A DNA stretch of 64,000 nt, from contig NZ_CANLZM010000001.1 in NCBI RefSeq assembly GCF_947495565.1, positions 310,001 to 374,000 of the forward strand, in the 5' to 3' direction. Of the stretch, positions 1-64,000 are shown piece by piece. Origin of the DNA: an uncultured Pontibacter sp. Lineage in GTDB: Bacteria; Bacteroidota; Bacteroidia; Cytophagales; Hymenobacteraceae. Numbering within the stretch: the first letter of the stretch is position 1; the number at the start of each line of letters is the position of its first letter. Below the pieces are notes generated by a model. The model was not told the DNA's origin and searched no databases. It worked only from the letters and a program-made list of their open reading frames with translations. The position numbers were made by a program, and so were the translations under genes.

Positions 1-292
1 TAACAGTAAGTATGCTGACTTTCTTTACGCCGGCTTTTCCAAAGTATTCATTTATGATATCAGTGGTGATAAACACAATGGGCCAGATGATGACACCGGC
101 AGTCAGGTTAAAGTCCAGTAGCTCGCCGGCGATCGGAATTTGCGCGCCTGGCAAACCAAAGAGCGCCTCCCCGGAAAAAATCTTAACACCGATAAGCTCA
201 GCCAATAAGGCATTGGAAATAAAGATACCGCTGAGCACCAAGAAAAGATTTGTGCGCTTGCGTTGCTGTGTAGCCGTGACTATACTTTCCAT
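1..292 (-). CDS. yhhQ: Queuosine precursor transporter, YhhQ/DUF165 family (3' part cut off by window edge)
   Basis: Reading the minus strand from the ATG at 292 gives 97 codons without a stop before the window ends. The protein starts MESIVTATQQRKR, then has a hydrophobic segment with ISNALLAELIGVKIFS, then DFNLTAGVIIWPIVFITTDIINEYFG. The NLTAGV and TDIINEYFGK blocks are what I know from Bacteroidota members of the VUT/YhhQ family, integral membrane carriers that import queuosine precursors for tRNA wobble modification. Family members usually run to about 220 residues, so more than half is missing. It lies 62 bases downstream of RNase Z on the same strand and may be co-transcribed. Substrate specificity is inferred from the family name only. 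Confidence 0.82.
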   Translation of the reverse strand, partial: MESIVTATQQRKRTNLFLVLSGIFISNALLAELIGVKIFSGEALFGLPGAQIPIAGELLDFNLTAGVIIWPIVFITTDIINEYFGKAGVKKVSILTV

Positions 293-354
293 AGTTCTGG
301 GTTTATACTTTGGCAGTGCCAGTGTGGCGGAAATCTAATAAAGAAAGGTTATAC

Positions 355-1275
355 TTACTGGTCGCAGACGCTAAAAATACTGCCTTCCGTAGCCAGGTCC
401 GTAGCCGCAAAAACCTCCTGCGCTTCCTGCAGTAAAGGTGTCAGGTCTTTGTAGCGTACCGAAAAGTGGCCGATGAGCAGGTGCCGCACTTCAGCGGCTG
501 TGGCTATCTCTGCCGCCTGCCGGGCTGTGCTGTGGTAAGTATAACTGGCACGGTCGCGCAGCTCGTCAGTAAAAGTAGCTTCGTGGTACAGCAGGTCTAC
601 GTGGCGGAGGTAAGGGAGCAGCGATGGCTTGTAGCGGCTGTCGGAGCAGTAGGCGTAGCTGCGGCTGCGCTTGGGCTCCAGGGTTACCTCGCTGTTGCGC
701 ACCAGTATGTTCCCTGCTTCGTCTTTAATGTCTTCGCCCCACTTCAGGCGCACCAGCTGCGGAGGCCGCAGAAAATCAGGTAGTTTATCTTTAATGAGAG
801 GACGCGGCTTCTGCTTTTCACGGAACAAAAAACCGCAGCAGGGCACGCGGTGCTCCATGGGTATGGTGTGCACGGTTATGCTTTTATCCTCGAAAATCTT
901 TCTGTAGCAGGTAGTATCCAGCTCATGAAACACAAGCTTGAAGTTGAGGTTGGTGCCAGAGTACTTAAACTGCAGACTAAGGATTTCGGAGAGGCCGGGA
1001 GGGCCGAAGAGGTGCAGCGGCGATTGGCGGCCCTGCAGGTGCATGGTGGAGATGAGCCCTGCCAGACCGAAGTAATGGTCGCCGTGCAGGTGGCTGATGT
1101 AAATATTGCAAATGCGCTGATGCTTTATCTTGTAAAGCATCAGCTGCATTTGCGTACCTTCTCCGCAATCAATCAGGTGGGGCTGATTGCCAAGTGTAAG
1201 AACCTGGGCGGTATGGTGCCTATTTGCCGAGGGAGTGGCCGACGAACTACCAAGAATTCTGAGTTCGAAATCCAC
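355..1275 (-). CDS. rnz: Ribonuclease Z (tRNA 3' endonuclease)
   Basis: A 306-residue metallo-beta-lactamase-fold protein of normal length for bacterial RNase Z. The N-terminus has the LGSSSATP block, and the zinc motif SHLHGDHYFG puts His62, His64, Asp66 and His67 in place. GLISTMHLQGR and a late HLLIGHFSVRY, with another metal-binding His, also fit. The enzyme cleaves tRNA precursors just after the discriminator base, making the 3' end for CCA addition, and acts as a cytoplasmic dimer. The gene starts 13 bases after the stop of the STAS gene upstream, which suggests one transcript, and is followed by the queuosine-precursor transporter, so two tRNA-related functions sit side by side. Confidence 0.95.
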   Translation of the reverse strand: MDFELRILGSSSATPSANRHHTAQVLTLGNQPHLIDCGEGTQMQLMLYKIKHQRICNIYISHLHGDHYFGLAGLISTMHLQGRQSPLHLFGPPGLSEILSLQFKYSGTNLNFKLVFHELDTTCYRKIFEDKSITVHTIPMEHRVPCCGFLFREKQKPRPLIKDKLPDFLRPPQLVRLKWGEDIKDEAGNILVRNSEVTLEPKRSRSYAYCSDSRYKPSLLPYLRHVDLLYHEATFTDELRDRASYTYHSTARQAAEIATAAEVRHLLIGHFSVRYKDLTPLLQEAQEVFAATDLATEGSIFSVCDQ

Positions 1276-1288
1276 AACGGCTTTTTAC

Positions 1289-1666
1289 TTAGTCTTCCTT
1301 ATTAGTCAGATCCTGCTCAATCTCGTGCAGAAAAACACGATCAATCGCCTCTTCCACAGTTGGCAGGATGTTTAGCACAGACTCCAGCTTAGAGATTGAG
1401 ATCAGCTTCATTACGTGGTCTTGCAAACCGGTCAGAATCAGCAAGCCGCTAGATGAGTTGCATAGGCGGTTAGCGATCAGTATGGAGCTAAGGCCGGACG
1501 AATCTGTATATTTAACTTCGCTCAGGTCTAGAATCAGGTTGTTGATCCCTTCTGCATTCAATTTCACGAACTCAGACTTCAGGTCTGGCGCGATCGAAGT
1601 ATCCAACTTCTTCTCATCTATCGTGATAATCGTGTAGTTTTCTTTCTTATCTATCGTGTACTTCAT
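1289..1666 (-). CDS. STAS-domain protein, anti-sigma-factor-antagonist-like
   Basis: A 125-residue single-domain protein. The sequence ILDLSEVKYTDSSGLSSIL is the signature of the STAS fold; the serine pair in DSSGL is the position phosphorylated in SpoIIAA/RsbV proteins. I use the ATG at 1666 (MKYTIDKK); an in-frame TTG two codons earlier is less likely. No cognate RsbW-type kinase or SpoIIE phosphatase is nearby, so partner switching is only an analogy. It is the first gene of a probable unit with rnz, 13 bases downstream. Homologues of this short type are common in Bacteroidota, but I know of no assigned function. Confidence 0.85.
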   Translation of the reverse strand: MKYTIDKKENYTIITIDEKKLDTSIAPDLKSEFVKLNAEGINNLILDLSEVKYTDSSGLSSILIANRLCNSSSGLLILTGLQDHVMKLISISKLESVLNILPTVEEAIDRVFLHEIEQDLTNKED

Positions 1667-1720
1667 AGTCAACCAGTAAAGGATTTAAATGCGAATGTAC
1701 CAAAATCTACTTTAACAAAC

Positions 1721-2668
1721 TTAATTTTTGGTAGTAAAAATATTGTCATTAATGTGTTGCTCAATGCGTTTGAACACTGAGTTGTAATCTTCTTTCAGGA
1801 ATTTTTCGCCTGTAAATACTTCATAGAGCTCTATATAGCGCTCAGAGATGCCGCCTACAACCGCATCTGTCATTTCAGGAATCTGCTGCCCGTCTTTGCC
1901 CTGAAAACCGTTTTCGATAAGCCACTGGCGAACAAACTCCTTTGAGAGCTGACGCTGCGGCTCGCCGTTTTGCTGGCGCTCTGCGTAGCCTTCGCTGTAA
2001 AAGTATCGCGACGAATCTGGTGTATGTATCTCATCAATAAGGTACACCTCTCCGTTATACTTGCCAAATTCATACTTGGTATCCACTAAAATCAGGCCGC
2101 GCTGCAGTGCCAGTTCGGTACCGCGCGCAAACAAGGCGCGGGTATAACGCTCCAGCACCAGGTAATCTTGTTCAGACACGATGCCATTTGCCAGAATTTC
2201 CTCTCTCGAGATATCCTCATCGTGGCCCTGATCGGCTTTGGTAGTAGGAGTGATGATCGGCTCTGGCAGCTTATCGTTTTCGCGGAGGCCTTCGGGCAGT
2301 TGCACACCGCATACAGTGCGTTTGCCTGCTTTGTACTCGCGCCAGGCATGGCCCGCCAGGTAACCACGAATCACCATTTCAACCCTAAAAGGCTCGCAGC
2401 AGTAACCAATTGTAACATTTGAGTCTGGTGTGCTTAGCACCCAATTCGGAACTATATCAGAGGTGGCTTCTAGATTGAGGCTGGCAATCTGGTTCAGCAC
2501 CTGGCCCTTATAAGGTATAGCCCGCGGCAGCACTACATCGAACGCAGAAATACGGTCGGTGGCTACTACTGCCAGCTTATCCCCGAAATAATAAACATCG
2601 CGTACTTTGCCCTTGTAAAAGCCGGTTTGGCCGGCAAAGGAGAAGTTAGTTTCTTTAATGGCCTCCAT
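1721..2668 (-). CDS. purC: Phosphoribosylaminoimidazole-succinocarboxamide synthase (SAICAR synthase)
   Basis: The enzyme joins CAIR and aspartate with ATP to form SAICAR in de novo purine synthesis. The N-terminus shows [27 protein letters not shown], the ATP-binding and SAICAR-synthase signature region, and later LVDTKYEFG and [12 protein letters not shown] match the second conserved region. I start at the ATG at 2668 ([11 protein letters not shown]), giving 315 residues; the longer frame would begin at a TTG at 2695. Length fits the roughly 300-residue long form found in Bacteroidota and yeast rather than the 237-residue E. coli form. No other pur genes are adjacent. Confidence 0.95.
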
Positions 2669-2843
2669 TAAGTTAGTGTCGTTATAGGCAAGCAAAGTTA
2701 ATTATATTTTACAGGGCAGGAAAAAAATCTAAAGGTTGATACTAAACTCAGACCAAAGGCTAAATATATAGGTAGCCAGAGATATTGAATTATACTTAGG
2801 GTATGGCTTTAAGTTTTATACTATAAACGCTATACTTTGCATA

Positions 2844-4334
2844 TTACCCTGAACTTTCGGAATGAAGCTGCTGCTGTTGCTGCTTTGTGTTATCAGGCCG
2901 GTAACTGATGATGTTCTGAACCATTCCGCCAAAGATGATAAAGTGAAAGGGAAGTACGGCATACCAGTACAAACGGCCCATTAAACCGTAAGGGCGGAAG
3001 GCGGCCAGCTGCTCCAGGTAATTGCCGTCTTTCTCCTCACAGATCCTGAACTGTAGCCACGCCTCGCCGGGCAGTTTCATTTCTGCATAAAGCAGTAAAC
3101 GTTTATGCATTTTATCAGCCACCAGCACGCGCCAGAAATCAATGGTGTCGCCGGCCATTACATCGTTCGGGCTACGCCTGCCGCGCCTAAGCCCAACACC
3201 GCCCACCATTTTATCCATCAATCCGCGTATGCGCCACAGAAAGTCTGTCTTGTACCAGCCACGCTCTCCGCCGATGCTCCAGATGTTGTCCAGTACTTCG
3301 TTGGGGGAGCGGTTAAACTTCAGACGCTGTTTATCGGTCAGCACCCCATGCTCTGGTATTTGTATAAAATCCATATAATTGAGGCGCATGGTGCCGCTTA
3401 CAAGTGCATCTTTCCAGCTGGATATTACTGAGTTTTGCTCAATTCTGGCATAGGCCAAACTTACAGCCTTCTCGTAGGGTAGGCAGTGGTGCGGAATAAC
3501 CTGGTTGATACGTTTGTCTTGTACCACAGCATCGTTACGCAGGCTATCTACCAGGCTTTGCGCTAAAGTATGGTTGGTGCTGGTTACAAAATACAGCCAG
3601 TAGGAGGAGATGCGCGGCGTAAGCACAGGCAAGGTAATGATGTAACGTTTCAGGTGACGCACTTCGGCCAGTTTAAGTAGCATCTGTTTATAGGTCAGCA
3701 CATCGGGGCCGCCAATTTCAAAGCGTTTGCCGTAGACGTCTTCGCGTCCTAACACCTCCGTCAGGTAAAAAAGCACGTCGCGGATGGCGATGGGCTGGCA
3801 ACGGGAGTTCAGCCATTTGGGCGTTACCATAACCGGCAGTTTTTCTACCAGGTCGCGGATAATCTCAAAAGAGGCGCTGCCGGAGCCGATGATAATGGCA
3901 GCCCGGAGCACGGTGAGTTGCGCCTTTGCCGTCTGCAGCACATCTTCAACGTGCCGGCGGGAAGACAGGTGCTTTGACAGGTTTTCAGCATTGGATATGC
4001 CGCTCAGGTAAACTACTTGTCTGGCAGTAGTGGTGTTCAGGTAATTTACAAAGTTTTCAGCAGCCACACTTTCAGACGCGGAGAAATCATCACGGCTAGA
4101 GCCCATGGAGTGTACCAGGTAGTATGCCGCATCAATATCGGTGGGAAGTTGCACAAGTCTGTCTGGGTGCAGCAAATCGCCGCTCACCACCTGCACTTTC
4201 TCTTTCAGGGTCCAAGGCAAATCGAAGCGGCGCGGGTCACGCACTACGCACACCACCTCATACCCCTGCTCCACCAGCAAAGGCAGCAGTCGCTTGCCAA
4301 TATATCCGTTAGCCCCAGTGAGCAGTATTTTCAT
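2844..4334 (-). CDS. SDR-family NAD(P)-binding protein with C-terminal DUF2867-like domain
   Basis: Starting at the ATG at 4334 puts the Rossmann motif at the N-terminus (MKILLTGANGYIGKRLLP), so I reject the 18-residue longer frame. The first 300 residues form an atypical short-chain dehydrogenase domain (YYLVHSMGSS, VVYLSGISN, ACIIG-like strand, GGPDVLTYKQML), close to YbjT-type NmrA-like proteins. The last 170 residues (WYKTDFLWRIRGLMDK, GDTIDFWRVL, MKLPGEAWLQF) match the DUF2867 half often fused to this SDR type in Bacteroidota. The substrate is unknown. The gene is divergent from a cytosine deaminase, and the 150 bases between them hold four copies of the TATACTT/AAGTATA heptamer. Confidence 0.85.
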   Translation of the reverse strand: MKILLTGANGYIGKRLLPLLVEQGYEVVCVVRDPRRFDLPWTLKEKVQVVSGDLLHPDRLVQLPTDIDAAYYLVHSMGSSRDDFSASESVAAENFVNYLNTTTARQVVYLSGISNAENLSKHLSSRRHVEDVLQTAKAQLTVLRAAIIIGSGSASFEIIRDLVEKLPVMVTPKWLNSRCQPIAIRDVLFYLTEVLGREDVYGKRFEIGGPDVLTYKQMLLKLAEVRHLKRYIITLPVLTPRISSYWLYFVTSTNHTLAQSLVDSLRNDAVVQDKRINQVIPHHCLPYEKAVSLAYARIEQNSVISSWKDALVSGTMRLNYMDFIQIPEHGVLTDKQRLKFNRSPNEVLDNIWSIGGERGWYKTDFLWRIRGLMDKMVGGVGLRRGRRSPNDVMAGDTIDFWRVLVADKMHKRLLLYAEMKLPGEAWLQFRICEEKDGNYLEQLAAFRPYGLMGRLYWYAVLPFHFIIFGGMVQNIISYRPDNTKQQQQQLHSESSG

Positions 4335-4484
4335 GGTTTTATACTTCGTGCAAATGCGCTTATACTTTCTGAACAGGTGGAAGGGCATTTAGTTACTTTA
4401 ATTTCTTTTCCTCAACAAGATTTATACTTTGTAACTTAGAGAAAATAGTTCTGTATAAAGCAGGAAGTATAAATTTAGATAACA

Positions 4485-4922
4485 ATGGACCAATATTTAC
4501 AGGCAGCTTTAGAGGAAGCGAAGAAAGGCTATGCAGAAGGCGGCATACCCATTGGATCGGTGTTGGTGCACCAGGGTAAGATTATCGGCCGCGGCCATAA
4601 CAAAAGGGTGCAGGAGGGAAGCGTGGTGCTTCACGGAGAAATGGATGCGCTAGAAAATGCCGGACGCCAACCTGCCTCTGTTTACCGCGAGTGTATACTT
4701 TATACTACCTTGTCGCCCTGCCCCATGTGCTCCGGCACCATTTTGCTGTACGGTATACCTAAAGTGGTAATCGGCGAGAACCGCACTTTTATGGGCGAGG
4801 AGGAGCTTCTCCGGTCACGTGGTGTGGAAGTAGAGGTAGCTGATAGCCCGGAATGCGTGCAGCTGATGCAAAAGTTTATCTCAGAAAAGCCTGAGCTCTG
4901 GAACGAGGATATCGGCGTTTGA
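4485..4922 (+). CDS. Cytosine/nucleoside deaminase, fungal cytosine-deaminase-like
   Basis: A 145-residue CDA-fold zinc deaminase. Zinc ligands and the proton shuttle are visible as His50 and Glu52 in HGEMD and Cys79 and Cys82 in SPCPMC. Beyond the general motif, the segments LENAGR, LYTTLSPCPMC, LLYGIPKVVIGEN and the C-terminal KPELWNEDIG resemble, from memory, yeast cytosine deaminase Fcy1 (LYTTLSPCDMC, MYGIPRCVVGEN, RPQDWFEDIG). That is closer than TadA or guanine deaminase would be. The expected reaction is cytosine to uracil plus ammonia in pyrimidine salvage. The start ATG at 4485 gives the standard length. Activity on cytosine rather than another base or nucleoside is inferred. Confidence 0.82.
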   Translation: MDQYLQAALEEAKKGYAEGGIPIGSVLVHQGKIIGRGHNKRVQEGSVVLHGEMDALENAGRQPASVYRECILYTTLSPCPMCSGTILLYGIPKVVIGENRTFMGEEELLRSRGVEVEVADSPECVQLMQKFISEKPELWNEDIGV

Positions 4923-4940
4923 TGTCGCCTGCTACTCCCC

Positions 4941-6407
4941 CTACAGATGCCCCAGCACCTGGTTCACCTGCTTCTGCCAAAGCTGTTTCTCCAGTATAAC
5001 GGGCGGTGCAGCGCGCTCCATGCAATCTAGGGCGGGGCAGCGCTCACAGGTTTCGTTCACTTTCCGGATTGTGATGGCTGGGTCTTCCAGGAAGTGGAGC
5101 TTGTTACGTAGGTTCTCGTTTAGCAGCAGGCCGATGCTTACCGTGCCGTGGCGGCTCTCGGAGGGCTGCGCCAGCGCCAGCACCAGGTACTCGTTTACAG
5201 AGTTGATATAAGAAGACCGCTGCACACCCACCAGTGACTTGTCGGGATTCTCCGGCTTCTCCAACTCCTGGAACAGCGTGAGCGAGATCCAGCGGCGGCA
5301 GTAGTGCTCGTTCAGGAAAGAGGCGTGCGGGTTGTGCAGCCCGGCCAGGTGCAGCTCTTTGCTAAGTATAAACTTGTCGTGTGCAGGCTTGTGGTGGAAG
5401 CGCAGAAAAAACAGCTGCTTGATGTTAAAAAACTTAGGCAGGAGCGAGGTAAGGCGGTGCAGCAGCGTTTCGGGCGAGGTGTCATACTTCTCCATGAGCT
5501 GCAACAGGCGCTGCGGCTGCCAGGTGTTGAGCTCAAAAAAACCTTGCATGTCCTGCACCAGCCTGTCTTGGTTCAGGAGTAGGGCACCCGCAAAGTATGA
5601 AGCTTTAAAATTATTGAGAACCTCCTCAAAAGAGCCCACCTTAACCCAGGTAGAAGTATAAGGCCGCTCCTGCAGCTGCAGAAACTGGAACCCCAGTTCT
5701 CGCGCCACGGCAAAAGCTTTCTGATGTTCCGTTAGGATGGGGTTGAGCAGCAGGCGCGGATTTTGGCCAGGTATGAACACCGACCGTAACGGGGCCAGCT
5801 CCGGGTGCGCCGAAAAACCATCAAAGCTGGTGCTGATGCCATACTGCTGCAGCAACAGGTCAGCCAGTTCTTCAAATGTTGATGTGGCCTCGGCATCTAA
5901 ATCAAACTGCTCGACAAACCGCTCTGCCTCCAGCTCGATTTCCTCAAAGTAGTTGTCATGGAGCTCCTGGTAAGAGCGGAGCGCCGAAAAATAAAACTGC
6001 TCCACCCGCAGGTCAAAGGCGCGGGAGATTTCCAAAAGTGTGTTCACGAAAGCACTCAGCTTTGCCGGTGCGGTGGCAAACAGATCCAGCACGCGGCTTA
6101 TGTCCAACCCGAAATGCTCCAACGGCAGCTCGGAAAGTATGTTAGACTGCAGCAGTTCGCCCACCGGCTGCAGGCGCTTGCTCAGCTGCAGCGACACTAG
6201 GTAATCATAGGTTACGCCCAGGGCATCGGCAATAATAGCCACTTTGCTCGGCTTTGGGTGCTTTTTGCCTTTCTCTATCTCATTAAGGTAAGATACGGAG
6301 ATGCCGGTTTTACCTGCCAGATCCGTTAGCGAAATGCCTTTGTCTGTTCGCAACTGTTTCACTTTCAGTCCGAAAATCATTCGGATAACGTCTTCCTGCA
6401 GTTTCAT
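4941..6407 (-). CDS. XRE-family regulator with DUF2083 C-terminus (RamB/ScfR-like), likely glyoxylate-shunt regulator
   Basis: A 488-residue regulator. Residues about 10-70 form a Cro/C1-type helix-turn-helix (LRTDKGISLTDLAGKTGISVSYLNEIEKG). The middle has the IrrE/ImmA-like region (FAVARELGFQFLQLQERPY) without an obvious HExxH. The C-terminus carries NETCERCPALDCMERAAPP, the Cys-rich signature of DUF2083 proteins such as Corynebacterium RamB and ScfR, which control acetate and short-chain fatty-acid metabolism. It is divergent from malate synthase and isocitrate lyase, exactly the targets of RamB, and the 163-base gap contains an inverted repeat. The ATG at 6407 is supported by the nearby HTH. 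Its sign of regulation and its effector are not visible. Confidence 0.85.
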   Translation of the reverse strand: MKLQEDVIRMIFGLKVKQLRTDKGISLTDLAGKTGISVSYLNEIEKGKKHPKPSKVAIIADALGVTYDYLVSLQLSKRLQPVGELLQSNILSELPLEHFGLDISRVLDLFATAPAKLSAFVNTLLEISRAFDLRVEQFYFSALRSYQELHDNYFEEIELEAERFVEQFDLDAEATSTFEELADLLLQQYGISTSFDGFSAHPELAPLRSVFIPGQNPRLLLNPILTEHQKAFAVARELGFQFLQLQERPYTSTWVKVGSFEEVLNNFKASYFAGALLLNQDRLVQDMQGFFELNTWQPQRLLQLMEKYDTSPETLLHRLTSLLPKFFNIKQLFFLRFHHKPAHDKFILSKELHLAGLHNPHASFLNEHYCRRWISLTLFQELEKPENPDKSLVGVQRSSYINSVNEYLVLALAQPSESRHGTVSIGLLLNENLRNKLHFLEDPAITIRKVNETCERCPALDCMERAAPPVILEKQLWQKQVNQVLGHL

Positions 6408-6484
6408 GGGCGGGTATAAATCACTATTAATACTTCAAGTAAGGGCTTTTTGCGATAATCTCATAAAAAACGTAAATAATTTAT

Positions 6485-6502
6485 TAGCGAAAATTCGCCA
6501 AA
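6485..6502. promoter_or_regulatory. Candidate operator: near-perfect inverted repeat in the aceBA/regulator divergent promoter
   Basis: The core gcgaaaattcgc (6487-6498) has five-base arms GCGAA/TTCGC around AA. Outer TT and AA pairs extend it to an 18-base palindrome with one mismatched pair. A half-site-like ttcgcg follows at 6512-6517. It lies just upstream of the -33 element proposed for aceB, a natural place for the divergently encoded XRE regulator to bind. The binding itself is inferred. Confidence 0.5.
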
Positions 6503-6508
6503 ATAAAA

Positions 6509-6539
6509 TTGTTCGCGTAAAAATGTAAAAGTACCTTTA
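6509..6539 (+). promoter_or_regulatory. Putative aceB promoter (-33 TTG, -7 TACCTTTA)
   Basis: TTG at 6509-6511 and TACCTTTA at 6532-6539 are separated by 20 bases, matching the Bacteroidota -33/-7 arrangement (TTG and TAnnTTTG) except for the last base of the -7 box. It is followed by a 5' leader of about 30 bases to the first ATG of the malate synthase gene, or about 65 bases to the second. Confidence 0.4.
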
Positions 6540-6570
6540 AATAAAAGTATAAAACATTAAACTCTGATTT

Positions 6571-8169
6571 ATGATTATCGAAAGCATTATTGAAGTTAAA
6601 GGCAACATGCAACCTGATTATGAGAGTATATTGACTCCGGAAGCACTGGAGTTTCTGGAGATGCTGCACCAGAAATTTGAGCCGCGCCGAAAAGAGCTGC
6701 TGCAGCTTCGGGCGGAGCGCCAGAAAGCCATTGATGCCGGGGAGCCGCTGAACTTCCTGCCGGAGACGGAGGAGATTAAAACAGGCAACTGGAAAGTAGG
6801 GGACATACCTACAGATCTGCAGCTGCGCCGCGTGGAAATTACCGGACCCGTGGACCGCAAAATGGTTATAAATGCGCTGAACTCTGGTGCCAACGTGTTT
6901 ATGGCTGATTTTGAGGATGCCAATTCCCCGACTTGGGAAAACGTGGTGCAGGGGCAGCTTAACCTCCGTGATGCCATTCGCCGGGAAATCGATTTTACAG
7001 TACAGAATGGCAAAACATATCGGCTGAACGATAAAGTGGCTGTACTGAAAGTGCGTCCGCGCGGCTGGCACCTGCCGGAGAAACATGTAACTATTGGAGG
7101 CGAGCAGATTTCCGGCGCTCTGTTCGATTTCGGTTTATACTTTTTCCATAACGCAAGGGAGCTGCTGCATCGCCGCACCGGTCCTTACTTCTACCTGCCC
7201 AAACTGGAGAGCCACCTGGAAGCCCGCCTTTGGAACGATGTATTTGTGGCGGCGCAGCAGGCGTTGGGTATTCCGGTTGGTAGCATTAAGGCAACTGTGC
7301 TCATAGAAACCATTCCCGCCGCTTTCGAAATGGACGAGATTCTGTATGAGCTGCGCGAGCATATTGTAGGCCTGAACGCTGGCCGCTGGGATTATATTTT
7401 CAGTGCCATCAAGAAATTCAGAAACCGACCCGAAGTGCTGTTCCCCGACCGCACGGATGTTACCATGCAAGTACCGTTTATGCAAGCCTATACTTCGCTG
7501 CTGGTAAAAACCTGCCACAACCGCGGCGCACATGCTATGGGCGGTATGGCCGCCTTCATCCCGAACCGCCACAACCCGAAGGTAAACGAAAACGCCTTTG
7601 CCAAGGTGAAAGCCGACAAGGCCTTTGAAGCAAAAAGCGGCTTTGACGGAACCTGGGTAGCGCACCCGGATTTAGTGGCGGTGGCCCGTGAGGAGTTTGA
7701 CAAGGTGCTGGGCGAGAAGCCGCACCAGAAGGAGGTGCTGCGCGAGGATGTGCAGGTAAAGGCTGAGGATCTGACGGACTTCCACATCCCCGGAGGTAAA
7801 ATAACAGAGGCTGGTCTTCGGCTCAACATCAACGTGGGTATTATGTATATCGGCAGCTGGCTATGCGGCACAGGCGCTGCAGCTATCCATAACCTGATGG
7901 AAGATGCCGCCACTGCCGAAATATCACGGGCGCAAGTATGGCAATGGCTGCACCACCCACACACCAAAACCGACGACGGCGCGGAAATAACTGAGGAGCG
8001 CGTGCTGCAGCTGATAAAAGAGGAAACAGAAAACATAAAAGAAGATGTAGGCCTGGTGATGTTCAAGAACTGCCATTATGAAAATGCCTCCCAACTCTTC
8101 TCAGAACTTGTGCTCACCACCTGCTTTGTCGATTTCCTGACGCTGCCTGCTTACAAGTACATCGACTAA
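6571..8169 (+). CDS. aceB: Malate synthase A
   Basis: A 532-residue enzyme, the size of E. coli AceB (533). It condenses glyoxylate and acetyl-CoA to malate in the glyoxylate shunt. Visible landmarks are [67 protein letters not shown] (the metal-binding Glu region), [12 protein letters not shown] and [13 protein letters not shown]. An internal ATG at 6607 (MQPDYESIL) is an equally reasonable start giving 520 residues. The isocitrate lyase gene follows after 42 bases on the same strand, so the two form an aceBA operon, probably controlled by the divergent RamB-like regulator. Confidence 0.96.
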
Positions 8170-8211
8170 TCATCTCCTTAACCAAAGTATAAAATCTCAA
8201 AAACCAAAGCC

Positions 8212-9492
8212 ATGACAAAGAAAGATAGAATCCAGAAAATTGAAAGAGATTGGATCGAGAACCCGCGCTGGGCAGGCATCCGTAGGCCCTATAGCGCCGA
8301 GGAGGTGGTAAAGCTGCAGGGCTCGGTGCAGATTGAGCATACCCTGGCCCGCAACGGTGCCGAAAAAATGTGGCGCTTGCTGCACTCCGAAAATTATGTG
8401 GCTGGCTTGGGGGCGCTTACCGGTAACCAGGCGGTGCAGGAGGTAGAGGCCGGCCTAAACGCCATTTACCTGAGCGGCTGGCAGGTGGCCGCTGATGCTA
8501 ACCTGGCAGGCCAGATGTATCCGGATCAAAGCCTGTACCCAGCCGATTCGGTGCCGAACGTAGTGAAGAAGATCAACAATGCCCTGCTGCGCGCCGACCA
8601 GATACAGAGCGTAAACGGGGAGGGAGAGAAGGATTACATGGTTCCAATTGTGGCGGATGCCGAGGCTGGCTTTGGCGGTAACCTAAATGCCTTTGAATTG
8701 ATGAAGATGATGATCGAAGCCGGGGCAGCCGGTGTGCATTTCGAGGATCAGCTGTCGTCGGCTAAGAAGTGCGGCCACCTGGGCGGCAAGGTGCTGGTGC
8801 CTACGCAGGAGGCCATCAACAAGCTGGTGGCTGCCCGGCTGGCTGCCGATGTGATGAGCGTGCCCACTATTGTAGTGGCACGAACTGACGCCGATGCCGC
8901 CAACCTGATAACCTCAGACATAGACCCGCGCGACCACGAGTTTATACTTGACCAGCCGCGCACTAGCGAGGGTTTCTACCACGTGCATTGCGGCATGGAG
9001 CAGGGGATAGCACGCGGCTTGGCCTACGCACCTTATGCCGACCTGATCTGGATGGAGACCTCCCACCCGGACCTGGAGCAGGCGCGCCAGTTTGCCGAGG
9101 CCATTCATAAAGAGTATCCCGGTAAACTGCTGGCCTATAACTGCTCTCCGTCTTTTAACTGGGCCGCCAAACTTAGCGTAGAGCAGATGGAGACTTTCCG
9201 GGAAGAACTGGCAGCTATGGGCTACAAGTTCCAGTTCATAACGCTGGCTGGGTTCCATGCGCTGAATACCAGTATGTTTGAGCTGGCTAAGGCTTACAAA
9301 GCGCGCGGTATGGCAGGCTACTCAGAGCTGCAGCAGCGGGAGTTTGCCCTGCAGCCGGATGGCTTTAAAGCCGTGAAACATCAGTCGTTTGTGGGCACCG
9401 GCTACTTTGATGCTGTACAGAACACTGTAACTTCCGGCGCTACCTCCACTGCCGCACTGGTGGGCTCTACCGAAGAAGAGCAGTTTCATTAG
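8212..9492 (+). CDS. aceA: Isocitrate lyase
   Basis: A 426-residue enzyme that splits isocitrate into glyoxylate and succinate. The catalytic signature [14 protein letters not shown] places the active-site Cys at residue 187. [34 protein letters not shown] and [12 protein letters not shown] are further family blocks. Length is as expected for the short bacterial form (E. coli 434). It lies 42 bases downstream of malate synthase and is closed by a strong hairpin terminator, so the operon ends here. With no isocitrate dehydrogenase kinase nearby, flux control is probably transcriptional. Confidence 0.97.
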
Positions 9493-9523
9493 GCTAAAAG
9501 GATAAACAGTTCGGGTGAAGAAA

Positions 9524-9561
9524 AAAGCGCCTGCCACAGGGTTTGCTATGGCAGGCGCTTT
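9524..9561 (+). terminator. Rho-independent terminator of aceBA
   Basis: Perfect 13-base stem aaagcgcctgcca / tggcaggcgcttt around a 12-base loop, starting 31 bases after the isocitrate lyase stop. The A/T-rich flanks (six A before, TTTACT after) allow it to serve the leftward CNNM-type gene as well, whose stop lies 27 bases further on. Confidence 0.85.
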
Positions 9562-9587
9562 ACTATTAAAGTCGTCTCGGCAAAAAA

Positions 9588-10646
9588 TTATTTTTCATTT
9601 TCGGGCGTGTAGCCAAGTCGTCGGGCGCGTTTCTCCCAGTTCTGGCGTGCCCATTTCTGCAGGTCGGCCACCTGGTCTAGCTCATCAATAATTTCCATGC
9701 CCAACAATGTTTCAATAATGTCTTCCATACTTATTAGGCCGGCTGTGCCACCATACTCATCCACCACCAGGGCAATCTGCTCCTGTTGCTCCAGCAATCG
9801 GTTAAAAAGCGTAGGAATGGCCATGTGCTCCGGCACTACCTGTATTTTTCGCAGAACTGACTTTAGCGGCAGGTGCCCCTCGTTGTTGATTATCTTGTAA
9901 AGCACTTCCTCCTTCAGGATAAAACCTTGAATATCGTCCAGGTTGGTGGAGTAAATAGGAATACGGGAAAAGCGCAGATCCGGGAAATCGCGGAAGAAAT
10001 CAGTCATGGTCATATCCTCTTGGGCACTTACAATAACGGTGCGGGGAGTCATGATGTGGCGCACCAGGATACTGTTAAACCGAAGTATGTTCTGTATAAT
10101 CTGGGATTCTCCTTTCTTGAAAATTCCTTCTTTAATGCCAAGCTCGGCCATGGCTGTAAAATCGGCCCGACTAAGTACGCTGCGGCCTTTCTCTGTTTTA
10201 AGGCGCTTCGTGATGAACTGTGAAAGTATGATAAAAGGATACAGTGGAGAGTAAATCAATATTTTAAGCGTGCGCACCGTAAAAGGCGTCAGTTGCTTCC
10301 AGTAGTTGGCGCCAAGGGTTTTAGGAATAATCTCTGTGAAGATCAGGATGATGACGGTTAATACCACAGATATTACGGTCAGGTACTCCTCGCCCCAGAT
10401 ATACTGGGCCTGTGCGCCCACACCGGCAGCGCCAATAGTATGGGCAAAGGTGTTCAGGGTAAGTATGGCGGCCAGCGGCCTGTCAATGTTGTCCTTAAAT
10501 TCTTTCAGGTCGTTGCCTAAAGCTGGGCTCTGGCTGTTTAAAATACTGGCGTGAGATGGTGTGATGCTAAGCAGGGTCGCCTCAAGTATGGAGCACAGAA
10601 ATGAGAAAAATAGCGCAATGGCAAGGTATAAAACGAGTAAACCCAT
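9588..10646 (-). CDS. CNNM/HlyC-CorC-family transporter (DUF21 plus CBS pair)
   Basis: A 352-residue membrane protein. Residues 1 to about 185 form a DUF21/CNNM transmembrane domain (SILEATLLSITPSH near the N-terminus, ILIFTEIIPKTLGANYW). Residues about 190-310 form a CBS-domain pair (VRHIMTPRTVIVSAQEDMTM, FSRIPIYSTNLDDIQGFILK, IALVVDEYGGTAGLISMEDIIETLLG). The family includes CorB/CorC-type magnesium efflux proteins and haemolysin-C-like proteins. The C-terminal CorC_HlyC domain present in longer members is absent; the protein ends shortly after the CBS pair. Magnesium or cobalt export is inferred from the family. It may share the upstream region with the 124-residue coiled-coil gene 70 bases away on the same strand. 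Confidence 0.88.
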   Translation of the reverse strand: MGLLVLYLAIALFFSFLCSILEATLLSITPSHASILNSQSPALGNDLKEFKDNIDRPLAAILTLNTFAHTIGAAGVGAQAQYIWGEEYLTVISVVLTVIILIFTEIIPKTLGANYWKQLTPFTVRTLKILIYSPLYPFIILSQFITKRLKTEKGRSVLSRADFTAMAELGIKEGIFKKGESQIIQNILRFNSILVRHIMTPRTVIVSAQEDMTMTDFFRDFPDLRFSRIPIYSTNLDDIQGFILKEEVLYKIINNEGHLPLKSVLRKIQVVPEHMAIPTLFNRLLEQQEQIALVVDEYGGTAGLISMEDIIETLLGMEIIDELDQVADLQKWARQNWEKRARRLGYTPENEK

Positions 10647-10716
10647 TTAGTGGTGTATAGCTTTAAATGAAAAATATGGTTTAATAAGCGGTAATGGCGT
10701 GTAAGTTAAAAATTTT

Positions 10717-11091
10717 TTAATGCACCACCCGAAGTATAGGCTCCGGCAGCGGCTGGTGCGTTTCGTTGTCGGCAGTAAAATAGCCAACCATACTCGGCCC
10801 ATAGCCAAGGTTTATCTCAATAAACTTGTTCTTCTCGGGCAGCATCTGCACAATTTCCTCACGCAGTTTGTCCAGGCGCTGCACCATTTCCTGTAGCTGC
10901 CCCTCCGAAATATCCGGCACTTCCTTTAGGGTGGTGGCGGTGTTTTCTGCTGCCTCCTGTACCGGCCCCTGCTTCCTGGTGAGCATATCCACTTCCGATT
11001 TACGGATATCTTTTTCGAGGTTTAAATATTCTTGCACCTTCTCCTCCAGCGGCACCAGAGAATCGTCTAAATATTGAATCAGGTTTTCCAT
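10717..11091 (-). CDS. Small coiled-coil protein of unknown function
   Basis: A 124-residue acidic protein that I do not recognise. The first 85 residues are charged and heptad-like (YLDDSLVPLEEKVQEYLNLE, QLQEMVQRLDKLREEIVQML), predicting a coiled coil. The last 35 (FIEINLGYGPSMVGYFTADN) look like a short globular tail. There is no signal peptide or membrane segment. It lies on the same strand as the CNNM-type gene, 70 bases upstream of it, which is the only functional hint. The frame is supported by ordinary amino-acid composition and the lack of any competing frame of similar length. Confidence 0.7.
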   Translation of the reverse strand: MENLIQYLDDSLVPLEEKVQEYLNLEKDIRKSEVDMLTRKQGPVQEAAENTATTLKEVPDISEGQLQEMVQRLDKLREEIVQMLPEKNKFIEINLGYGPSMVGYFTADNETHQPLPEPILRVVH

Positions 11092-11338
11092 AGCATTATT
11101 GTTTAGCCAGTATAGTATGTGGCATTAGAACTTATCTTTTCCTGAAACGAAGTATGATGCCGGTAGGTTAAGCATGCCAGCACAGGCTTACAGCCAGGCA
11201 ATGAGTTTAAGCAGCACAGGCAGCCTGTTAGCATAAGAGCAGCGGCAAATCAAAGTATAGCTTTGCACTTTTTTAGCTTCTTTGATAAACGTACCTTTGG
11301 CAGAGGCAGTAAGTTATACTTTAAACTGACCTTATACT
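11092..11338. other. Divergent intergenic region between the coiled-coil gene and the HMG-CoA lyase operon
   Basis: It holds an exact TAnnTTTG -7 box (TACCTTTG, 11292-11299) about 40 bases before the HMG-CoA lyase ATG. It also holds heptamer copies near 11255 and 11314 and an AAGTATG variant near 11151. No ORF or RNA gene was recognised. Confidence 0.5.
11292..11299 (+). promoter_or_regulatory. -7 promoter element of the HMG-CoA lyase operon
   Basis: TACCTTTG is an exact match to the Bacteroidota TAnnTTTG consensus. The best upstream TTTG (11262-11265) is 26 bases away, longer than usual, so the -33 element is uncertain. Confidence 0.4.
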
Positions 11339-12184
11339 ATGAAAATAATAGAGTGCCCACGTGATGCCATGCAAGGCATCAAAGAATTTATACCTACCGA
11401 TGTTAAGGTAAAGTACATTAACCAGCTCCTGCAGGTAGGTTTTGACACCATTGATTTTGGCAGCTTTGTTTCTCCGAAGGCTATTCCGCAGATGCGCGAC
11501 ACGGCTGAGGTGCTGGAGCGGCTGGAGCTGGATAGCACAGCATCTAAACTGCTCGCTATTATTGCCAATACACGTGGGGCCGAGGACGCCGCACAGCACC
11601 AGCAGATCGATTACCTGGGCTTTCCGCTTTCCGTATCTGAGACTTTTCAGCAGCGCAACACCAACAAAAGTATAGCCGAGGCCATGCAGCAGTTGGCCGA
11701 AATTCAGGACATCTGCCACAAGCACAATAAAACGCTGGTTACTTATATCTCGATGGGGTTTGGCAATCCTTACGATGACCCTTGGGATGTGGAGACGGTG
11801 GTAAAATTTGTGCATGAGCTGGATAAACTGCAGGTAAAGGTTGTGTCGCTGTCCGATACCATTGGCGTGGCCTCGCCGGAAAATATCACCTACCTGTTCA
11901 GCCACCTTATTCCGGCATTTGAGCAGATAGAGTTTGGGGCGCACCTGCATACCACGCCAACCACCTGGCAAGAGAAAGTAGAGGCGGCTTACCAGGCCGG
12001 CTGCCGCCGTTTTGACGGAGCCTTGCGCGGTTACGGCGGTTGCCCTATGGCCAAAGACGACCTGGTGGGCAACATGCCTACCGAAAATATGATCAGTTTC
12101 TTCGAAAATAATGGCGTAGATTTGCACCTCAACAAAACCGCCCTGCAAGCCGCCATGGCCGAGTCCGGGGCTGTATTTTTATAG
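11339..12184 (+). CDS. mvaB: Hydroxymethylglutaryl-CoA lyase
   Basis: A 281-residue TIM-barrel enzyme of the HMGL-like family. It should cleave HMG-CoA to acetoacetate and acetyl-CoA, the last step of leucine breakdown. The N-terminal ECPRDAMQG gives the catalytic Arg8/Asp9 and Gln12. VSLSDTIGVA, the metal-binding HLHTTP and the GALRGYGGCPMAKDDLVGN loop with its catalytic Cys are all present. The gene begins about 40 bases after a -7 box. A LutA-like Fe-S protein gene starts three bases past the stop, so the two are almost certainly co-transcribed. Isopropylmalate or citramalate synthase is unlikely because the GGCP loop and length match the lyase. Confidence 0.93.
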   Translation: MKIIECPRDAMQGIKEFIPTDVKVKYINQLLQVGFDTIDFGSFVSPKAIPQMRDTAEVLERLELDSTASKLLAIIANTRGAEDAAQHQQIDYLGFPLSVSETFQQRNTNKSIAEAMQQLAEIQDICHKHNKTLVTYISMGFGNPYDDPWDVETVVKFVHELDKLQVKVVSLSDTIGVASPENITYLFSHLIPAFEQIEFGAHLHTTPTTWQEKVEAAYQAGCRRFDGALRGYGGCPMAKDDLVGNMPTENMISFFENNGVDLHLNKTALQAAMAESGAVFL

Positions 12185-12187
12185 TTT

Positions 12188-12928
12188 ATGGCAAGCAGAA
12201 AAATTGTAGATATATTTATTCCTTGCTTCGTGGATCAGCTGTTTCCGGACACGGCCATGAACATGGTGAAGGTGCTGGAAAAGGTAGGCTGCGAGGTGCG
12301 CTACAACCCCAACCAAACCTGCTGCGGACAGCCCGCTTTTAACGGCGGCTTCTTTAACGAGGCCCGCGAAGTAGCCGATAAGTTTCTGGAGGATTTCACC
12401 AGCGATACCTCGCGTTACATCGTAGCGCCGTCAGCCTCTTGCGTAGGCATGGTGCGCAACGCTTACCAGGATATTTTTGTGAAATCGTCGAAGCTGGTAA
12501 AGTATAGAGCCATGCAGAAGAAGGTGTTCGAGCTGACAGAATTCCTGACCGACGTGCTGGGCATTACACGCATTGAGGGAGCCTCGCTACCCGGCCGTTT
12601 CACCTATCACGATTCATGCAGCGCCCTGCGCGAGTGCGGCATTAAAGCTGGCCCGCGCGAGCTGCTGAGCAATGTTCGTGGTCTGGAACTAGTGGAGATG
12701 GAAGATAATGAAACCTGCTGCGGTTTCGGCGGTACCTTTGCCGTTAAGTTTGAGGCAATCTCCACAGCTATGGCCGAACAAAAGGTAGATAACGCGATAG
12801 CCACCGGAGCAGATTATATTGTATCCACCGACAGCAGCTGCCTGATGCACCTGGAGGCTTACATCAAGAAACAGAGCAAACCAATCAAAACGATGCACAT
12901 TGCCGATGTGCTGGCAAGCGGCTGGTAA
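12188..12928 (+). CDS. LutA/YkgE-like (Fe-S)-binding oxidoreductase subunit, two CCG domains
   Basis: A 246-residue protein with the paired cysteine-rich CCG motifs NQTCCGQPAFNGG (about residue 42) and ETCCGFGGTFAVKF (about residue 178), plus single cysteines in the TPCFVDQLF-like start (FIPCFVDQLFPD) and TYHDSCSALRE. This is the architecture of LutA/YkgE and of GlpC or HdrB-type subunits that bind iron-sulfur centres in membrane-associated dehydrogenases. LutA acts with LutB and LutC in lactate oxidation, but neither partner is in the window. Instead it follows HMG-CoA lyase by three bases, so its electron donor may be something other than lactate. A terminator lies 23 bases downstream. Confidence 0.88.
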   Translation: MASRKIVDIFIPCFVDQLFPDTAMNMVKVLEKVGCEVRYNPNQTCCGQPAFNGGFFNEAREVADKFLEDFTSDTSRYIVAPSASCVGMVRNAYQDIFVKSSKLVKYRAMQKKVFELTEFLTDVLGITRIEGASLPGRFTYHDSCSALRECGIKAGPRELLSNVRGLELVEMEDNETCCGFGGTFAVKFEAISTAMAEQKVDNAIATGADYIVSTDSSCLMHLEAYIKKQSKPIKTMHIADVLASGW

Positions 12929-12951
12929 GTATAAAGCATACTTGTATAAGT

Positions 12952-12990
12952 AAAAAGGCCTGCACAATTCATACTTGCGCAGGCCTTTTT
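12952..12990 (+). terminator. Rho-independent terminator after the LutA-like gene
   Basis: A perfect 12-base stem aaaaaggcctgc / gcaggccttttt with T-rich 3' side. The loop carries the CATACTT variant of the dispersed heptamer. It may work in both directions, because the leftward beta-barrel gene ends at 13009. Confidence 0.85.
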
Positions 12991-13008
12991 TGTAGATGTT
13001 ATTCTTGC

Positions 13009-13665
13009 TTAGCGGCTGATGAAGTAACTAAGTCCAAAATTAAGATAACTGCTGTTTAGATCTAGGCCAAACTCGGAGTGTTCATAGTCATCATTCTGGT
13101 CATTTTTAAACTCGGTTTTATACTGAGCGTAGCCCAAGAACCCAAAGGATGCAGACAGTCCAAATTTTGAAGTAGGGAAGAAGGAGATGCCGGGAGACAC
13201 TCCTGCCCTGAAGGTGCTGTTGGTGCTCTCCCTACTTTGTATATCGCCCTTATACTCGGATGTACTTTTCGTCTTGCCGAAGCCAACAGAGCCGGTCCCG
13301 GTAAAGAATACTTTCTCAGTTAAGCTGAAATATCTTGTGATAAATGGACTTACATGATAGCCGTTATTAGTGGATTCAACATCTACAGTATAAGGGCCAC
13401 TGTAGTAGCCTCCGTAATGCACTTCTGTTGATTTGGAAACTTCACGGGTATAGCTCATTCCCATTCCTACCGCTACGTTGTCTTTCACAAAATAACCTAC
13501 TGATGGACCTAAGTTGAACCTGTTGCTCTTTTGATCGGTACCGTAATCCCTGCTGATACTTTTAAAACCAAATGAACCTGCTATCTCAACCGTTCCCTGA
13601 GAGGTTTGCGCGAAGGCTCCCGTGCACAGTAGCGCCAGTGCTGCGGCTCCTAAAAGCTTTTTCAT
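13009..13665 (-). CDS. Outer-membrane beta-barrel protein (secreted, porin-like)
   Basis: 218 residues with a clear signal peptide (MKKLLGAAALALLCTGAFAQ, cleaved after Ala-Phe-Ala) followed by alternating polar/hydrophobic strands such as GTVEIAGSFGFKS, FNLGPSVGYFVKDNVAVGMGM, VSPFITRYFSL and SSYLNFGLSYFISR, ending in an aromatic-rich strand. This is the pattern of OmpX/OprF-like eight-strand barrels (PF13505/PF13568 type), abundant in Bacteroidota. No ligand can be predicted. It has its own intergenic regions on both sides and appears monocistronic. Confidence 0.85.
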   Translation of the reverse strand: MKKLLGAAALALLCTGAFAQTSQGTVEIAGSFGFKSISRDYGTDQKSNRFNLGPSVGYFVKDNVAVGMGMSYTREVSKSTEVHYGGYYSGPYTVDVESTNNGYHVSPFITRYFSLTEKVFFTGTGSVGFGKTKSTSEYKGDIQSRESTNSTFRAGVSPGISFFPTSKFGLSASFGFLGYAQYKTEFKNDQNDDYEHSEFGLDLNSSYLNFGLSYFISR

Positions 13666-13822
13666 GTTTGTTTTCTTTTGTGTTAAAATACTTGGTGTTC
13701 AAATATATATAAATATTTTAATTTGATAATGTTAAAGCAGTTCGATTTATACTCTTTTTGCCTCTAAGCACTATGGCAGCCTATTTTGCCCCGAAGCCGT
13801 ATAAGCCTTCAAATATTTAAAA

Positions 13823-14731
13823 GTGGCAGAGGTTAAGCAGAAACAGAGAATCACGAGCAACAACAGGCCGCTCCGCCAGTCGCTGAAGGAGTATGCGCGG
13901 GGGATAACCGGCGGTTTGCTGTTCAGTTTTCCGTTGCTGTATACCATGGAGGTGTGGTGGGCCGGTTTTATTGCTTCGCCGCTGCAACTGCTGTTGCTGG
14001 TGGCGGTAACTTACCTGCTGCTGCTTGGCTATAACCGCTTTGCCGGCATGCGCCCCGATGTATCCTGGAAAAGTGTGATGGTAGACTCCGTGGAGGAAAT
14101 AGGCATCGGTTTGCTGCTGTCCTTTGCAGTGCTGTACATGCTTAACCGCATCGAGTTTGCAGAGATGAGCATTGATGAGATAATGGGCAAGGTGATTATT
14201 GAGGCAATGGCAGTATCCATTGGAGTTTCTGTTGGCACAGCGCAGTTGGGTGTAAATGAGGAGAATGCCGAGGGATTGGACCAGGCCGAAAAAGAGGAGA
14301 AGCAGCAGGCGGAGAAACGGAATGAAGGGTCGCTTTACAGGTCTAAGCTAAGCGTAAGTGTACTGGCGCTCTGCGGCGCTATTCTCGTCGGCGGAAACGT
14401 GGCTCCGACTGAGGAGGTTTTAAAAATAGCCCTGGATGCCTCAGCCGGCAACATCTTAACCATGGCTCTTGTTTCCATCTTGCTAAGTATGGTTATTTTA
14501 TATTTCAGTGATATTAAAGGGAAAATGGATAACAACATCCGCGACCTGCTCTACCACATTACGTTTGATACATGCATTAGCTACGTGATCGGGTTAGCCG
14601 CGGCGGCGTTTATGCTGTGGTTTTTCGGTCGGTTTGATGGGGTGAGTTTTTGGGTAGCTTTTTGCCAAAGTATAACCTTAGGTGTGCTTACTTCGCTGGG
14701 TGCCTCGGCGGGACGTTTGCTTATAAAGTAA
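13823..14731 (+). CDS. TIGR02587-family integral membrane protein (DUF2391)
   Basis: 302 residues with about seven hydrophobic segments. Recognisable blocks are EYARGITGGLLFSFPLLYTMEVWW near the N-terminus and APTEEVLKIA followed by a helix pair. These match the TIGR02587/DUF2391 family of unknown function. The start is GTG at 13823; an in-frame stop at 13802-13804 rules out anything upstream and there is no ATG before the conserved region. The partner TIGR02588 gene begins 9 bases after the stop, the conserved arrangement for this pair. The role is unknown; a bipartite membrane complex is an inference from the invariant pairing. Confidence 0.85.
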   Translation: MAEVKQKQRITSNNRPLRQSLKEYARGITGGLLFSFPLLYTMEVWWAGFIASPLQLLLLVAVTYLLLLGYNRFAGMRPDVSWKSVMVDSVEEIGIGLLLSFAVLYMLNRIEFAEMSIDEIMGKVIIEAMAVSIGVSVGTAQLGVNEENAEGLDQAEKEEKQQAEKRNEGSLYRSKLSVSVLALCGAILVGGNVAPTEEVLKIALDASAGNILTMALVSILLSMVILYFSDIKGKMDNNIRDLLYHITFDTCISYVIGLAAAAFMLWFFGRFDGVSFWVAFCQSITLGVLTSLGASAGRLLIK

Positions 14732-14740
14732 GGCTTCAAA

Positions 14741-15151
14741 ATGACTGAAAAAGAAACTCAAGACGAAGTAAAGGACAGGAAAAACTGGTTTGAGTGGCTG
14801 GTATTTGTTGTCGGGCTTTTGTTGATGTTGCATATAATCGGCTACCTGATTTACCAGGCGTACACCCGGAAACCCGCTTCCCCTGACTTGGTGGCCGAAA
14901 ACTTTCCGGACCCAAGTGAGCATGCACCTTACCGCTACCGTGTTGTGCTGCACAACAAAGGCGGTGAAACAGCAGAACAGGTTAAAGTAAAAGTAGAGAC
15001 ACAGGCAGGAGGCGAAGCAGTAGAGTCGGCTGACATTGATTTTCCGTTTGCCCCGCAGGAGTCGAAGCGCGAAGGCTGGGTTAATTTTGATAAAGACCCT
15101 CAGCTAGCTGATACAGTGGTGGTGAAAGTTGTTAGCTATAAGCGGCCGTAA
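14741..15151 (+). CDS. TIGR02588-family single-span membrane protein
   Basis: 136 residues: a short charged N-terminus, one transmembrane helix (about residues 18-40, WLVFVVGLLLMLHIIGYLIY), then an extracytoplasmic beta-rich domain (YRYRVVLHNKGGETAEQVKVKVE, REGWVNFDKDP) resembling a small Ig-like fold. I recognise it as the TIGR02588 partner of TIGR02587, which it follows by 9 bases. Function is unknown. With its upstream partner it forms a two-gene unit. The region to the next terminator at 15340 contains only heptamer copies. Confidence 0.82.
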   Translation: MTEKETQDEVKDRKNWFEWLVFVVGLLLMLHIIGYLIYQAYTRKPASPDLVAENFPDPSEHAPYRYRVVLHNKGGETAEQVKVKVETQAGGEAVESADIDFPFAPQESKREGWVNFDKDPQLADTVVVKVVSYKRP

Positions 15152-15339
15152 GCATCTGTTTTGCAAATAATTTTCATTTGCGTGATGCTGCCTGCAGTAG
15201 CGGCTATACTTTAAATTAAATAAGCCTCCGTTTATACTTCCTCTCTGTACTGAATCTATACTACTGACCATCATAAAATATAAACTCAGACAGTGCAGCA
15301 AAACCGACCATGTTTGAGAACTCCTCTTGCCCTATAACA

Positions 15340-15369
15340 AAAACGGTGCTACCGAAGCAGCACCGTTTT
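15340..15369 (-). terminator. Rho-independent terminator of the ferredoxin/reductase operon
   Basis: A perfect 11-base stem aaaacggtgct / agcaccgtttt with an 8-base loop, 28 bases downstream of the ferredoxin stop on the minus strand. It may also end transcripts arriving from the TIGR02588 gene. Confidence 0.75.
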
Positions 15370-15397
15370 CTGAAGTATAAAACTCTTGAAGTATAAG

Positions 15398-15721
15398 CTA
15401 AGCCTCAGGCATAATACGCACCACCAAACCATCTAGGTCAGGGTTTACGCGCAGTTGGCAGGAAAGGCGGCTGCTTTCGGTAGCATGCGGCAGCGTTTCG
15501 AGCATGTAAGCTTCGTCGTCGCTCATCTCAGGCAATTCGCTGCTTTCCAGCACCTCTACATGGCAAGTGGCGCAAATGGCCATACCGCCACAAACAGCCT
15601 GCACCGGGAATTCATTTGCCTTCAGCACTTCCATTACCGAAAGGTTCATGTCCAGCGGTGCTTCCAGCTCTATGCGCTCGCCGTTGTCCTGCTCCACATA
15701 AATATTGATAGCGTCTTTCAT
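15398..15721 (-). CDS. [2Fe-2S] ferredoxin, adrenodoxin-like
   Basis: A 107-residue ferredoxin with the vertebrate/ISC-type spacing: Cys44, Cys50 and Cys53 in AVCGGMAICATC and Cys88 in RLSCQL. The acidic helix (SSELPEMSDDEAYMLE) resembles the partner-docking surface of adrenodoxin-type proteins. Its ATG overlaps the TAA of the reductase gene by one base, implying translational coupling, so the reductase is its likely electron donor. The electron acceptor is not visible in this window; Fe-S cluster assembly, P450s or haem oxygenase are possibilities known for the family. Confidence 0.9.
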   Translation of the reverse strand: MKDAINIYVEQDNGERIELEAPLDMNLSVMEVLKANEFPVQAVCGGMAICATCHVEVLESSELPEMSDDEAYMLETLPHATESSRLSCQLRVNPDLDGLVVRIMPEA

Positions 15722-16734
15722 TATTGTAGCTCCTGAATACCGTTAACGGTAGTATACTTTAACACAAATTTTTTGTCTGGGTAAATGATATTGTAGGCAC
15801 TCTGAGCCATCAGCGCAGCCTCATGGAAACCGCAAAGTATAAGCTTCAGCTTGCCTGAGTATGTGTTGATGTCGCCGATGGCGTAGATGCCAGGTACATT
15901 AGTGGAGTAGTCCTCGGTATTTACCAGAATAGCATTCTTATCCAGCTCCAGTCCCCAATTCTCGATCGGCCCCAGCTTTGGCACCAGTCCGAAAAGCGGG
16001 ATGAAATTATCCACCTCTATCTTGTAAGGGTCTTTGTTGTCTATCATTACCGTTACCGCTTCCAGCTCATCCTGGCCATGCACCTCGGTTACGTTAGATT
16101 TTAAGATAAGCTTAATCTGACCTTCCTCCGCCATACTTAAAACCTTAGCCGCCGACTCCGGCGCTCCTCTAAAGCTTGTGCCACGGTGCACCAGCGTCAG
16201 CTCTTTACAAAGGCCGGCCAAGTAAATAGTCCAATCCAGGGCAGAGTCTCCGCCACCGGCTATAACCACGCGCTTATTATGGAAATGCTCCGGATCGCGT
16301 ACCATGTACTCCACGCCTTTTTTCTCAAACTTCTCCAGGTTCTGGATGGCCGGTTTGCGCGGTTCAAAAGAGCCGAGCCCACCGGCAATAACCACTACCT
16401 TGCAGGCAACCCTGGTGCCGTCCACCGTGTGCACTACAAAGGAGCCGTCCTCTAGTTTTTCCAGATCCTCTACACGCTCACCCAGGGTAAAGGTTGGGTG
16501 GAAGGGAGCAATTTGCTGCTCCAGGTTTTTTACAAGGTCGCCGGCCAAAATCTCCGGAAAGCCCGGTATGTCGTAAATCGGTTTTTTAGGGTATATCTCA
16601 GACAGCTGGCCGCCAACGGCTGGCAGTGCGTCTACTACGTGGCAACGCATTTTCAGCAGACCGGCCTCAAATACGGCAAACAAACCTACCGGGCCTGCGC
16701 CCACAATGCATATATCCGTGCTTATATTACTCAT
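15721..16734 (-). CDS. NAD(P)H:ferredoxin reductase, thioredoxin-reductase-like (YumC type)
   Basis: 337 residues with two dinucleotide folds: the FAD motif CIVGAGPVGLFAVFEAG near residue 10 and the NAD(P) motif VVIAGGGDSALDW near residue 155, plus GIYAIGDIN near the C-terminus for the FAD ribityl contact. It lacks the CxxC disulfide of thioredoxin reductase and has the QLSEIYPKKPIYDIPGFP segment of the YumC/type-2 ferredoxin-NADP reductase group. The gene for its presumed ferredoxin partner follows with a one-base overlap. Cytoplasmic. Confidence 0.9.
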   Translation of the reverse strand: MSNISTDICIVGAGPVGLFAVFEAGLLKMRCHVVDALPAVGGQLSEIYPKKPIYDIPGFPEILAGDLVKNLEQQIAPFHPTFTLGERVEDLEKLEDGSFVVHTVDGTRVACKVVVIAGGLGSFEPRKPAIQNLEKFEKKGVEYMVRDPEHFHNKRVVIAGGGDSALDWTIYLAGLCKELTLVHRGTSFRGAPESAAKVLSMAEEGQIKLILKSNVTEVHGQDELEAVTVMIDNKDPYKIEVDNFIPLFGLVPKLGPIENWGLELDKNAILVNTEDYSTNVPGIYAIGDINTYSGKLKLILCGFHEAALMAQSAYNIIYPDKKFVLKYTTVNGIQELQ

Positions 16735-17471
16735 AGTTTAAGTTAAGATTTCGATTTTTGTACAAGGCTAAAGTTAGCCACCAAGCGGCAGCTTCCATAG
16801 CGTTTTTTATACTTTGTAAACTTGCTTTTGCGTATGCCTGTTAAGTGTTTTGCCCCCACCGATAGACGCAGCCTAAGCACCTGAAAGGCTCTGTTGGAGT
16901 TATAATAGCTATCCAACTCCTGCCGCAGCTGTACCTCCTAAAACAGCCAAATACAAGAGTGTCACCTCAAAGGCTACGCAAGCACAAGCAAATAGCTGTG
17001 GCCATACTTGGCCGTTCAGTTCCTAAATTCAAAAAACGGTAATATGTTTTCGGGTTAAGTATAAAAAATGTCTGCACTTCAATACTGTTGCCTGTACCCA
17101 AAAGTATACTAAGTGTAAGTTGTGGATTATGTTCTGCTGCCGACTGGGGTTAATGTAAATCTTAGCGTTTTCCTGCAAAGGAGTCTTTGTGTTGAGATAG
17201 AAGTACAGATGGATCAGTGCAATTTTTTATTTGCTCATGAGTGTGCAGCTGAAGCAGAGGGCTAATTGGATGGAGAATTAGTGAGGAAAGAGCAAAAAAT
17301 CCATCCTAAATTATACGTAAAAATAGTATATAGGTAGTTTAATTATATAATATAAAGAATAAATAGTGGTGATATAAGGGTGAAAGTATTTTATTAAGAA
17401 GTTAATAGCTGAACCAGCTGATTTTGTAGACCGTTAAAAGAGTAAGATTATCAACTAATAATGTGCATATC
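16735..17471. other. Gene-free stretch of about 740 bases
   Basis: No ORF of convincing composition and no recognised RNA gene on either strand. It contains heptamer copies (near 16808, 17059 and 17101) and a possible stem at about 16895-16925 (ggagtt / aactcc arms). The last 200 bases are very AT-rich and presumably carry the promoter and leader of the disordered-protein gene. I see nothing else I can support. Confidence 0.5.
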
Positions 17472-18035
17472 ATGAACTCAAATTATCAAAACGACCGCGA
17501 CTCATTCATGCAGCGTGATGTGGGCAGCGAACAATCTGGTGAAAACCCTATGCGTGCTGAAAACAGCAGGAACTTAAGTTATGGCCGTGATAATGCCAGC
17601 ATGCGTGGCAACGACTATTACGGCACCCAGGGCTATAAAAACGACTACAACCGTGGCAATTACAGTGTGTCTACCTTCGGGAATAAACACCGAAGCAATA
17701 CTCCCGGCTCATCTGAACTTCAGGAAAAAGATAGACTAGGTGGTTATGCAGTCAGCCCTGATAATAACTATATAGAGTTTCCAGATTACAGCAACAGGCC
17801 AACTTATGGCAGCTACGCCAGCAGCCAGGCCTATACTGATTTTATTAATCATAACTATGGTTATAGTGGTGCAGAATCTGGTACAACTGTTTACGGTGCC
17901 CCTGAGCATGGCAGCAGAAGTGAGAAAAAACGGCGCAGGTTGTATGATAATAAACCATCGGGTTTTGGTGCGCGCACTCGCTTTAAATCAGAAAACCAGG
18001 CCCGCTATAGTAAAAACGACGGTCGTCGGAGATAA
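17472..18035 (+). CDS. Disordered Asn/Ser/Gly/Tyr/Arg-rich protein of unknown function
   Basis: 187 residues from the ATG at 17472 (a GTG at 17463 is possible; the ATG at 17461 is out of frame and stops at once). The composition is strongly biased: N, S, G, Y, R and D dominate and hydrophobics are scarce (NDYYGTQGYKNDYNRGNYS, YGSYASSQAYTDF). It ends with a basic tract (KKRRRLYDNKPSG ... GRRR). There is no signal peptide or membrane segment. The composition predicts intrinsic disorder. It is followed by a hairpin terminator and then by a second, longer low-complexity gene on the same strand. Confidence 0.75.
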   Translation: MNSNYQNDRDSFMQRDVGSEQSGENPMRAENSRNLSYGRDNASMRGNDYYGTQGYKNDYNRGNYSVSTFGNKHRSNTPGSSELQEKDRLGGYAVSPDNNYIEFPDYSNRPTYGSYASSQAYTDFINHNYGYSGAESGTTVYGAPEHGSRSEKKRRRLYDNKPSGFGARTRFKSENQARYSKNDGRRR

Positions 18036-18060
18036 TACAGAGTTCACAATTTATTTATAC

Positions 18061-18093
18061 AGCAAAGGCCTGTCACTTCGGCGGGCCTTTGCT
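18061..18093 (+). terminator. Terminator between the two disordered-protein genes
   Basis: A perfect 10-base stem agcaaaggcc / ggcctttgct, then TTTT, 25 bases after the first gene's stop. The second gene begins 82 bases further on, so it probably has its own promoter or depends on read-through. Confidence 0.75.
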
Positions 18094-18175
18094 TTTGATG
18101 TAAAGGTCCGGAACCGTTCGCGTTTTGCCTCGTTAAGAATAGACCAGAAGTATGTATAACAAACTTAACTGAACT

Positions 18176-19009
18176 ATGAGAAACGATAGAGTAAACAGAT
18201 ATTACCACGGCGGCCTTTGGACCGGAAAAGATACGTATGATTTTGACCGCGACACCCGCGACGGTGACTTCGGGCGCGAACACCAGGATCGTTACCAGGG
18301 TGGCAACAACCCGCAGGACTTTAGAGACAAGCGTGATTTTGATGCCAACCGTTTTCAGAACTACCGCAGCCGCGACTATGATATGGAGGATAATTACTAT
18401 GAAAACACACGCGGCCGCAGACATGACTTAGGGGACATCAGGCAAGGCTACGGCATTTCTAGCTTTGGCGGCTCCTCAAACCGCTACGACGATATTCATG
18501 ATATGCAGCGTGAGCGACGGGCGCAGCAGGAGCAAGGCTACGGCTCCGGCAGGATGAGCGGCTACAGCGGTTCAAGGTTTGGAGGCTCAAACTACAGCGC
18601 TCACGGCGATTTTGGCGGTTCTCCAAGTTATGGCTCCATGAGCGGCGGCGGCGGCAATATGGGTGATTCTGTCTCCTCGTCGGGTTATGGCGGTGGCTAC
18701 GGCAATACCTCTGTGCACTCCAACAGAGGCATTCCCAATTATAGTGGCTCAGGCAGTTCTTCCGGTTACAGCGGCAGTAGCCAAGGCGGCGGGCTTGGCA
18801 GTAGCTATGGAGGTAAAAACTATGGTGGCGGCATAGGTTACGAGGGCGGCCACAGAGGAGGCACTCTTGGCAGTAGAAGCTATGGCTCCTCTTCGGGCAA
18901 CTATGGCGGTTATGGCTCTATGGCCAACAAAGAATCCGGATTTGACAACCAAAGCAGAGGCAACCGCTCAGACAGAGGCGGCTACCGAAATCAGGATCCA
19001 AACTATTAA
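18176..19009 (+). CDS. Large Gly/Ser/Tyr-rich low-complexity protein (FUS-like composition)
   Basis: 277 residues in two parts. Residues 1-115 are rich in Asp, Arg, Tyr and Asn (TYDFDRDTRDGDFGREHQD, RDYDMEDNYYENTRGRR). Residues about 116-277 are dominated by repeated (G/S)Y(G/S) steps (SGYSGSRFGGSNYS, GSSSGYSGSSQGGGLG, GSSSGNYGGYGS). No signal peptide or hydrophobic segment is present, which argues for a cytoplasmic location and against adhesins or secreted glycine-rich proteins. The pattern resembles prion-like domains of RNA-binding proteins, but no folded RNA-binding domain is seen. Function unknown. A 13-base-stem terminator follows. Confidence 0.8.
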   Translation: MRNDRVNRYYHGGLWTGKDTYDFDRDTRDGDFGREHQDRYQGGNNPQDFRDKRDFDANRFQNYRSRDYDMEDNYYENTRGRRHDLGDIRQGYGISSFGGSSNRYDDIHDMQRERRAQQEQGYGSGRMSGYSGSRFGGSNYSAHGDFGGSPSYGSMSGGGGNMGDSVSSSGYGGGYGNTSVHSNRGIPNYSGSGSSSGYSGSSQGGGLGSSYGGKNYGGGIGYEGGHRGGTLGSRSYGSSSGNYGGYGSMANKESGFDNQSRGNRSDRGGYRNQDPNY

Positions 19010-19032
19010 AAGGCACTATACTTTGATAGCAG

Positions 19033-19070
19033 CACCGACAGCACCTGCCAGTAAGCGGGTGCTGTCGGTG
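19033..19070 (+). terminator. Rho-independent terminator after the Gly/Ser/Tyr-rich gene
   Basis: A perfect 13-base stem caccgacagcacc / ggtgctgtcggtg with a 12-base loop followed by TTT, 24 bases past the stop codon. Confidence 0.85.
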
Positions 19071-19146
19071 TTTAAGAGGCTGCGGTGCAGCTTGCCAAAC
19101 TTGTTTAGCAAATAACTGTTTTATACTTTTAGAAAGCGATGAAATT

Positions 19147-20010
19147 ATGAAAAACAGAAGTGTAGCCCGCCTGCTTTTTGCAGACACGATAGACATGGGA
19201 GGTATGCCTGTGCGTCAGCCTTTCCCAACGCAGCAGGTGGAGCAGATAGACCCTTTTTTGCTGCTGCATCACCACAAAACAAAAATGCCCGAGGGCGTTA
19301 TCCCTCATAAAACAGGAGTGGACCCGCATCCGCACAGAGGTTTTTCGCCTGTTACGTTCGTGTTTCAGGGAGGAGTGCATCACCGCGACTCGCGGGGTAA
19401 CAACAGCATTGTGTATGCAGGCGGAACGCAATGGATGAACGCAGGCCGGGGAATAGTGCATAGCGAACGGCCACCGAAGGATATCATGGAGCGGGGAGGC
19501 GTGCAGGAGATTGTCCAGCTATGGATAAACACACCGGCAGCCCACAAAATGGACCAGCCGGAATACATGCCTCTGCTTGCTGAAGACACGCCTGAGGTAG
19601 CAGAAGAAGGAGTTAAAGTGCAGGTAATTGCCGGGGAATTTGAAGGTATTAAAGGACCAGTAAAAACACTGTCTCCGGTGCTGGCGCTTCGGCTTCAGCT
19701 TCAGGAAGGGGCAAGTTATACTTTCCATATTCCATCAGATTACAATGCTTTTTTATACTTGGTGGATGGCGCTCTGCAAGTGGCTGGCTATGGCTTGGTG
19801 GATGGGCTGCACCAGGTCGTGTTTAACCAGGATGGAGAAAGTATAACCGTCACGGCTAAGGCAGATATGAAAGGCCTTTTAATGGCAGGGAAGCCGCTTC
19901 AGGAGCCAGTAGTGGCAAGCGGACCATACGTAATGAATAACCAAACAGAAATAATGCAGGCTATGCGCGATTACCAAATGGGGAAATTCGGAATTCTGAT
20001 AGAGGATTGA
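19147..20010 (+). CDS. Pirin family protein
   Basis: 287 residues with the bicupin pirin pattern. The first cupin has PHPHRGFSPVTFVFQGGVHHRDSRGN (metal-binding histidines), followed by GGTQWMNAGRGIVHSERP, and the second cupin covers about residues 175-270 (GASYTFHIPSDYNAFLYLVDG). Some bacterial pirins are quercetin dioxygenases and others regulate central metabolism; nothing in the neighbourhood decides between them. The ATG at 19147 sits after a short AT-rich leader containing a TATACTT copy. Confidence 0.92.
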   Translation: MKNRSVARLLFADTIDMGGMPVRQPFPTQQVEQIDPFLLLHHHKTKMPEGVIPHKTGVDPHPHRGFSPVTFVFQGGVHHRDSRGNNSIVYAGGTQWMNAGRGIVHSERPPKDIMERGGVQEIVQLWINTPAAHKMDQPEYMPLLAEDTPEVAEEGVKVQVIAGEFEGIKGPVKTLSPVLALRLQLQEGASYTFHIPSDYNAFLYLVDGALQVAGYGLVDGLHQVVFNQDGESITVTAKADMKGLLMAGKPLQEPVVASGPYVMNNQTEIMQAMRDYQMGKFGILIED

Positions 20011-20015
20011 TGCAG

Positions 20016-20423
20016 CTATTCGTTCAGATACAGCCAGGCTAAGGCGGCATCTACAGAGGTGAACTGCTCCATGTGGGCTTCAAAATTATAGTTTTCCTGC
20101 GCTTTCCTCATCAGGTTCTCAAACGTGATGTAGCTGAATACATCTGATTTAACCACGCGGGCTACTTTTTCTAACCGGCTTTTCAGTAGCAATGGCAAAA
20201 TCTCCTTCATAATCCATTGCTGGTCCTCAAAAGTAACATGTGACAGCTGTCGCGAATCGCTAAGCCAGAGCCTGATATCTTTTTCAAGAATCAGCTTTTT
20301 AATGAGGCTTAAGCTATCACGGTATTCTATGCTATTTACACTACGTAGCCAAGTGGTGTGCAACAGTGTATCATTGTTTAAAAGCCGTATAGAAAGGTAT
20401 TCGGAGAGTTCAGCGGTAGTCAT
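20016..20423 (-). CDS. SpoIIAA/STAS-like small protein of unknown function
   Basis: 135 residues without signal peptide or membrane span. The layout of strands and helices (LLHTTWLRSVNSIEYRDSLS, IRLWLSDSRQLSHVTFEDQQWI, KVARVVKSDVFSYITFENLM) resembles the SpoIIAA-like/Lin1244 type domain proteins frequent in Hymenobacteraceae. Identification is by pattern only and the family assignment is tentative. It ends five bases from the convergent pirin gene and is divergent from the HMA-AraC regulator gene. Confidence 0.65.
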   Translation of the reverse strand: MTTAELSEYLSIRLLNNDTLLHTTWLRSVNSIEYRDSLSLIKKLILEKDIRLWLSDSRQLSHVTFEDQQWIMKEILPLLLKSRLEKVARVVKSDVFSYITFENLMRKAQENYNFEAHMEQFTSVDAALAWLYLNE

Positions 20424-20568
20424 AGGTAAAGAATTGGGTGCAAAAATATAAACTTAATACTATATAACATAGTGTGTATAGAAGGGTCAGAAAACAATTG
20501 CTGAGGTAGGTCAGTTGAATTTTTTCTTGATTGCTCATTTCAGAGATGCTAGACTTGCTTCTATAATA

Positions 20569-20596
20569 TTTGTACGTGATTAAAGCACTAACTTTG
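20569..20596 (+). promoter_or_regulatory. Promoter-like pair (-33 TTTG, -7 TAACTTTG) directly before the HMA-AraC start codon
   Basis: TTTG at 20569-20572 and an exact TAnnTTTG box at 20589-20596 are 16 bases apart. The box ends four bases before the ATG at 20601. If functional, the transcript would begin at or right next to the start codon and be leaderless. Confidence 0.4.
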
Positions 20597-20600
20597 TAAA

Positions 20601-21176
20601 ATGGCAACGAAGAAGATCTATATTAAAAACATGGTGTGCGACCGCTGCAAAAAAGTGGTGTCAGAGGAACTTCAGAAATTAGGTTACACGGTGCTTCAGG
20701 TAGGGCTAGGTGAGGCCGAGATAGCGAGCGATCATAACATCGATGAAAATAAGCTACGGGAAGTGCTGGAAAGCAACGGGTTTGAGCTGCTGGACGACCG
20801 CAAGACGCAGCTGATCGAGAAAGTGAAGCTGGCCATAATAGAGCTGGTGCACCAAACCGGGGAGCAGGAGCTACACGTTAACACCTCCGACTATATTGCT
20901 CAGAAAGTTGGCCTCGACTACAACTATCTGAGCTCTCTGTTTTCTTCTTTTGAAGGGACTACTATTGAGAAATATCTTATACTTCAGCGGGTGGAGCGGG
21001 TAAAAGAGTTGCTTGTTTACGATGAGTTGAGCTTAAAGGAAATAGCTTATAAGCTAGGATACAGCAGTGTAGCACACCTGTCCAATCAGTTTAAAAAGAT
21101 TACAGGCCTTACCCCAAGCTACTTTAAGCAGGTTAAAACCAACAAGCGCAAAACCTTAGACAAGGTGCAGGATTAA
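20601..21176 (+). CDS. AraC-family regulator with N-terminal HMA-like metal-binding domain
   Basis: 191 residues. The N-terminal 65 residues have an HMA-like ferredoxin fold pattern with IKNMVCDRCKKVV, giving a CxxC pair (Cys14, Cys17), and a GYTVLQVGLGEAEI strand region as in copper chaperones. Residues about 90-185 form an AraC HTH domain (LSLKEIAYKLGYSSVAHLSNQFKKITGLTPSYFK). A metal or redox signal acting on the DNA-binding domain is the natural inference, but no metal resistance gene is adjacent. The convergent neighbour is the ammonium transporter. Confidence 0.88.
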   Translation: MATKKIYIKNMVCDRCKKVVSEELQKLGYTVLQVGLGEAEIASDHNIDENKLREVLESNGFELLDDRKTQLIEKVKLAIIELVHQTGEQELHVNTSDYIAQKVGLDYNYLSSLFSSFEGTTIEKYLILQRVERVKELLVYDELSLKEIAYKLGYSSVAHLSNQFKKITGLTPSYFKQVKTNKRKTLDKVQD

Positions 21177-21256
21177 AGCTAAAAAAATCCTCACTACCGC
21201 GCTTTTACCAGAACAGCAGTGGGGAAATCTTAATAGCGTCTTAAAAAATGGCTGGC

Positions 21257-22618
21257 TTAACTATACACAGCTTTAGGCGCTACGTGCTGTGCCTTCTCAG
21301 TATATTCTAGTGTCTCATTATGCTGGCTAATATCAAGTCCTATTATTTCCTCTTCCCTGGAAACCCGCAGCGGAGTTATTAAATCTGTAACTTTTAACAG
21401 CACCCAAGAGCCTCCGAACGCAAAACCAGAAACGCCTACCAGCGTGGCCACGTGTAGCAGAAACAGCTCATACTCGCCAAAAATCAATCCGTTACCTAAT
21501 TCGATAGCCGGGTTTACTGCCTTGCTTGCAAATACGCCTGTTAGTAGCATACCTACCATGCCGCCCACACCGTGGCATGGAAACACATCTAAAGTATCAT
21601 CGAGGGTAGAGCGTGTCCGCCATTCTACAACCAGGTTGCTTACTATAGCCGCTATAACACCAATGGCCAGAGAGTGCGGTATAGTAACAAAACCGGCGGC
21701 AGGAGTAATAGCCACTAACCCAACCACAGCTCCTATGCAAGTGCCCAAAGCAGTGGGTTTTCTGCCGCGTAAGGCATCAAAAAAGATCCAGGCCAAGGCA
21801 GCTGCTGCTGAAGCTGTAGTGGTGGTGGCCAGCGCCACAGTTGCCAGTATACTTGCACCCATCGCCGAGCCTGCGTTAAACCCGAACCATCCAAACCAAA
21901 GCAAACCGGTGCCTAGCATTACGTGCGGAATATTGGCGGGAGCATGGCTAGCTTCGTAACGGCGCTTCAGGTACAAGGCAGAGGCCAGAGCAGCCCAACC
22001 AGCCGACATATGCACCACCGTTCCGCCTGCAAAATCCAGTACTCCTAAGTTAAACAGAATACCGTCGGGGTGCCAGGTGGCGTGTGCCAGCGGGGCGTAA
22101 ATGAAAATAAAGAATAATATGATAAACAAAGTATAAGAAATGAAGCGGATACGCTCCGCAAAAGCCCCGGTAATAAGTGCGGGTGTAATGATGGCAAACT
22201 TCAACTGGAACATGGCAAAGAGCAGTAAAGGAATGGTAGGTGCCGCCGGCCACGGTGCGCCATCTATAACTCCGTTCATCATAAAATAGGTGAAGGGGTT
22301 GCCAAAAACACCACCTAAAGACTCTCCGAAAGCAAGGCTAAAGCCAAAAACTATCCACATTACTGTAACAATGGCCATACAAATAAAGCTTTGCAGCATT
22401 GTTGAAAGCACATTTTTCTTCCGCACCATACCTCCGTAAAAAAAAGCTAATCCCGGCGTCATAATCAGCACGAGAGCTGTAGCTGTTAGCATCCAGGCTG
22501 TGTCGGCGGTATTTATTTCCCCTCCATAATTAACCTGCGGTACAGATGGAAGAATAAAAGTAGCTGCCACAACCAACAAGAGCAGTAGCATCGGTATCCG
22601 GGAAAATGCTTTAGCCAT
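21257..22618 (-). CDS. amt: Ammonium transporter (Amt/Rh family)
   Basis: 453 residues from the ATG at 22618 (MAKAFSRIP); the longer frame begins at a TTG. A hydrophobic leader precedes NTADTAWMLTATALVLIMTPGLAFFYGGMVRKKNVLSTM, the Amt signature, and LDFAGGTVVHMSAGWAAL and DVFPCHGVGGMVGML contain the pore histidines and gating region. The protein forms a trimeric inner-membrane ammonium channel. No GlnK/P-II gene is adjacent, unlike the common amtB-glnK pair. The C-terminal tail is long enough to bind P-II. Confidence 0.96.
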   Translation of the reverse strand: MAKAFSRIPMLLLLLVVAATFILPSVPQVNYGGEINTADTAWMLTATALVLIMTPGLAFFYGGMVRKKNVLSTMLQSFICMAIVTVMWIVFGFSLAFGESLGGVFGNPFTYFMMNGVIDGAPWPAAPTIPLLLFAMFQLKFAIITPALITGAFAERIRFISYTLFIILFFIFIYAPLAHATWHPDGILFNLGVLDFAGGTVVHMSAGWAALASALYLKRRYEASHAPANIPHVMLGTGLLWFGWFGFNAGSAMGASILATVALATTTTASAAAALAWIFFDALRGRKPTALGTCIGAVVGLVAITPAAGFVTIPHSLAIGVIAAIVSNLVVEWRTRSTLDDTLDVFPCHGVGGMVGMLLTGVFASKAVNPAIELGNGLIFGEYELFLLHVATLVGVSGFAFGGSWVLLKVTDLITPLRVSREEEIIGLDISQHNETLEYTEKAQHVAPKAVYS

Positions 22619-22893
22619 AGAAATCAATTTTAAATATTAAACCTTGTTTCGTTGTTAATTTAACAACTCTAGATATAATATTTAAATATTTTCAATAAAA
22701 AAGATAAGTGGTTAGTAAAAAATAAAATAATAGGTGCGACGATGATAAATTTTAGAACAATTAAGATGTGTACTTGACAAAAGTATAATTGACTAGCATT
22801 GCTGTTATTGAACCTTGCCGCTAGATGAGTTTTTGTAATAAAGTATACTTTGGGCTGCTTGACTGTGAAGCAGCAGAAGGATGATGTAAAAAA
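22619..22893. other. AT-rich intergenic region between the amt promoter and the subtilase terminator
   Basis: No gene was seen. Presumably it contains the amt promoter, read leftward. At 22840-22851 it holds AAAGTATACTTT, a perfect 12-base palindrome made of two overlapping copies of the dispersed heptamer. Confidence 0.5.
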
Positions 22894-22928
22894 AAACGCC
22901 ATCCAGCACATTATGCTGGATGGCGTTT
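22894..22928 (-). terminator. Rho-independent terminator of the subtilase gene
   Basis: A perfect 15-base stem aaacgccatccagca / tgctggatggcgttt with a 5-base loop and an A-tract on the far side (a T-tract on the minus strand), 19 bases beyond the stop codon. Confidence 0.88.
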
Positions 22929-22947
22929 GATGAAGTTTAAATGTGCT

Positions 22948-24477
22948 TTATTGCACAGCTGAAACAGCTCTGGCAGCATTTACACGGCCATAACCATAGT
23001 ATGGATCACGGCCTGGTTTGCCAAGGTCATTAGCAGAGGCGCGTAATACCGCTTTTACACGAGCAGGGTCCATCTGGCCACCATTCATGCCAATAACAAT
23101 AGCGGCAACTCCCGTTGCATGAGGAGCGGCCATACTAGTACCCACTGACCAGTAGTAAGAAGTAGAGCCGTTCAGGTTGCTTCCTGAGCTAAACACGTAG
23201 TCCAATACATACACGTACTGTGTTACTCCGCCCACAGTAGCTATCTCATTTCCTGGGTACATATAGTCGCCGCCCGGAGCAGCAAAATCTACATCTGCAG
23301 TACCGTAATTAGAGTAAGAAGCCAGGTTATCTAAGTTAGTAGTTGTTGGAGCCAGTGCCCAACCCTGTGGTGCTGTAGCTGATATAGAAATAACATTGCT
23401 AGCGCTAGAAGGAATATGCACCAATGATTTGTCTTTGTTGCCATTGTTTGCATCGTTACCTGCCGAAGCTATTACGGTAACGCCTTGCTGGTTTGCATAG
23501 TTTGTAACTTTGTTGATGGCGTTAATCAGCTCATGCGTCGCTTTTGTATCGCTTACAACAAAGTCATCAGAAGGATCGTCCGGCGTGCCGTTGTCATCCA
23601 GGTACTTACCGTTAGCAGGAAGCGCTGCGCCCAAGCTCATGTTAATTACGTCCGCACCTTGTTGCACAGCGTGCACAATACCCTGCATCATCCAGGAGAA
23701 GGAGCCGCTGCCAGAGTCGCGCAGAACTTTTACAAGTATAAGTTCCGACTCAGGAGCTACACCTATTATACCTATACCGTTGTCAGCGGCTGCAATAGTG
23801 CCTGCTGTGTGGGTGCCGTGGCTGCCAACACCTGGCAACGCATAGCCAAGGCTCTCGCCCACAACAAAGTTTGCGCTGGCGGCATAATCAATGTTTGGCG
23901 CAAGGTCAGCATGGTCAAGGTCAAAGCCGCTGTCAAGCACAGCTATACGTACTCCCTTGCCTCTGTAGCCGGCGTTCCATGCCTCAGGAGCATCCACTGC
24001 ATCATGGCCCCACTGCAAATTAAAGAAACGGTCGTTGTCGCCGCTGGCAGGAGGGTTGCCAAATGCTTCAGCGTCAAATTCTACTATTTTCTGGTCTGCC
24101 GGGTTGTACCACTGCACCTCCAGATCGCGGATAACAGAGCCAACACCTTTGATTTTGCCAGCCTTAGCAGCAAAGTCAGGGTCGCTGGATGTAACAGTGG
24201 CTATACCTACATCTTCCATATGGCCGGTCACGTCTCCTTTAGCTGCTTTCAGTTGCTCCTTAATATTAGCAGGCAGTTTGTTGGATGATGCAACCACAAT
24301 GTAGTGGCCTTTTTTAAATTTAACTCCAGGGGTTGCTGAGCTAGCAGAGGCATTGCTTGTTACATCTGTACTTAAGGTAGCGTCTGGCGATACCTGCTCC
24401 TCATCCGGAGTACAGCCCAACATAAGGCCTAGTGCCAGCATAGGGAATGCTACACGCGTGGTAATTTTCTTTAGCAT
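22948..24477 (-). CDS. S8 family (subtilisin-like) serine peptidase, lipoprotein
   Basis: 509 residues. The N-terminus ends in the lipobox LMLGC (Cys22), so the protein should be lipid-anchored. Residues about 55-120 look like an I9-type inhibitor propeptide (HYIVVASSNKLPANIKEQLK). The catalytic triad is Asp182 in AVLDSGFD, His223 in GSHGTHTAG and Ser448 in GTSMAAPHATG, with the oxyanion Asn341 in ASAGND. There is no type IX tail, so it probably stays in the envelope. It has its own terminator. Substrates are unknown; nutrient proteolysis is the usual role. Confidence 0.93.
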   Translation of the reverse strand: MLKKITTRVAFPMLALGLMLGCTPDEEQVSPDATLSTDVTSNASASSATPGVKFKKGHYIVVASSNKLPANIKEQLKAAKGDVTGHMEDVGIATVTSSDPDFAAKAGKIKGVGSVIRDLEVQWYNPADQKIVEFDAEAFGNPPASGDNDRFFNLQWGHDAVDAPEAWNAGYRGKGVRIAVLDSGFDLDHADLAPNIDYAASANFVVGESLGYALPGVGSHGTHTAGTIAAADNGIGIIGVAPESELILVKVLRDSGSGSFSWMMQGIVHAVQQGADVINMSLGAALPANGKYLDDNGTPDDPSDDFVVSDTKATHELINAINKVTNYANQQGVTVIASAGNDANNGNKDKSLVHIPSSASNVISISATAPQGWALAPTTTNLDNLASYSNYGTADVDFAAPGGDYMYPGNEIATVGGVTQYVYVLDYVFSSGSNLNGSTSYYWSVGTSMAAPHATGVAAIVIGMNGGQMDPARVKAVLRASANDLGKPGRDPYYGYGRVNAARAVSAVQ

Positions 24478-24711
24478 AAAAATGTAATTAAGGTGAATGG
24501 TTAGATCGTTGTGCAGGAAGCCTGCTTATTATTTTGTTAAGATAGATAAAAAAAATTATATAAAAAGAATTCTGCTTATGTATTTTTTGAATAAAAGAAG
24601 TAAAGTGTAGTATTTTGCTGGTGTATGCTATACTGTGGCTGGTGAAAAAATGTTGCTTTGGAGTAGGTTTTATTTGCTTTTTCTGTGGAGGATGATTCGA
24701 TCTATTGCATA

Positions 24712-27006
24712 TTACCACGGCAATCGAAAGCCCAGGCTGATAAAACCACGCCAGTCTGAGCGGGTTTCGCGCGCTATGCCTGCTGTTATCGGGCCAAAAG
24801 GAGTAAGGTAGCCAAGGGTAGCGCTATAGCCAACACGGCTGCTTTTGCCGCGCAAACTACGGTAGCCATGTAAGATGCTGGTGTTGATGAAGGCAGAGTT
24901 AACCTGAAGGTATAGTTTTTTACGCAGTTCCGCCTGCAGCCCTAAGCCGGAGTAAAATAAGTTATCGGCGGAGTATGAGAAAGGCTCTGCCGCCCGAAAC
25001 TCAACCATGTTGGGCAGTACAGAAGTATACCCCCCGATCATGGTTTCCGCGCCTATCGGTAAATCATTGCTGGTATACATTACAAGCCCTTGCCGCAGCA
25101 TCAGGCTGAGTTTTGGCCGCAGCGGTACTAAGCCATTCGCTCTCAGCGATACTTTAAAGTAGGGGTCTATATTGTCTTTGCCCATTATATTTTCCAGCTC
25201 GCGGTGGTCTTCCTGCGCCCTTACAGTAAATCTGTTCCCGAAGATATAGCTGCCTTGCAGTTCCGTCTGCCAGCCTTTGGTTGGGTATACCTGGCGGTCC
25301 AGGGTGTTCAGCTTAAAGAAAGTGGTGAAGGCCCAATTACGGATTTTAAGCTGCTCCAGCCAGTTAATGTCCACTGTAAGCGAGTCGAGGTTTATTTGCC
25401 CTGCTACCTGCGGATACAGGCGAGCCAGCTTGTACTCCAGTTGCTGCCCCAGCGTCCAGGTGTTGTTGATGGTGGTTTGCCAGCCTAGCGTGCCCACGTT
25501 CATGTTCTGCTGAAGTATGGCAACCTTGCTGCCATTGTCGTTAAACAGCGAAAGGTCGTTTTTATAGTACTGGCTCCCGATTTTTACGGCTATCTGGTTT
25601 CGGTAGCCCATATACTTCAGGTAGTTAATGTCATTGCGGATGTTTTGCCCCAAGTCTACCTCGGCCACAAAGCGGGATCCGGGCCAGAAAAGGTTTCTCC
25701 GGGTATAGTTGACAGTGGCTCCGGCCCGGTTCTCCGAATCATAATATATAGCCGTTTTCAGGGCTCCCTCAGCTGCTTCTTCCACGTTTACCTGCAGGTG
25801 GTGGCTACTGTCGGTGGGTACCATGGCGTAAGAAACTTTAGTGAAATGGCCGGTGCCGTAAAGTATCTCAATCCTGTTTTCGATGGTGCGGATGCTAGTC
25901 GTTTCGTTCTCGTTCAGGCGGAGGCGGCGGCGCAGAATACGCCGTGGCGTGCTATTGGTGCCGCTGATAAGGAGCCTGCCGATTTTTACGGAATCTTGGA
26001 GGTTGCTAATTGCCGGCTTGTGCATTGGCTGCGGAAAAGCGCTAAAGTATGATGCCAAGGAGCGAAGGCTGTCCTCATACTCCCGCGCCACAAGTTCGCC
26101 GGTTTTGATGATCTTTTCTGTGTCTGCAAAACTGCCGGTGTTGTAACCCTCCAGGAAAGGTAAAATATCTACCAGAAAGTCCGTTTTCTTTTTTTCGCTT
26201 TCCAGGTTAGAGGCACTGGTGAAAAACGTTGCCTGCACCAGCACATCAAGCATCGATTTCAGGTTCTGCTCCGGCTCCAGCCCGCCACCTACGTTCACTC
26301 CGATAATAAAATCAGCACCCATATCAAGCGCTTCCTGCACTGGGAAATTCTGCACCAAGCCACCGTCTACCAGCATTCGGCCATCTAACTTTATCGGAGT
26401 GAACACCGTCGGGATAGCCATACTTGCCCGCAGCGCCTCCGGCAAAAATCCTTGTTGCAGCACAACTTTCTGGCCTGTGGTGAGGTCAGTGGCCACGCAG
26501 GCAAAAGGTATGGGCAGCTTCCGGAAGTCCTGAATGCTGTGGGCGCCGCGCGTAAGCCTGATCAGGAGGTTATTCAGGGCCTGTCCTTCAATCAATCCGC
26601 TGGGGAAGCTAATGGTGGTGCCGTTTACAGGGAGCTCCAGCAGGTAGCGGCCATAGTACTCCTTCTCTTCCATGGCAATCTGGTTTAGGGGCACCTGGTT
26701 GCTCAGCAGCATTTCCCAATCCTGGCTCAGCGCAATCTGCTCAATCTCACTGGCCGAGTAACCGAGGGCGTAGAGTGCGCCAACCAAACTGCCCATACTT
26801 GTGCCAGTAATTATATCGGGGCGTATGCCCGCTTCCTCCAGCACCTTTAGGAAACCGATATGCGCCATTCCCTTCGCCCCGCCGCCACTAAGCACCAGCC
26901 CGATTTTGGGACGCTTGCCAGTGTGCTCCGGCCATGCCTGGGCAAATACTTGTGCGGGCGCAAAAGTATAAAGCAGCAGCAGAACAGGTAACAAATAACG
27001 CCTCAT
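24712..27006 (-). CDS. Patatin-like phospholipase with POTRA and outer-membrane barrel (PlpD / type Vd architecture)
   Basis: 764 residues with a signal peptide (cut after VFAQ). The patatin domain covers about residues 33-320: oxyanion GGGAKG, nucleophile Ser70 in GTSMG and catalytic Asp214 in LVDGG. A POTRA-like segment follows (about 335-410, ISGTNSTPRRILRRRL), then a BamA/Omp85-type barrel to a terminal aromatic strand (FISLGFRLPW). This matches PlpD-type autotransporters, which display or release a phospholipase A1. In Bacteroidota this fused protein is a common chromosomal gene. The active site is complete. Confidence 0.93.
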   Translation of the reverse strand: MRRYLLPVLLLLYTFAPAQVFAQAWPEHTGKRPKIGLVLSGGGAKGMAHIGFLKVLEEAGIRPDIITGTSMGSLVGALYALGYSASEIEQIALSQDWEMLLSNQVPLNQIAMEEKEYYGRYLLELPVNGTTISFPSGLIEGQALNNLLIRLTRGAHSIQDFRKLPIPFACVATDLTTGQKVVLQQGFLPEALRASMAIPTVFTPIKLDGRMLVDGGLVQNFPVQEALDMGADFIIGVNVGGGLEPEQNLKSMLDVLVQATFFTSASNLESEKKKTDFLVDILPFLEGYNTGSFADTEKIIKTGELVAREYEDSLRSLASYFSAFPQPMHKPAISNLQDSVKIGRLLISGTNSTPRRILRRRLRLNENETTSIRTIENRIEILYGTGHFTKVSYAMVPTDSSHHLQVNVEEAAEGALKTAIYYDSENRAGATVNYTRRNLFWPGSRFVAEVDLGQNIRNDINYLKYMGYRNQIAVKIGSQYYKNDLSLFNDNGSKVAILQQNMNVGTLGWQTTINNTWTLGQQLEYKLARLYPQVAGQINLDSLTVDINWLEQLKIRNWAFTTFFKLNTLDRQVYPTKGWQTELQGSYIFGNRFTVRAQEDHRELENIMGKDNIDPYFKVSLRANGLVPLRPKLSLMLRQGLVMYTSNDLPIGAETMIGGYTSVLPNMVEFRAAEPFSYSADNLFYSGLGLQAELRKKLYLQVNSAFINTSILHGYRSLRGKSSRVGYSATLGYLTPFGPITAGIARETRSDWRGFISLGFRLPW

Positions 27007-27143
27007 TTATAAGTTTGAGCTGGATTTATGATGATAACCTTTGGAAGAAGGAGAATATTTTAAGCCCTCTTGAAACTGAAAGTTAAGCAATTCTGGGAAA
27101 GCTGCTAGAGAGGTTAGGAGGGATTCTGAGGTAGAGGCAATAA

Positions 27144-27175
27144 AAAAGCCGACCTGTTGATGCAGGCCGGCTTTT
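27144..27175 (-). terminator. Terminator of the sugar-transporter gene
   Basis: A 13-base stem (aaaagccgacctg / caggccggctttt) with a single mismatch and a 6-base loop, 21 bases beyond the MFS stop on the minus strand. Confidence 0.75.
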
Positions 27176-27196
27176 CTGTTATATCAATTTTGCCAA

Positions 27197-28615
27197 TTAG
27201 ATATTCTCATTAACTATTTTAGATCCTGAGAAACCATAATACATGATGTATAAGTAGCACACCAGCGGCACCATGAAAGAGAGCTGCAGGTTACCAGTGA
27301 AATCGGCAACGGCACCCTGTAGCGGCGGCACGATGGCACCGCCCACAATTGCCATTACCAGCAGCGAAGAACCTTGGCTTGTATGCACGCCAAGACCTTT
27401 GATGGCCAGTGTAAAGATTGTTGGGAACATAATAGAGTTAAACAGGCCAATAGCGATAACAGACCACATAGCCAAAGAACCGGTAGCGAAACTCGTGATC
27501 AGCAGCAATACCACTACAGTTGCGGCAAAGAAGCCGAGGGTTCTGCTTGGTATAAAGCGGCCAAGCATCAGTACGCCAAAGTTCAGGGCAATCAGGCCAA
27601 GTGCTATAAGCGCCTCATTCATACCATAGGCAAGGAAAAGCAGAACGAATACGACTGCCGCTATACCTCCGATTACCAGATATTTACCGTTGGCGGTTTT
27701 CATGTTAGAAAGGGCTACTGCTCCAAAGAAGCGGCCCACCATGGCGCCACCCCAGTAAAAAGCAAGAAAATGACCAGCTTCAGCTTCTTCTAGTCCGGCA
27801 ATTTCAGGTAGGCTGAAAAAATTGATTAGCGTGCTGCCAATGGCTACCTCACCGCCCACATAAGCAAATATACAGATGATGCCCAGCACCAGGTGGCGGT
27901 GACGCAGAGCGCCCGCGCCCGGCGTTATCTCATCGCTGCTCTGTATACTTGGCAGTTTAGATATTTTAATGATCAGCGCAATAACAAGCAGGGCAGCGGC
28001 TAAACCTAAATAAGGCATTTTAACAGAATCAGCGCCAGCGTCAGAGGCGTTTACGGCACCAAAAATAAGGTATCCACCAATAATAGGAGCAACCGTTGTG
28101 CCCAGCGAGTTCAGAGCCTGGGTCATGTTCAGGCGACTGGCTGCACCTTCGGGAGGGCCAAGTATAGTTACGTAAGGGTTTGCGGCAATCTGAAGGATGG
28201 TGATGCCTGAAGCCAATACAAACAGTGCCCCTAGGAAGAAGCCATAGCTCAGGGTGCTAGCCGCAGGGTAAAACAGCGCACAGCCTACTGCTGCCACTAC
28301 CAAGCCCACTATAATACCGTTTTTGTACCCGATCTGGCGGATAGGGTCTCCTTTAGTGATGGAAAGTATGAAGTAGATCAGCGATACGAAAAAGTAAGCG
28401 CCGAAGAAAGCCGTTTGAATAAGCATAGCCTGCCAAAGCTCCAGCGTGAAAACCTGCTGCAGCTTTGGTATAAGTATATCGTTCAGGCAAGTGATAAAGC
28501 CCCACATAAAGAAGAGCATGGTTACTGTTACCAGCGGGCCTCTGTAATTCTGCGGTGTATCGTAGTCGGTTGCAGGGTTGGGGGTTTTGACATTGGTTTG
28601 CGGGGTGCCAGCCAT
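27197..28615 (-). CDS. gluP: MFS sugar porter, glucose/galactose (GluP/FucP) type
   Basis: 472 residues with twelve predicted membrane segments. The FHS-family signature is visible in MLFFMWGFITCLNDILIPKLQQVF at the N-terminus, followed by QTAFFGAYFFVSL and later SQGSSLLVMAIVGGAIVPPLQG. These blocks fit the FucP/GluP subfamily of proton-sugar symporters. The aldose 1-epimerase gene lies 182 bases upstream on the same strand, which supports a hexose substrate (galactose or glucose); the exact sugar is inferred. The neighbouring genes do not include a kinase. Confidence 0.9.
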   Translation of the reverse strand: MAGTPQTNVKTPNPATDYDTPQNYRGPLVTVTMLFFMWGFITCLNDILIPKLQQVFTLELWQAMLIQTAFFGAYFFVSLIYFILSITKGDPIRQIGYKNGIIVGLVVAAVGCALFYPAASTLSYGFFLGALFVLASGITILQIAANPYVTILGPPEGAASRLNMTQALNSLGTTVAPIIGGYLIFGAVNASDAGADSVKMPYLGLAAALLVIALIIKISKLPSIQSSDEITPGAGALRHRHLVLGIICIFAYVGGEVAIGSTLINFFSLPEIAGLEEAEAGHFLAFYWGGAMVGRFFGAVALSNMKTANGKYLVIGGIAAVVFVLLFLAYGMNEALIALGLIALNFGVLMLGRFIPSRTLGFFAATVVVLLLITSFATGSLAMWSVIAIGLFNSIMFPTIFTLAIKGLGVHTSQGSSLLVMAIVGGAIVPPLQGAVADFTGNLQLSFMVPLVCYLYIMYYGFSGSKIVNENI

Positions 28616-28797
28616 AATAGTGTATTTTCGGTGTTGTTTAGTTTTAGTTTACTGACTTGCCTGAGGCAGAGAAGTGTTAATTATTATTTTTAGCTGCAGC
28701 TGATTAGCGGTAAGTGTTTACCTGCTTTTGGAAGCGGCCAACCCTGCAGCAGCTTGCAATTTACACTTAAAATTTGGCAGGCACAGGGTTTTGTTAA

Positions 28798-29862
28798 TCA
28801 ATATGAGTTTAAAAGGCCGCTATTTTTTCGTACTGAAATGATATAAACCGTGCTTTCTTGGTAGGTTTCGCCTGGCCGGAGTATGGCTGATGGGAAGTTT
28901 GGCTGGTTAGGCGCATCTGGAAAGGCTTGTGTCTCAAGGCAAAAGGCATAATGCTGCACATACCTATGTCCGTTACGGCCGGTGAGTGAGCCATCTAAGA
29001 AGTTGCCGGTGTAAAACTGGAGGCCGGGCTGGGTAGTGAGTACTTCCAATACCCGACCGGAGCCTGGATCGTAAACTTCGGCTGCTTTACGCATACTTCC
29101 AGATCCTGTGTTAAGCACAAAATTATGGTCATACCCGCCGCCCTGTATCTGGCGCAGGTGCTCGCCAATGCGCACTGGCTGCTTCAGGTCGAAGGGAGTG
29201 CCTTCTACTGCCGCCAGTTCCCCTGTGGGTATAAACGTTTCATCCACTGGCGTATACTTGTCAGCGTTTATGGAGATGATATGGTCATACACATTACTCA
29301 CTTTACCTGCAGATAAGTTAAAATAGCTGTGGTTTGTCAGGTTTACTGGTGTGGCTTTGTCTGTGGTGGCTGTGTAGTCAATTTTCAGGGAGTTGTCGTC
29401 GGTTAAAGTATAAACCACGGTGGCGGACAGGTTTCCCGGATATCCTTCTTCACCGTCCGGACTCTGGTAAGTAAGTTTCAGGGCATTGCGCTCCGGCATT
29501 TCCTCCGCCTGCCATACCACGCTGTCGAAGCCTTTTGTGCCGCCATGTAAATGATGCGGCGCATCATTGGCAGCCAGTGTATACTCAGTGCCGCCAAGTA
29601 TAAATTTTCCGTTGGCGATGCGGTTAGCGAAGCGGCCAACTATGCCGCCAAAGTGAGGCTCATTAGGTATATAGCCATCTAATTTATCAAACCCTGCCAC
29701 CACATCACCGAAATTCCCTCGCTTATCTGGTGTTATAAAAGAGGTTACAATGGCACCATAAGTAGTGATTTTCACTGTTACACCTTGTTGGTTTGCTAAA
29801 GTATAGCGGTATACTTGCTGGCCATCGGGTGTAGTGCCAAAAGGCTCCTTTTTGATATTCAT
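28798..29862 (-). CDS. galM: Aldose 1-epimerase (galactose mutarotase)
   Basis: 354 residues, the expected length. N-terminal VTVKITTYGAIVTSFITPDKRG, then PHFGGIVGRFANRIANGKF, APHHLHGGTKGFDSVVW and VNLTNHSYFNLS carry the conserved active-site His residues. GLQFYTGNFLDG and the C-terminal Glu region complete the family. It interconverts alpha and beta anomers of hexoses. No signal peptide is evident, so it is cytoplasmic. It precedes the sugar porter on the same strand, a pairing seen in several Bacteroidota sugar loci. Confidence 0.93.
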   Translation of the reverse strand: MNIKKEPFGTTPDGQQVYRYTLANQQGVTVKITTYGAIVTSFITPDKRGNFGDVVAGFDKLDGYIPNEPHFGGIVGRFANRIANGKFILGGTEYTLAANDAPHHLHGGTKGFDSVVWQAEEMPERNALKLTYQSPDGEEGYPGNLSATVVYTLTDDNSLKIDYTATTDKATPVNLTNHSYFNLSAGKVSNVYDHIISINADKYTPVDETFIPTGELAAVEGTPFDLKQPVRIGEHLRQIQGGGYDHNFVLNTGSGSMRKAAEVYDPGSGRVLEVLTTQPGLQFYTGNFLDGSLTGRNGHRYVQHYAFCLETQAFPDAPNQPNFPSAILRPGETYQESTVYIISVRKNSGLLNSY

Positions 29863-30046
29863 AGTATGATTTAATTGTTTTCTTTCCTGCGATTAGGCAC
29901 GGCTATTAGTACAACGCTTGCCGAACAGCTTAGCGTATTAAAACAAGCATCCTAAAATGCTAGCCTTGCTTTAACCGAAAATGAAAGTAGAGAGTTACGG
30001 TTTAAAAGCCAATAAGGCTGAGATTACTGATGCTGTTCAGAAAATA

Positions 30047-30709
30047 TTACTCGAAGCTGAGAAGTAGCGGGCTTTTTGCGGGTATCGGTTCCAAGTCCGG
30101 TTCCTCGGCAGGAGTGCTCAGGCTACTGGCCAGTACACGTACACGGTTGCGCAGCGAAGTGCTTTCTTCCTGCCCCTTCACATGAAACAGCTGGTGCATC
30201 TTATCTATGGCCTTATAAGTAAGCTTATACACCGATTTCTGGTCGATGCCCATAATATCGGATATCTCGTCGTACTGCAAGCCGGTGTAATACTTCAGAA
30301 AAATTACTTCGCGCTGGCGCTCGGGCAGCTTCGAGAGCAAGAGGTGTATTTTCTGCTTGTTTATTTCAATAGATTGTAGCTTGATCAGCTCAGACTCATG
30401 CGAGGCCTCTACGCCAAGTTGCGTATTATCGGGTAGCGGTTCGTGCTTGTTCTTGAAAGTCGCTTTTTTGGCGATTTCACAACGGAAGGCCTTGAGGAGG
30501 TAGTTTTTTACGCTTGGGGGTGTAGATAAATTCTGCCTGCTTTTCCAGATCTGAAAAAACACCTGCTGAATACTATCCTTCACAATATCCGTGTCAGAGA
30601 CAAGGCGTTGCCCATAGCGCAGCATCACGGGTGAGTAGCGCCTGTACAAGAGGGTGAAATCAGCCTCACTGCCTTCCCTAAACTTATTCCATACTTCCAG
30701 TTCTTCCAT
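30047..30709 (-). CDS. ECF RNA polymerase sigma factor (Bacteroidota PUL type), no adjacent anti-sigma
   Basis: 220 residues. Region 2 covers about residues 15-85 (LLYRRYSPVMLRYGQRLVSD, VFFQIWKSRQNL) and region 4 about 125-175 (LPERQREVIFLKYYTGLQYDEISDIMGIDQKSVYKLTYKAI). This is the ECF10-like type that usually sits next to a FecR and a SusC with an STN domain. Here neither neighbour is FecR; the nearest FecR gene is 14 kb away at 44806 and lacks its own sigma gene. A 40-residue C-terminal extension follows region 4. Confidence 0.9.
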   Translation of the reverse strand: MEELEVWNKFREGSEADFTLLYRRYSPVMLRYGQRLVSDTDIVKDSIQQVFFQIWKSRQNLSTPPSVKNYLLKAFRCEIAKKATFKNKHEPLPDNTQLGVEASHESELIKLQSIEINKQKIHLLLSKLPERQREVIFLKYYTGLQYDEISDIMGIDQKSVYKLTYKAIDKMHQLFHVKGQEESTSLRNRVRVLASSLSTPAEEPDLEPIPAKSPLLLSFE

Positions 30710-31155
30710 ACGAACCGTTATAGTTATCCAGTTTTACCGGCTATTTGAGTGTCCGCTCACGTAGCAGGTTTTAAAAAGTTATTGCAAATGAGGTGTTTAT
30801 CAATGGGTTACAAGTATAAATGAGCCTCATTAGATCTTACTTAATTCGAGCGTTCTATACTTGCTGCACCTTCTGAATCTCACAAATTTAGGAATATTAA
30901 CATACAATAAAAAGAATGTTGCTTTGTACTATTATTGTGTTTAAACACCAAGTGAGCACATACTTTATTCTGCCTCTGCCATAGGCCGTTAATTTCTGTA
31001 AGGAGGATTCACAGACTTAAACTATAAAAGCTTTATATAGTTTTGGTTTGACACGATATAAGTTTGGCCTAAAGCGGGAAGAAGTGCAGCCTAAGGTGCT
31101 GCCGGAACAATGTATGATCTTACCTGCGTAGTAAGCAGAATAAAACCCTTTGTTC
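30710..31155. other. Divergent 0.45 kb intergenic region between the sigma factor and the MscS channel
   Basis: Two heptamer copies (near 30812 and 30855), an AT-rich centre and a near-palindrome ctataaaagctttatatag at 31022-31040. A TAAGTTTG box (31059-31066, exact TAnnTTTG) with TTTG at 31042-31045 (spacing 13) may be the mscS promoter, but the spacing is short. No gene was seen. Confidence 0.35.
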
Positions 31156-32073
31156 ATGCGCAATTTAACTTACTGGCTTGCTGCCCATACAGGTCTTACA
31201 ACAGAGTTTTACAGCAGACTCCTTTACTCGCTGGCGGTAATTGGCGTACTGTGGCTTCTGAGCCTGTTTCTGCAGCGGTTTATCAACAAGCAGCAGGCAG
31301 ACCTTCGGAAAAAATACCAGTGGCGGAAAGTCACTAATTACTCCATTACTACCCTCAGCCTGATTTTTCTGTCTTATATCTGGCTCGACGGCTTTCAGTC
31401 TATCGCCACATTTCTGGGCCTGCTCTCAGCAGGGCTGGTGCTGGCACTGCGGGAGCCGGTGTTAAACATGGCGGGCTGGGTATTTATTATCTGGAAGCGC
31501 CCCTTCCATATCGGCGACCGCATACAGATCGGCGACCACATAGGCGATGTGATTGACATCCGGCTGTTTCAGTTTACTTTAAACGAGATTCAGGGTTGGA
31601 TAAAGGCCGATCAGGCGAGCGGTCGCGTTGTAAACATCCCGAACCTGAAGGTTTTTACGGAAACGCAGGCAAATTATAACTATGGCTTTCCGTTTATTTG
31701 GGAGGAGATACCAGTCCGGATTACGTTTGAGAGTAACTGGCAAAAGGCCAAAGGTATACTTTGGGAAGTGATGCATGAGCACGCGGAGCAACTCTCAGAG
31801 GCAGCCCGTGAACAGATTAGATGGCAGTCGCAGCAGCACCTTATTTTTTATGAAGACCTGCAGCCGCACCTGTACACCGCTGTACGGGATAACGGAATAG
31901 AGCTAACCATGCGTTACGTATGCAACCTGATGCGCCGCCGCCAGAGTGTCCACCTGATTTGGGAAGATGTGCTGGTGCGGTTTATGGCAACACCTGATAT
32001 CCGTTTTGCCTTGCCAGCCACTCGTTTTTACCGGGGTGAGGAAGGGCAGGAGCCTACACCAAAGCAAGTATAG
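31156..32073 (+). CDS. Mechanosensitive channel of the MscS family
   Basis: 305 residues from the ATG at 31156; the longer frame starts at TTG. Several transmembrane segments precede the MscS pore/beta domain: FLGLLSAGLVLALREPVLNMAGW (pore helix), then WKRPFHIGDRIQIGDHIGDVIDI, VNIPNLKVF and a C-terminal alpha/beta cage. The protein should act as an osmotic-release valve in the inner membrane. It is compact, with three or so membrane spans. It reads away from the sigma factor gene and is not in an operon. Confidence 0.9.
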   Translation: MRNLTYWLAAHTGLTTEFYSRLLYSLAVIGVLWLLSLFLQRFINKQQADLRKKYQWRKVTNYSITTLSLIFLSYIWLDGFQSIATFLGLLSAGLVLALREPVLNMAGWVFIIWKRPFHIGDRIQIGDHIGDVIDIRLFQFTLNEIQGWIKADQASGRVVNIPNLKVFTETQANYNYGFPFIWEEIPVRITFESNWQKAKGILWEVMHEHAEQLSEAAREQIRWQSQQHLIFYEDLQPHLYTAVRDNGIELTMRYVCNLMRRRQSVHLIWEDVLVRFMATPDIRFALPATRFYRGEEGQEPTPKQV

Positions 32074-32173
32074 GTTTGCTTTGGCAAACTTCAAATCAAG
32101 TATGAAATTAATCTAGGCCTTAAATAGCAATAGGAGAATGATTGCCTGCATTTTATCAGCCTTAACTAAAAAA

Positions 32174-32200
32174 AACACCGCCCTTTGCCAAGGCGGTGTT
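32174..32200 (-). terminator. Terminator of the M1 peptidase gene
   Basis: A perfect 9-base stem aacaccgcc / ggcggtgtt with a 9-base loop; the minus-strand 3' side is T-rich. It lies 38 bases beyond the M1 peptidase stop. Confidence 0.75.
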
Positions 32201-32230
32201 CATACCTATACTTTACATACCTATACTTTA
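32201..32230. repeat. Perfect tandem pair of a 15-base unit containing TATACTT
   Basis: The unit catacctatacttta occurs twice with no gap, immediately between the terminator hairpin and the M1 peptidase stop codon. Each unit contains one exact copy of the dispersed heptamer. Confidence 0.9.
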
Positions 32231-32237
32231 ATGGAGC

Positions 32238-33884
32238 TTAAGCAGCAGTTACATTCTGCTCTGTAACATAAAAGTTTGGGTTGACTTTTACGGTTGTATT
32301 TTTCTTTACTTTCAGTTCCTGCCAATCCGTTGTAGGCTCCAGCCACTGCTCTTTGCCGTTCAGTGATACTTTTACAGGCATGTTGAAGGAGTCTACACTG
32401 TTAGCCCAACGGTATTGCAGCTTCTTGCCGTTTAGTTTATACTCTAAAGCCGGAATGCGTACATCGCGCAGGTATTGGTCAAACACCGGCGTAAGGTCGC
32501 GGCCAATGTGCTGGCTCAGGTAATTCTCAATTTGCTGGGTGGTTACCGTTTGGTGGTAAAATTCCTTGTTCAGGCCGCGCAGAATGCTTCGCCACTTCTC
32601 ATCATTGTCTACAATCTGGCGCAGGTTGTGCAGCATGTTAGCGCCTTTCGGATACATATCGCCAGAGCCTTCTTTGTTCACATTATACGTGCCGATAATA
32701 GGTTTGTCGTTCTGGATGATGTTGCGCAAGCCCATCACATACTCATTAGCGGCCTTGGTGCCGTAATGGTAATCCAGGAACAGCGACTCCGAGTAGTTCG
32801 TGAAGCTTTCGTGTATCCACATGTCGGCAGCATCTTTATATGTGATGTTGTTGGCAAACCACTCGTGCCCGGCCTCGTGTATGATGATGAAATCAAATTT
32901 AAGTCCCCAGCCGGTACCGCTCAGGTCGCGGCCCCTATAGCCATTTCTGTAGCCGTTGCCATAGGTTACAGCGCTCTGATGCTCCATGCCCAGGTATGGC
33001 ACCTCGATCAGTTTAAAGCCATCCTCATAAAAAGGGTAAGGGCCAAACCAATGCTCAAAGGCCTGCAGCATCTGGTGCGTTTGCGTAAACTGTTTTTTGG
33101 CCTTCTCCAGGTTATAGCTTAGCGGGTAGAAGTTTAGGTCCAGATCGCCTTTCTCGCCTTTATAGGTGTCGGAGAAGTGCGCATAATCGCCGATGCTTAC
33201 GTTCACGCCATAGTTATTGATAGGGTTAGCCACATACCAAGTATAGGTTTTGCTGCCATCCTGGTGCTCCAGCACATTTTTGAGCCTGCCGTTGCTCACA
33301 TCCATTAAACCCTTTGGGGCACGCACGCTGATGCGCATGCTGTCTGGCTCGTCGTACATGTGGTCTTTGTTAGGCCACCACAGGCTGGCGCCGTCGCCTT
33401 GGTTGGAGTTGGCTACCCAGGGTTTGCCGTTGGCGTCATACTGCCAGGTCATGCCGCCGCTCCAGGGAGGGTTTACGCTTACCTGCGGTTTGCCGCCGTA
33501 GTATACTTCTATCTCTTTTTCCTGACCTGCTTTCTGCGGCTCCTGCAGTTGCACAAACCATGCGTTACCATCCTGCTGCACCTGCAGCTCCTTACCGTTC
33601 TGGGTTACCCGGTTTATGCGCATGGGCGGCTGCAGGTCTACCTGCATGCTTTGCTGCGGCTCCAGCACCTTGTAACGGATGGTATTGCTTCCGTGCACGC
33701 TGCTGTCCTGCGGATTTACAGCGATGTTGAGGTGGTAAAAGGTGAGGTCCCACCAGGCGCGCTCTGGCGTAATGCTGCCGCGCAAAGTATCCTGGCGCGT
33801 AAATTCCTGTGCCTGCACAGCGGCAGTTCCCAGGCAAAGCAAACCGCCAAATGCTAGTGTCCGGAACAATTGAGGAGTCTTCAT
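32238..33884 (-). CDS. M1-family metallopeptidase (secreted aminopeptidase-like)
   Basis: 548 residues with a signal peptide (ends AAVQAQ). The zinc site is His336, Glu337 and His340 in HEAGHEW with Glu359 in IHESFTNY. The GxMEN exopeptidase motif is present in altered form as LGMEHQ, with His302 in place of Asn; several bacterial M1 lineages share this variation. The protein is shorter than typical aminopeptidase N because the C-terminal HEAT-like domain is missing. The N-terminal beta domain covers about residues 40-240. It should be periplasmic. Substrate range is not predictable. Confidence 0.9.
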   Translation of the reverse strand: MKTPQLFRTLAFGGLLCLGTAAVQAQEFTRQDTLRGSITPERAWWDLTFYHLNIAVNPQDSSVHGSNTIRYKVLEPQQSMQVDLQPPMRINRVTQNGKELQVQQDGNAWFVQLQEPQKAGQEKEIEVYYGGKPQVSVNPPWSGGMTWQYDANGKPWVANSNQGDGASLWWPNKDHMYDEPDSMRISVRAPKGLMDVSNGRLKNVLEHQDGSKTYTWYVANPINNYGVNVSIGDYAHFSDTYKGEKGDLDLNFYPLSYNLEKAKKQFTQTHQMLQAFEHWFGPYPFYEDGFKLIEVPYLGMEHQSAVTYGNGYRNGYRGRDLSGTGWGLKFDFIIIHEAGHEWFANNITYKDAADMWIHESFTNYSESLFLDYHYGTKAANEYVMGLRNIIQNDKPIIGTYNVNKEGSGDMYPKGANMLHNLRQIVDNDEKWRSILRGLNKEFYHQTVTTQQIENYLSQHIGRDLTPVFDQYLRDVRIPALEYKLNGKKLQYRWANSVDSFNMPVKVSLNGKEQWLEPTTDWQELKVKKNTTVKVNPNFYVTEQNVTAA

Positions 33885-33910
33885 GAATTATTTCGTTGAG
33901 GTGATCAGCT

Positions 33911-33951
33911 AAAAAAACATCCTGCCCAAAGTATAAACTTAAAGCAGGATG
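33911..33951 (-). terminator. Terminator of the GNAT gene
   Basis: An 8-base stem catcctgc / gcaggatg with an 18-base loop containing AAGTATA, flanked by seven A on the plus strand (a T-tract for the minus-strand transcript), 60 bases beyond the acetyltransferase stop. Confidence 0.65.
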
Positions 33952-34010
33952 CAGTAGCTAAGTTAGCTTTTTTGTGCTGTATGGCAATAATGCCAGTGTA
34001 ATTTATACTG

Positions 34011-34295
34011 TTATACCGGGTGCACCATCTCCTTGTACTCCGGGTAGCGCTCAATGTAAGCCTCCACCACAGGGCAAGAAGGTATGATTTTATAGTTATT
34101 GGATTTGGCGAACTCCAGCCCCTCTTTTACAAGCTTGCCTGCCAGGCCCTTGCCACGGTGGCTGTCCGGCACAAAGGTATGCTCAAAATCGAGGATGGTA
34201 GTTTCGGTGTAAGAATAGGTTAGTTCTGCGTCGTTGCCGTCAAAGGGCATGTAAAAACGCAGATCTTCTTCGTCGTGAATTATATTGTCGTTCAT
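34011..34295 (-). CDS. Small GNAT-like N-acetyltransferase (NATD1/YidJ type)
   Basis: 94 residues, the full length of this minimal GNAT group. The acetyl-CoA loop is visible in VPDSHRGKGLAGKLVKEGLEFA (R/Q-x-x-G-x-G/A), followed by IPSCPVVEAYIERYPEYKE. The family is widespread and poorly characterised; acetyl-CoA binding is well supported while the acceptor is unknown. It is 54 bases downstream of the old-yellow-enzyme gene on the same strand, so the two may be co-transcribed. Confidence 0.88.
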   Translation of the reverse strand: MNDNIIHDEEDLRFYMPFDGNDAELTYSYTETTILDFEHTFVPDSHRGKGLAGKLVKEGLEFAKSNNYKIIPSCPVVEAYIERYPEYKEMVHPV

Positions 34296-34349
34296 ACTAA
34301 GTCAAGTTGGTTCCTTGTGTCATACGGTTGCTGCTGTTGCATGTTAAGC

Positions 34350-35423
34350 TTAGCCGCGAGGTTTAGCTCTTTCGTACTGAGGTGGCCACGGGTGCTCGTC
34401 ACCTAGCTCCAAGGCTGCATGCATCGGGAAGTACGGGTCGCGCAGCAGCTCCCGGGCCAGCAGAACCATATCGGCCTGGCCATTTGCCACTATCTCTTCC
34501 GCCTGCCTTGCCTCAGTAATCATCCCTACAGCACCGGTTAAGATATCGGCCTGCCGCTTTACCTGCTCTGCATACGGCACCTGGTAACCTGGCGCAACTG
34601 GTATGGAGGCATGTGGCACGTTACCGCCGGTAGAGCAGTCAATCAGGTCTACGCCTAAGGCTTTAAGTTCTTTGGATAAAGCTACGGAGTCATCGCCTGT
34701 CCAGCCGCCCTCAGTCCAGTCGGTAGCGGAAATGCGCACAAACAGCGGGAGATTTTCGGGCCATACGTTGCGTACCCGCTCCGTTACTTCCAGCAGCAGC
34801 CGGATACGGTTCTGGAAGGAGCCGCCATACTTGTCGGTGCGCTGGTTACTTATGGGGGAGTAGAACTCGTGCAGCAGGTAGCCGTGGGCAGCGTGTATTT
34901 CAATCACCTTAAAACCTGCTTCCAAAGATCGCTTGGCCGCTGCCTCATACGCATCTTTAAACTCCTCTATCTCCTGCAGCGTGAGCTCATGTGGTACGGG
35001 CTCGCCTTCTGCAAATGGTTGGGCGCTAGGGGCCACCGTCTGCCAGCCGTTTTCTTGGTCAGGAGTGATGGCTGCCCCGCCATCCCAGGGGCGGTGGTGG
35101 CTGGCTTTTCGGCCGGCGTGCGCCAGTTGTATGCCCGGCACAGCGCCTTGTTCAGTTATAAATTTAGTAATGCGCTGCAGCCCCTCCATATGCTCATCCT
35201 TCCAGATGCCGAGGTCATGGGGTGTAATCCGGCCCTCCGGGGCAATGGCTGTAGCCTCCGCAATAACCAGACTGGCACCTCCTACGGCGCGGCTGCCCAG
35301 GTGCACCAGGTGCCAATCAGTAGCAAAGCCGTCCTGGCTGCTGTACATGCACATCGGCGATACGGCAATACGGTTTCTGAACGTGATGCTGCGGATAGTA
35401 AGCGGGGAAAAAAGTATAGACAT
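34350..35423 (-). CDS. namA: NADPH dehydrogenase / old yellow enzyme (NamA/YqjM type)
   Basis: 357 residues with an FMN TIM barrel. FRNRIAVSPMCMYSSQDGFATDWH is the N-terminal signature of the YqjM branch, including the redox-tuning Cys in SPMCMYS. IQLAHAGRKAS, VIEIHAAHGYLLHEFYSP (substrate His pair) and FVRISATDW are the remaining blocks. The enzyme reduces activated alkenes or nitro compounds with NADPH and is usually linked to oxidative or electrophile stress. The physiological substrate is unknown. Length and start at the ATG at 35423 are standard. Confidence 0.93.
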   Translation of the reverse strand: MSILFSPLTIRSITFRNRIAVSPMCMYSSQDGFATDWHLVHLGSRAVGGASLVIAEATAIAPEGRITPHDLGIWKDEHMEGLQRITKFITEQGAVPGIQLAHAGRKASHHRPWDGGAAITPDQENGWQTVAPSAQPFAEGEPVPHELTLQEIEEFKDAYEAAAKRSLEAGFKVIEIHAAHGYLLHEFYSPISNQRTDKYGGSFQNRIRLLLEVTERVRNVWPENLPLFVRISATDWTEGGWTGDDSVALSKELKALGVDLIDCSTGGNVPHASIPVAPGYQVPYAEQVKRQADILTGAVGMITEARQAEEIVANGQADMVLLARELLRDPYFPMHAALELGDEHPWPPQYERAKPRG

Positions 35424-35515
35424 AGTATAAACTCAGTTTGATGAAGTAGTACAAGAACAGTTGCTGCCACGGTTTGTTACGGCAGGTTTGACTGTAAAGT
35501 ATAAATTTCTTCAGG

Positions 35516-36568
35516 TTACCGGGCTGCCTCGGCTAAAATGCGGCTGAGGTCTGTGAGTATGCTGCCGATGTCGCGGAGCGTGTGGTTGGAGTTTATACTG
35601 CGTAAGGTGCTGAGGCACTGGTTTTGTAGTTGCTCCGCCTCCCGGATGCTGGCTAACAAGGCTGGGCGGTGCAACTCCTGCGGTCCTACTATAGTGTTGC
35701 TAAACAATGTGATACAAACTGCTGTGGCTTGCATGGCCTGGTGCAGCGCGTGTGTGTCCTGCAGGTCGGTTTCAAAGATGTGCCCAGAGTTAAGGTCGGC
35801 TATGCCCCGGCGTATTCCCCGTATCTGGGTAGTAATATGCTCCAGCCGCTTCACACCAATGGAAAGCCGGCTGAGGCGGGTGCGTTTGTGCGTCAGAAAC
35901 GGGTTATACTTTAAGCTCTGCTCGGCCAGCTGCAGCGATTTTATACTTTGCTCTGTGGCGGCAATGAGCGCATCGGTCTCCTGCCGCCCCACAAGCTGCC
36001 CTTTTTCGGTCTGGCGCAGCTGTGTGGCCAGAAACTGGAGCGTTTTGGTGCCTTGCTCGCCTAAAGCAAGCATGCTTTTCTCTACCTCCGGAATAGCGTT
36101 TTGCGGTACAATAAGAGCGTTGATTAACACTGCCACAACTGATCCCATCAAGGTTTCCACCACCCGCTCCAGCGCATATCCTTCTTCCTGAAAACCAAAT
36201 GCCAGCACCAGGAAGGAGCTTACCGCTACCTGCGATACAATCTGAGGGTTCATGCGCAGGGCTTTGGAAATGCCCATGCCAATAATGATGACCAGGAAAA
36301 TAGAAAAGCTGCTGATGCTGAGCCAATGCCCTATAAGCAAGCTGACAGCTACTCCGCCCACGATGCCGATAATGCGCTGCGTCGCCTTCTCTACAGAATC
36401 GGCTACAGTAACCTGCACTGTAAGTATAGCGGCCAGCGGGGCAAAGAAAGGGTATTCAGAGCCAAGTATTGCGGTAGCCACCAGCCAGGACACCGAAGCA
36501 GCCAGCGCCGTTTTCACGATTTGTAGCGTAAGCCCGATACGGGCAAAGAAATCTATGATTTTGGGCAT
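35516..36568 (-). CDS. FUSC/aromatic acid exporter-like membrane protein
   Basis: 350 residues. The N-terminal 150 residues contain about six membrane segments (LQIVKTALAASVSWLVATAIL, FFAPLAAILTVQVTVADSV, GIVGGVAVSLLIGHW). The C-terminal 190 residues are helical and cytoplasmic (EVEKSMLALGEQGTKTLQFLA). This is the DUF939/FUSC (ArAE) layout, half the size of E. coli AaeB. Family members export aromatic acids or other small compounds, but the substrate here is unknown. It lies 92 bases upstream of the NamA gene on the same strand. Confidence 0.85.
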   Translation of the reverse strand: MPKIIDFFARIGLTLQIVKTALAASVSWLVATAILGSEYPFFAPLAAILTVQVTVADSVEKATQRIIGIVGGVAVSLLIGHWLSISSFSIFLVIIIGMGISKALRMNPQIVSQVAVSSFLVLAFGFQEEGYALERVVETLMGSVVAVLINALIVPQNAIPEVEKSMLALGEQGTKTLQFLATQLRQTEKGQLVGRQETDALIAATEQSIKSLQLAEQSLKYNPFLTHKRTRLSRLSIGVKRLEHITTQIRGIRRGIADLNSGHIFETDLQDTHALHQAMQATAVCITLFSNTIVGPQELHRPALLASIREAEQLQNQCLSTLRSINSNHTLRDIGSILTDLSRILAEAAR

Positions 36569-36851
36569 GATGAGCTATACCTGTGGCAGCTGCAAAAGTT
36601 TACTATCGAGAAGCTGCTGGTACAGCAAAGGTATAAAGTATAGGCAGAGTAGAAAGTGTATCCGAAGTTATATTCTTTTAGTCGCGGCAGACAAGTTTAT
36701 TTATACTTCAGCTATGCAATGTTCGATAACTGATTGATTAAATGCATTTATTTTAGCTAACGGCAGCTTCGCATTTCATCCCAAATCTTATTTATGAATA
36801 ATCTGGCAACGCGTTGATAATTATGTTTTTACTTGAAGTATGGCCTTGCAG
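36569..36851. other. Intergenic region upstream of the FUSC gene
   Basis: About 280 bases with exact heptamer copies near 36633 and 36703 and an AAGTATG variant near 36838. No gene was seen; presumably it holds the FUSC promoter (leftward) and the 3' end of the response-regulator transcript. Confidence 0.4.
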
Positions 36852-37250
36852 CTAAGTCTCATTTAATATTTTCCTGATGATATCTTCTTCGATTGGTTTT
36901 TGCAGAAAGCCGGCCAGGAAATCATACTCCTGTGCGCGCCTGATATCCTTAACATCCACAGACGAGGTTAGCATGTAAATCAGACAGTAATTTTCTAACA
37001 GATAGGCATAAGGCTCCAGAGCGTCTAAAAACTCCCAACCGTTCATGTATGGCATGTTCAGGTCCAGGATAATAATCTCTGGAAGCTGGTCCGGCTTAGT
37101 CTCCAGCAGATAGGGAAGTATTTGCTGGAGGGCATCGCAGGGGTTCAGGAACGTTTGATAGCTTTCAGCAAAATCTTCCGCTGTAAGCATCGCCTCTGTC
37201 AGGAAAGCGCTTACCTCGTCGTCATCAATAATGTAAACACTTTTAAACAT
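36852..37250 (-). CDS. Single-domain response regulator (receiver only), copy 1
   Basis: 132 residues from the ATG at 37250, which places the beta-1 strand at the N-terminus (VYIIDDDEVSAFLTEAML); the longer frame is rejected. The acidic cluster DDDE, the phosphoacceptor Asp in IIILDLNMPYMNGW, the Thr/Ser in LTSSVD and the Lys in FLQKPIE are all present. There is no output domain. It is a paralogue of the receiver encoded at 38751-39146 and is the last gene of the leftward kinase/regulator train, although 336 bases separate it from the kinase gene upstream. Confidence 0.9.
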   Translation of the reverse strand: MFKSVYIIDDDEVSAFLTEAMLTAEDFAESYQTFLNPCDALQQILPYLLETKPDQLPEIIILDLNMPYMNGWEFLDALEPYAYLLENYCLIYMLTSSVDVKDIRRAQEYDFLAGFLQKPIEEDIIRKILNET

Positions 37251-37586
37251 AAAGTTGCGCTTTCTCCAATATTCAGGTTGTAGAGCCTTTTTATAAAAAA
37301 CAGCAGTTGCCGGGCGCAAATATGGTTCAGTATCAGTCTCTTGTAACCCAATTTTACAGATGCAGCGAAGCGACCCCGTAAATTATACTTCCATTTATAC
37401 TTGCAGTGTAAAGGCTTATAATTTTTACGAGAATATATACTTTTTGTGTGCAGAGAGGCTTGATTTATTTATAAGGAGAAACGCTAAAACTAAGTAGGAT
37501 ACTAAAGTATGGCGCGGAGAAAATTCAATTTCTGCCGCGTAATAAAGGCTATGTGCTAAGTATTAATAGTTGTACAGCAGGCATTA
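37251..37586. other. 0.34 kb gap between the PAS kinase and response-regulator copy 1
   Basis: AT-rich with heptamer variants near 37384, 37396 and 37505. No ORF of note. It may contain a separate promoter for the response regulator. Confidence 0.4.
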
Positions 37587-38708
37587 TTAATGAATTGGCA
37601 GCGTGACCTTAAAAGTAGTGCCGGCTCCCGGCGTACTTTCAACTTCTACGCGCCCCTGCAACATCCTGACCTGCTCTTTAATAAGATATAAACCAAGGCC
37701 TTTGCCATCTATACTATGGTGGAAGCGCTTGTACATTTTAAACAGTGAAGGGCCCACCTCTTCCAGGTTCATACCTGTGCCATTGTCCGCCACAGACAAA
37801 ACGGCTTCTGTTCCGTGCTGCACCAGCGAGATTTTGATGTGCAGCGGCCGCTCTGCCGATCTATACTTAATGGCGTTAGACAGCAGATTTTGGATGATGC
37901 TCACCAGAAAAGCTTTTACAGTGAACAAGGGCGTATCCAGGTGTCCGGCCAGTGTTATGCTGGCGCTGGCACCGTCTACCTCTTGCTGCATATTGTCTAG
38001 ACACAGCTGCACCAGCTCCTCCACGTCGCAATGCTCGCGCGGCTCGTCGCCTTGGTGGTGTAGCGTGAGCATCTGGTTCAGGTCGCGCACCATGCCGTCG
38101 AGTTGTTGGGCCGATTGCAGCAGGGCACCAAGCGCTTTTTCCTGGGTTTTCTCTGGCAGGTTGTCTTTTTGCAGCAATTTACCCAAGCCGAGCAGACGGG
38201 CTATAGGGCTACGAAAATCGTGAGCTATGATTTTTCGGAACAGCTCCAGTTCTTCGTTCTGGTGCTGCAGCTCCTGCGTAGTGCGGATCAGGGCCTGCTC
38301 GCGCTCTTTCTGCTCCGTTATATCTTTCGCCACTCCAAATATAGCGACTACGTTACCGGCTGCTTTAAGCGGAAAATTGGTTACATCCAGAAAAATAGCT
38401 TCGCCGCTTGTGTTTAGAACCACCGTCTGGTAGCGCTGCGGCAGCCCCTGCCTGGCAGATTTAAAGTAGTGCAAAGACTCCTCCCAGTGCTCCGGGTGGA
38501 TGATCAGTTGGTAATTCTGACCCAGCAATTGTTCCCGGCTTTTTTGCAGCACCTCACATACTGTCTCGTTCACAGTATGGAAAGTTCCGTCCAGCTTTAT
38601 AGTATAGATGGCGTCCGGGTAATGGTTAAAGAGGAGCCTGTTAAGGCGCTCCAGCCGCATCGAGTCAAGACCAGTGCTCCGTTGGATGGGTGAAGTAATG
38701 TTGTGCAT
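37587..38708 (-). CDS. PAS-domain sensor histidine kinase
   Basis: 373 residues, soluble: one PAS domain (about residues 25-135, YPDAIYTIKLDGTFHTVNETVCEVL), a HisKA dimerisation helix with the phosphoacceptor His in IIAHDFRSPIARLLGLG (about residue 164), and an HATPase domain (LLSNAIKYRS, VADNGTGMNLEEV, GKGLGLYLIKEQV). There is no membrane segment, so the signal is probably cytoplasmic. It starts 42 bases after a receiver gene, and a second receiver lies 336 bases downstream; one of these is the likely partner. Confidence 0.92.
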   Translation of the reverse strand: MHNITSPIQRSTGLDSMRLERLNRLLFNHYPDAIYTIKLDGTFHTVNETVCEVLQKSREQLLGQNYQLIIHPEHWEESLHYFKSARQGLPQRYQTVVLNTSGEAIFLDVTNFPLKAAGNVVAIFGVAKDITEQKEREQALIRTTQELQHQNEELELFRKIIAHDFRSPIARLLGLGKLLQKDNLPEKTQEKALGALLQSAQQLDGMVRDLNQMLTLHHQGDEPREHCDVEELVQLCLDNMQQEVDGASASITLAGHLDTPLFTVKAFLVSIIQNLLSNAIKYRSAERPLHIKISLVQHGTEAVLSVADNGTGMNLEEVGPSLFKMYKRFHHSIDGKGLGLYLIKEQVRMLQGRVEVESTPGAGTTFKVTLPIH

Positions 38709-38750
38709 TGGGTGTTAAGTTTGTGTTGTTATAGCTTATATAATGTACGA

Positions 38751-39146
38751 TCAGTTTTTTTGCAGCTGAAGGAGCCACTCATCTTCCAGCGGCTTCTGCA
38801 GGAACCCTGCCACCAGCTTTGAATGGGCGGCGCGTTTCTGCTCCTGCTCATCCACGGATGAGGTGAGTATGTAAATGCGGCATCGGCCCCGCAGGGCCTG
38901 CTCATAGGGGCTAAGAGCCTCTAAAAAGTCCCAGCCACTCAGGAAGGGCATATTCAGGTCCAGGAAAATAACCTCGGGCAGTGCCTCCGTGCTGCTTCCG
39001 TGCACGCTGTCCATTAAGTTCTGCAATGCTATCTTAGCGTCCAGAAACCCTTTGCACTCGTTTGCAAAACTTTCAGCCTCTAAAATCGCCTCTGTCAGAA
39101 AGATGCTTACTTCGTCATCATCTACAATGAATACTTTCTTATACAT
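38751..39146 (-). CDS. Single-domain response regulator, copy 2
   Basis: 131 residues with all receiver residues: DDDE at the N-terminus, the phosphoacceptor Asp in VIFLDLNMPFLSGW, LTSSVDEQ and the conserved Lys in FLQKPLE. It overlaps the four-PAS kinase gene by 8 bases, which implies coupled translation and partnership. Like copy 1 it lacks an output domain, so it must act by protein contact or as a phosphate sink. The two copies share a long unbroken pattern from FIVDDDEVS to FLQKP and are probably products of duplication. Confidence 0.92.
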   Translation of the reverse strand: MYKKVFIVDDDEVSIFLTEAILEAESFANECKGFLDAKIALQNLMDSVHGSSTEALPEVIFLDLNMPFLSGWDFLEALSPYEQALRGRCRIYILTSSVDEQEQKRAAHSKLVAGFLQKPLEDEWLLQLQKN

Positions 39147-41418
39147 GCTTTGCTCCTAAGTATATTTTGAATGTAGTGCCTTGGTTCAGGGTACTCTCAA
39201 CATCTATTTTGCCGCCTAAGGCCTGCACCTGCGTTTTTACCATAAACAGCCCGATGCCTTTGCCAAACGTGTTTGGGTGAAACCGCTTGTACAGCTGGAA
39301 AAGCTGTTTCTGAACCAGCTGCATGTCCATGCCAGATCCGCTGTCGCGCACTGTTAGCACATAGCCTCGTTTATCCCGTTCTGTCTGTACCCAAATCTCC
39401 AGCTGCCGATCTTCTGCTTTATACTTCAGGCTGTTAGACAGTAGGTTGTAAAGTATACTATGCAAATAAGCCTTAATTGATAAAAGACAATGGTCTGGTG
39501 CTATGGCCACATGAACAGCCACGTTAGCTTTAAGAAACTCATCCTCAAACTGCCCGAGCACTTCTTGGCACACCCTGGCTAGGCAAACGGTTTCGCGCTG
39601 CGTAACACGTCCAGATTCGCGTAAAGAAAGTATCTTGTTGATATCCTTCACCACCGTATCGAGTTGCTGTATGGATGCCTGCAGCTTGTTTTTGGCTACA
39701 TCAAAGTTAGCTGACTCCTTCGGTAGCTTATTGACGAGCTGTATTAAACCAAGGGCATTGGCCACAGGCGCGCGCAGGTTATGCGATATAATGTAGGTGA
39801 ACTGCTGCAGGTCCAGGTTATGCTTGTATAGGTCGTCTGCCAGTTTTAGCAGTTTGCCTTCGGCTTCTTTCTTCTCGGTAACGTCCGTCTGAATGGCAAT
39901 AAAGTTCTTCAGGTTGCCTTCCTGGTCAAAAATAGGCGTTACGTCAATGTAGAACCAAAGTATTTCTCCGGATTTCCGGTAATTAAGCACCTCCTCCGAA
40001 AACGGCTTTCGGGAGTTATACTTGCTGACGATGCGCTGCGCCACTTTAGGGTCAGTGCCCGGGCCTTGCAACAAGTCGCTGGGTATTTGGCCCAGCACTT
40101 CTTCGCGATCATAGCCTGTAATGCGGCAGAAGCCATCATTAACCCATTCTATTTTTCTTTCAGCATCCATAATAATCACTCCATTCACGGTTTTGCTGGC
40201 CACCAGGGAGAGTTTCTCGATTTCGCGCTGGATGTTCTTCTGCTCGGTTACATCTATAAAATGAACGGCAACGCCATCAGGAGTAGGGTAAATGCTGATA
40301 TGTAAATAACCAGGGTATGGCGTAGTAAAAGCCTCTTCTAAATAAGCAGCTGTTTGCTGTTCTGCCACCTGCTGGCAAACTCCGTAAAACTTAGAGGATT
40401 TTAACTCTGGCCAGAGCTCCCAGATAACCCTGCCGGTAATCTGGCTGCGATCCATTTTGATAAATGATGCAAAGGAGGTACTCGCAAACGAAAAGCGCCA
40501 TTCGTGATCTAAAGCGTAAAAAGGTTCTGTTATACTATCCAGGATGCTGTTAAGCTGCTGCGCCTGCTGCCTGATAAGCTTTTGCGCCTGCACAGCCTCT
40601 GTTATGTCTTTGGCAATGCCTTGTACACCTTGTACTTCTCCTCTAAAGTATACCGGCATTACCGATACGCTTATATTTTTTATATCACCCAACTTAGTCA
40701 CTATGCGTACCTCTACCGTATGGGCTTCACCGGTCCATACTTTGCTAATGGCATCAGTGGCAATCTTAACGTGGTCGGGGTGCAAAAGGGCGGTATAAGG
40801 TAAGCCAAGAATATCGCTTTTACTGTAAGCAGTGAGCGTCTGTATATGCTTGTTTACCTGCTGAAAAGCACCGTTTATGTCTAGCGTAAAAACAGTATCC
40901 GGATGCTCAAAAAACAGTGATTTGTAATACGCCTGATGGTAATCTTTGTCGTATGCCAGCTGTATAGCCTCTGTTACATCGCGGGAGGTAACCATAATGC
41001 CGCGCACATGATCGTTGTGCAGCATGTTTCTGCCGGTGCACTCTATCCAGCGCCAGTCGCCTTGCTTAGCTTTAAACCTGAATAGGGGGAAGGAGGCTGT
41101 ATTAAACTTAAGAAGTTCTTCCAGCGCATTTTTTACGCTTGGCAGGTCTTCGGGGTGTATAAATGATAAGGCGCTGACACCCAATAATTCTTCTGGGGTA
41201 TAGCCAAGTGAAGCCACCACAGAGTCTCCTACAAAAGTATAGGTTCCCTCCTCGTCCAGCACAGCAATCAGCTCTATTGTGCTGCCAACTATGGCACGAT
41301 AGAACTCGCGTGAGTAATATTGTTTAAACTCTTTAGAAACAGGAGGTTGCAAGCAGTTGTATTTAGGTATTAGTTCTAATATTTGGGAGCATTGCGAGTC
41401 ATACTCAATAACCGCCAT
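39139..41418 (-). CDS. Multi-PAS sensor histidine kinase
   Basis: 759 residues from the ATG at 41418 (the longer frame begins at TTG). At least four PAS units are visible (about residues 45-155, 170-280, 290-395 and 405-525; examples FVGDSVVASLGYTPEELLG and WVNDGFCRITGYDREEVLG). A HisKA region with the phosphoacceptor His in YIISHNLRAPVANALGLIQL follows, then an HATPase domain (NLLSNSLKYKAED, VRDSGSGMDM, FGKGIGLFMVKTQV). There are no membrane spans, so the ligands are probably intracellular. It heads a leftward train with receiver copy 2 and a second kinase/receiver set. Confidence 0.93.
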   Translation of the reverse strand: MAVIEYDSQCSQILELIPKYNCLQPPVSKEFKQYYSREFYRAIVGSTIELIAVLDEEGTYTFVGDSVVASLGYTPEELLGVSALSFIHPEDLPSVKNALEELLKFNTASFPLFRFKAKQGDWRWIECTGRNMLHNDHVRGIMVTSRDVTEAIQLAYDKDYHQAYYKSLFFEHPDTVFTLDINGAFQQVNKHIQTLTAYSKSDILGLPYTALLHPDHVKIATDAISKVWTGEAHTVEVRIVTKLGDIKNISVSVMPVYFRGEVQGVQGIAKDITEAVQAQKLIRQQAQQLNSILDSITEPFYALDHEWRFSFASTSFASFIKMDRSQITGRVIWELWPELKSSKFYGVCQQVAEQQTAAYLEEAFTTPYPGYLHISIYPTPDGVAVHFIDVTEQKNIQREIEKLSLVASKTVNGVIIMDAERKIEWVNDGFCRITGYDREEVLGQIPSDLLQGPGTDPKVAQRIVSKYNSRKPFSEEVLNYRKSGEILWFYIDVTPIFDQEGNLKNFIAIQTDVTEKKEAEGKLLKLADDLYKHNLDLQQFTYIISHNLRAPVANALGLIQLVNKLPKESANFDVAKNKLQASIQQLDTVVKDINKILSLRESGRVTQRETVCLARVCQEVLGQFEDEFLKANVAVHVAIAPDHCLLSIKAYLHSILYNLLSNSLKYKAEDRQLEIWVQTERDKRGYVLTVRDSGSGMDMQLVQKQLFQLYKRFHPNTFGKGIGLFMVKTQVQALGGKIDVESTLNQGTTFKIYLGAKHV

Positions 41419-41730
41419 CACAATACATGCAGGCAATGCGCAATCAGGCTCCAATATACGGAAGAATTACAAAACACAATTCTAAATCATTCTTTATCTG
41501 TTATTTTGAATTAGAATAGTAAGTAGTGACCTAAGCCACTGAAAAATTGCTGACTAATCTATTTTTTAGAGAAAAAGCTATTAGCTTATATAACTTTTTA
41601 GTTGTTTAGTGTTGTTTTTTGTTCCATTATACTTGTCTAACTTGTCCGGCTGCACGCTGCTTCTGGATATTTAACGTATGGTAGCGTGCTTCATTACCAA
41701 AACTGCTTTTCAAAACTAAACTCACTGCTT
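41419..41730. other. Divergent AT-rich region between the multi-PAS kinase and the GH13 gene
   Basis: About 310 bases, AT-rich with long T runs; one TATACTT copy near 41628. No RNA gene was seen. Promoters for both flanking genes are expected, but I could not place -33/-7 pairs with confidence. Confidence 0.4.
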
Positions 41731-44550
41731 ATGAGAATTTTTACGCTTCCTCGTTTTTTCCTACTGTTTTGGCTGCTGGCAGTTGGGTGGCAGGCGCAGG
41801 CGCAGGTCGTCACGACAGAGCCCGCCTTCCCTACCGCAGACAAAGAGGTAACACTTATTTTCGATCTCACTAAAGCCAAAGACAGCCGTGCAAAAGCGCT
41901 CCTGGGCAAAACCAATGATGTTTACTTATGGTCAGGTGCCGGTTCTACAGAGGGTGGAGACGCCTTCGAGTATCAGCCTGAGGGGCAGACAACCTGGACG
42001 GCCCCTTTTGAGCCAGGTAAAATGACACCGCTGGGTAATGACAAATGGAAGATCACGTTTGTACCCCGAGAGTATTTTGGAGTGCCGGCAGGTACGCCTA
42101 TCCGCAAAATGGGCCTGCTCCTTAAAAACGGAAATGGCACGGCTCAAACAGAAGACCTTGTTATATCGGTTTATGCCGATGAGCTCAAAGTAGCTTTTCA
42201 GCAGCCAGTGCAGCGCTTTTTTTTCGCGGAAGCCAACAGTACGATTGAGGTGGCAGCTGCTGCTTCTGCGGATGCCTCATTGCGCCTGCTGCAGGACGGC
42301 ATTGAGCTGACCACTGTTACTGCCGGAAAAAACCTCAACTATACTTTGCCGACAGGCACCGACAGGGGCTTGCGCCACAAAGTAACCATAGAGGCTCAAA
42401 CTGCCACTGAGTCTGCCACAGCCTTTTTTGAGTACATGATAAAGCCAGTTACCAGAGTTGCGGCTCTTCCTGCGGACATGGTAGATGGTATAAATTACAT
42501 TGATGAAGATGAGGTGGTGCTTGTGCTTTACGCTCCGAACAAAGAAAACGTGTACGCGATCGGGGAGTTCAATAACTGGCAGCCTTCGCAAGAGTACCTG
42601 CTGAACCGCACACCTGACGGAGCGCGTTACTGGCTCCGCCTGACTGACCTGCCGGAAGGGGAGGAGGTTGCTTACCAGTATTTGGTGGATGGCACCATTG
42701 CTGTAGCCGACCCTTATGCCGATAAAATTCTGGACCCAGCCAATGACAGCTACCTGACAGCCGCCAACTATCCGAACCTGAAACCTTACCCGGAAGGGGC
42801 AACCGGTATTGTATCGGTGCTGCAGACACAGCAGCAGGAGTATACTTGGCAGGTAACAGATTTTAAGCGTCCGGAAGTAGACCAGCTTGTGATTTATGAG
42901 CTGCTGGTGCGCGACTTTGTGGAGACTCGTAATTATAAAACTTTAACCGATACCCTGAGTTACTTTAAAAGATTAGGGATCAATGCCATTCAATTGATGC
43001 CTGTGATGGAGTTTTCCGGGAATGAGTCGTGGGGTTACAACCCTATCTTCTTCTTTGCTCCTGACAAAGCTTACGGCACCGAAGAAGATCTAAAGGCTTT
43101 TATTGATGCGGCCCACGAAGCAGGCATTGCCGTTATACTTGACATTGTGCTGAACCAGGCGGATTATGAGTTTCCGTATGTAAAGCTGTATTGGGACGGA
43201 GACAGGCCTTCGGCAGATAATCCATACTTTAACCAGGTTGCCACGCACCCTTACAACGTTTTCTTCGATTTTAACCACGAAAGCCCCGCCACCAAAATGC
43301 TGGTACAGCGTGTGACGGAGTATTGGCTGAAAGAGTATAACGTAGACGGATTCCGCTTTGACCTTTCCAAAGGCTTTACCCAAAAAAACACCGGAGATAA
43401 CGTTGGAGCCTGGAGTGCCTATGATGCAGATCGTGTAGCCACTTGGAAACGCATCTACAATGAGATCAGGAATGTAGACGAGACAGTCTATGTTATTCTG
43501 GAACATTTTTCAGACAATGCAGAAGAAAAAGAGCTGGCCGATTACGGCATGCTGTTCTGGGGTAACTCCAACCACGACTTCAGGCAGTTGGGCAAGGGCC
43601 AAAACGCGCATGTAAAGTGGTTGTCTTTCCGGGAGCGTGGCTGGGCGCAGCCGCATGTAATTGGCTATATGGAAAGCCACGACGAGGAGCGCTTCGTGTA
43701 TGATGTGAAGCAGAACGGCAAGTCCTCGGGCAGCTATAACACACGTAACCTGAACACTACTTTAAACCGCGCCAAACTTGCGGCAGCCTTCGCCCTGACT
43801 ATTCCCGGCCCTAAAATGATCTGGCAGTTCGGTGAGTTGGGCTATGATATTTCGATCGATGAAAACGGCCGCACGGGCAACAAGCCGGTTTTGTGGAACT
43901 ACCAGAACGACCCCGAGCGCGCCAAGCTCTACCAGGTGTACGCCGAACTGATCAAGTTAAAAACATCCCAGCCTGTGTTTGCCACAAAGGATTTCATGCT
44001 GGACCTGGATAACCTTGTGAAGCGGATAACCCTGAGCACCGAAGGTATGGAGGTTTTCCTGATCGGTAATTTTGATGTGAAGCAGCAGCTGCCCTCCGCC
44101 GGTTTCCCGGCTGCAGGTACGTGGTACGACTATTTCACCGGAAATGAGCTGATTGTGAATGATCCCGCAAAGGAAATCCAGTTGGAGCCAGGCGAGTTTA
44201 GGCTGTTCACGTCGCAAAAGCTGGATGAGCCTGTGGCAAACCTGGTGCCTTGGAACTATCTGATACTGTCAGCAGGTGATGTGCTGGAGGCCGGCAAAAG
44301 CTTTTCCGTATACCCTAACCCGGCTCAGGGTACAGCTATACTTCATTTGGAAAGTCCTTACCGTGGCCAAGTACAGCTAAAAGTAGCAGACATAACAGGA
44401 CGCACCGTACTTGTGAAAACAGTCACAAAATCGCAGGATGTTTTAAAAGAGCAGGTACAGCTGCAGAACCTTGTAAATGGGTTATACTATATACAGATAG
44501 CTACAGGAGACGAGAGAAGCGTGCAGAAGTTGATAAAAGCTGCCCATTAA
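41731..44550 (+). CDS. Secreted GH13 alpha-amylase-family enzyme with type IX secretion tail
   Basis: 939 residues from the ATG at 41731; the longer frame begins at GTG. A signal peptide (to AQAQ, about 25 residues) precedes N-terminal beta domains and a CBM48-like unit (APNKENVYAIGEFNNW, about 265-345). In the GH13 barrel the catalytic residues are nucleophile Asp544 in DGFRFDLSK, acid/base Glu591 in VILEHF and Asp651 in ESHDEER. The last 80 residues (FSVYPNPAQGTAILHLE ... GLYYIQIATGD) form a type IX sorting domain. It probably degrades starch or glycogen outside the cell and opens the locus with FecR-SusC-SusD-SusE. Exact linkage specificity is not readable. Confidence 0.92.
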   Translation: MRIFTLPRFFLLFWLLAVGWQAQAQVVTTEPAFPTADKEVTLIFDLTKAKDSRAKALLGKTNDVYLWSGAGSTEGGDAFEYQPEGQTTWTAPFEPGKMTPLGNDKWKITFVPREYFGVPAGTPIRKMGLLLKNGNGTAQTEDLVISVYADELKVAFQQPVQRFFFAEANSTIEVAAAASADASLRLLQDGIELTTVTAGKNLNYTLPTGTDRGLRHKVTIEAQTATESATAFFEYMIKPVTRVAALPADMVDGINYIDEDEVVLVLYAPNKENVYAIGEFNNWQPSQEYLLNRTPDGARYWLRLTDLPEGEEVAYQYLVDGTIAVADPYADKILDPANDSYLTAANYPNLKPYPEGATGIVSVLQTQQQEYTWQVTDFKRPEVDQLVIYELLVRDFVETRNYKTLTDTLSYFKRLGINAIQLMPVMEFSGNESWGYNPIFFFAPDKAYGTEEDLKAFIDAAHEAGIAVILDIVLNQADYEFPYVKLYWDGDRPSADNPYFNQVATHPYNVFFDFNHESPATKMLVQRVTEYWLKEYNVDGFRFDLSKGFTQKNTGDNVGAWSAYDADRVATWKRIYNEIRNVDETVYVILEHFSDNAEEKELADYGMLFWGNSNHDFRQLGKGQNAHVKWLSFRERGWAQPHVIGYMESHDEERFVYDVKQNGKSSGSYNTRNLNTTLNRAKLAAAFALTIPGPKMIWQFGELGYDISIDENGRTGNKPVLWNYQNDPERAKLYQVYAELIKLKTSQPVFATKDFMLDLDNLVKRITLSTEGMEVFLIGNFDVKQQLPSAGFPAAGTWYDYFTGNELIVNDPAKEIQLEPGEFRLFTSQKLDEPVANLVPWNYLILSAGDVLEAGKSFSVYPNPAQGTAILHLESPYRGQVQLKVADITGRTVLVKTVTKSQDVLKEQVQLQNLVNGLYYIQIATGDERSVQKLIKAAH

Positions 44551-44577
44551 AACGGAAATTGGCATCCACTTAAAGCA

Positions 44578-44623
44578 TAAACTATACTTAAAATCTGAAG
44601 TATAAGATTTTAAGTATAGTTTA
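44578..44623 (+). terminator. Long perfect inverted repeat after the GH13 gene (terminator-like, built from the heptamer)
   Basis: Both arms are 19 bases and perfectly paired: the left arm is 44578-44596, the right arm 44605-44623, and the 8-base loop gaagtata (44597-44604) is itself a copy of the heptamer. Each arm also contains one heptamer (TATACTT on the left, AAGTATA on the right). It is AT-rich and lacks the GC core of other terminators in the window. Confidence 0.7.
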
Positions 44624-44718
44624 AGGTATATTTTCTATGATTTGCTTATAAGTGTCTGGCTTTTAAGTTTAAACGTTTTAAGTATTGATAAATTATTAAG
44701 TTTTCAGAAAAATTACTG

Positions 44719-44747
44719 ATAAGGGAGGGATAAAATCCCTCCCTTAT
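44719..44747. terminator. Second hairpin between GH13 and FecR
   Basis: A perfect 12-base stem (ataagggaggga / tccctcccttat) with a 5-base loop and no T-tract. With the AT-rich hairpin upstream it separates GH13 from the FecR-Sus genes. It could be a terminator or part of the FecR leader. Confidence 0.55.
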
Positions 44748-44805
44748 TGCTATACAGGTTAGTGAGCAGGCACTAAGCTTGTTTGGGATTCATTTAATCA
44801 CCTGA

Positions 44806-45852
44806 ATGAAGTACGTTAACTACCGTGTAGCTGACTTTGCAACTGACGAAGACTTTATACTTTGGGTACAGCGGCCAACAGAAGAGGCGGATGCTTTTTG
44901 GGATAAATTTCAGCAGGAATGCCACTGGCAACGCAAAACTGTGTCGGAGGCGCGGGAACTGGTGCTGCACCTATCTCAAGAATTTGAAACAGCTCCTGAA
45001 GATGAACTGGATGAGCTTTGGGACGTAATAACTAAAGATCGCCAGCACTACCTGACTTACGGAGAACAGGAAAGCGAAAGCGACAACAACAGCAATAAGT
45101 TTATACTTGGCAGTGCTCCGAAATTCAGCATGATGTGGGCTGCTGCGGCTGCGGCTGTTTTACTGATGGTAAGCGGCTTTCTGCTGTACCAGCAGCGGCA
45201 AACAACCATCACTTACGCTACCACAGCAGGTGAGCGGTTGCATTTACGTCTGCCAGACAGCTCTTTGGTAGTACTGAATAACAATACAAAACTCATACTT
45301 TCAACTGACTGGTCATCAAATGATGACCGGGTGGTGCAACTGCAAGGGCAGGCTTTCTTCTCAGTAACACATAAGCACAACAATCAGAAGTTTATAGTAC
45401 AAACACCAGACGGACTTGAGGTGGAGGTGCTGGGCACCGAGTTCAGCGTATCAAACAAAAGCAATCTTCGTCAAGTTATACTTGAGAGTGGAAAAGTTAA
45501 CTTAAGCTATAAAGACGAAAAAGGAGAGCAGCAACTGGAGATGGCCCCCGGCGAGCTGGCTGAAGTAACAGAAACCAACGGAATCCTCAAGCACAAAGTA
45601 CAGCCTGAATTGTATAACGCCTGGAAAGACTCCAAACTGCTGCTGGAAGACAAGACACTGGAGGATGTCGCCAAGCTACTAAGCCACAGCTACGGTTATT
45701 CTGTAGCGATCACAGACCCAAGCCTGAAAACACAACGCATCACTGCTTACCTCGATAACAATACCCCTGATCATATCCTGTCTACAGTATCGGAGACATT
45801 AGGAGTGAAGGTGAGCAGAGAGAATAAAAATATTACTATAAGCTCTAACTAA
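44806..45852 (+). CDS. FecR-family anti-sigma factor
   Basis: 348 residues. The N-terminal ~105 residues are cytoplasmic and acidic (TDEDFILWVQRPTEEADAFW). One membrane helix follows (about 108-130, MMWAAAAAAVLLMVSGFLLY), then a periplasmic FecR domain (YATTAGERLHLRLPDSSLVVLN, VEVLGTEFSVSNKS) and a C-terminal DUF4974-type domain (LLEDKTLEDVAKLLSHSYGYSVAI) that contacts the STN domain of SusC-like receptors. It starts 17 bases before SusC. No sigma factor gene is adjacent; the unpaired ECF sigma at 30047-30709 is a candidate. It should relay substrate binding at SusC to transcription. Confidence 0.93.
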   Translation: MKYVNYRVADFATDEDFILWVQRPTEEADAFWDKFQQECHWQRKTVSEARELVLHLSQEFETAPEDELDELWDVITKDRQHYLTYGEQESESDNNSNKFILGSAPKFSMMWAAAAAAVLLMVSGFLLYQQRQTTITYATTAGERLHLRLPDSSLVVLNNNTKLILSTDWSSNDDRVVQLQGQAFFSVTHKHNNQKFIVQTPDGLEVEVLGTEFSVSNKSNLRQVILESGKVNLSYKDEKGEQQLEMAPGELAEVTETNGILKHKVQPELYNAWKDSKLLLEDKTLEDVAKLLSHSYGYSVAITDPSLKTQRITAYLDNNTPDHILSTVSETLGVKVSRENKNITISSN

Positions 45853-45869
45853 TTAACAACTAAATTCCT

Positions 45870-48800
45870 ATGCGTAAAAAATCTACAAACCGAGCAAGGA
45901 CATGCGGCCTCATTACGGCGGCATGCTTCCTATACTTTTCGGGAGCAGCGCAGGATCAAAACGCCGGTAAGGTGGCATTTGCTGCCAGTACAGGCGTAGT
46001 GGCCCAGAGTACTTCCACAAAGTCGCTGAATGATGTGCTGAAAGACCTGCGCAGCAAGTATGGCATCCAATACTCTTACAAGGCAGATGTAGCGAAAAAC
46101 CTGCAGTTGCAAGTGCCTGCCGGAGTTTCTTCGGAGGCAAACGTAGAGGTGGTGCTGGCCAAAGTGCTGGCTCCAAGTGGCCTCACCTACAAAAAGGTGA
46201 ACAATGTTTACATTATTATTAAAGATGTTGCCCCGGCACCTGCTGTCACTCCTTCGGCTAACAGATCGAGCGCTGTGCAGGAGCAGACTGTACGCGGCAC
46301 GGTAACAGACGGCAGCGGCTCGCCTTTGCCTGGCGTAACAGTGGTTGTAAAGGGCACTACGCGCGGCACTTCTACTGATGCCAGCGGTAACTTTACGCTA
46401 GCCGTACCTGCCAACGCTACGCTGGTGTTAAGCTATATCGGCTTTCAGACAAAAGAGGTTGCAGTAGGCAACCAGGCTACTTTTAACATCTCTTTGCAGA
46501 CAGACGCCAAAGCGTTGGAAGAAGTAGTGGTTATAGGTTATGGTACGCAGAAGAAAAGCGATGTAACAGGTGCTGTAACTTCGGTAACTTCTGAGGATTT
46601 TGTGCAGGGCCAAAACACAACTCCTGAGCAGCTGATTCAGGGTAAAGTGGCCGGTGTGCAGATCACAACAAACGGCGGTGCTCCTGGTTCAGGTAGCCGT
46701 ATCCGTATTCGTGGTGGTGCCTCGCTTACAGCTAGCAACGACCCGCTTATCGTAATAGACGGTGTGCCGGTGGATAACGCGGCTACATCAGGTGCAGCTA
46801 ACCCACTGAATTTCCTGAATCCGAATGACATTGAGTCATTTAACGTTCTTAAGGATGCTTCTGCTACGGCTATCTATGGCTCCCGCGCCTCAAACGGTGT
46901 CATTATCATTACAACCAAAAAAGGCAAAGCCGGCCAGAAATTTAGCGTCAACTTCAGTACGCAAAATTCATTGTCTGTTATAAACGATAAGATTGATGTA
47001 CTTTCTGCTGATGAGTTCCGTGCGGTTGTAAACGAACGCGGTTCTGAAGCTCAGCGTGCACTACTTGGTACTGAAAATACAGATTGGCAGGACCTGATCT
47101 ACAGAAATGCCATTACGACAGATAATAACGTGAGCGTGAGCGGAGCTTATAAGTTCTTGCCATACCGTGTGTCTTTTGGCTACCTGAACCAGGAGGGTGT
47201 TATCAAGACTTCAGAATTCGAAAGATATTCTGGAGGCATCAGCTTGAACCCTACTTTTTTCAATGATCACCTTACAGTTAACCTGAACTACAAAGGAGCT
47301 AAAACAAACAGCCGCTTTGCTGACCAGGGTGCCATCGGTGCCGCAGTAGCATTTGACCCAACGCAACCTGTGCGAGTGGATAACGAGTTTGGCGGTTATT
47401 TTCAGTGGTTAGATGCAAACGGAAGGTATAACCCGCTAGCTACGCGTAACCCGCTTAGCATGCTGGAGCAGCGCCGCGATGTTGGAGACGCTTACAGAAG
47501 CATTGGTAATGTGCAGTTAGATTATAAATTTCACTTCCTGCCTGAACTGCGTGCAAACCTGAACATAGGTTTTGATAGATCAGAAAGCGACGGCTCTACT
47601 GTAACGCGTGCAGATTTTGCACCGGATGCAGTAACAGCCGGCCGCCGCACCCAGTTTGAGCAGACCAAAACCAACGAGCTGTTCGACTTCTACCTGAATT
47701 ATGTAAAGGAGCTGGAAGGGTTTAACAGCCGCATTGATGCAACAGCCGGTTACTCGTTCCAGGATTTTGAGAACGATAGACCGAACTTCGTGCCTACCAA
47801 TGCAGCAGGCGTACCGCTAACAGACCAGGAGCCAGGTTTGCCATTAAACCAGCCATACAAGCTGAAATCATACTTTGGCCGCATCAACTACTCGCTGATG
47901 GACCGTTACCTTTTAACAGCCACCGTGCGTTACGATGGTTCTACCAGATTTAGCGAAGACAACCGTTGGGGTACCTTCCCGGCACTTGCGCTGGCCTGGA
48001 GAATAAATGAGGAGGCCTTCTTGGCAAGCTCCGCAGTAGTTTCTGACATGAAGCTGCGCTTAGGGTTTGGTGTTACCGGCCAGCAGGATATCGGCGAGCG
48101 ATTCTTCCCATACCTGGCGCGTTATTCTTACAGCGATAACACGGCCCAGTATCAGTTAGGTGACGAGTTTTACAACTTGTACCGCCCAGAAGGATATGAC
48201 ACAGGCATTAAGTGGGAGGAAACGCGAACCTGGAACGCAGGCTTGGACTTCGGATTCCTGAACAACCGCATCACAGGTAGCTTAGACTATTTCTTTAAGG
48301 ATACCAAAGACCTTTTAGCCCTGGTAGCAGTGCCTGCGGGTACTAACCTAACCAACGAACTGGTAACGAACGTGGGTAACCTGGAAACGCAAGGTGTGGA
48401 GGCTGTCCTTAACTTTACAGCTATAGACACAGAGAAACTTACCTGGAACATTGGCCTGAACGGTACTTACCAGAACCGTGAAATTACCAGCCTTAGCAAA
48501 GTAGAGAACCCTGATTTTGAAGGATATCCAGAAGGTGGTATACTTGGCGGTACCGGTAACAGAATCCAGATCAACAGTGTGGGCTATGCACCTAATACAT
48601 TCTTTGTGTACAAGCAGGTATACGACAGCAATGGCAAGCCAATTGAAGGTCTGTATGCCGACCTGAATGAGGACGGTGTGATCAATGAGAAAGACAAATA
48701 CCGTTACAAGAACCCGGAGCCAAATGTGTTCTTGGGTATCAACTCAGATGTGCGCTACGGAAACTGGAATCTGAGCTTTGTGGCAAGAGGCAGCTTTGGA

Positions 48801-49157
48801 AATTACATGTATAACAACGTGTACTCCAACCTAGGTGCTTACAGAGCCTTCACTTTCCCTGGATACTTGACAAATGTTTCTACGAACGTGAACGAAACGA
48901 ACTTCCAGGAATTCCAGCTGTTCTCTGATTATTATATGGAGAATGCTTCTTTCCTACGCATGGAGAACATCAGCCTTGGTTACGACTTTGGTCGTCTGTT
49001 TGACGAAACGCTGGCAATCCGCCTGACAGCCAACATGCAGAATGCGTTCGTGATCACAAAATACGACGGTCTGGACCCTGAGATTGCAGGTGGCATAGAC
49101 AATAACTTTTATCCTAGACCACGTGTGTACACGCTTGGCCTGAACATCGGATTCTAA
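45870..49157 (+). CDS. susC: SusC/RagA-type TonB-linked outer-membrane transporter with STN domain
   Basis: 1095 residues. After a signal peptide, an STN/secretin-like domain (about 50-120, LNDVLKDLRSKYGIQYSYKA) marks it as a transducer. Then come a carboxypeptidase-regulatory-like domain (about 140-210, VRGTVTDGSGSPLPGVTVVVKG), a TonB-box/plug (EEVVVIGYGTQKKSDVTGAV, IRIRGGASL) and a 22-strand barrel ending in YTLGLNIGF. With SusD 11 bases downstream it forms the outer-membrane import complex. The GH13 and FecR genes suggest malto-oligosaccharides as substrate. It contains only two exact copies of the dispersed heptamer. Confidence 0.95.
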   Translation: MRKKSTNRARTCGLITAACFLYFSGAAQDQNAGKVAFAASTGVVAQSTSTKSLNDVLKDLRSKYGIQYSYKADVAKNLQLQVPAGVSSEANVEVVLAKVLAPSGLTYKKVNNVYIIIKDVAPAPAVTPSANRSSAVQEQTVRGTVTDGSGSPLPGVTVVVKGTTRGTSTDASGNFTLAVPANATLVLSYIGFQTKEVAVGNQATFNISLQTDAKALEEVVVIGYGTQKKSDVTGAVTSVTSEDFVQGQNTTPEQLIQGKVAGVQITTNGGAPGSGSRIRIRGGASLTASNDPLIVIDGVPVDNAATSGAANPLNFLNPNDIESFNVLKDASATAIYGSRASNGVIIITTKKGKAGQKFSVNFSTQNSLSVINDKIDVLSADEFRAVVNERGSEAQRALLGTENTDWQDLIYRNAITTDNNVSVSGAYKFLPYRVSFGYLNQEGVIKTSEFERYSGGISLNPTFFNDHLTVNLNYKGAKTNSRFADQGAIGAAVAFDPTQPVRVDNEFGGYFQWLDANGRYNPLATRNPLSMLEQRRDVGDAYRSIGNVQLDYKFHFLPELRANLNIGFDRSESDGSTVTRADFAPDAVTAGRRTQFEQTKTNELFDFYLNYVKELEGFNSRIDATAGYSFQDFENDRPNFVPTNAAGVPLTDQEPGLPLNQPYKLKSYFGRINYSLMDRYLLTATVRYDGSTRFSEDNRWGTFPALALAWRINEEAFLASSAVVSDMKLRLGFGVTGQQDIGERFFPYLARYSYSDNTAQYQLGDEFYNLYRPEGYDTGIKWEETRTWNAGLDFGFLNNRITGSLDYFFKDTKDLLALVAVPAGTNLTNELVTNVGNLETQGVEAVLNFTAIDTEKLTWNIGLNGTYQNREITSLSKVENPDFEGYPEGGILGGTGNRIQINSVGYAPNTFFVYKQVYDSNGKPIEGLYADLNEDGVINEKDKYRYKNPEPNVFLGINSDVRYGNWNLSFVARGSFGNYMYNNVYSNLGAYRAFTFPGYLTNVSTNVNETNFQEFQLFSDYYMENASFLRMENISLGYDFGRLFDETLAIRLTANMQNAFVITKYDGLDPEIAGGIDNNFYPRPRVYTLGLNIGF

Positions 49158-49168
49158 ACTACAGAAAG

Positions 49169-50770
49169 ATGAATACAAGATTTTTTAAACATATAGCATT
49201 GGGTGCTGCCTTTACAATAGCGGCCGCCTCATGCGATCATGACCTGGACCTGGAGCCTAAGTATGATGTAGTATCTGGCAACATTTACACAGATTTTAAC
49301 AATTACAAAAACGTATTAGCCAAACTGTATGCGGGTTATGCTGTTACAGGCCAGCAAGGCCCAACAGGTAATGCTGATATCAGTGGTATTGATGAAGGTT
49401 TCTCAAACTACCTGCGTCAGTACTGGCAGGCTCAGGAACTTACCACAGATGAGGCAATCATTGCCTGGAACGACGGTAACCTGCGCGACCTCCACGACAT
49501 GGACTGGACACCTGCCAACGAGTTTTTGAGAGCCCTCTATAACCGAATTTTTTATCAGGTATCCCTTACTAACGAGTTTATCCGCGAAACATCAGACAGC
49601 AAGTTAAGCTCTCGTGGTATTACGGGTGCTAATCTGGAGGAGGCAAAGCGTTTCAGAGCTGAGGCACGCTTCCTGCGCGCCCTGAGCTACTGGCATGCAT
49701 TGGATCTTTACGGTAATGTTCCTTTCGTGACGGAGGAGGATGAGGTAGGGTCAACCTTGCCTGAGCAAATAGCTCGTCCTGAGCTGTTCGCGTATTTAGA
49801 ATCTGAACTGCTCGCGATTGAAAACGAATTGCAAGCGCCAGCGCCAGGCAACTCCAGCGTATACGGCCGTGCCACACAGGCTGCCGCCTGGATGCTTCTG
49901 TCAAAGCTTTACCTGAATGCCGAAGTTTACACAGGTAATGCGCGTTACAATGATGCAGCCACGTATGCCAAAAAAGTTATAGATGCGGGTTACTCGCTGG
50001 AAGAAGATTATGATCACTTGTTCCTGGCTGACAACAACACGTCTCCAGAGATTATCTTCCCGATTACGTTCGATGGATTGCGCACCACTACTTGGGGTGG
50101 CATGACCTACCTGGTACATGCACCTGTAGGAGGCAGCATGCGCGCAGCAGATTTTGGTATAAACGGTGGCTGGGGCGGCTTGCGCACTACACAGGCTGTT
50201 GTAAACCTGTTTAATGATGTGAGCGGCAATACCGATGACCGTGCCAACTTCTGGACCGACGGACAGTCTCTTGAGATTAACGACATCTTTACGTTTACTG
50301 ATGGCTACGCCGTCACCAAATGGAAGAACGTTACCTCTACCGGCCAGGCAGGTTCAGATCCTGCAGGCGACCACCCGGACACAGATTACCCTATGTTCCG
50401 CTTGGCAGATGCTTACTTAATGTATGCTGAAGCTGTAGTAAGAGGTGCCAGCACTGGCAATATGTCTGAAGCTGTAGAGTATGTAAACCGCTTAAGAGAA
50501 AGAGCTTATAACGGCACGTCCGGAAACATCACCAGCGGACAGCTTACGTTAGATTTCATTCTGAATGAGCGAGCACGTGAGTTGATGTGGGAGGCGCACC
50601 GCCGTACCGACCTGATCCGATTCGGCAAGTTTACCGGTGATGCGTACCTGTGGCCATGGAAAGGTGCAGTAAAAGAAGGACGCGGAGTTCAGGAATTCCG
50701 TCGTTTGTTCCCCCTGCCAACCACAGACCTAAACGCTAACCCAAATCTGACGCAAAACTCAGGGTATTAA
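49169..50770 (+). CDS. susD: SusD/RagB-type glycan-binding lipoprotein
   Basis: 533 residues with a signal peptide ending in a lipobox-like AASC (about Cys22). SusD landmarks are present: LRALYNRIFYQVSLTNEFI, RFRAEARFLRALSYWHALDLYGNVPFV, TPR-like helices, RLADAYLMYAEAV and ERARELMWEAHRRTDLIRFGKF. It caps the SusC barrel and captures oligosaccharides at the cell surface. It begins 11 bases after the SusC stop. A 14-base-stem hairpin follows before SusE. Confidence 0.95.
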   Translation: MNTRFFKHIALGAAFTIAAASCDHDLDLEPKYDVVSGNIYTDFNNYKNVLAKLYAGYAVTGQQGPTGNADISGIDEGFSNYLRQYWQAQELTTDEAIIAWNDGNLRDLHDMDWTPANEFLRALYNRIFYQVSLTNEFIRETSDSKLSSRGITGANLEEAKRFRAEARFLRALSYWHALDLYGNVPFVTEEDEVGSTLPEQIARPELFAYLESELLAIENELQAPAPGNSSVYGRATQAAAWMLLSKLYLNAEVYTGNARYNDAATYAKKVIDAGYSLEEDYDHLFLADNNTSPEIIFPITFDGLRTTTWGGMTYLVHAPVGGSMRAADFGINGGWGGLRTTQAVVNLFNDVSGNTDDRANFWTDGQSLEINDIFTFTDGYAVTKWKNVTSTGQAGSDPAGDHPDTDYPMFRLADAYLMYAEAVVRGASTGNMSEAVEYVNRLRERAYNGTSGNITSGQLTLDFILNERARELMWEAHRRTDLIRFGKFTGDAYLWPWKGAVKEGRGVQEFRRLFPLPTTDLNANPNLTQNSGY

Positions 50771-50777
50771 TCTTTAA

Positions 50778-50819
50778 CATCGTTGCCTGCCGGTACAACA
50801 TTACTGGCAGGCAACGATG
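50778..50819 (+). terminator. Intercistronic hairpin between susD and susE
   Basis: A perfect 14-base stem (catcgttgcctgcc / ggcaggcaacgatg) with a 14-base loop, seven bases past the susD stop and 27 bases before the susE ATG. There is no T-tract, so it is more likely an mRNA-stabilising or attenuating structure that lowers SusE relative to SusCD than a full terminator. Confidence 0.65.
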
Positions 50820-50845
50820 ACTTTCAATTTCAAAAATGAATTTAT

Positions 50846-51925
50846 ATGAAAAGCTGGCTAAATAAATCGTTATTATTTTTTGCTGCTTCGCTGGCTCTTA
50901 TGAGCTGTGAGAAAGACGAAGATCGCCTTACTGTTGCCTCAGATGGTAGCTCTACCCTGACAGCCTCTACGACTTCACTTAACTTAAGTCAGGAAACTGC
51001 CCAAGAGGAAGCAGTGACTTTTTCCTGGAGTCCGCTAAGCCTGACATGGAGCAATCCTTCACTTGCCAATAAAAATGCTGCGACCTATGAGATCCAGATT
51101 GACCAAGCCGGTGGTGATTTTACAGATCCAGCAACAGCAGCAGTAGAGGGTAATCTGGAGAAAACATATACGGTAGAGGATTTCAACCGAATACTTGGTA
51201 ACATGGAGTTACAGCCTGAGCAAGAGGCATCTTTGGATATTCGTTTAAAAACTATGCTAGGGGCTAATAAAGAGCCACTGTACTCTAATGTAATCACTGT
51301 AACAGCTACGCCTTACGTTGACCTGAAAGAGTATCCATCTTTGTTTGTTCCTGGTTCATATCAAGGCTGGAGCCCTGAATCTGCACCATTTGTTGCATCG
51401 GTTTCAGATAACAATATTTACAAAGGATACTTCTACTTTCCGGATGCAGTAAACAACTTTAAGTTTACTCCTGAGCGTGACTGGGATGAAGCTCATGGTG
51501 ATGCAGGAGACGGCACAACAGGGAACTTAGTGATAGCAGGTGGAGAAAATATAGCTGTAAATGGTGCAGGCTATTATCTGATTACTGCTAATCTTGTAAA
51601 CAATACTTGGTCTGCTAAAAAGACTGAGTGGGGTGTGACAGGTAGCGCCACACCTAATGGCTGGGCAAGCGAAACAGTAGCTGACCACAATTTAGAGTAT
51701 GATGCTACTGAGATGGTTTGGAAAGCTACGCTGCAACTTTCAGAAGGAGCTGTTAAATTTAGAGCTAACGATGAATGGGAAATCAACTACGGCGATACTG
51801 ACCCTATCACAGGTTTCCTGAAAGAAGGTGGCGCTGATATCATGGTTGCTGAAGCAGGTATGTATGAAATTATTCTGAACCTGAGCGTTGGAGGAAACTA
51901 CCGTTATAAGCTGATTAAACAATAG
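50846..51925 (+). CDS. susE: SusE/SusF-like starch-binding outer-membrane lipoprotein
   Basis: 359 residues with a lipobox (LMSC, Cys about 21). An N-terminal SusE domain (about 25-150, EEAVTFSWSPLSLTWSNPSL, TYEIQIDQAGGDF) precedes two CBM-like beta modules: YPSLFVPGSYQGWSPESAPFV and WGVTGSATPNGWASETVADHNL. These carry the Trp-rich starch-binding pattern of SusE/SusF. Having two modules after the SusE domain fits SusE better than the longer SusF. It is the last gene of the locus, followed by a strong terminator. Confidence 0.9.
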   Translation: MKSWLNKSLLFFAASLALMSCEKDEDRLTVASDGSSTLTASTTSLNLSQETAQEEAVTFSWSPLSLTWSNPSLANKNAATYEIQIDQAGGDFTDPATAAVEGNLEKTYTVEDFNRILGNMELQPEQEASLDIRLKTMLGANKEPLYSNVITVTATPYVDLKEYPSLFVPGSYQGWSPESAPFVASVSDNNIYKGYFYFPDAVNNFKFTPERDWDEAHGDAGDGTTGNLVIAGGENIAVNGAGYYLITANLVNNTWSAKKTEWGVTGSATPNGWASETVADHNLEYDATEMVWKATLQLSEGAVKFRANDEWEINYGDTDPITGFLKEGGADIMVAEAGMYEIILNLSVGGNYRYKLIKQ

Positions 51926-51986
51926 TAAAATCATTACTACGGCTGCCCGTTTTAAGCTTTAGTTAAACAGTTATGCCTTAAACAAA

Positions 51987-52020
51987 AAATACCCCGGCAG
52001 CTAAAACTGCCGGGGTATTT
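51987..52020 (+). terminator. Terminator of the FecR-SusCDE operon
   Basis: A perfect 14-base stem (aaataccccggcag / ctgccggggtattt) with a 6-base loop followed by a T run. It can also serve the convergent M28 peptidase gene (stop at 52042). Confidence 0.9.
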
Positions 52021-52041
52021 TTTTGCTCTTAAAAATAGGGT

Positions 52042-53694
52042 TTACTGCAGAGTACCGAAGCGCGTTCCAAAGAAATCACCTTCATTCCAACGCGGCCTTT
52101 CCTCATCCTGCGCAACCAGGTAACCGATCAGGAAGTTGAGCTGCACATACTTCTTGGCGGCATCAAAGTCAAATATGCCACCCTCAAAGTTATCCTGCGG
52201 TTTGTGGTAATATCTTTCCCGCCATACTTTAACAGTTTCGTCCAGGTTATTTTTACCGTCTATGGTTTTGTTGCCATACTTAATATGCAGTGCCGGCACG
52301 CCCTGTACCACAAAGCTGTACTGGTCGCTGCGTACAAATCGGTTCTGCTCCGGCTCCGGGTCTTCCTCCACATCCAAACCTAGGTAGCTGCTGGCCAGTT
52401 GCACCTCTTCCTGCAGTGAGGAATGGGCTGCCCCTAGCGGTACGACAGAAAGCAGTGGCGCAATAAGCGTGGGCATATCCGTGTTTACGTTGGCCACCAT
52501 CTGCGAGGCAGGCACAGTTGGGAATTTGGCAAAGTAGGCAGAGCCTAGCAGGCCCATTTCCTCGGCAGTAACCATGACGATCAGAATAGAGCGCTTTGGC
52601 TTTTTCTTCACATTAGAGTATATATTGGCAATCTCCAACAGGCTTGCTACGCCAGAGGCATTGTCGTGGGCACCGTTAAAGATAGAATCGCCCTCAATAG
52701 GTTTGCCTACTCCCACATGGTCTAGGTGGGCGCTGTGCACTACGTACTCGTTCTTCAGCACCGGGTCAGAGCCTTCAATTTTACCTATCACATTCTGTGT
52801 CTCAATATCTTCGTAGCGATTGCTGTAGCTGGTTGATGCGCTGAAAGGGAGCGGCATAGAAACCGGTGTACCGCTGCGAAGGCTGGTGGCTACCTGCTGC
52901 AGGTCTTGGCCTGTTGCTGCTATAAATTTCTGCAGCATGTTAAAGTGCACCATCCCCAATAGTTTGATATTCTTGTGATAGCTGCGCGAGGCGGCAACTT
53001 GTCCGTCGGCACCCATTACGCTGGACATGCCACGGGTAGAAAAGTCTGGCAGACCTCCGTTCGGGTTCATGGATGCTACCAGCACACCTATGGCACCGTT
53101 TTCAGCAGCGGTGTTAAGTATGGTTTGAAAATCATTGCTATAAGAAGCCACTGTGGACGGGAAACCCTCCGGGGTGCTGCGCACAATCACTACAATCTTG
53201 CCTTTGGCATCAATGTTAGCGTAGTCGTTGTAGTTCATGTCCGGGGCGCTAATGCCGAAGCCGGCAAAAACCAATGGCGCCTGCAGAGATACCTGCTCTT
53301 CGGCAGCGTTCGGAAAGATGATAAAGTCCTTGCCGTACTCTAGTTGTTCAGTGCCCGCTGTGTCGGCGGATAGCTGCATGGCAGCATCAGGGTTAGTATA
53401 GGCAGTACGTACGCGCACCGTTTGCAGGTAAGTTCCGTTTTCGCCTGCGGGCTGTACTTTTAGCTTTTTAAACTGATCGGTTACATAATCTACTGCCATC
53501 TGAAAGCCTGGCGTACCAGGTTTCCGGCCTAAAAGTTTGTCGTCGGCCAGGTAGGCGACGTGGGCGCTGATAGCAGCAGGTTTTACCTTTTCCATCGCTT
53601 TGGCGACAGGTTTTGGCACATCAGCTGTTTGTGCAAAGGCAGCAGCAGACACCAGGGTAAGGCAGAGGCCTGCAGTTATACTTTTCAGTCTCAT
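52042..53694 (-). CDS. M28-family metallopeptidase with inserted PA domain
   Basis: 550 residues with a signal peptide (to AAFAQ). Residues about 125-270 resemble a protease-associated insert. The M28 core has metal ligands in YVVHSAHLDHVG (His, Asp), GAHDNASGVASLLE (Asp), VTAEEMGLLGS (Glu pair) and a late His in VPALHIKYG. The family comprises secreted or periplasmic aminopeptidases and carboxypeptidases. It is monocistronic, with a convergent starch locus on one side. Substrate preference is not predictable. Confidence 0.92.
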   Translation of the reverse strand: MRLKSITAGLCLTLVSAAAFAQTADVPKPVAKAMEKVKPAAISAHVAYLADDKLLGRKPGTPGFQMAVDYVTDQFKKLKVQPAGENGTYLQTVRVRTAYTNPDAAMQLSADTAGTEQLEYGKDFIIFPNAAEEQVSLQAPLVFAGFGISAPDMNYNDYANIDAKGKIVVIVRSTPEGFPSTVASYSNDFQTILNTAAENGAIGVLVASMNPNGGLPDFSTRGMSSVMGADGQVAASRSYHKNIKLLGMVHFNMLQKFIAATGQDLQQVATSLRSGTPVSMPLPFSASTSYSNRYEDIETQNVIGKIEGSDPVLKNEYVVHSAHLDHVGVGKPIEGDSIFNGAHDNASGVASLLEIANIYSNVKKKPKRSILIVMVTAEEMGLLGSAYFAKFPTVPASQMVANVNTDMPTLIAPLLSVVPLGAAHSSLQEEVQLASSYLGLDVEEDPEPEQNRFVRSDQYSFVVQGVPALHIKYGNKTIDGKNNLDETVKVWRERYYHKPQDNFEGGIFDFDAAKKYVQLNFLIGYLVAQDEERPRWNEGDFFGTRFGTLQ

Positions 53695-53762
53695 AGTTTA
53701 GTTTTTGATTGTCCTTTAAAATAAAACATTAACCACCAGATTTACTACTTTACGGCGGTTAC

Positions 53763-53801
53763 AAGTATAAATTGTGCCTCCAAAAGTATACTTAAAGTAT
53801 A
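53763..53801. repeat. Cluster of three heptamer copies, one as a perfect palindrome
   Basis: AAGTATA at 53763-53769, the 10-base palindrome AAGTATACTT at 53784-53793 (two overlapping copies) and AAGTATA at 53795-53801. The cluster overlaps the stop codon of the alpha/beta hydrolase gene. Confidence 0.85.
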
Positions 53802-54679
53802 GATTTTACCGCCTCCAGTACCTGAGGCCATACTGGTGAAGAGGGTACAACCAAATCAAAATGACCAGCCTGCGGTAATAAGATAAGCTGAGAGTCGCTG
53901 CCAGCGGTTTTGTTTTTATCTACAAAATTTTGAGCCTGTGACACAGGTACAATAGGGTCAAGTGCTCCTTGTATAAGCCTGCTAGGCACCTGCAAGGGCA
54001 GCATTTGTTGCGGAGAGGCTTGTGCGTAAAGTGCGGGAAGTTGTGCCGGAGTGCCGCCCATGAGTTGCGAGACAGCCGCATTGCAGCTGCCCTTTTCAGA
54101 ACTATACTGTACCAGGTCCGGGATGCCTGCCAGCGCGACGACACCTTTTAGCTTTAACGGTTTGCGCGTATACAGCGGGCTAGATTTCGGAAGCTGTTTT
54201 CTTGCGGCCAGCCACAGCGCCAAGTGCCCTCCGGCAGAATGGCCAATCACGGCTACTTTTTTAGTATCAAGCGGGTAGTTTTTTGCAAGCTCTCTCACAT
54301 AATCTGTTGCCAGCGCTACGTCCTGCAGCGAGCCGGGCCATGCACCACCAGGGTCTCCTACACGTCTGAACTCAATGTTCCAGGTGGCATAACCTTGCTG
54401 GGTCAGCTCTTGGCTCAGGTGGCTCATATATTGCAGGTTGTAAGCCGAAAGCCAGCAGCCGCCATGCACCACTACCACCACAGGAAACTTGCCTTTCCCT
54501 TCTGGCAGGCGCAACTCCCCATATTGCAGCGAATCCGGTCCGTAGCTGATTTTATGGTTTGCCGGAGGAATCGGCATAGCGGCAATTTGCTGCCATGAGA
54601 TAAGTTGAGGAGAAGAATCTTGCGCCGTAGTGTGTTTAATAACACAGAAAAACAGCAGTAATACTAGGCTAAAGCGCAT
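53792..54679 (-). CDS. Secreted alpha/beta hydrolase (BD-FAE/esterase-like)
   Basis: 295 residues from the ATG at 54679 (MRFSLVLLLFFCV), which gives a clean signal peptide; the two earlier starts add 9-14 residues. The oxyanion HGG motif is in VVVVHGGCWLS, the nucleophile Ser in VIGHSAGGHLALW, Asp in QGALDPIVPVSQA and His in LPQAGHFDLV, so the triad is complete. The pattern is of feruloyl/acetyl esterase or kynurenine-formamidase-like hydrolases. Likely periplasmic; its substrate is unknown. Confidence 0.88.
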   Translation of the reverse strand: MRFSLVLLLFFCVIKHTTAQDSSPQLISWQQIAAMPIPPANHKISYGPDSLQYGELRLPEGKGKFPVVVVVHGGCWLSAYNLQYMSHLSQELTQQGYATWNIEFRRVGDPGGAWPGSLQDVALATDYVRELAKNYPLDTKKVAVIGHSAGGHLALWLAARKQLPKSSPLYTRKPLKLKGVVALAGIPDLVQYSSEKGSCNAAVSQLMGGTPAQLPALYAQASPQQMLPLQVPSRLIQGALDPIVPVSQAQNFVDKNKTAGSDSQLILLPQAGHFDLVVPSSPVWPQVLEAVKSIL

Positions 54680-55135
54680 AAAATGTAAGTATAGCATGAT
54701 AGAAAACCGCATTATACACAATTTATAGCAAAGATTTGTTTTAGAGTGAGGTCGCAGAAATACGTTTTATACTTGATTTTACTCTTGCGTTGCTACCTTT
54801 TTAGACACTCATGATTTTAGGTAAAATACTTGGATTGATCAGGCAGAAAGTACTGAGAGTAGGAACTGGAGTTTGTAAAGCTGCCAGTTAAGCGCTTCAA
54901 AATACTGTAGATGGTCTTGTAGAAAAGCGTTGAGCAGGAGGTTGCCCTTACTCAGTGTAGAAAAGCTGATAAAGTCGCAAAAAACTTTGTTATTATTTGA
55001 GGTTAAAACAGCTCAGGCATTCATTATTATCATGGGTAGCAAAAAAGGGGAAGGAAGCACCATTACAATCCAGCTGAAAGTATAAACAGTCACTTTGTCT
55101 GCTAACCCGAAGTCAGGGTGCTTTCCTTTGGCCCG
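54680..55135. other. 0.45 kb region with no convincing long gene
   Basis: Contains one possible small ORF (listed separately, 54811-54891). Otherwise AT-rich with no terminator and no repeat that I can support. Confidence 0.4.
54811..54891 (+). CDS. Possible 26-residue small protein
   Basis: ATG-to-TAA frame MILGKILGLIRQKVLRVG... ending CKAAS. The first 18 residues are amphipathic and basic. A -7-like box TACCTTTT (54794-54801) with TTG at 54773-54775 is 18 bases away and just upstream. No homologue is recognised and a frame this short can occur by chance. Confidence 0.2.
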   Translation: MILGKILGLIRQKVLRVGTGVCKAAS

Positions 55136-55648
55136 CTACTTTTCTTTTTCGCCATCCTCAGACCAGTTAACCAGTGCATCGGCTACCAAGCCTGTAGCAA
55201 TGGCATAAAGTCCATGGAACATCATATCTTCGCTAATGGCTTTCGGTTTCCATTCGGTAATAGGTTCCGCTAAGTCCAAGGAAGGTAACATAGCTAGTTC
55301 TGTGCCCCACACCGCTCCAAAATGAGTAGCTGTACCCGTAGCGCCGCCTAAGCCAAATTCAGCAAGTAACGCTCTCGGAACTCCCCAGGCGGTGCCATAG
55401 GCAAAATGCATCAGGTTGTTGATATTTTCTTTAGCTTCTTCATCCTCCGCTTTTGCACCAAATACTTTTTTCGCTGCTTTATAGGGCGTGTCACTAGATT
55501 CACGGTCTTGCAGCTGCATTTCTATCATCTGGGCAATGGTCATCACGGCTGTTCCTATTAAGCCCGCTACTATGCCTTTACCTATGGCACCGGCCACCCG
55601 CGATGTTGTAGAAGCCACTTCTTCTGCTGTTTGTCTTTCGTCTTGCAT
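55136..55648 (-). CDS. Small membrane-associated protein of unknown function (YagU/DUF1440-like pattern)
   Basis: 170 residues with two or three hydrophobic stretches (IGKGIVAGLIGTAVMTIAQMIE; NLMHFAYGTAWGVPRALLAEFG; MMFHGLYAIATGLVADALV). The spacing of charged KEK/DEE segments resembles the DUF1440/YagU-type proteins I know from acid-stress contexts, but the similarity is from memory and weak. Acidic N- and C-termini. It reads away from the hydrolase gene and has no operon partner. Confidence 0.6.
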   Translation of the reverse strand: MQDERQTAEEVASTTSRVAGAIGKGIVAGLIGTAVMTIAQMIEMQLQDRESSDTPYKAAKKVFGAKAEDEEAKENINNLMHFAYGTAWGVPRALLAEFGLGGATGTATHFGAVWGTELAMLPSLDLAEPITEWKPKAISEDMMFHGLYAIATGLVADALVNWSEDGEKEK

Positions 55649-55854
55649 AAACTTTTGATTTGTAATTTATACTTACTGAGAGGCACGGTTTAGTGTTATG
55701 AAAAATTTGAAGAAGGGTGGTATAGAGTGGAGCAGAAAGTATGTTTATAACGTAATTTTCGGCTGCTGTTTATTCTGAGTTTATATTTTGTTATACTTTC
55801 TAGCTGCCGTTTTTCTTCATCTTGAACCAAGCTATCCTTTCTGGCTGACGCTGA

Positions 55855-55970
55855 TCCACAGCCTTGATTCGGGAGAGGGCTACGGGGGATTGAACCCAGT
55901 GCTGCTGGATAATGCAAGTTGGAAGCTTGCTGCCATGAGAAACCCCGAGTTGAAAGCTCGTGGCAGAGCT
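55855..55970. repeat. REP-like hairpin cluster A
   Basis: Successive small hairpins: 55914-55930 (gcaag / cttgc stem extended by a G-U and an A-T pair, loop gga) and 55946-55960 (cgag / ctcg stem extended the same way). The second is enclosed by tgcca (55931-55935) and tggca (55961-55965). Upstream lie gggattgaaccc (gggat/aaccc side) and a CCAG/CTGG pair. On the minus strand the block reads CTCATGGCAG before CAAGCTTCCAACTTGC. It is related to cluster B at 60.5 kb. The next gene to the right is radical SAM. Confidence 0.75.
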
Positions 55971-56020
55971 GTATGTATGCTAGTTATAGATTCTTAGAGT
56001 GGCAAGAATACGGATGATTT

Positions 56021-56968
56021 TTACCTGCTACAACCACCGCAGTTGCGCTCCAACGCCTCACTCTGGTAGTGCTTCTCGAAAAACTCATCACACCACAGGC
56101 AAACATTTTTAAGCTCTGCCGTGCGCTCTTTTGCAACGTCTTCAGAGATACCCATACTTTCACCCAAGGCCAGCGGGTTACCTTCGTTTATTTTCTGCCA
56201 GATTACAGATTTAGATACGCGCTGCAGTACATCGGCCACTTTTTCGGTGCGGGCGTCGCCCAGCGGAATTTTAGTGCCGGGGCAGCAGGGGTTTATCTTC
56301 CAGAGCTGTATGGAAATTTCCTGTGGGATGTCTTCTGCCCCGGTCAGAAAGCCCTTGCCGCCCGAAAGTATGGCGCAGAAGTTATGGTCTGGGTCTTCCT
56401 TCCAGAGTCCTTTCTCGAAAGCACGGCCCCTGGCCCAGTTGCCGCCCAGCCACATATCAATGGTAGCGCCCCAGTAGCCCCAGCTGGCTTTGTGCCTGGT
56501 AATGTAGGTGTTTTTTTCCACGAGCGGGTCCTTGTCCTCGCCGTTCACGCCGCGGCTGGCGAACAGGTCGGCCAGCTCCATCAGGCGGGCACCGGCATGC
56601 TTGTGGTAACGGTCTATGCTGGCAATATCGAAACGGGTAACGCCTTTCTGCAGCAGCGTGTCCAGGATTTTTTCGTTGAGCAGGTCGCCGTTGGTTTGCA
56701 GCATGATCTGCACGCGGCCCTGGTAGCGCTCCTGCAGGCGGTCCAGTATTTTGTACAGCAGCTTTTTATCAGCCAGCGGCTCGCCCCCGGATAGTATGAG
56801 GCGGTCCATACTGTCGGGCAGGTTATCGATAATGGCCATGCAGTCTTCCTCGGGAATGCGTTCTCCGCGTGGGCCGGAGCTGTTGTAGCAGTGGTCGCAC
56901 TCGTCGTTGCAGAGCTGGGTGAACACCCAGTACACCGATTCTATATGGTTAAAGTCTTTATTTGTCAT
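56021..56968 (-). CDS. Radical SAM enzyme of unknown function, with C-terminal Cys-rich region
   Basis: 315 residues from the ATG at 56968 (MTNKDFNHIESVYWVF). The longer frame is not supported, because this one overlaps the ATPase gene by only 11 bases. The CX3CX2C cluster motif is CNDECDHC (Cys20, Cys24, Cys27), followed by LILSGGEPLADKKLL (SAM-binding GGEP). The C-terminal third has seven more cysteines: NFCAIL, INPCCPGTK, NVCLWCDEFF and RNCGGCSR. This suggests one or two auxiliary Fe-S clusters, as in SPASM or twitch proteins. It is the last gene of a TonB receptor-ABC train, so it may act on the imported compound. Substrate unknown. Confidence 0.85.
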   Translation of the reverse strand: MTNKDFNHIESVYWVFTQLCNDECDHCYNSSGPRGERIPEEDCMAIIDNLPDSMDRLILSGGEPLADKKLLYKILDRLQERYQGRVQIMLQTNGDLLNEKILDTLLQKGVTRFDIASIDRYHKHAGARLMELADLFASRGVNGEDKDPLVEKNTYITRHKASWGYWGATIDMWLGGNWARGRAFEKGLWKEDPDHNFCAILSGGKGFLTGAEDIPQEISIQLWKINPCCPGTKIPLGDARTEKVADVLQRVSKSVIWQKINEGNPLALGESMGISEDVAKERTAELKNVCLWCDEFFEKHYQSEALERNCGGCSR

Positions 56969-57698
56969 TGGTTGATATGTTATGTTCAATACTATTCCAG
57001 AAGGCGAGTTCTTCCTGCACACCCGTGGCGGGGTCATCCATAAAAGCCTCCTTGGAACGATAGAGCGTAAGTTTGCCGGCGGCCATGTAGGCAAAGCGGT
57101 CACCGATGAGCAGCGCCTCCTTTACGTCGTGCGTAACAAACAGGGCGGTGATGCCATATTTACGGGCCAGGCGCAGAAACAGCTTTTGCATGGCAGAGCG
57201 CGTCTGGGCATCGAGGCTGGCAAAGGGCTCATCAAGCAGGAGCACGCGCGGCAGAAAGATGATGGCACGCCCAAAGGCCACCCGCTGCCGCTGCCCACCC
57301 GAAAGCTGGTCTGGTTTTTTCTGCGCGTGCTCCTGTAGCTCCAGCTCGCGCAGCATACTTTGTACCTTGCTTTGCACCTCTGCCTCCGGGGTTTTGCGCA
57401 CGCGCAGGCCATAGGCGATATTCTCGAACACGCTGAGGTGCGGGAACAGCAGCGGCTCCTGAAACAGGTACACCATTTCCCGCTCACGCGGCGGCACTTC
57501 GTTTATACTCTCCCCGGCCCATTTTATACTTCCGGCATCGGGTGGCAGCAGGCCGGCGAGGGTTTTGAGCAGCGTTGTTTTGCCGCAGCCCGAGCGCCCC
57601 AGCACTGCCAGCACCTGCCCCTCCGGCACCTCCACCGACACATGGTCGAGCACGGTATGCAACTGAAAAGCTTTGTGTATGTGTTGTATCGATAGCAT
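56958..57698 (-). CDS. ABC transporter ATP-binding protein (YnjD-like)
   Basis: 246 residues with Walker A GRSGCGKTT (about 34-42), Q-loop VYLFQEPLLFPHLSVFENIAYGL, signature LSGGQRQRVAFGRAI, Walker B RVLLLDEPFASLD and H-loop VTHDVKEALLIGD. The family is the iron/thiamine/spermidine-type importer ATPases. The start codon overlaps the stop of the preceding permease by one base (TGATG), and its own end overlaps the radical SAM gene by 11 bases, so this is a tightly coupled operon. E. coli YnjD is the nearest architectural match, but its physiological substrate is also uncertain. Confidence 0.92.
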   Translation of the reverse strand: MLSIQHIHKAFQLHTVLDHVSVEVPEGQVLAVLGRSGCGKTTLLKTLAGLLPPDAGSIKWAGESINEVPPREREMVYLFQEPLLFPHLSVFENIAYGLRVRKTPEAEVQSKVQSMLRELELQEHAQKKPDQLSGGQRQRVAFGRAIIFLPRVLLLDEPFASLDAQTRSAMQKLFLRLARKYGITALFVTHDVKEALLIGDRFAYMAAGKLTLYRSKEAFMDDPATGVQEELAFWNSIEHNISTNDK

Positions 57699-58459
57699 CA
57701 GATTCCTCTAAAAACAAATTTTTTATTGGCCCACAGCAGTAGGGCAGGGGGCAGCATGATCAGCAGCGATGCCAGTGCCGCATGAAAAATATTAGCCTCA
57801 TTCACGTATTTAAACACCAGAATTGTCAGCGTTTTTACCTTGCCCAGCCCAATAAACTGCGTCAGGCCATACTCAAACCAGGAGATCAGGAACGTCTGGA
57901 AAAAACAGATGAGCAGCAGGGATTTGGCAAGCGGCAACAGCACGTGGCGCAATGTATAAACAGCGGAAGCGCCCAATGTTTGCGATTGCTGCTCAAGTTG
58001 GAGTACCTCGCGGCTCCAGAAGCTCTGGAAAAAGATAACGGCAAACGGAAACGCAAGTATAAGTTGCCCCAGCAACACCCCGATAAGCTCGCCGCTCATG
58101 CCCGTAAGCAGGAAAAAGCGCTGCACCATTATGGCCAGCACCACCGGCGACAGCACAAAGGGCCAGTACGCGAGCAGCAGCCAGCGGTTTTTATACTTTG
58201 CCAGCGCAATTTCCTTGCTGATGATAAAGCCAAGCAGCGTTGAAAGTATGGCCACGCCCAAGCCAAGTATAAGCGACCGTACCAGGCCAAACTGCAGCTC
58301 GCTCTGCCCCGACCACAGCTGTTGCCAGTTAGCTAGCGTAAAGCGCTGCGGCAACACACTCGGGTAAAACCACGATTGCCCCACCGATAGCACTGTAAAG
58401 AACAGGAAAGGCAAAAGTATAGCCGAGGCAAGTATAACCGTGAGTGATTTCCTAAGCAT
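57698..58459 (-). CDS. ABC transporter permease, second subunit (C-terminal half of a YnjC-like permease)
   Basis: 253 residues from the ATG at 58459; the 82-residue longer frame has Cys/Arg-rich nonsense composition and overlaps the upstream permease. About six membrane segments (LTVILASAILLPFLFFTVLSV, LVRSLILGLGVAILSTLLGFI, WLLLAYWPFVLSPVVLAIMV). The permease EAA-like loop is LEQQSQTLGASAVYTLRHVLLPLAKS. Its start overlaps the end of the first permease by 8 bases. In E. coli, YnjC is a single 511-residue protein; here the two halves are separate genes. Confidence 0.88.
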   Translation of the reverse strand: MLRKSLTVILASAILLPFLFFTVLSVGQSWFYPSVLPQRFTLANWQQLWSGQSELQFGLVRSLILGLGVAILSTLLGFIISKEIALAKYKNRWLLLAYWPFVLSPVVLAIMVQRFFLLTGMSGELIGVLLGQLILAFPFAVIFFQSFWSREVLQLEQQSQTLGASAVYTLRHVLLPLAKSLLLICFFQTFLISWFEYGLTQFIGLGKVKTLTILVFKYVNEANIFHAALASLLIMLPPALLLWANKKFVFRGI

Positions 58460-59330
58460 GGCGCTGCAGTTTTTTAAAGCTGATGGAGAGCAGCAGCAGT
58501 ACAAACAAAGTAAACGCCACGCTGATGGCATAGCCCTGCGGGATATCGAGCAGGTTGAAGCGTTGGAACTTCTGCACCGCCAGCACCGACACCATGGGGT
58601 GTTGCTGACTGCCGATAAGCAGCGGCACCTCGTAGGCGCCAAGTATAAAAATGAAGTACAGCAGCAGGTTGGGCGCAGCGGTTTTGAGCAGCGTAGGCAC
58701 GGCAATGTGACGTGAAAAGTATACTTTGCCAGCTCCCAGGTTTTCGGATACTTCTTGCAGTTGCCTTAGGTTTTGCTCGCGGTAAATGGCATTGAAAAGC
58801 AGCGTCAGGAAGGGGATGGCCATGAGCGTGTGCGCTAGTATGATGCCGAAGCCAAAGCTATCGTGTACTAAATCAGGGAACTGCTGCAAGCCAGGAATCC
58901 AGTTTAAACTATAGGCCACCCGCGATACTAACCCTGACTTTGTGAATAGCTGGAAAACCAGAAAACCCATAACGACCGCCGGGATGGTAAGCGGCAAGTA
59001 TAATAGGTAACTAAGCGAGCCGTTGCGCAGGCTTTTTTGGAAGTATAAACTTAGAAAAAGGGCAGTAGCGGTGGCTAATGTTATCGCGGTAAACGCAATG
59101 TACAGGCTATACCCCAGCGACTGCAGCAATACGCCCGATGCCAGCACCTGCTGCCAGTGCTGCAGGGTAAAACCGGAACTCAACGCGCCCGTCAGCCCGA
59201 GACTATAAGCCAGACCGTAGAGCAAACCACCGGCCACGGGCGCAGCCGCCAGCAGCAGGAAAAGCAGCCGCAAGTATAATCCGCTGCCTCGTTTAGTTTT
59301 GGTTGATAACCTGTGTTCTAAAATCATCAT
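58452..59330 (-). CDS. ABC transporter permease, first subunit (N-terminal half of a YnjC-like permease)
   Basis: 292 residues with about six membrane segments (LYLRLLFLLLAAAPVAGGLLYG, SLGYSLYIAFTAITLATATALFLSLYF, LLYLPLTIPAVVMGFLVFQ). The EAA loop is QLQEVSENLGAGKVYFSRHIAVPTLLK. Its start overlaps the end of the solute-binding protein gene by 38 bases, and it precedes the second permease with an 8-base overlap. The paired permeases plus ATPase and binding protein give a complete importer. Both ATGs at 59330 and 59327 are usable. Confidence 0.88.
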   Translation of the reverse strand: MMILEHRLSTKTKRGSGLYLRLLFLLLAAAPVAGGLLYGLAYSLGLTGALSSGFTLQHWQQVLASGVLLQSLGYSLYIAFTAITLATATALFLSLYFQKSLRNGSLSYLLYLPLTIPAVVMGFLVFQLFTKSGLVSRVAYSLNWIPGLQQFPDLVHDSFGFGIILAHTLMAIPFLTLLFNAIYREQNLRQLQEVSENLGAGKVYFSRHIAVPTLLKTAAPNLLLYFIFILGAYEVPLLIGSQQHPMVSVLAVQKFQRFNLLDIPQGYAISVAFTLFVLLLLSISFKKLQRHA

Positions 59331-60513
59331 AAAGTCTGATCATGTACTCGGGCGCCAACTCCTCAAAGGCTCTGCCCTGGATGCTTGTGCGGTCTGGTGC
59401 GTGCCTGCGTGCCGGAATGTTCTGGAACTTCTGCTGCCATTCGGCGGGCAGTTTTTCGGTAGACAGCACAGTGCCGTCACCCCATACTTCGGGGCTGGCT
59501 TTGCGGTACTGCGCCTCCGCCGACTGCAGGAAATTAATCACCACCAGCGCCCCCGCCAGGTTCCCGGACTGCTTCATGATGCCCAGGTAGTGCGAGTTTT
59601 GAATGGTGCCCGGCTTCGGCACGTATGCCCTGGAACTCTCTGGAAAAACGCCCTGCAGTATTTTATTGTCGACCTCGCTATCGTTGTTGCTGAAGGTAAA
59701 ATGCACTTCGCCGTTGGCGTAAAGCTGATGCAGCTGCGCGAGTGTTTCCGGGAATGTCTGGCCTTGTTTCCAGAAGTATGGCTTTAGCACGTTGACTTTC
59801 TGCCAGAGTTGCTTACTATACTTTTTATACTTAGCCTCATCAAAATCGCCTGCCAACTCATCTTTCCCGGCCAATGCAATCAACCACGATTTAAGCAGCG
59901 TCATGCCCGTGAACTCGTTGGGGATGGTGAAGGTGCCGGGGTTCGCTTGTACGTACTTTTCCAGCTCCTCGAAAGAGGCAGGAGGATGCTGTACTTGGCT
60001 TGAATTATAAATAAATGCCAGCTGCACATTGCCCCAGGGAGCTTCCATACCCTCCACCGGCTGCTGAAAATCACGAGCGATGAACGGGTTCTGCCAGTTC
60101 ACATACTTGTTGTTGGGCAGCAACTCGGTAAACGGACCGTAAAGCGCATCGAATTGGCGCAGCTGGTAAAAGGTCTCGCCGTTAATCCAGATCACATCAA
60201 TCTCGCTAGTCTTTTTGCCCGTCTCTTTCTCACCCAAAGCCAGGCCCACAATATCTTTTCCCTGACCAGAGGAAATCTCCAGTGTAATGCTATACTGCTC
60301 TTGCAGTTGCGGCTTCACGTAGGTTTGCATGTATTGGTTGATGAGCGGGTCGCCCTGCCACATCATCATCTGTACGGTGGTGCCGCTGGCAGCTTGTTCT
60401 ATACTTTGCCAATCCGCTTGTTGCACGTTTAGCTGCGCCTCCTGCTCTGAAGTGTTCCCGCAGGCGCTGCACAGGAGCAGAAAGCTTAAAAATAAGGTAT
60501 GTAAGTGTTTCAT
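59293..60513 (-). CDS. ABC transporter solute-binding lipoprotein (YnjB-like)
   Basis: 406 residues with a lipobox (LLCSAC, Cys18). The type II periplasmic-binding fold pattern is seen: TTVQMMMWQGDPLINQYMQTYV, DVIWINGETFYQLRQFDALYGPFTELLPN, GMEAPWGNVQLAFIYNSS, IPNEFTGMTLLKSWLIAL and FTFSNNDSEVDNKI. These blocks match YnjB from memory. It follows the TonB-dependent receptor by 264 bases of hairpins and repeats, and the first permease gene begins inside it. The ligand is unknown; the YnjB group has been loosely linked to thiamine or metal import, without proof here. Confidence 0.87.
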   Translation of the reverse strand: MKHLHTLFLSFLLLCSACGNTSEQEAQLNVQQADWQSIEQAASGTTVQMMMWQGDPLINQYMQTYVKPQLQEQYSITLEISSGQGKDIVGLALGEKETGKKTSEIDVIWINGETFYQLRQFDALYGPFTELLPNNKYVNWQNPFIARDFQQPVEGMEAPWGNVQLAFIYNSSQVQHPPASFEELEKYVQANPGTFTIPNEFTGMTLLKSWLIALAGKDELAGDFDEAKYKKYSKQLWQKVNVLKPYFWKQGQTFPETLAQLHQLYANGEVHFTFSNNDSEVDNKILQGVFPESSRAYVPKPGTIQNSHYLGIMKQSGNLAGALVVINFLQSAEAQYRKASPEVWGDGTVLSTEKLPAEWQQKFQNIPARRHAPDRTSIQGRAFEELAPEYMIRLYDDFRTQVINQN

Positions 60514-60526
60514 AAATATCTATTCC

Positions 60527-60705
60527 ACCGCAAGCTTCCAGCTTGTGGTACTGCATGAGGCAAGCTTTCAGCTTGCGTAAATTTACTTTCAAACTGAGTT
60601 AAGACCTCATCTGCCTCCGAATTCCGGAACTACTGCACTTGAAGCCTCCGGCATCAGTGAAGTCACAGACTTCACATCATTAGAAGATACAAGTCTAAAG
60701 ACTTG
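60527..60705. repeat. REP-like hairpin cluster B (four perfect hairpins)
   Basis: Hairpins: 60527-60549 (10-base stem with core caagct / agcttg), 60560-60576 (gcaagct / agcttgc), 60657-60675 (gtgaagtc / gacttcac) and 60690-60705 (caagtct / agacttg). Weaker ones lie at 60616-60628 (tccg / cgga) and 60644-60652. The minus strand reads CTCATGCAG between the first two, the same element seen in cluster A. It sits between the TonB-dependent receptor and the binding-protein gene. Confidence 0.8.
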
Positions 60706-60735
60706 CACCATATATGTTCATCAACCAAACTCTAT

Positions 60736-60775
60736 AACTTTCTAACTTCTAAACCTTCTAACTTCCCAACTTTCT
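60736..60775. repeat. Five tandem degenerate copies of an 8-base unit
   Basis: Units read aactttct, aacttcta, aaccttct, aacttccc, aactttct, back to back, ending two bases before the TonB-dependent receptor stop codon on the minus strand. The first and last units are identical. Confidence 0.85.
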
Positions 60776-60777
60776 AC

Positions 60778-63700
60778 CTAAAACACATACCTCAAGCCAA
60801 ACTGAAACTGCCTGGGCGGAGCGGCGTTGCGGCGCACCAGCACCCCGCTGCTAGCCGGGCCAACCTGTATCTGGTTGCTTTGCGTGGCGTTGTTGCTGTA
60901 GCCGCTCAGGTTTTCAGCATCAAAAAGGTTAAAAACATCCGCACGAATTTCAAGACCATTCTCCTTGCCGGAGCCAAAAGGTATAAAATACTGCACACTT
61001 GCATCGAGGGTATTGGACCAGGGCAGGCGATCGGAGTTTCGACCTTCGCCGGGTTGGCGGTCGGAGTTGCCTACATAAGCATCCCCAAAAGCAGAGCCGT
61101 CGCCGTTGAGGTCGTTCGTAAAGATGGGGTTGCCACTGCCGTTCAGCACCGGGCTGCCATTGCGGTTAATAATGCTGTACTGCGATGCATCCGGAATACG
61201 GTTAATCGGCTGGCCACTTTGCAGCAGCGCCGCCACCGTTAGCGTCAGGTTTTGCAGCGGGTAGTAGTTATAGATGGCGTTGATGACATGGCGGCGATCG
61301 TTGATGCTTGGGCCCCATTCAGCCTCAAAATTATTGGCATCCATCGCCCTGAAGTTAATGTCCTCCGTGTTGTTTTCGAGGTAAGACAAAGTATAAATCA
61401 GGCGGTACGAGAATCTATCCTCCGTCTTGTCTTTCTGCAGGTTAAAGCTGGCCGCGTAGTAATTGCTTTCGCCCTCGGATTCGGTCATCACCAGGCTGCG
61501 GGCTACGCCTTCCACACGTTCTCCGTCTATGATAGCGTAGTTGCCATAAATGGGTAGCGGACGCGTTTCGTCGGCCCAGGCGCTGCTGCGGGCCACGTCT
61601 TCCTGCTGGCTACGGTTATAGTCCCATGCGGCCGGGGCGTTTAAGTTTACCGTTCGGAACTGGTTACGGCCACGGTTGTACACCACATCCACATAAAAGA
61701 GTTTGTTTGTAGCCATTTGCAATTGATAGCCCAGCGAGAACTGCTGCGTGTAAGGGTTGTCGTAGCCGTTGGGGTTGAGGATGCGGCGCTCGTTGCTGAA
61801 GAGGTTGCGCTGCTCGGCAAAGCTTTCGGCTGGCGGGCCCTGCAGGTAAACGTAAGGCAAACCGGCGTTGTTGCTCTGGCCCACGGTCAGGTTGCCGTTA
61901 AAAGTTACGCGATTCGGGTCGGTGTCTGCGGGCAGTATACCCTGCTGCGCAAAGTATGCGATCTGCTTCTTAAAATCCTCGGAGTTGTTGTTCTGCTGCA
62001 GGGCATCGCTGTAAATGGCGTACAGCACCTTGTCATAAAACACACCGAAACCGCCGCGCAAGGTACTATTGGGAGTCAGTTGGTAATTAAAGCTAATCCG
62101 TGGTGCCAGGTTATTGAAATCGCCTTTGCCGCTGCCGCCTTGGGATAGGTTATCGTAATCGTAGCGCAGGCCGAGATTCAGGTTCAGGCGGTCGGTGGCC
62201 TGTAGTTGGTCCTCGAGGTATAAAGTATACATGTTTTGCCGCTTGCCAAACGAAGTCGGGCGCAGTTCCACGCTGTAGTTCGTTACCAGCGCATCCGCCG
62301 GAATGTCATTTATACTTAAACCCAAGCCGAAGTTTTGAGCGCTTATGTTGGCGAGTTGCTCCTGTGTAAGCTGCACGCGGTAGCTGCCGTTGGGGTTGCC
62401 GCCGCCAAAAAGTTCATGGTTGGTGCTCAGGATTTCAGCTCCGGCTCTTAACGTATGGATGCCCATGCTCCAGGTGGCTTTTTGCTGTGCCTGCAGGGTA
62501 TGCTGTATACTTTCGAAGGCATAGCCGGGGTGACCTAAAACAGCCACAGTTTCGCCGGTTGGGCCAGCCACAGCAACATCGGGGCTGCCTGGGTTGTCAG
62601 GCGAGGCATAATCCCAGCGGAAGCGGGCATATTGCAGGCTCGTTTCCAGCGTCAGGTTGCCGGAGGTGTATACATTGGTGCTGGCCAGGTTAAGCGAGTT
62701 GCGCACCTGGTCGCTGGCTGCCGACGGAAAACTCAATCCGCCCGACAAGCCTCCGGCCTGCCGCCCAATGCCCACTACGCCCACATTGGCCCGAATGGCC
62801 GAGTGAAAGCGGTCGCTCCAGTAATGGTCCAGCTTGCCCGAAAGGTAGTTGAAGTAGTTTTTGCCGCGCACCGTTTCGTTCACGCCCAAAGCCGGGCTGC
62901 GCAGCAAGTTGTCTTTCAGGTCGGTGGTGTGTTCGTAGTTCAGGTAGTAAAACGTTTGCCCTTTAATGATTGGTCCACCCACGCCAAACCCTGCCTGGTA
63001 ACGCTGGAACCCGTCTTTTACCTGGTTGCCGGATAAATCGCGCTGCGCGTAGGGTGAGGAGGCATCCAGGAAACCGGGGCGCGTCAGGAAAAACGCCTCG
63101 CCCTGCAGCTCGTTGCTACCCGATTTGGTTGTGATGTTGATAATGCCGTTGCCCGTGTTCCCAAACTCCGCTGAGTAATTGTTCGTCAGCACCGATACGT
63201 TTTGCACAAACCCGATAGGCATGTTAAAGCGCGACCCACCCAGGAACTGCTCGTTGTTGTCCAGCCCATCGATGAGGTAATTGTTGAACAGCGGGTTAGC
63301 TCCGTTTATACTTACATTGGGCGCCTCCGGGAAAAAGCCTGTGGCCTGCGTTACGTTGGGCAGGCGGTACAGCATTCGGGTTACATCGCGGCCTTCCACG
63401 GGCAGGCTCCTGATCTCTGCAATCCGCATCTCCGACGAAACCTCGGCATTATGCATGTTGATGCGCGTGGTGCTGGGCGCATACACGGTTACTCCCTGCA
63501 AATCCACTTCGCGCTTGTAAGGCAGCACTAGGGTAACCGTGCGTTTAAAGTTTGAGCGTAAAATAACAGGCTCGGATGCGGTGAACGTATAGGTTTCAGT
63601 TTCAGCGGAAAGGATGGTATAGCTGCCAGCGGTGTTAAGGCCGGAGAAAGTGGCAACGCCTTTGCTGTTGGTGCTTTTGCTGGTTTTAAAACCGATGGCA

Positions 63701-63834
63701 GCGTTTTGCGCCGTCAGTTGCATGCCCTCCAGCGGCTCCAGTTTGGGGTTGAGTACGGTTACTTCAATGTCGCCTTGCGCCAATGCCGCGGCCATGGGTA
63801 CAAAATACCCGAGTATGAGGAAAAGTCTTCTCAT
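60778..63834 (-). CDS. TonB-dependent receptor with N-terminal carboxypeptidase-regulatory-like domain (Oar-like)
   Basis: 1018 residues from the ATG at 63834; one codon earlier is a TTG. A signal peptide (to AALAQ) precedes a carboxypeptidase-regulatory-like domain (about 20-105, IEVTVLNPKLEPLEGMQLTAQN). A plug follows with RINMHNAEVSSEMRIAEIRSLPVEGRDV and VSINGANPLFNNYLIDGLDNNEQFLGG, then a large barrel ending in PRQFQFGLRYVF. There is no STN domain, so it is a transporter rather than a signalling receptor, and no SusD follows. It precedes the ABC importer and radical SAM genes on the same strand, suggesting outer-membrane uptake of the same compound. Confidence 0.9.
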   Translation of the reverse strand: MRRLFLILGYFVPMAAALAQGDIEVTVLNPKLEPLEGMQLTAQNAAIGFKTSKSTNSKGVATFSGLNTAGSYTILSAETETYTFTASEPVILRSNFKRTVTLVLPYKREVDLQGVTVYAPSTTRINMHNAEVSSEMRIAEIRSLPVEGRDVTRMLYRLPNVTQATGFFPEAPNVSINGANPLFNNYLIDGLDNNEQFLGGSRFNMPIGFVQNVSVLTNNYSAEFGNTGNGIINITTKSGSNELQGEAFFLTRPGFLDASSPYAQRDLSGNQVKDGFQRYQAGFGVGGPIIKGQTFYYLNYEHTTDLKDNLLRSPALGVNETVRGKNYFNYLSGKLDHYWSDRFHSAIRANVGVVGIGRQAGGLSGGLSFPSAASDQVRNSLNLASTNVYTSGNLTLETSLQYARFRWDYASPDNPGSPDVAVAGPTGETVAVLGHPGYAFESIQHTLQAQQKATWSMGIHTLRAGAEILSTNHELFGGGNPNGSYRVQLTQEQLANISAQNFGLGLSINDIPADALVTNYSVELRPTSFGKRQNMYTLYLEDQLQATDRLNLNLGLRYDYDNLSQGGSGKGDFNNLAPRISFNYQLTPNSTLRGGFGVFYDKVLYAIYSDALQQNNNSEDFKKQIAYFAQQGILPADTDPNRVTFNGNLTVGQSNNAGLPYVYLQGPPAESFAEQRNLFSNERRILNPNGYDNPYTQQFSLGYQLQMATNKLFYVDVVYNRGRNQFRTVNLNAPAAWDYNRSQQEDVARSSAWADETRPLPIYGNYAIIDGERVEGVARSLVMTESEGESNYYAASFNLQKDKTEDRFSYRLIYTLSYLENNTEDINFRAMDANNFEAEWGPSINDRRHVINAIYNYYPLQNLTLTVAALLQSGQPINRIPDASQYSIINRNGSPVLNGSGNPIFTNDLNGDGSAFGDAYVGNSDRQPGEGRNSDRLPWSNTLDASVQYFIPFGSGKENGLEIRADVFNLFDAENLSGYSNNATQSNQIQVGPASSGVLVRRNAAPPRQFQFGLRYVF

Positions 63835-64000
63835 CAAGTATAAATCTGTAAATGAAATCAGGAAATGAAGCGGGAGATTACTTACAGAACGGGCGGCGCG
63901 CGCAGGGATTTGGTAGCTACGACAGCTGATGGTATGGGAGAGAAGCTATAATTTATCTTTGTAGGAGCGACCTGCAGCAGTGACCATAATACATGTGTCA
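63835..64000. other. Right-end intergenic region upstream of the TonB-dependent receptor
   Basis: About 165 bases. A heptamer copy lies at 63837-63843. An exact TATCTTTG box (63954-63961) reads rightward and may belong to a gene outside the window. I see no known riboswitch or RNA fold. Confidence 0.4.

Follow-up and report, generated by a model that had tools for sequence, protein, structure and literature searches.

Why should one heptamer be written thousands of times through a bacterial genome, on both strands, inside genes and between them? The question is raised by a 64 kb stretch of Pontibacter DNA (the window), in which AAGTATA or its complement TATACTT occurs exactly 128 times; 100 dinucleotide shuffles of the same DNA gave a mean of 7.94 copies and a maximum of 16. 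The 4.5 Mb genome holds 8095 copies (3975 on the plus strand, 4120 on the minus), as against 436 of the reversed word (217/219). From comparison of genome sequences we argue that AAGTATA is likely to be a self-recognition mark resembling a DNA uptake sequence, with clade-specific dialects, that would be spread and kept by natural transformation: a reading to which we attach a probability of roughly 0.6.

Abundance and placement of the word

A sequence-only reading of the window had already placed the heptamer far above chance on either strand, within genes as well as outside them, and its hand counts prove exact: the first 13000 positions carry 25 copies (11 plus, 14 minus), and 13 lie between 32 and 37 kb. 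The window as a whole carries 60 copies on the plus strand and 68 on the minus. Under an order-2 Markov model 12.1 copies are expected and AAGTATA ranks first among 7-mers; AAGTAT (208 versus 41.5 expected) and AGTATA (166 versus 43.5) are likewise in excess. AAGTATG has 50 copies in the window against an expected 10.3. The order-5 (maximal) Markov model gives 109 copies, near the 128 observed, yet it does not overturn the enrichment, since the shorter words from which it is built (5- and 6-mers) are inflated by AAGTATA itself. A codon-aware null, with synonymous codons shuffled per predicted gene (284 kb, 30 shuffles), gave 45.6 copies in genes where 340 are observed, with enrichment in all six reading phases. 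The word shares with DUS and USS systems a frequency of about one copy per kb or higher, with both strands used and copies lying within genes as well as outside them; densities are one per 330 bp in genome G083 and one per 559 bp in G000.

The arrangements of interest in the window are these:

281..356, minus strand: three copies in 76 bp (281, 304, 350)
4340..4471: four-copy cluster (4340 minus, 4361 minus, 4423 minus, 4465 plus) around the start of the minus-strand ORF 2844-4388
6571..8169, plus strand: malate synthase gene, through which the closest named relatives were identified as Pontibacter (80% identity to the P. burrus gene)
22841..22850: overlapping dyad AAGTATACTT, two opposed copies
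48546..53676: longest AAGTATA-free stretch of the window, 5.1 kb, covering the SusC end, SusD and neighbours
53763..53801: four copies in 39 bp (53763 plus, 53784 plus, 53787 minus, 53795 plus), with a dyad at 53784-53793; the cluster occupies a gap between two minus-strand ORFs and extends into the end of ORF 53792-54721
58717..58726: overlapping dyad AAGTATACTT within the ABC-transporter permease ORF 58452-59330

The SusC/SusD genes hold just the two copies (45931 and 48539) that had been counted there. Pairs within 60 bp number 25 in the +- arrangement, 23 in ++, 20 in -- and 14 in -+; overlapping dyads make up 14 of the +- pairs, and separate inverted (terminator-like) pairs show no enrichment within that distance. 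DNA unshared with the sister species, which amounts to only 10 kb, is not poorer in the word (2.55 versus 2.49 per kb).

Dialects across Pontibacter and beyond

Counted genome-wide in 50 Pontibacter-group genomes, AAGTATA and two respellings divide the group. AAGTATA is iterated in 20 genomes (4114-11818 copies), AACTATA in seven (6094-13168 copies; three of the seven also have 5110-9116 copies of AAGTATA) and AGGTATA in 12 (5748-9303 copies). Thus the word, in its clade-specific spellings, is iterated some 4,000 to 13,000 times per genome in 39 of the 50. The remaining 11 are poor in all three words, and one of these has ATATATAA. The dialects fall clade by clade on a species tree built from five proteins (2129 columns); G058, G033, G018 and G043 are two-dialect genomes. 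Elsewhere in the phylum, among 395 genomes only G000 was enriched in AAGTATA, the others having at most about 1.7 times the count of the reversed word. In a sister genus (g4), two genomes, G004 and G015, show enrichment of ACCTAGG in the three 20-kb stretches counted. It is not among the top words in G010 and G020 (one 20-kb stretch each).

Conservation at homologous sites

Copies of the word stay in place between species. Between G123 and G107, AAGTATA is kept at 304 of 368 sites (82.6%) and anagram control words at 989 of 1828 (54.1%); between G123 and G081 the figures are 103/186 and 209/1074. AAGTATG is kept about as well as AAGTATA (85/107), which bears out the proposed core AAGTATR. The conserved footprint is sharp, spanning 7-8 bp, with mismatch of 0.012-0.049 at positions 1-7, 0.058 at position 8 and 0.06-0.14 in the flanks; all seven positions diverge less than the flanks, by up to about eightfold. 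One-step losses number 16 (plus two two-step losses) against 55.7 expected, and polarised one-step gains are not elevated (2 versus 6.7 expected).

Retention by dialect, with every species pair scored in both directions and some species in two pairs, was as follows:

AAG species: AAGTATA 191/286, AAGTATG 116/171, AACTATA 6/20, AGGTATA 8/40, control 1881/6272
AAC species: AACTATA 306/460, AAGTATA 90/176, AAGTATG 22/45, AGGTATA 0/19, control 2554/9037
AGG species: AGGTATA 264/388, AAGTATA 30/64, AAGTATG 26/44, AACTATA 2/18, control 2358/6892
Word-less species: AAGTATA 4/16, AACTATA 6/12, AGGTATA 10/24, AAGTATG 10/26, control 1052/4086

Conservation is strongest for a species' own dialect but is not exclusive to it: AAGTATA and AAGTATG stand above control in AAC and AGG species too, and in word-less species AACTATA, AGGTATA and AAGTATG do so on small numbers. 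Words are also respelled in place. When AAG species are paired with the AGG clade, their AAGTATA sites face AGGTATA in 17.9% of 2725 cases, compared with 8.2% of 2011 when they are paired with word-less species. This respelling in sister species is not visible from the window alone.

Competence genes and the putative uptake machine

Transformation of Riemerella anatipestifer, a member of the Bacteroidota, requires ComEC, DprA and a periplasmic helix-hairpin-helix (HHH) protein, a PF07075 gene, and other proteins without homology to known transformation machinery; in the parts of that account covered here an uptake word is not mentioned (PMC8459023). Pontibacter, likewise of the Bacteroidota, has comEC (intact in 48 of 50 genomes), dprA (48/50) and a comEA-like HHH gene (49/50), all three being intact in 48. 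PF07075 is intact in all 50 genomes, G087 and G046 included, and can therefore serve as no more than an intact control. Since dprA, comEC and the HHH gene are intact in the 11 word-poor genomes too, having them is not enough to produce the word; G071, with intact competence genes, has the fewest copies of any AAG genome (4114).

The exceptions are G087, in which comEC, dprA and the HHH gene are all broken, and G046, in which comEC and dprA are. One-letter variants per exact copy show an excess of 0.89 in G087 versus 0.32-0.52 in five intact species examined; a surplus of decayed words in this genome, all three of whose competence genes are broken, is supported but not proven. Some core-position relics occur in intact G000 as well (416 versus 343). 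Of the words common to G123 and G081, G087 retains 37/72 (control 66/123), a comparison confounded because G087 branches outside both reference species; the intact outgroup G049 retains only 15/32 of the same set (control 14/44). G087 retains words common to G123 and G049 more often than control words (13/21 versus 13/35), and at the dprA locus of G087 a small sample gave no sign of decay (7/10 kept, control 25/59). Decay in G046 was not significant in a test that is too small (19/25, control 42/67; sister G105 28/33, control 50/88).

Type IV pili serve the known DUS and USS systems. A full T2SSE/PilB/PilT ATPase (PF00437) was found in none of the 50 genomes; the scan scored 27-31 first-look candidates in each, which was not in every case the full set, and the best matches cover about 40-65 model positions, three of them above the family cut-off. 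We reject the type IV pilus route on this ground, a pilus machine of known type being unlikely because the search found no full PilB/PilT-type ATPase in the genus. As to a Riemerella-type surface protein, DUF5689 (PF18942) has matches in 22 of 50 genomes, and none of the eleven loci at which ORFs were inspected (L225 and ten others) offers a clear counterpart: proteins of about 410-450 residues adjoin ORFs that by eye are SusD- or SusC-like, and the remaining inspected matches are parts of longer proteins, some 1,100-1,300 residues in length.

Alternative explanations

The three readings first offered for the heptamer, an uptake-signal-like word, a nucleoid-protein site and a mutational relic, have fared differently. 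A binding site for a chromosomal protein, nucleoid-associated or other, with a specificity that shifted from clade to clade, would account for the sharp 7-8 bp footprint and for a density that is higher between predicted genes than within them (3.73 versus 1.45 per kb over 284 kb). Regular spacing is nonetheless rejected: gap lengths follow a nearly exponential distribution (mean 535, sd 584), those below 100 bp being moderately over-represented (123 versus 89.7). Such a site would moreover require strong selection at each of some 8000 places and leaves the relic excess of G087 unexplained, and we think it unlikely.

A Chi-like hotspot, recognised in single-stranded form by an AddAB/RecBCD-type nuclease whose change would account for the difference between clades, would suit a non-palindromic, genome-wide word of 7-8 bp with lineage-specific spelling; Chi too is short, non-palindromic and linked to recombination. 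Known Chi words, however, are polar or much rarer. Over 284 kb AAGTATA shows no bias between the strands of the stretches counted (plus 277, minus 252; sense 158, antisense 182), and these balanced strands argue against a polar KOPS- or Chi-like word, in agreement with the earlier view of it as non-polar. Its density far exceeds that of known Chi, and the decayed copies of G087 are not predicted. Chi sequences do vary between species, according to the part of Frye et al. (PMC3630211) used here; even so, we regard a hotspot of this kind as a rather poor candidate.

Less probable again is an iterated element like HIP1 that arises or persists through DNA methylation linked to mismatch repair. The density is comparable to that of HIP1. 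The portion of Elhai (2015, PMC4390886) consulted describes high frequency and, in some cyanobacterial lineages, replacement of HIP1 by alternate words, for each of which there is a separate methyltransferase. HIP words are palindromes accompanied by specific methyltransferases (PMC4390886, same portion), whereas AAGTATA, AACTATA and AGGTATA are not palindromes. Methyltransferases of PF01555, the sole family searched, are patchy (31/50 genomes), were not found in such strongly word-rich genomes as G083, G097, G117, G119 and G123, and are unlikely to be the cognate enzymes. In AAG and AAC species, moreover, most one-letter neighbours of the word reach or exceed their expected counts and are not depleted; in AGG species a few are.

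A functionless mutational or repair bias that continually creates the word would affect all phases and intergenic DNA, as is seen, but this relic reading is a poor fit, since each of the seven positions is less diverged than the flanks, and with conservation above control words, strongest in the own dialect, and no burst of one-step gains, we consider it very improbable.

A putative uptake word

The uptake-signal-like reading is the best supported of the three. A putative surface or periplasmic DNA receptor would read the frame A-NN-TA-T-R, followed only rarely by T, and clades would differ in the letters it accepts at positions 2 and 3; fragments bearing the own word would be preferentially taken up, and homologous recombination would restore lost copies and fix new ones. 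The machine would be pilus-independent, its known relative being the Riemerella transformation system. We hold more tentatively, at somewhat less than an even chance, that Pontibacter practises pilus-independent, sequence-specific uptake through a receptor frame A-NN-TAT-R, in which new letters at positions 2 and 3 have given rise to at least three dialects (AAG, AAC, AGG), perhaps a fourth, ATATATA (G002), and a fifth, ACCTAGG (sister genus), which set up sexual barriers between clades.

Were this so, uptake sequences would have arisen once more, and both the phylum and the machine would differ from those of the two proteobacterial examples. Clade respelling and the two-dialect genomes would let the evolution of bacterial sexual barriers be read off directly. 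From its dialect one could predict the DNA by which a genome can be transformed, and the word would help in the search for the Bacteroidota outer-membrane DNA receptor. In a single literature library, searched by titles and the starts of abstracts, no uptake sequence is reported for Bacteroidota or Pontibacter, and the whole word AAGTATA is absent.

Neisseriaceae DUS, at 10-12 bp, are longer than the Pontibacter word of 7-8 bp, a putative uptake signal; Pontibacter differs further in phylum, in that no type IV pilus ATPase was found, and in that inverted terminator-like pairs are not enriched. Pasteurellaceae USS, an iterated word thought to be maintained by biased uptake and recombination, is a different word in a different phylum, with a pilus-based machine. 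The likeness to DUS is that of a short word in thousands of copies whose dialects match the species tree; in the part of Frye et al. (2013, PMC3630211) covered here, Neisseriaceae dialects agree with the core-genome tree. The S. muelleri genome described there has two DUS dialects and overlapping word dyads, and Pontibacter parallels it in the two-dialect genomes G058, G033 and G018 and in the overlapping dyads AAGTATACTT.

Abundance of the word

In the window AAGTATA/TATACTT occurs 128 times, against 7.94 in shuffled sequence, and it is the top 7-mer under an order-2 model (128 versus 12.1). An order-5 model expects 109, a figure that is not independent, because AAGTATA itself inflates its 5- and 6-mers. 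The copy counts made by eye in the sequence-only reading proved exact (25, divided 14 to 11 by orientation, then 13 and 2). Across the 4.52 Mb of G000, the genome in which the window is C1:310001-374000, there are 3975 copies on the plus strand and 4120 on the minus strand; the reversed word numbers 217 and 219.

In 284 kb of G000, genes hold 340 copies where a synonymous-codon shuffle predicts 45.6, and by the same shuffle the six reading phases stand at 3.9 to 23 times expectation. With genes predicted as ORFs of 100 codons or more, density is 1.45 per kb inside genes and 3.73 between them, and orientation is balanced both by strand (277 plus, 252 minus) and relative to genes (158 sense, 182 antisense). 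Gaps between copies follow a near-exponential distribution, apart from a moderate excess below 100 bp (123 versus 89.7 expected), part of which is accounted for by an overlapping dyad, AAGTATACTT, present 14 times in the 284 kb. The surrounding sequence is weakly informative: in 664 kb of species with the AAGTATA spelling (AAG species), A is preferred directly before the word (516/1270) and T seldom directly follows (65/1270).

One region of the window, 45870-53676, comprising the SusC/SusD genes and their neighbours, holds two copies and then 5.1 kb without any, the window's longest gap; recent acquisition and protein constraint are both possible readings of this near-absence.

Dialects of the word

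The nearest named genomes in a malate synthase scan, Pontibacter burrus, P. amylolyticus and P. lucknowensis (79-80% identity), are sparse in AAGTATA across 21.6-kb loci (8, 2 and 3 copies), where other spellings are plentiful: AACTATA in P. burrus (76), AGGTATA in P. amylolyticus (47) and P. lucknowensis (35). Assignment of G000 to the genus is based on the similarity of its proteins to those of named species. Counts in the 50 genomes of the genus set, taken in 20 kb around dprA (12 kb for G095) and genome-wide, distinguish 20 AAGTATA genomes (4114 to 11818 copies each genome-wide), 7 AACTATA genomes (AAC; 6094 to 13168) and 12 AGGTATA genomes (AGG; 5748 to 9303). Both AAGTATA and AACTATA are present in bulk in three of these AACTATA genomes: G058, G033 and G018.

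Genome-wide copies in genomes with two spellings
G058: AAGTATA 9116, AACTATA 6094
G033: AAGTATA 7552, AACTATA 8118
G018: AAGTATA 5110, AACTATA 11674
G043 (classed as AAG): AAGTATA 10614, AACTATA 3531

A further AAG genome, G103, has 1488 AACTATA genome-wide; there and in G043, both outside the AAC clade, AACTATA may be a second dialect, incipient or peregrine.

The remaining 11 genomes are word-poor. In G109, G113, G013, G073, G095, G125, G028 and G127 no such word was found among the top ones in the 20 to 60 kb counted; G131 has weak AAGTATA (2905 copies), G115 weak AGGTATA (3132), and G002 a different iterated word, ATATATAA (53 versus 5.5 expected in the 80 kb of loci L146 and L179-L181), in which T seldom follows ATATATA (4/90). 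Beyond the genus, AAGTATA reached at most about 2.5 times the reversed word in other genera among 200 family genomes (maximum in genus g3), and among 395 phylum genomes it was enriched in G000 only. Two genomes of genus g4, G004 and G015, iterate ACCTAGG(G) (loci L197, L205 and L218), with ACCTAGG at about 9 to 17 times expectation per 20-kb stretch (pooled, 72 versus 3.7); in G010 and G020, also of g4, the top words did not include it. At locus L195 of G001 (genus g2), CGCATGCG, possibly a HIP-like palindrome, occurs 12 times in 20 kb versus 0.4 expected; in the adjoining 20 kb (L199) it was not among the top words, and AACGCTA was found instead.

On a quick, midpoint-rooted tree of five proteins adjoining dprA (50 rows, 2129 columns), a single clade holds all seven AAC species and another all twelve strong AGG species; AAG is found in several clades, placed to either side of the root, and the 11 word-poor species lie within two clades. 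Eight dialect changes suffice, with mixed states treated as separate states. The three dialects share a frame, A at position 1, TAT at 4-6 and A or G at 7, with T seldom at position 8 (65/1270, 17/251 and 10/463). T is also seldom at position 8 in G002 (4/90) and g4 (2/72). The words of these two have palindromic cores and accept letters besides A at position 1; the common frame is therefore firm for the three main dialects only.

Conservation at homologous sites

Site comparisons came largely from a single genomic neighbourhood, that around dprA. In 155 kb of alignment between G123 and G107, at 91.5% identity, AAGTATA is unchanged at 304 of 368 sites, against 989 of 1828 for anagram words; between G123 and G081 the figures are 103/186 and 209/1074. 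AAGTATG is conserved like AAGTATA (85/107), and the foreign spellings AGGTATA (51% of 39) and AACTATA (47% of 34) are not. The share of mismatches per column lies between 0.012 and 0.049 at positions 1-7, and is 0.058 at position 8 and 0.06 to 0.14 outside. Homologues of AAGTATA that are not identical differ by more letters than those of control words. Turnover of sites is clearly low: 16 one-step losses (plus 2 two-step) versus 55.7 expected from genome-average rates, and 2 one-step gains versus 6.7, a sample in which no raised gain was seen.

Within each dialect, in pairs of species counted in both directions, some species standing in two pairs, the own word is kept at 67-68% and controls at 28-34%. 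Foreign words mostly lie at or below control, the exceptions being AAGTATA (90/176) and AAGTATG (22/45) in AAC species, and AAGTATA (30/64) and AAGTATG (26/44) in AGG species. Word-less species keep AAGTATA at control level (4/16 versus 1052/4086); their AACTATA (6/12), AGGTATA (10/24) and AAGTATG (10/26) exceed it in small numbers.

In eight codon-aligned genes the spellings oppose one another at homologous sites. Opposite AAGTATA sites of AAG species, AGGTATA stands in 17.9% of 2725 AGG-clade pairs and 8.2% of 2011 word-less pairs; opposite AGGTATA sites of the AGG clade, AAGTATA stands in 17.1% of 2848 AAG-species pairs and 6.2% of 1202 word-less pairs. Opposite AACTATA sites of AAC species, AAGTATA is found in 2.5% of 2116 pairs and AACTATA in 7.1%; these sites are mostly new.

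A proposed uptake-sequence-like watermark

Selection acting on single sites can hardly explain a word that is kept at some 8000 places, in all phases, with the own spelling conserved most. The pattern fits a drive in which word-bearing DNA would be preferentially acquired and then recombined. Such a drive is the usual explanation for the persistence of uptake sequences; their known examples employ a type IV pilus. A full type IV pilus ATPase was not found in the genus, where matches covered about 40-65 positions of the model, with three scoring above the family cut-off. A study of Riemerella, a member of the Bacteroidota, shows transformation with ComEC, DprA and a helix-hairpin-helix protein, using also surface proteins of unknown kind (PMC8459023). 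We therefore read AAGTATA as an uptake-sequence-like watermark, and infer uptake, a receptor and a switch of specificity.

As to competence genes, 48 of the 50 genomes have an intact dprA and comEC; in G087 and G046 both are broken. A helix-hairpin-helix protein of about 315 residues is broken in G087 and intact in the other 49, and PF07075 is intact throughout the 50. The comEC of G119 is a shorter open frame (561 aa) without a stop. A second, lower-scoring DprA-like match has an open frame in G095 (334 aa) and G033 (322 aa). The 11 word-poor genomes carry the same competence genes as word-rich ones; something else must therefore differ, probably the receptor.

The genome of G087 (5.46 Mb) is of the AAG class, with AAGTATA present 5476 times. 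Its dprA is interrupted by three stops and one frameshift within the matched pieces; twelve other matched ORFs at the locus have none, and a thirteenth, opposite an 878-residue gene, has two. The excess of one-letter variants per exact copy is 0.89 in G087, compared with 0.34 in G123, 0.33 in G107, 0.32 in G081, 0.50 in G049 and 0.52 in G000. At core positions 4-6 variants number 383 versus 308 expected in G087 (217/195 in G123, 196/186 in G107, 103/92 in G081, 145/135 in G049 and 416/343 in G000). Tests of retention in G087 and G046 are small, confounded or contrary. For words common to G123 and G081, G087 keeps 37/72 (control 66/123; confounded) and the intact G049 15/32 (14/44); for those common to G123 and G049, G087 keeps 13/21 (13/35) and G081 15/18 (14/35). 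At the dprA locus the figure for G087 is 7/10 (25/59). G046 keeps 19/25 (42/67), and for its sister G105 the figure is 28/33 (50/88).

Separately, on contig C6 of G023 two family hits each have an identical partner 74,337 bases away, which suggests a large duplicated segment.
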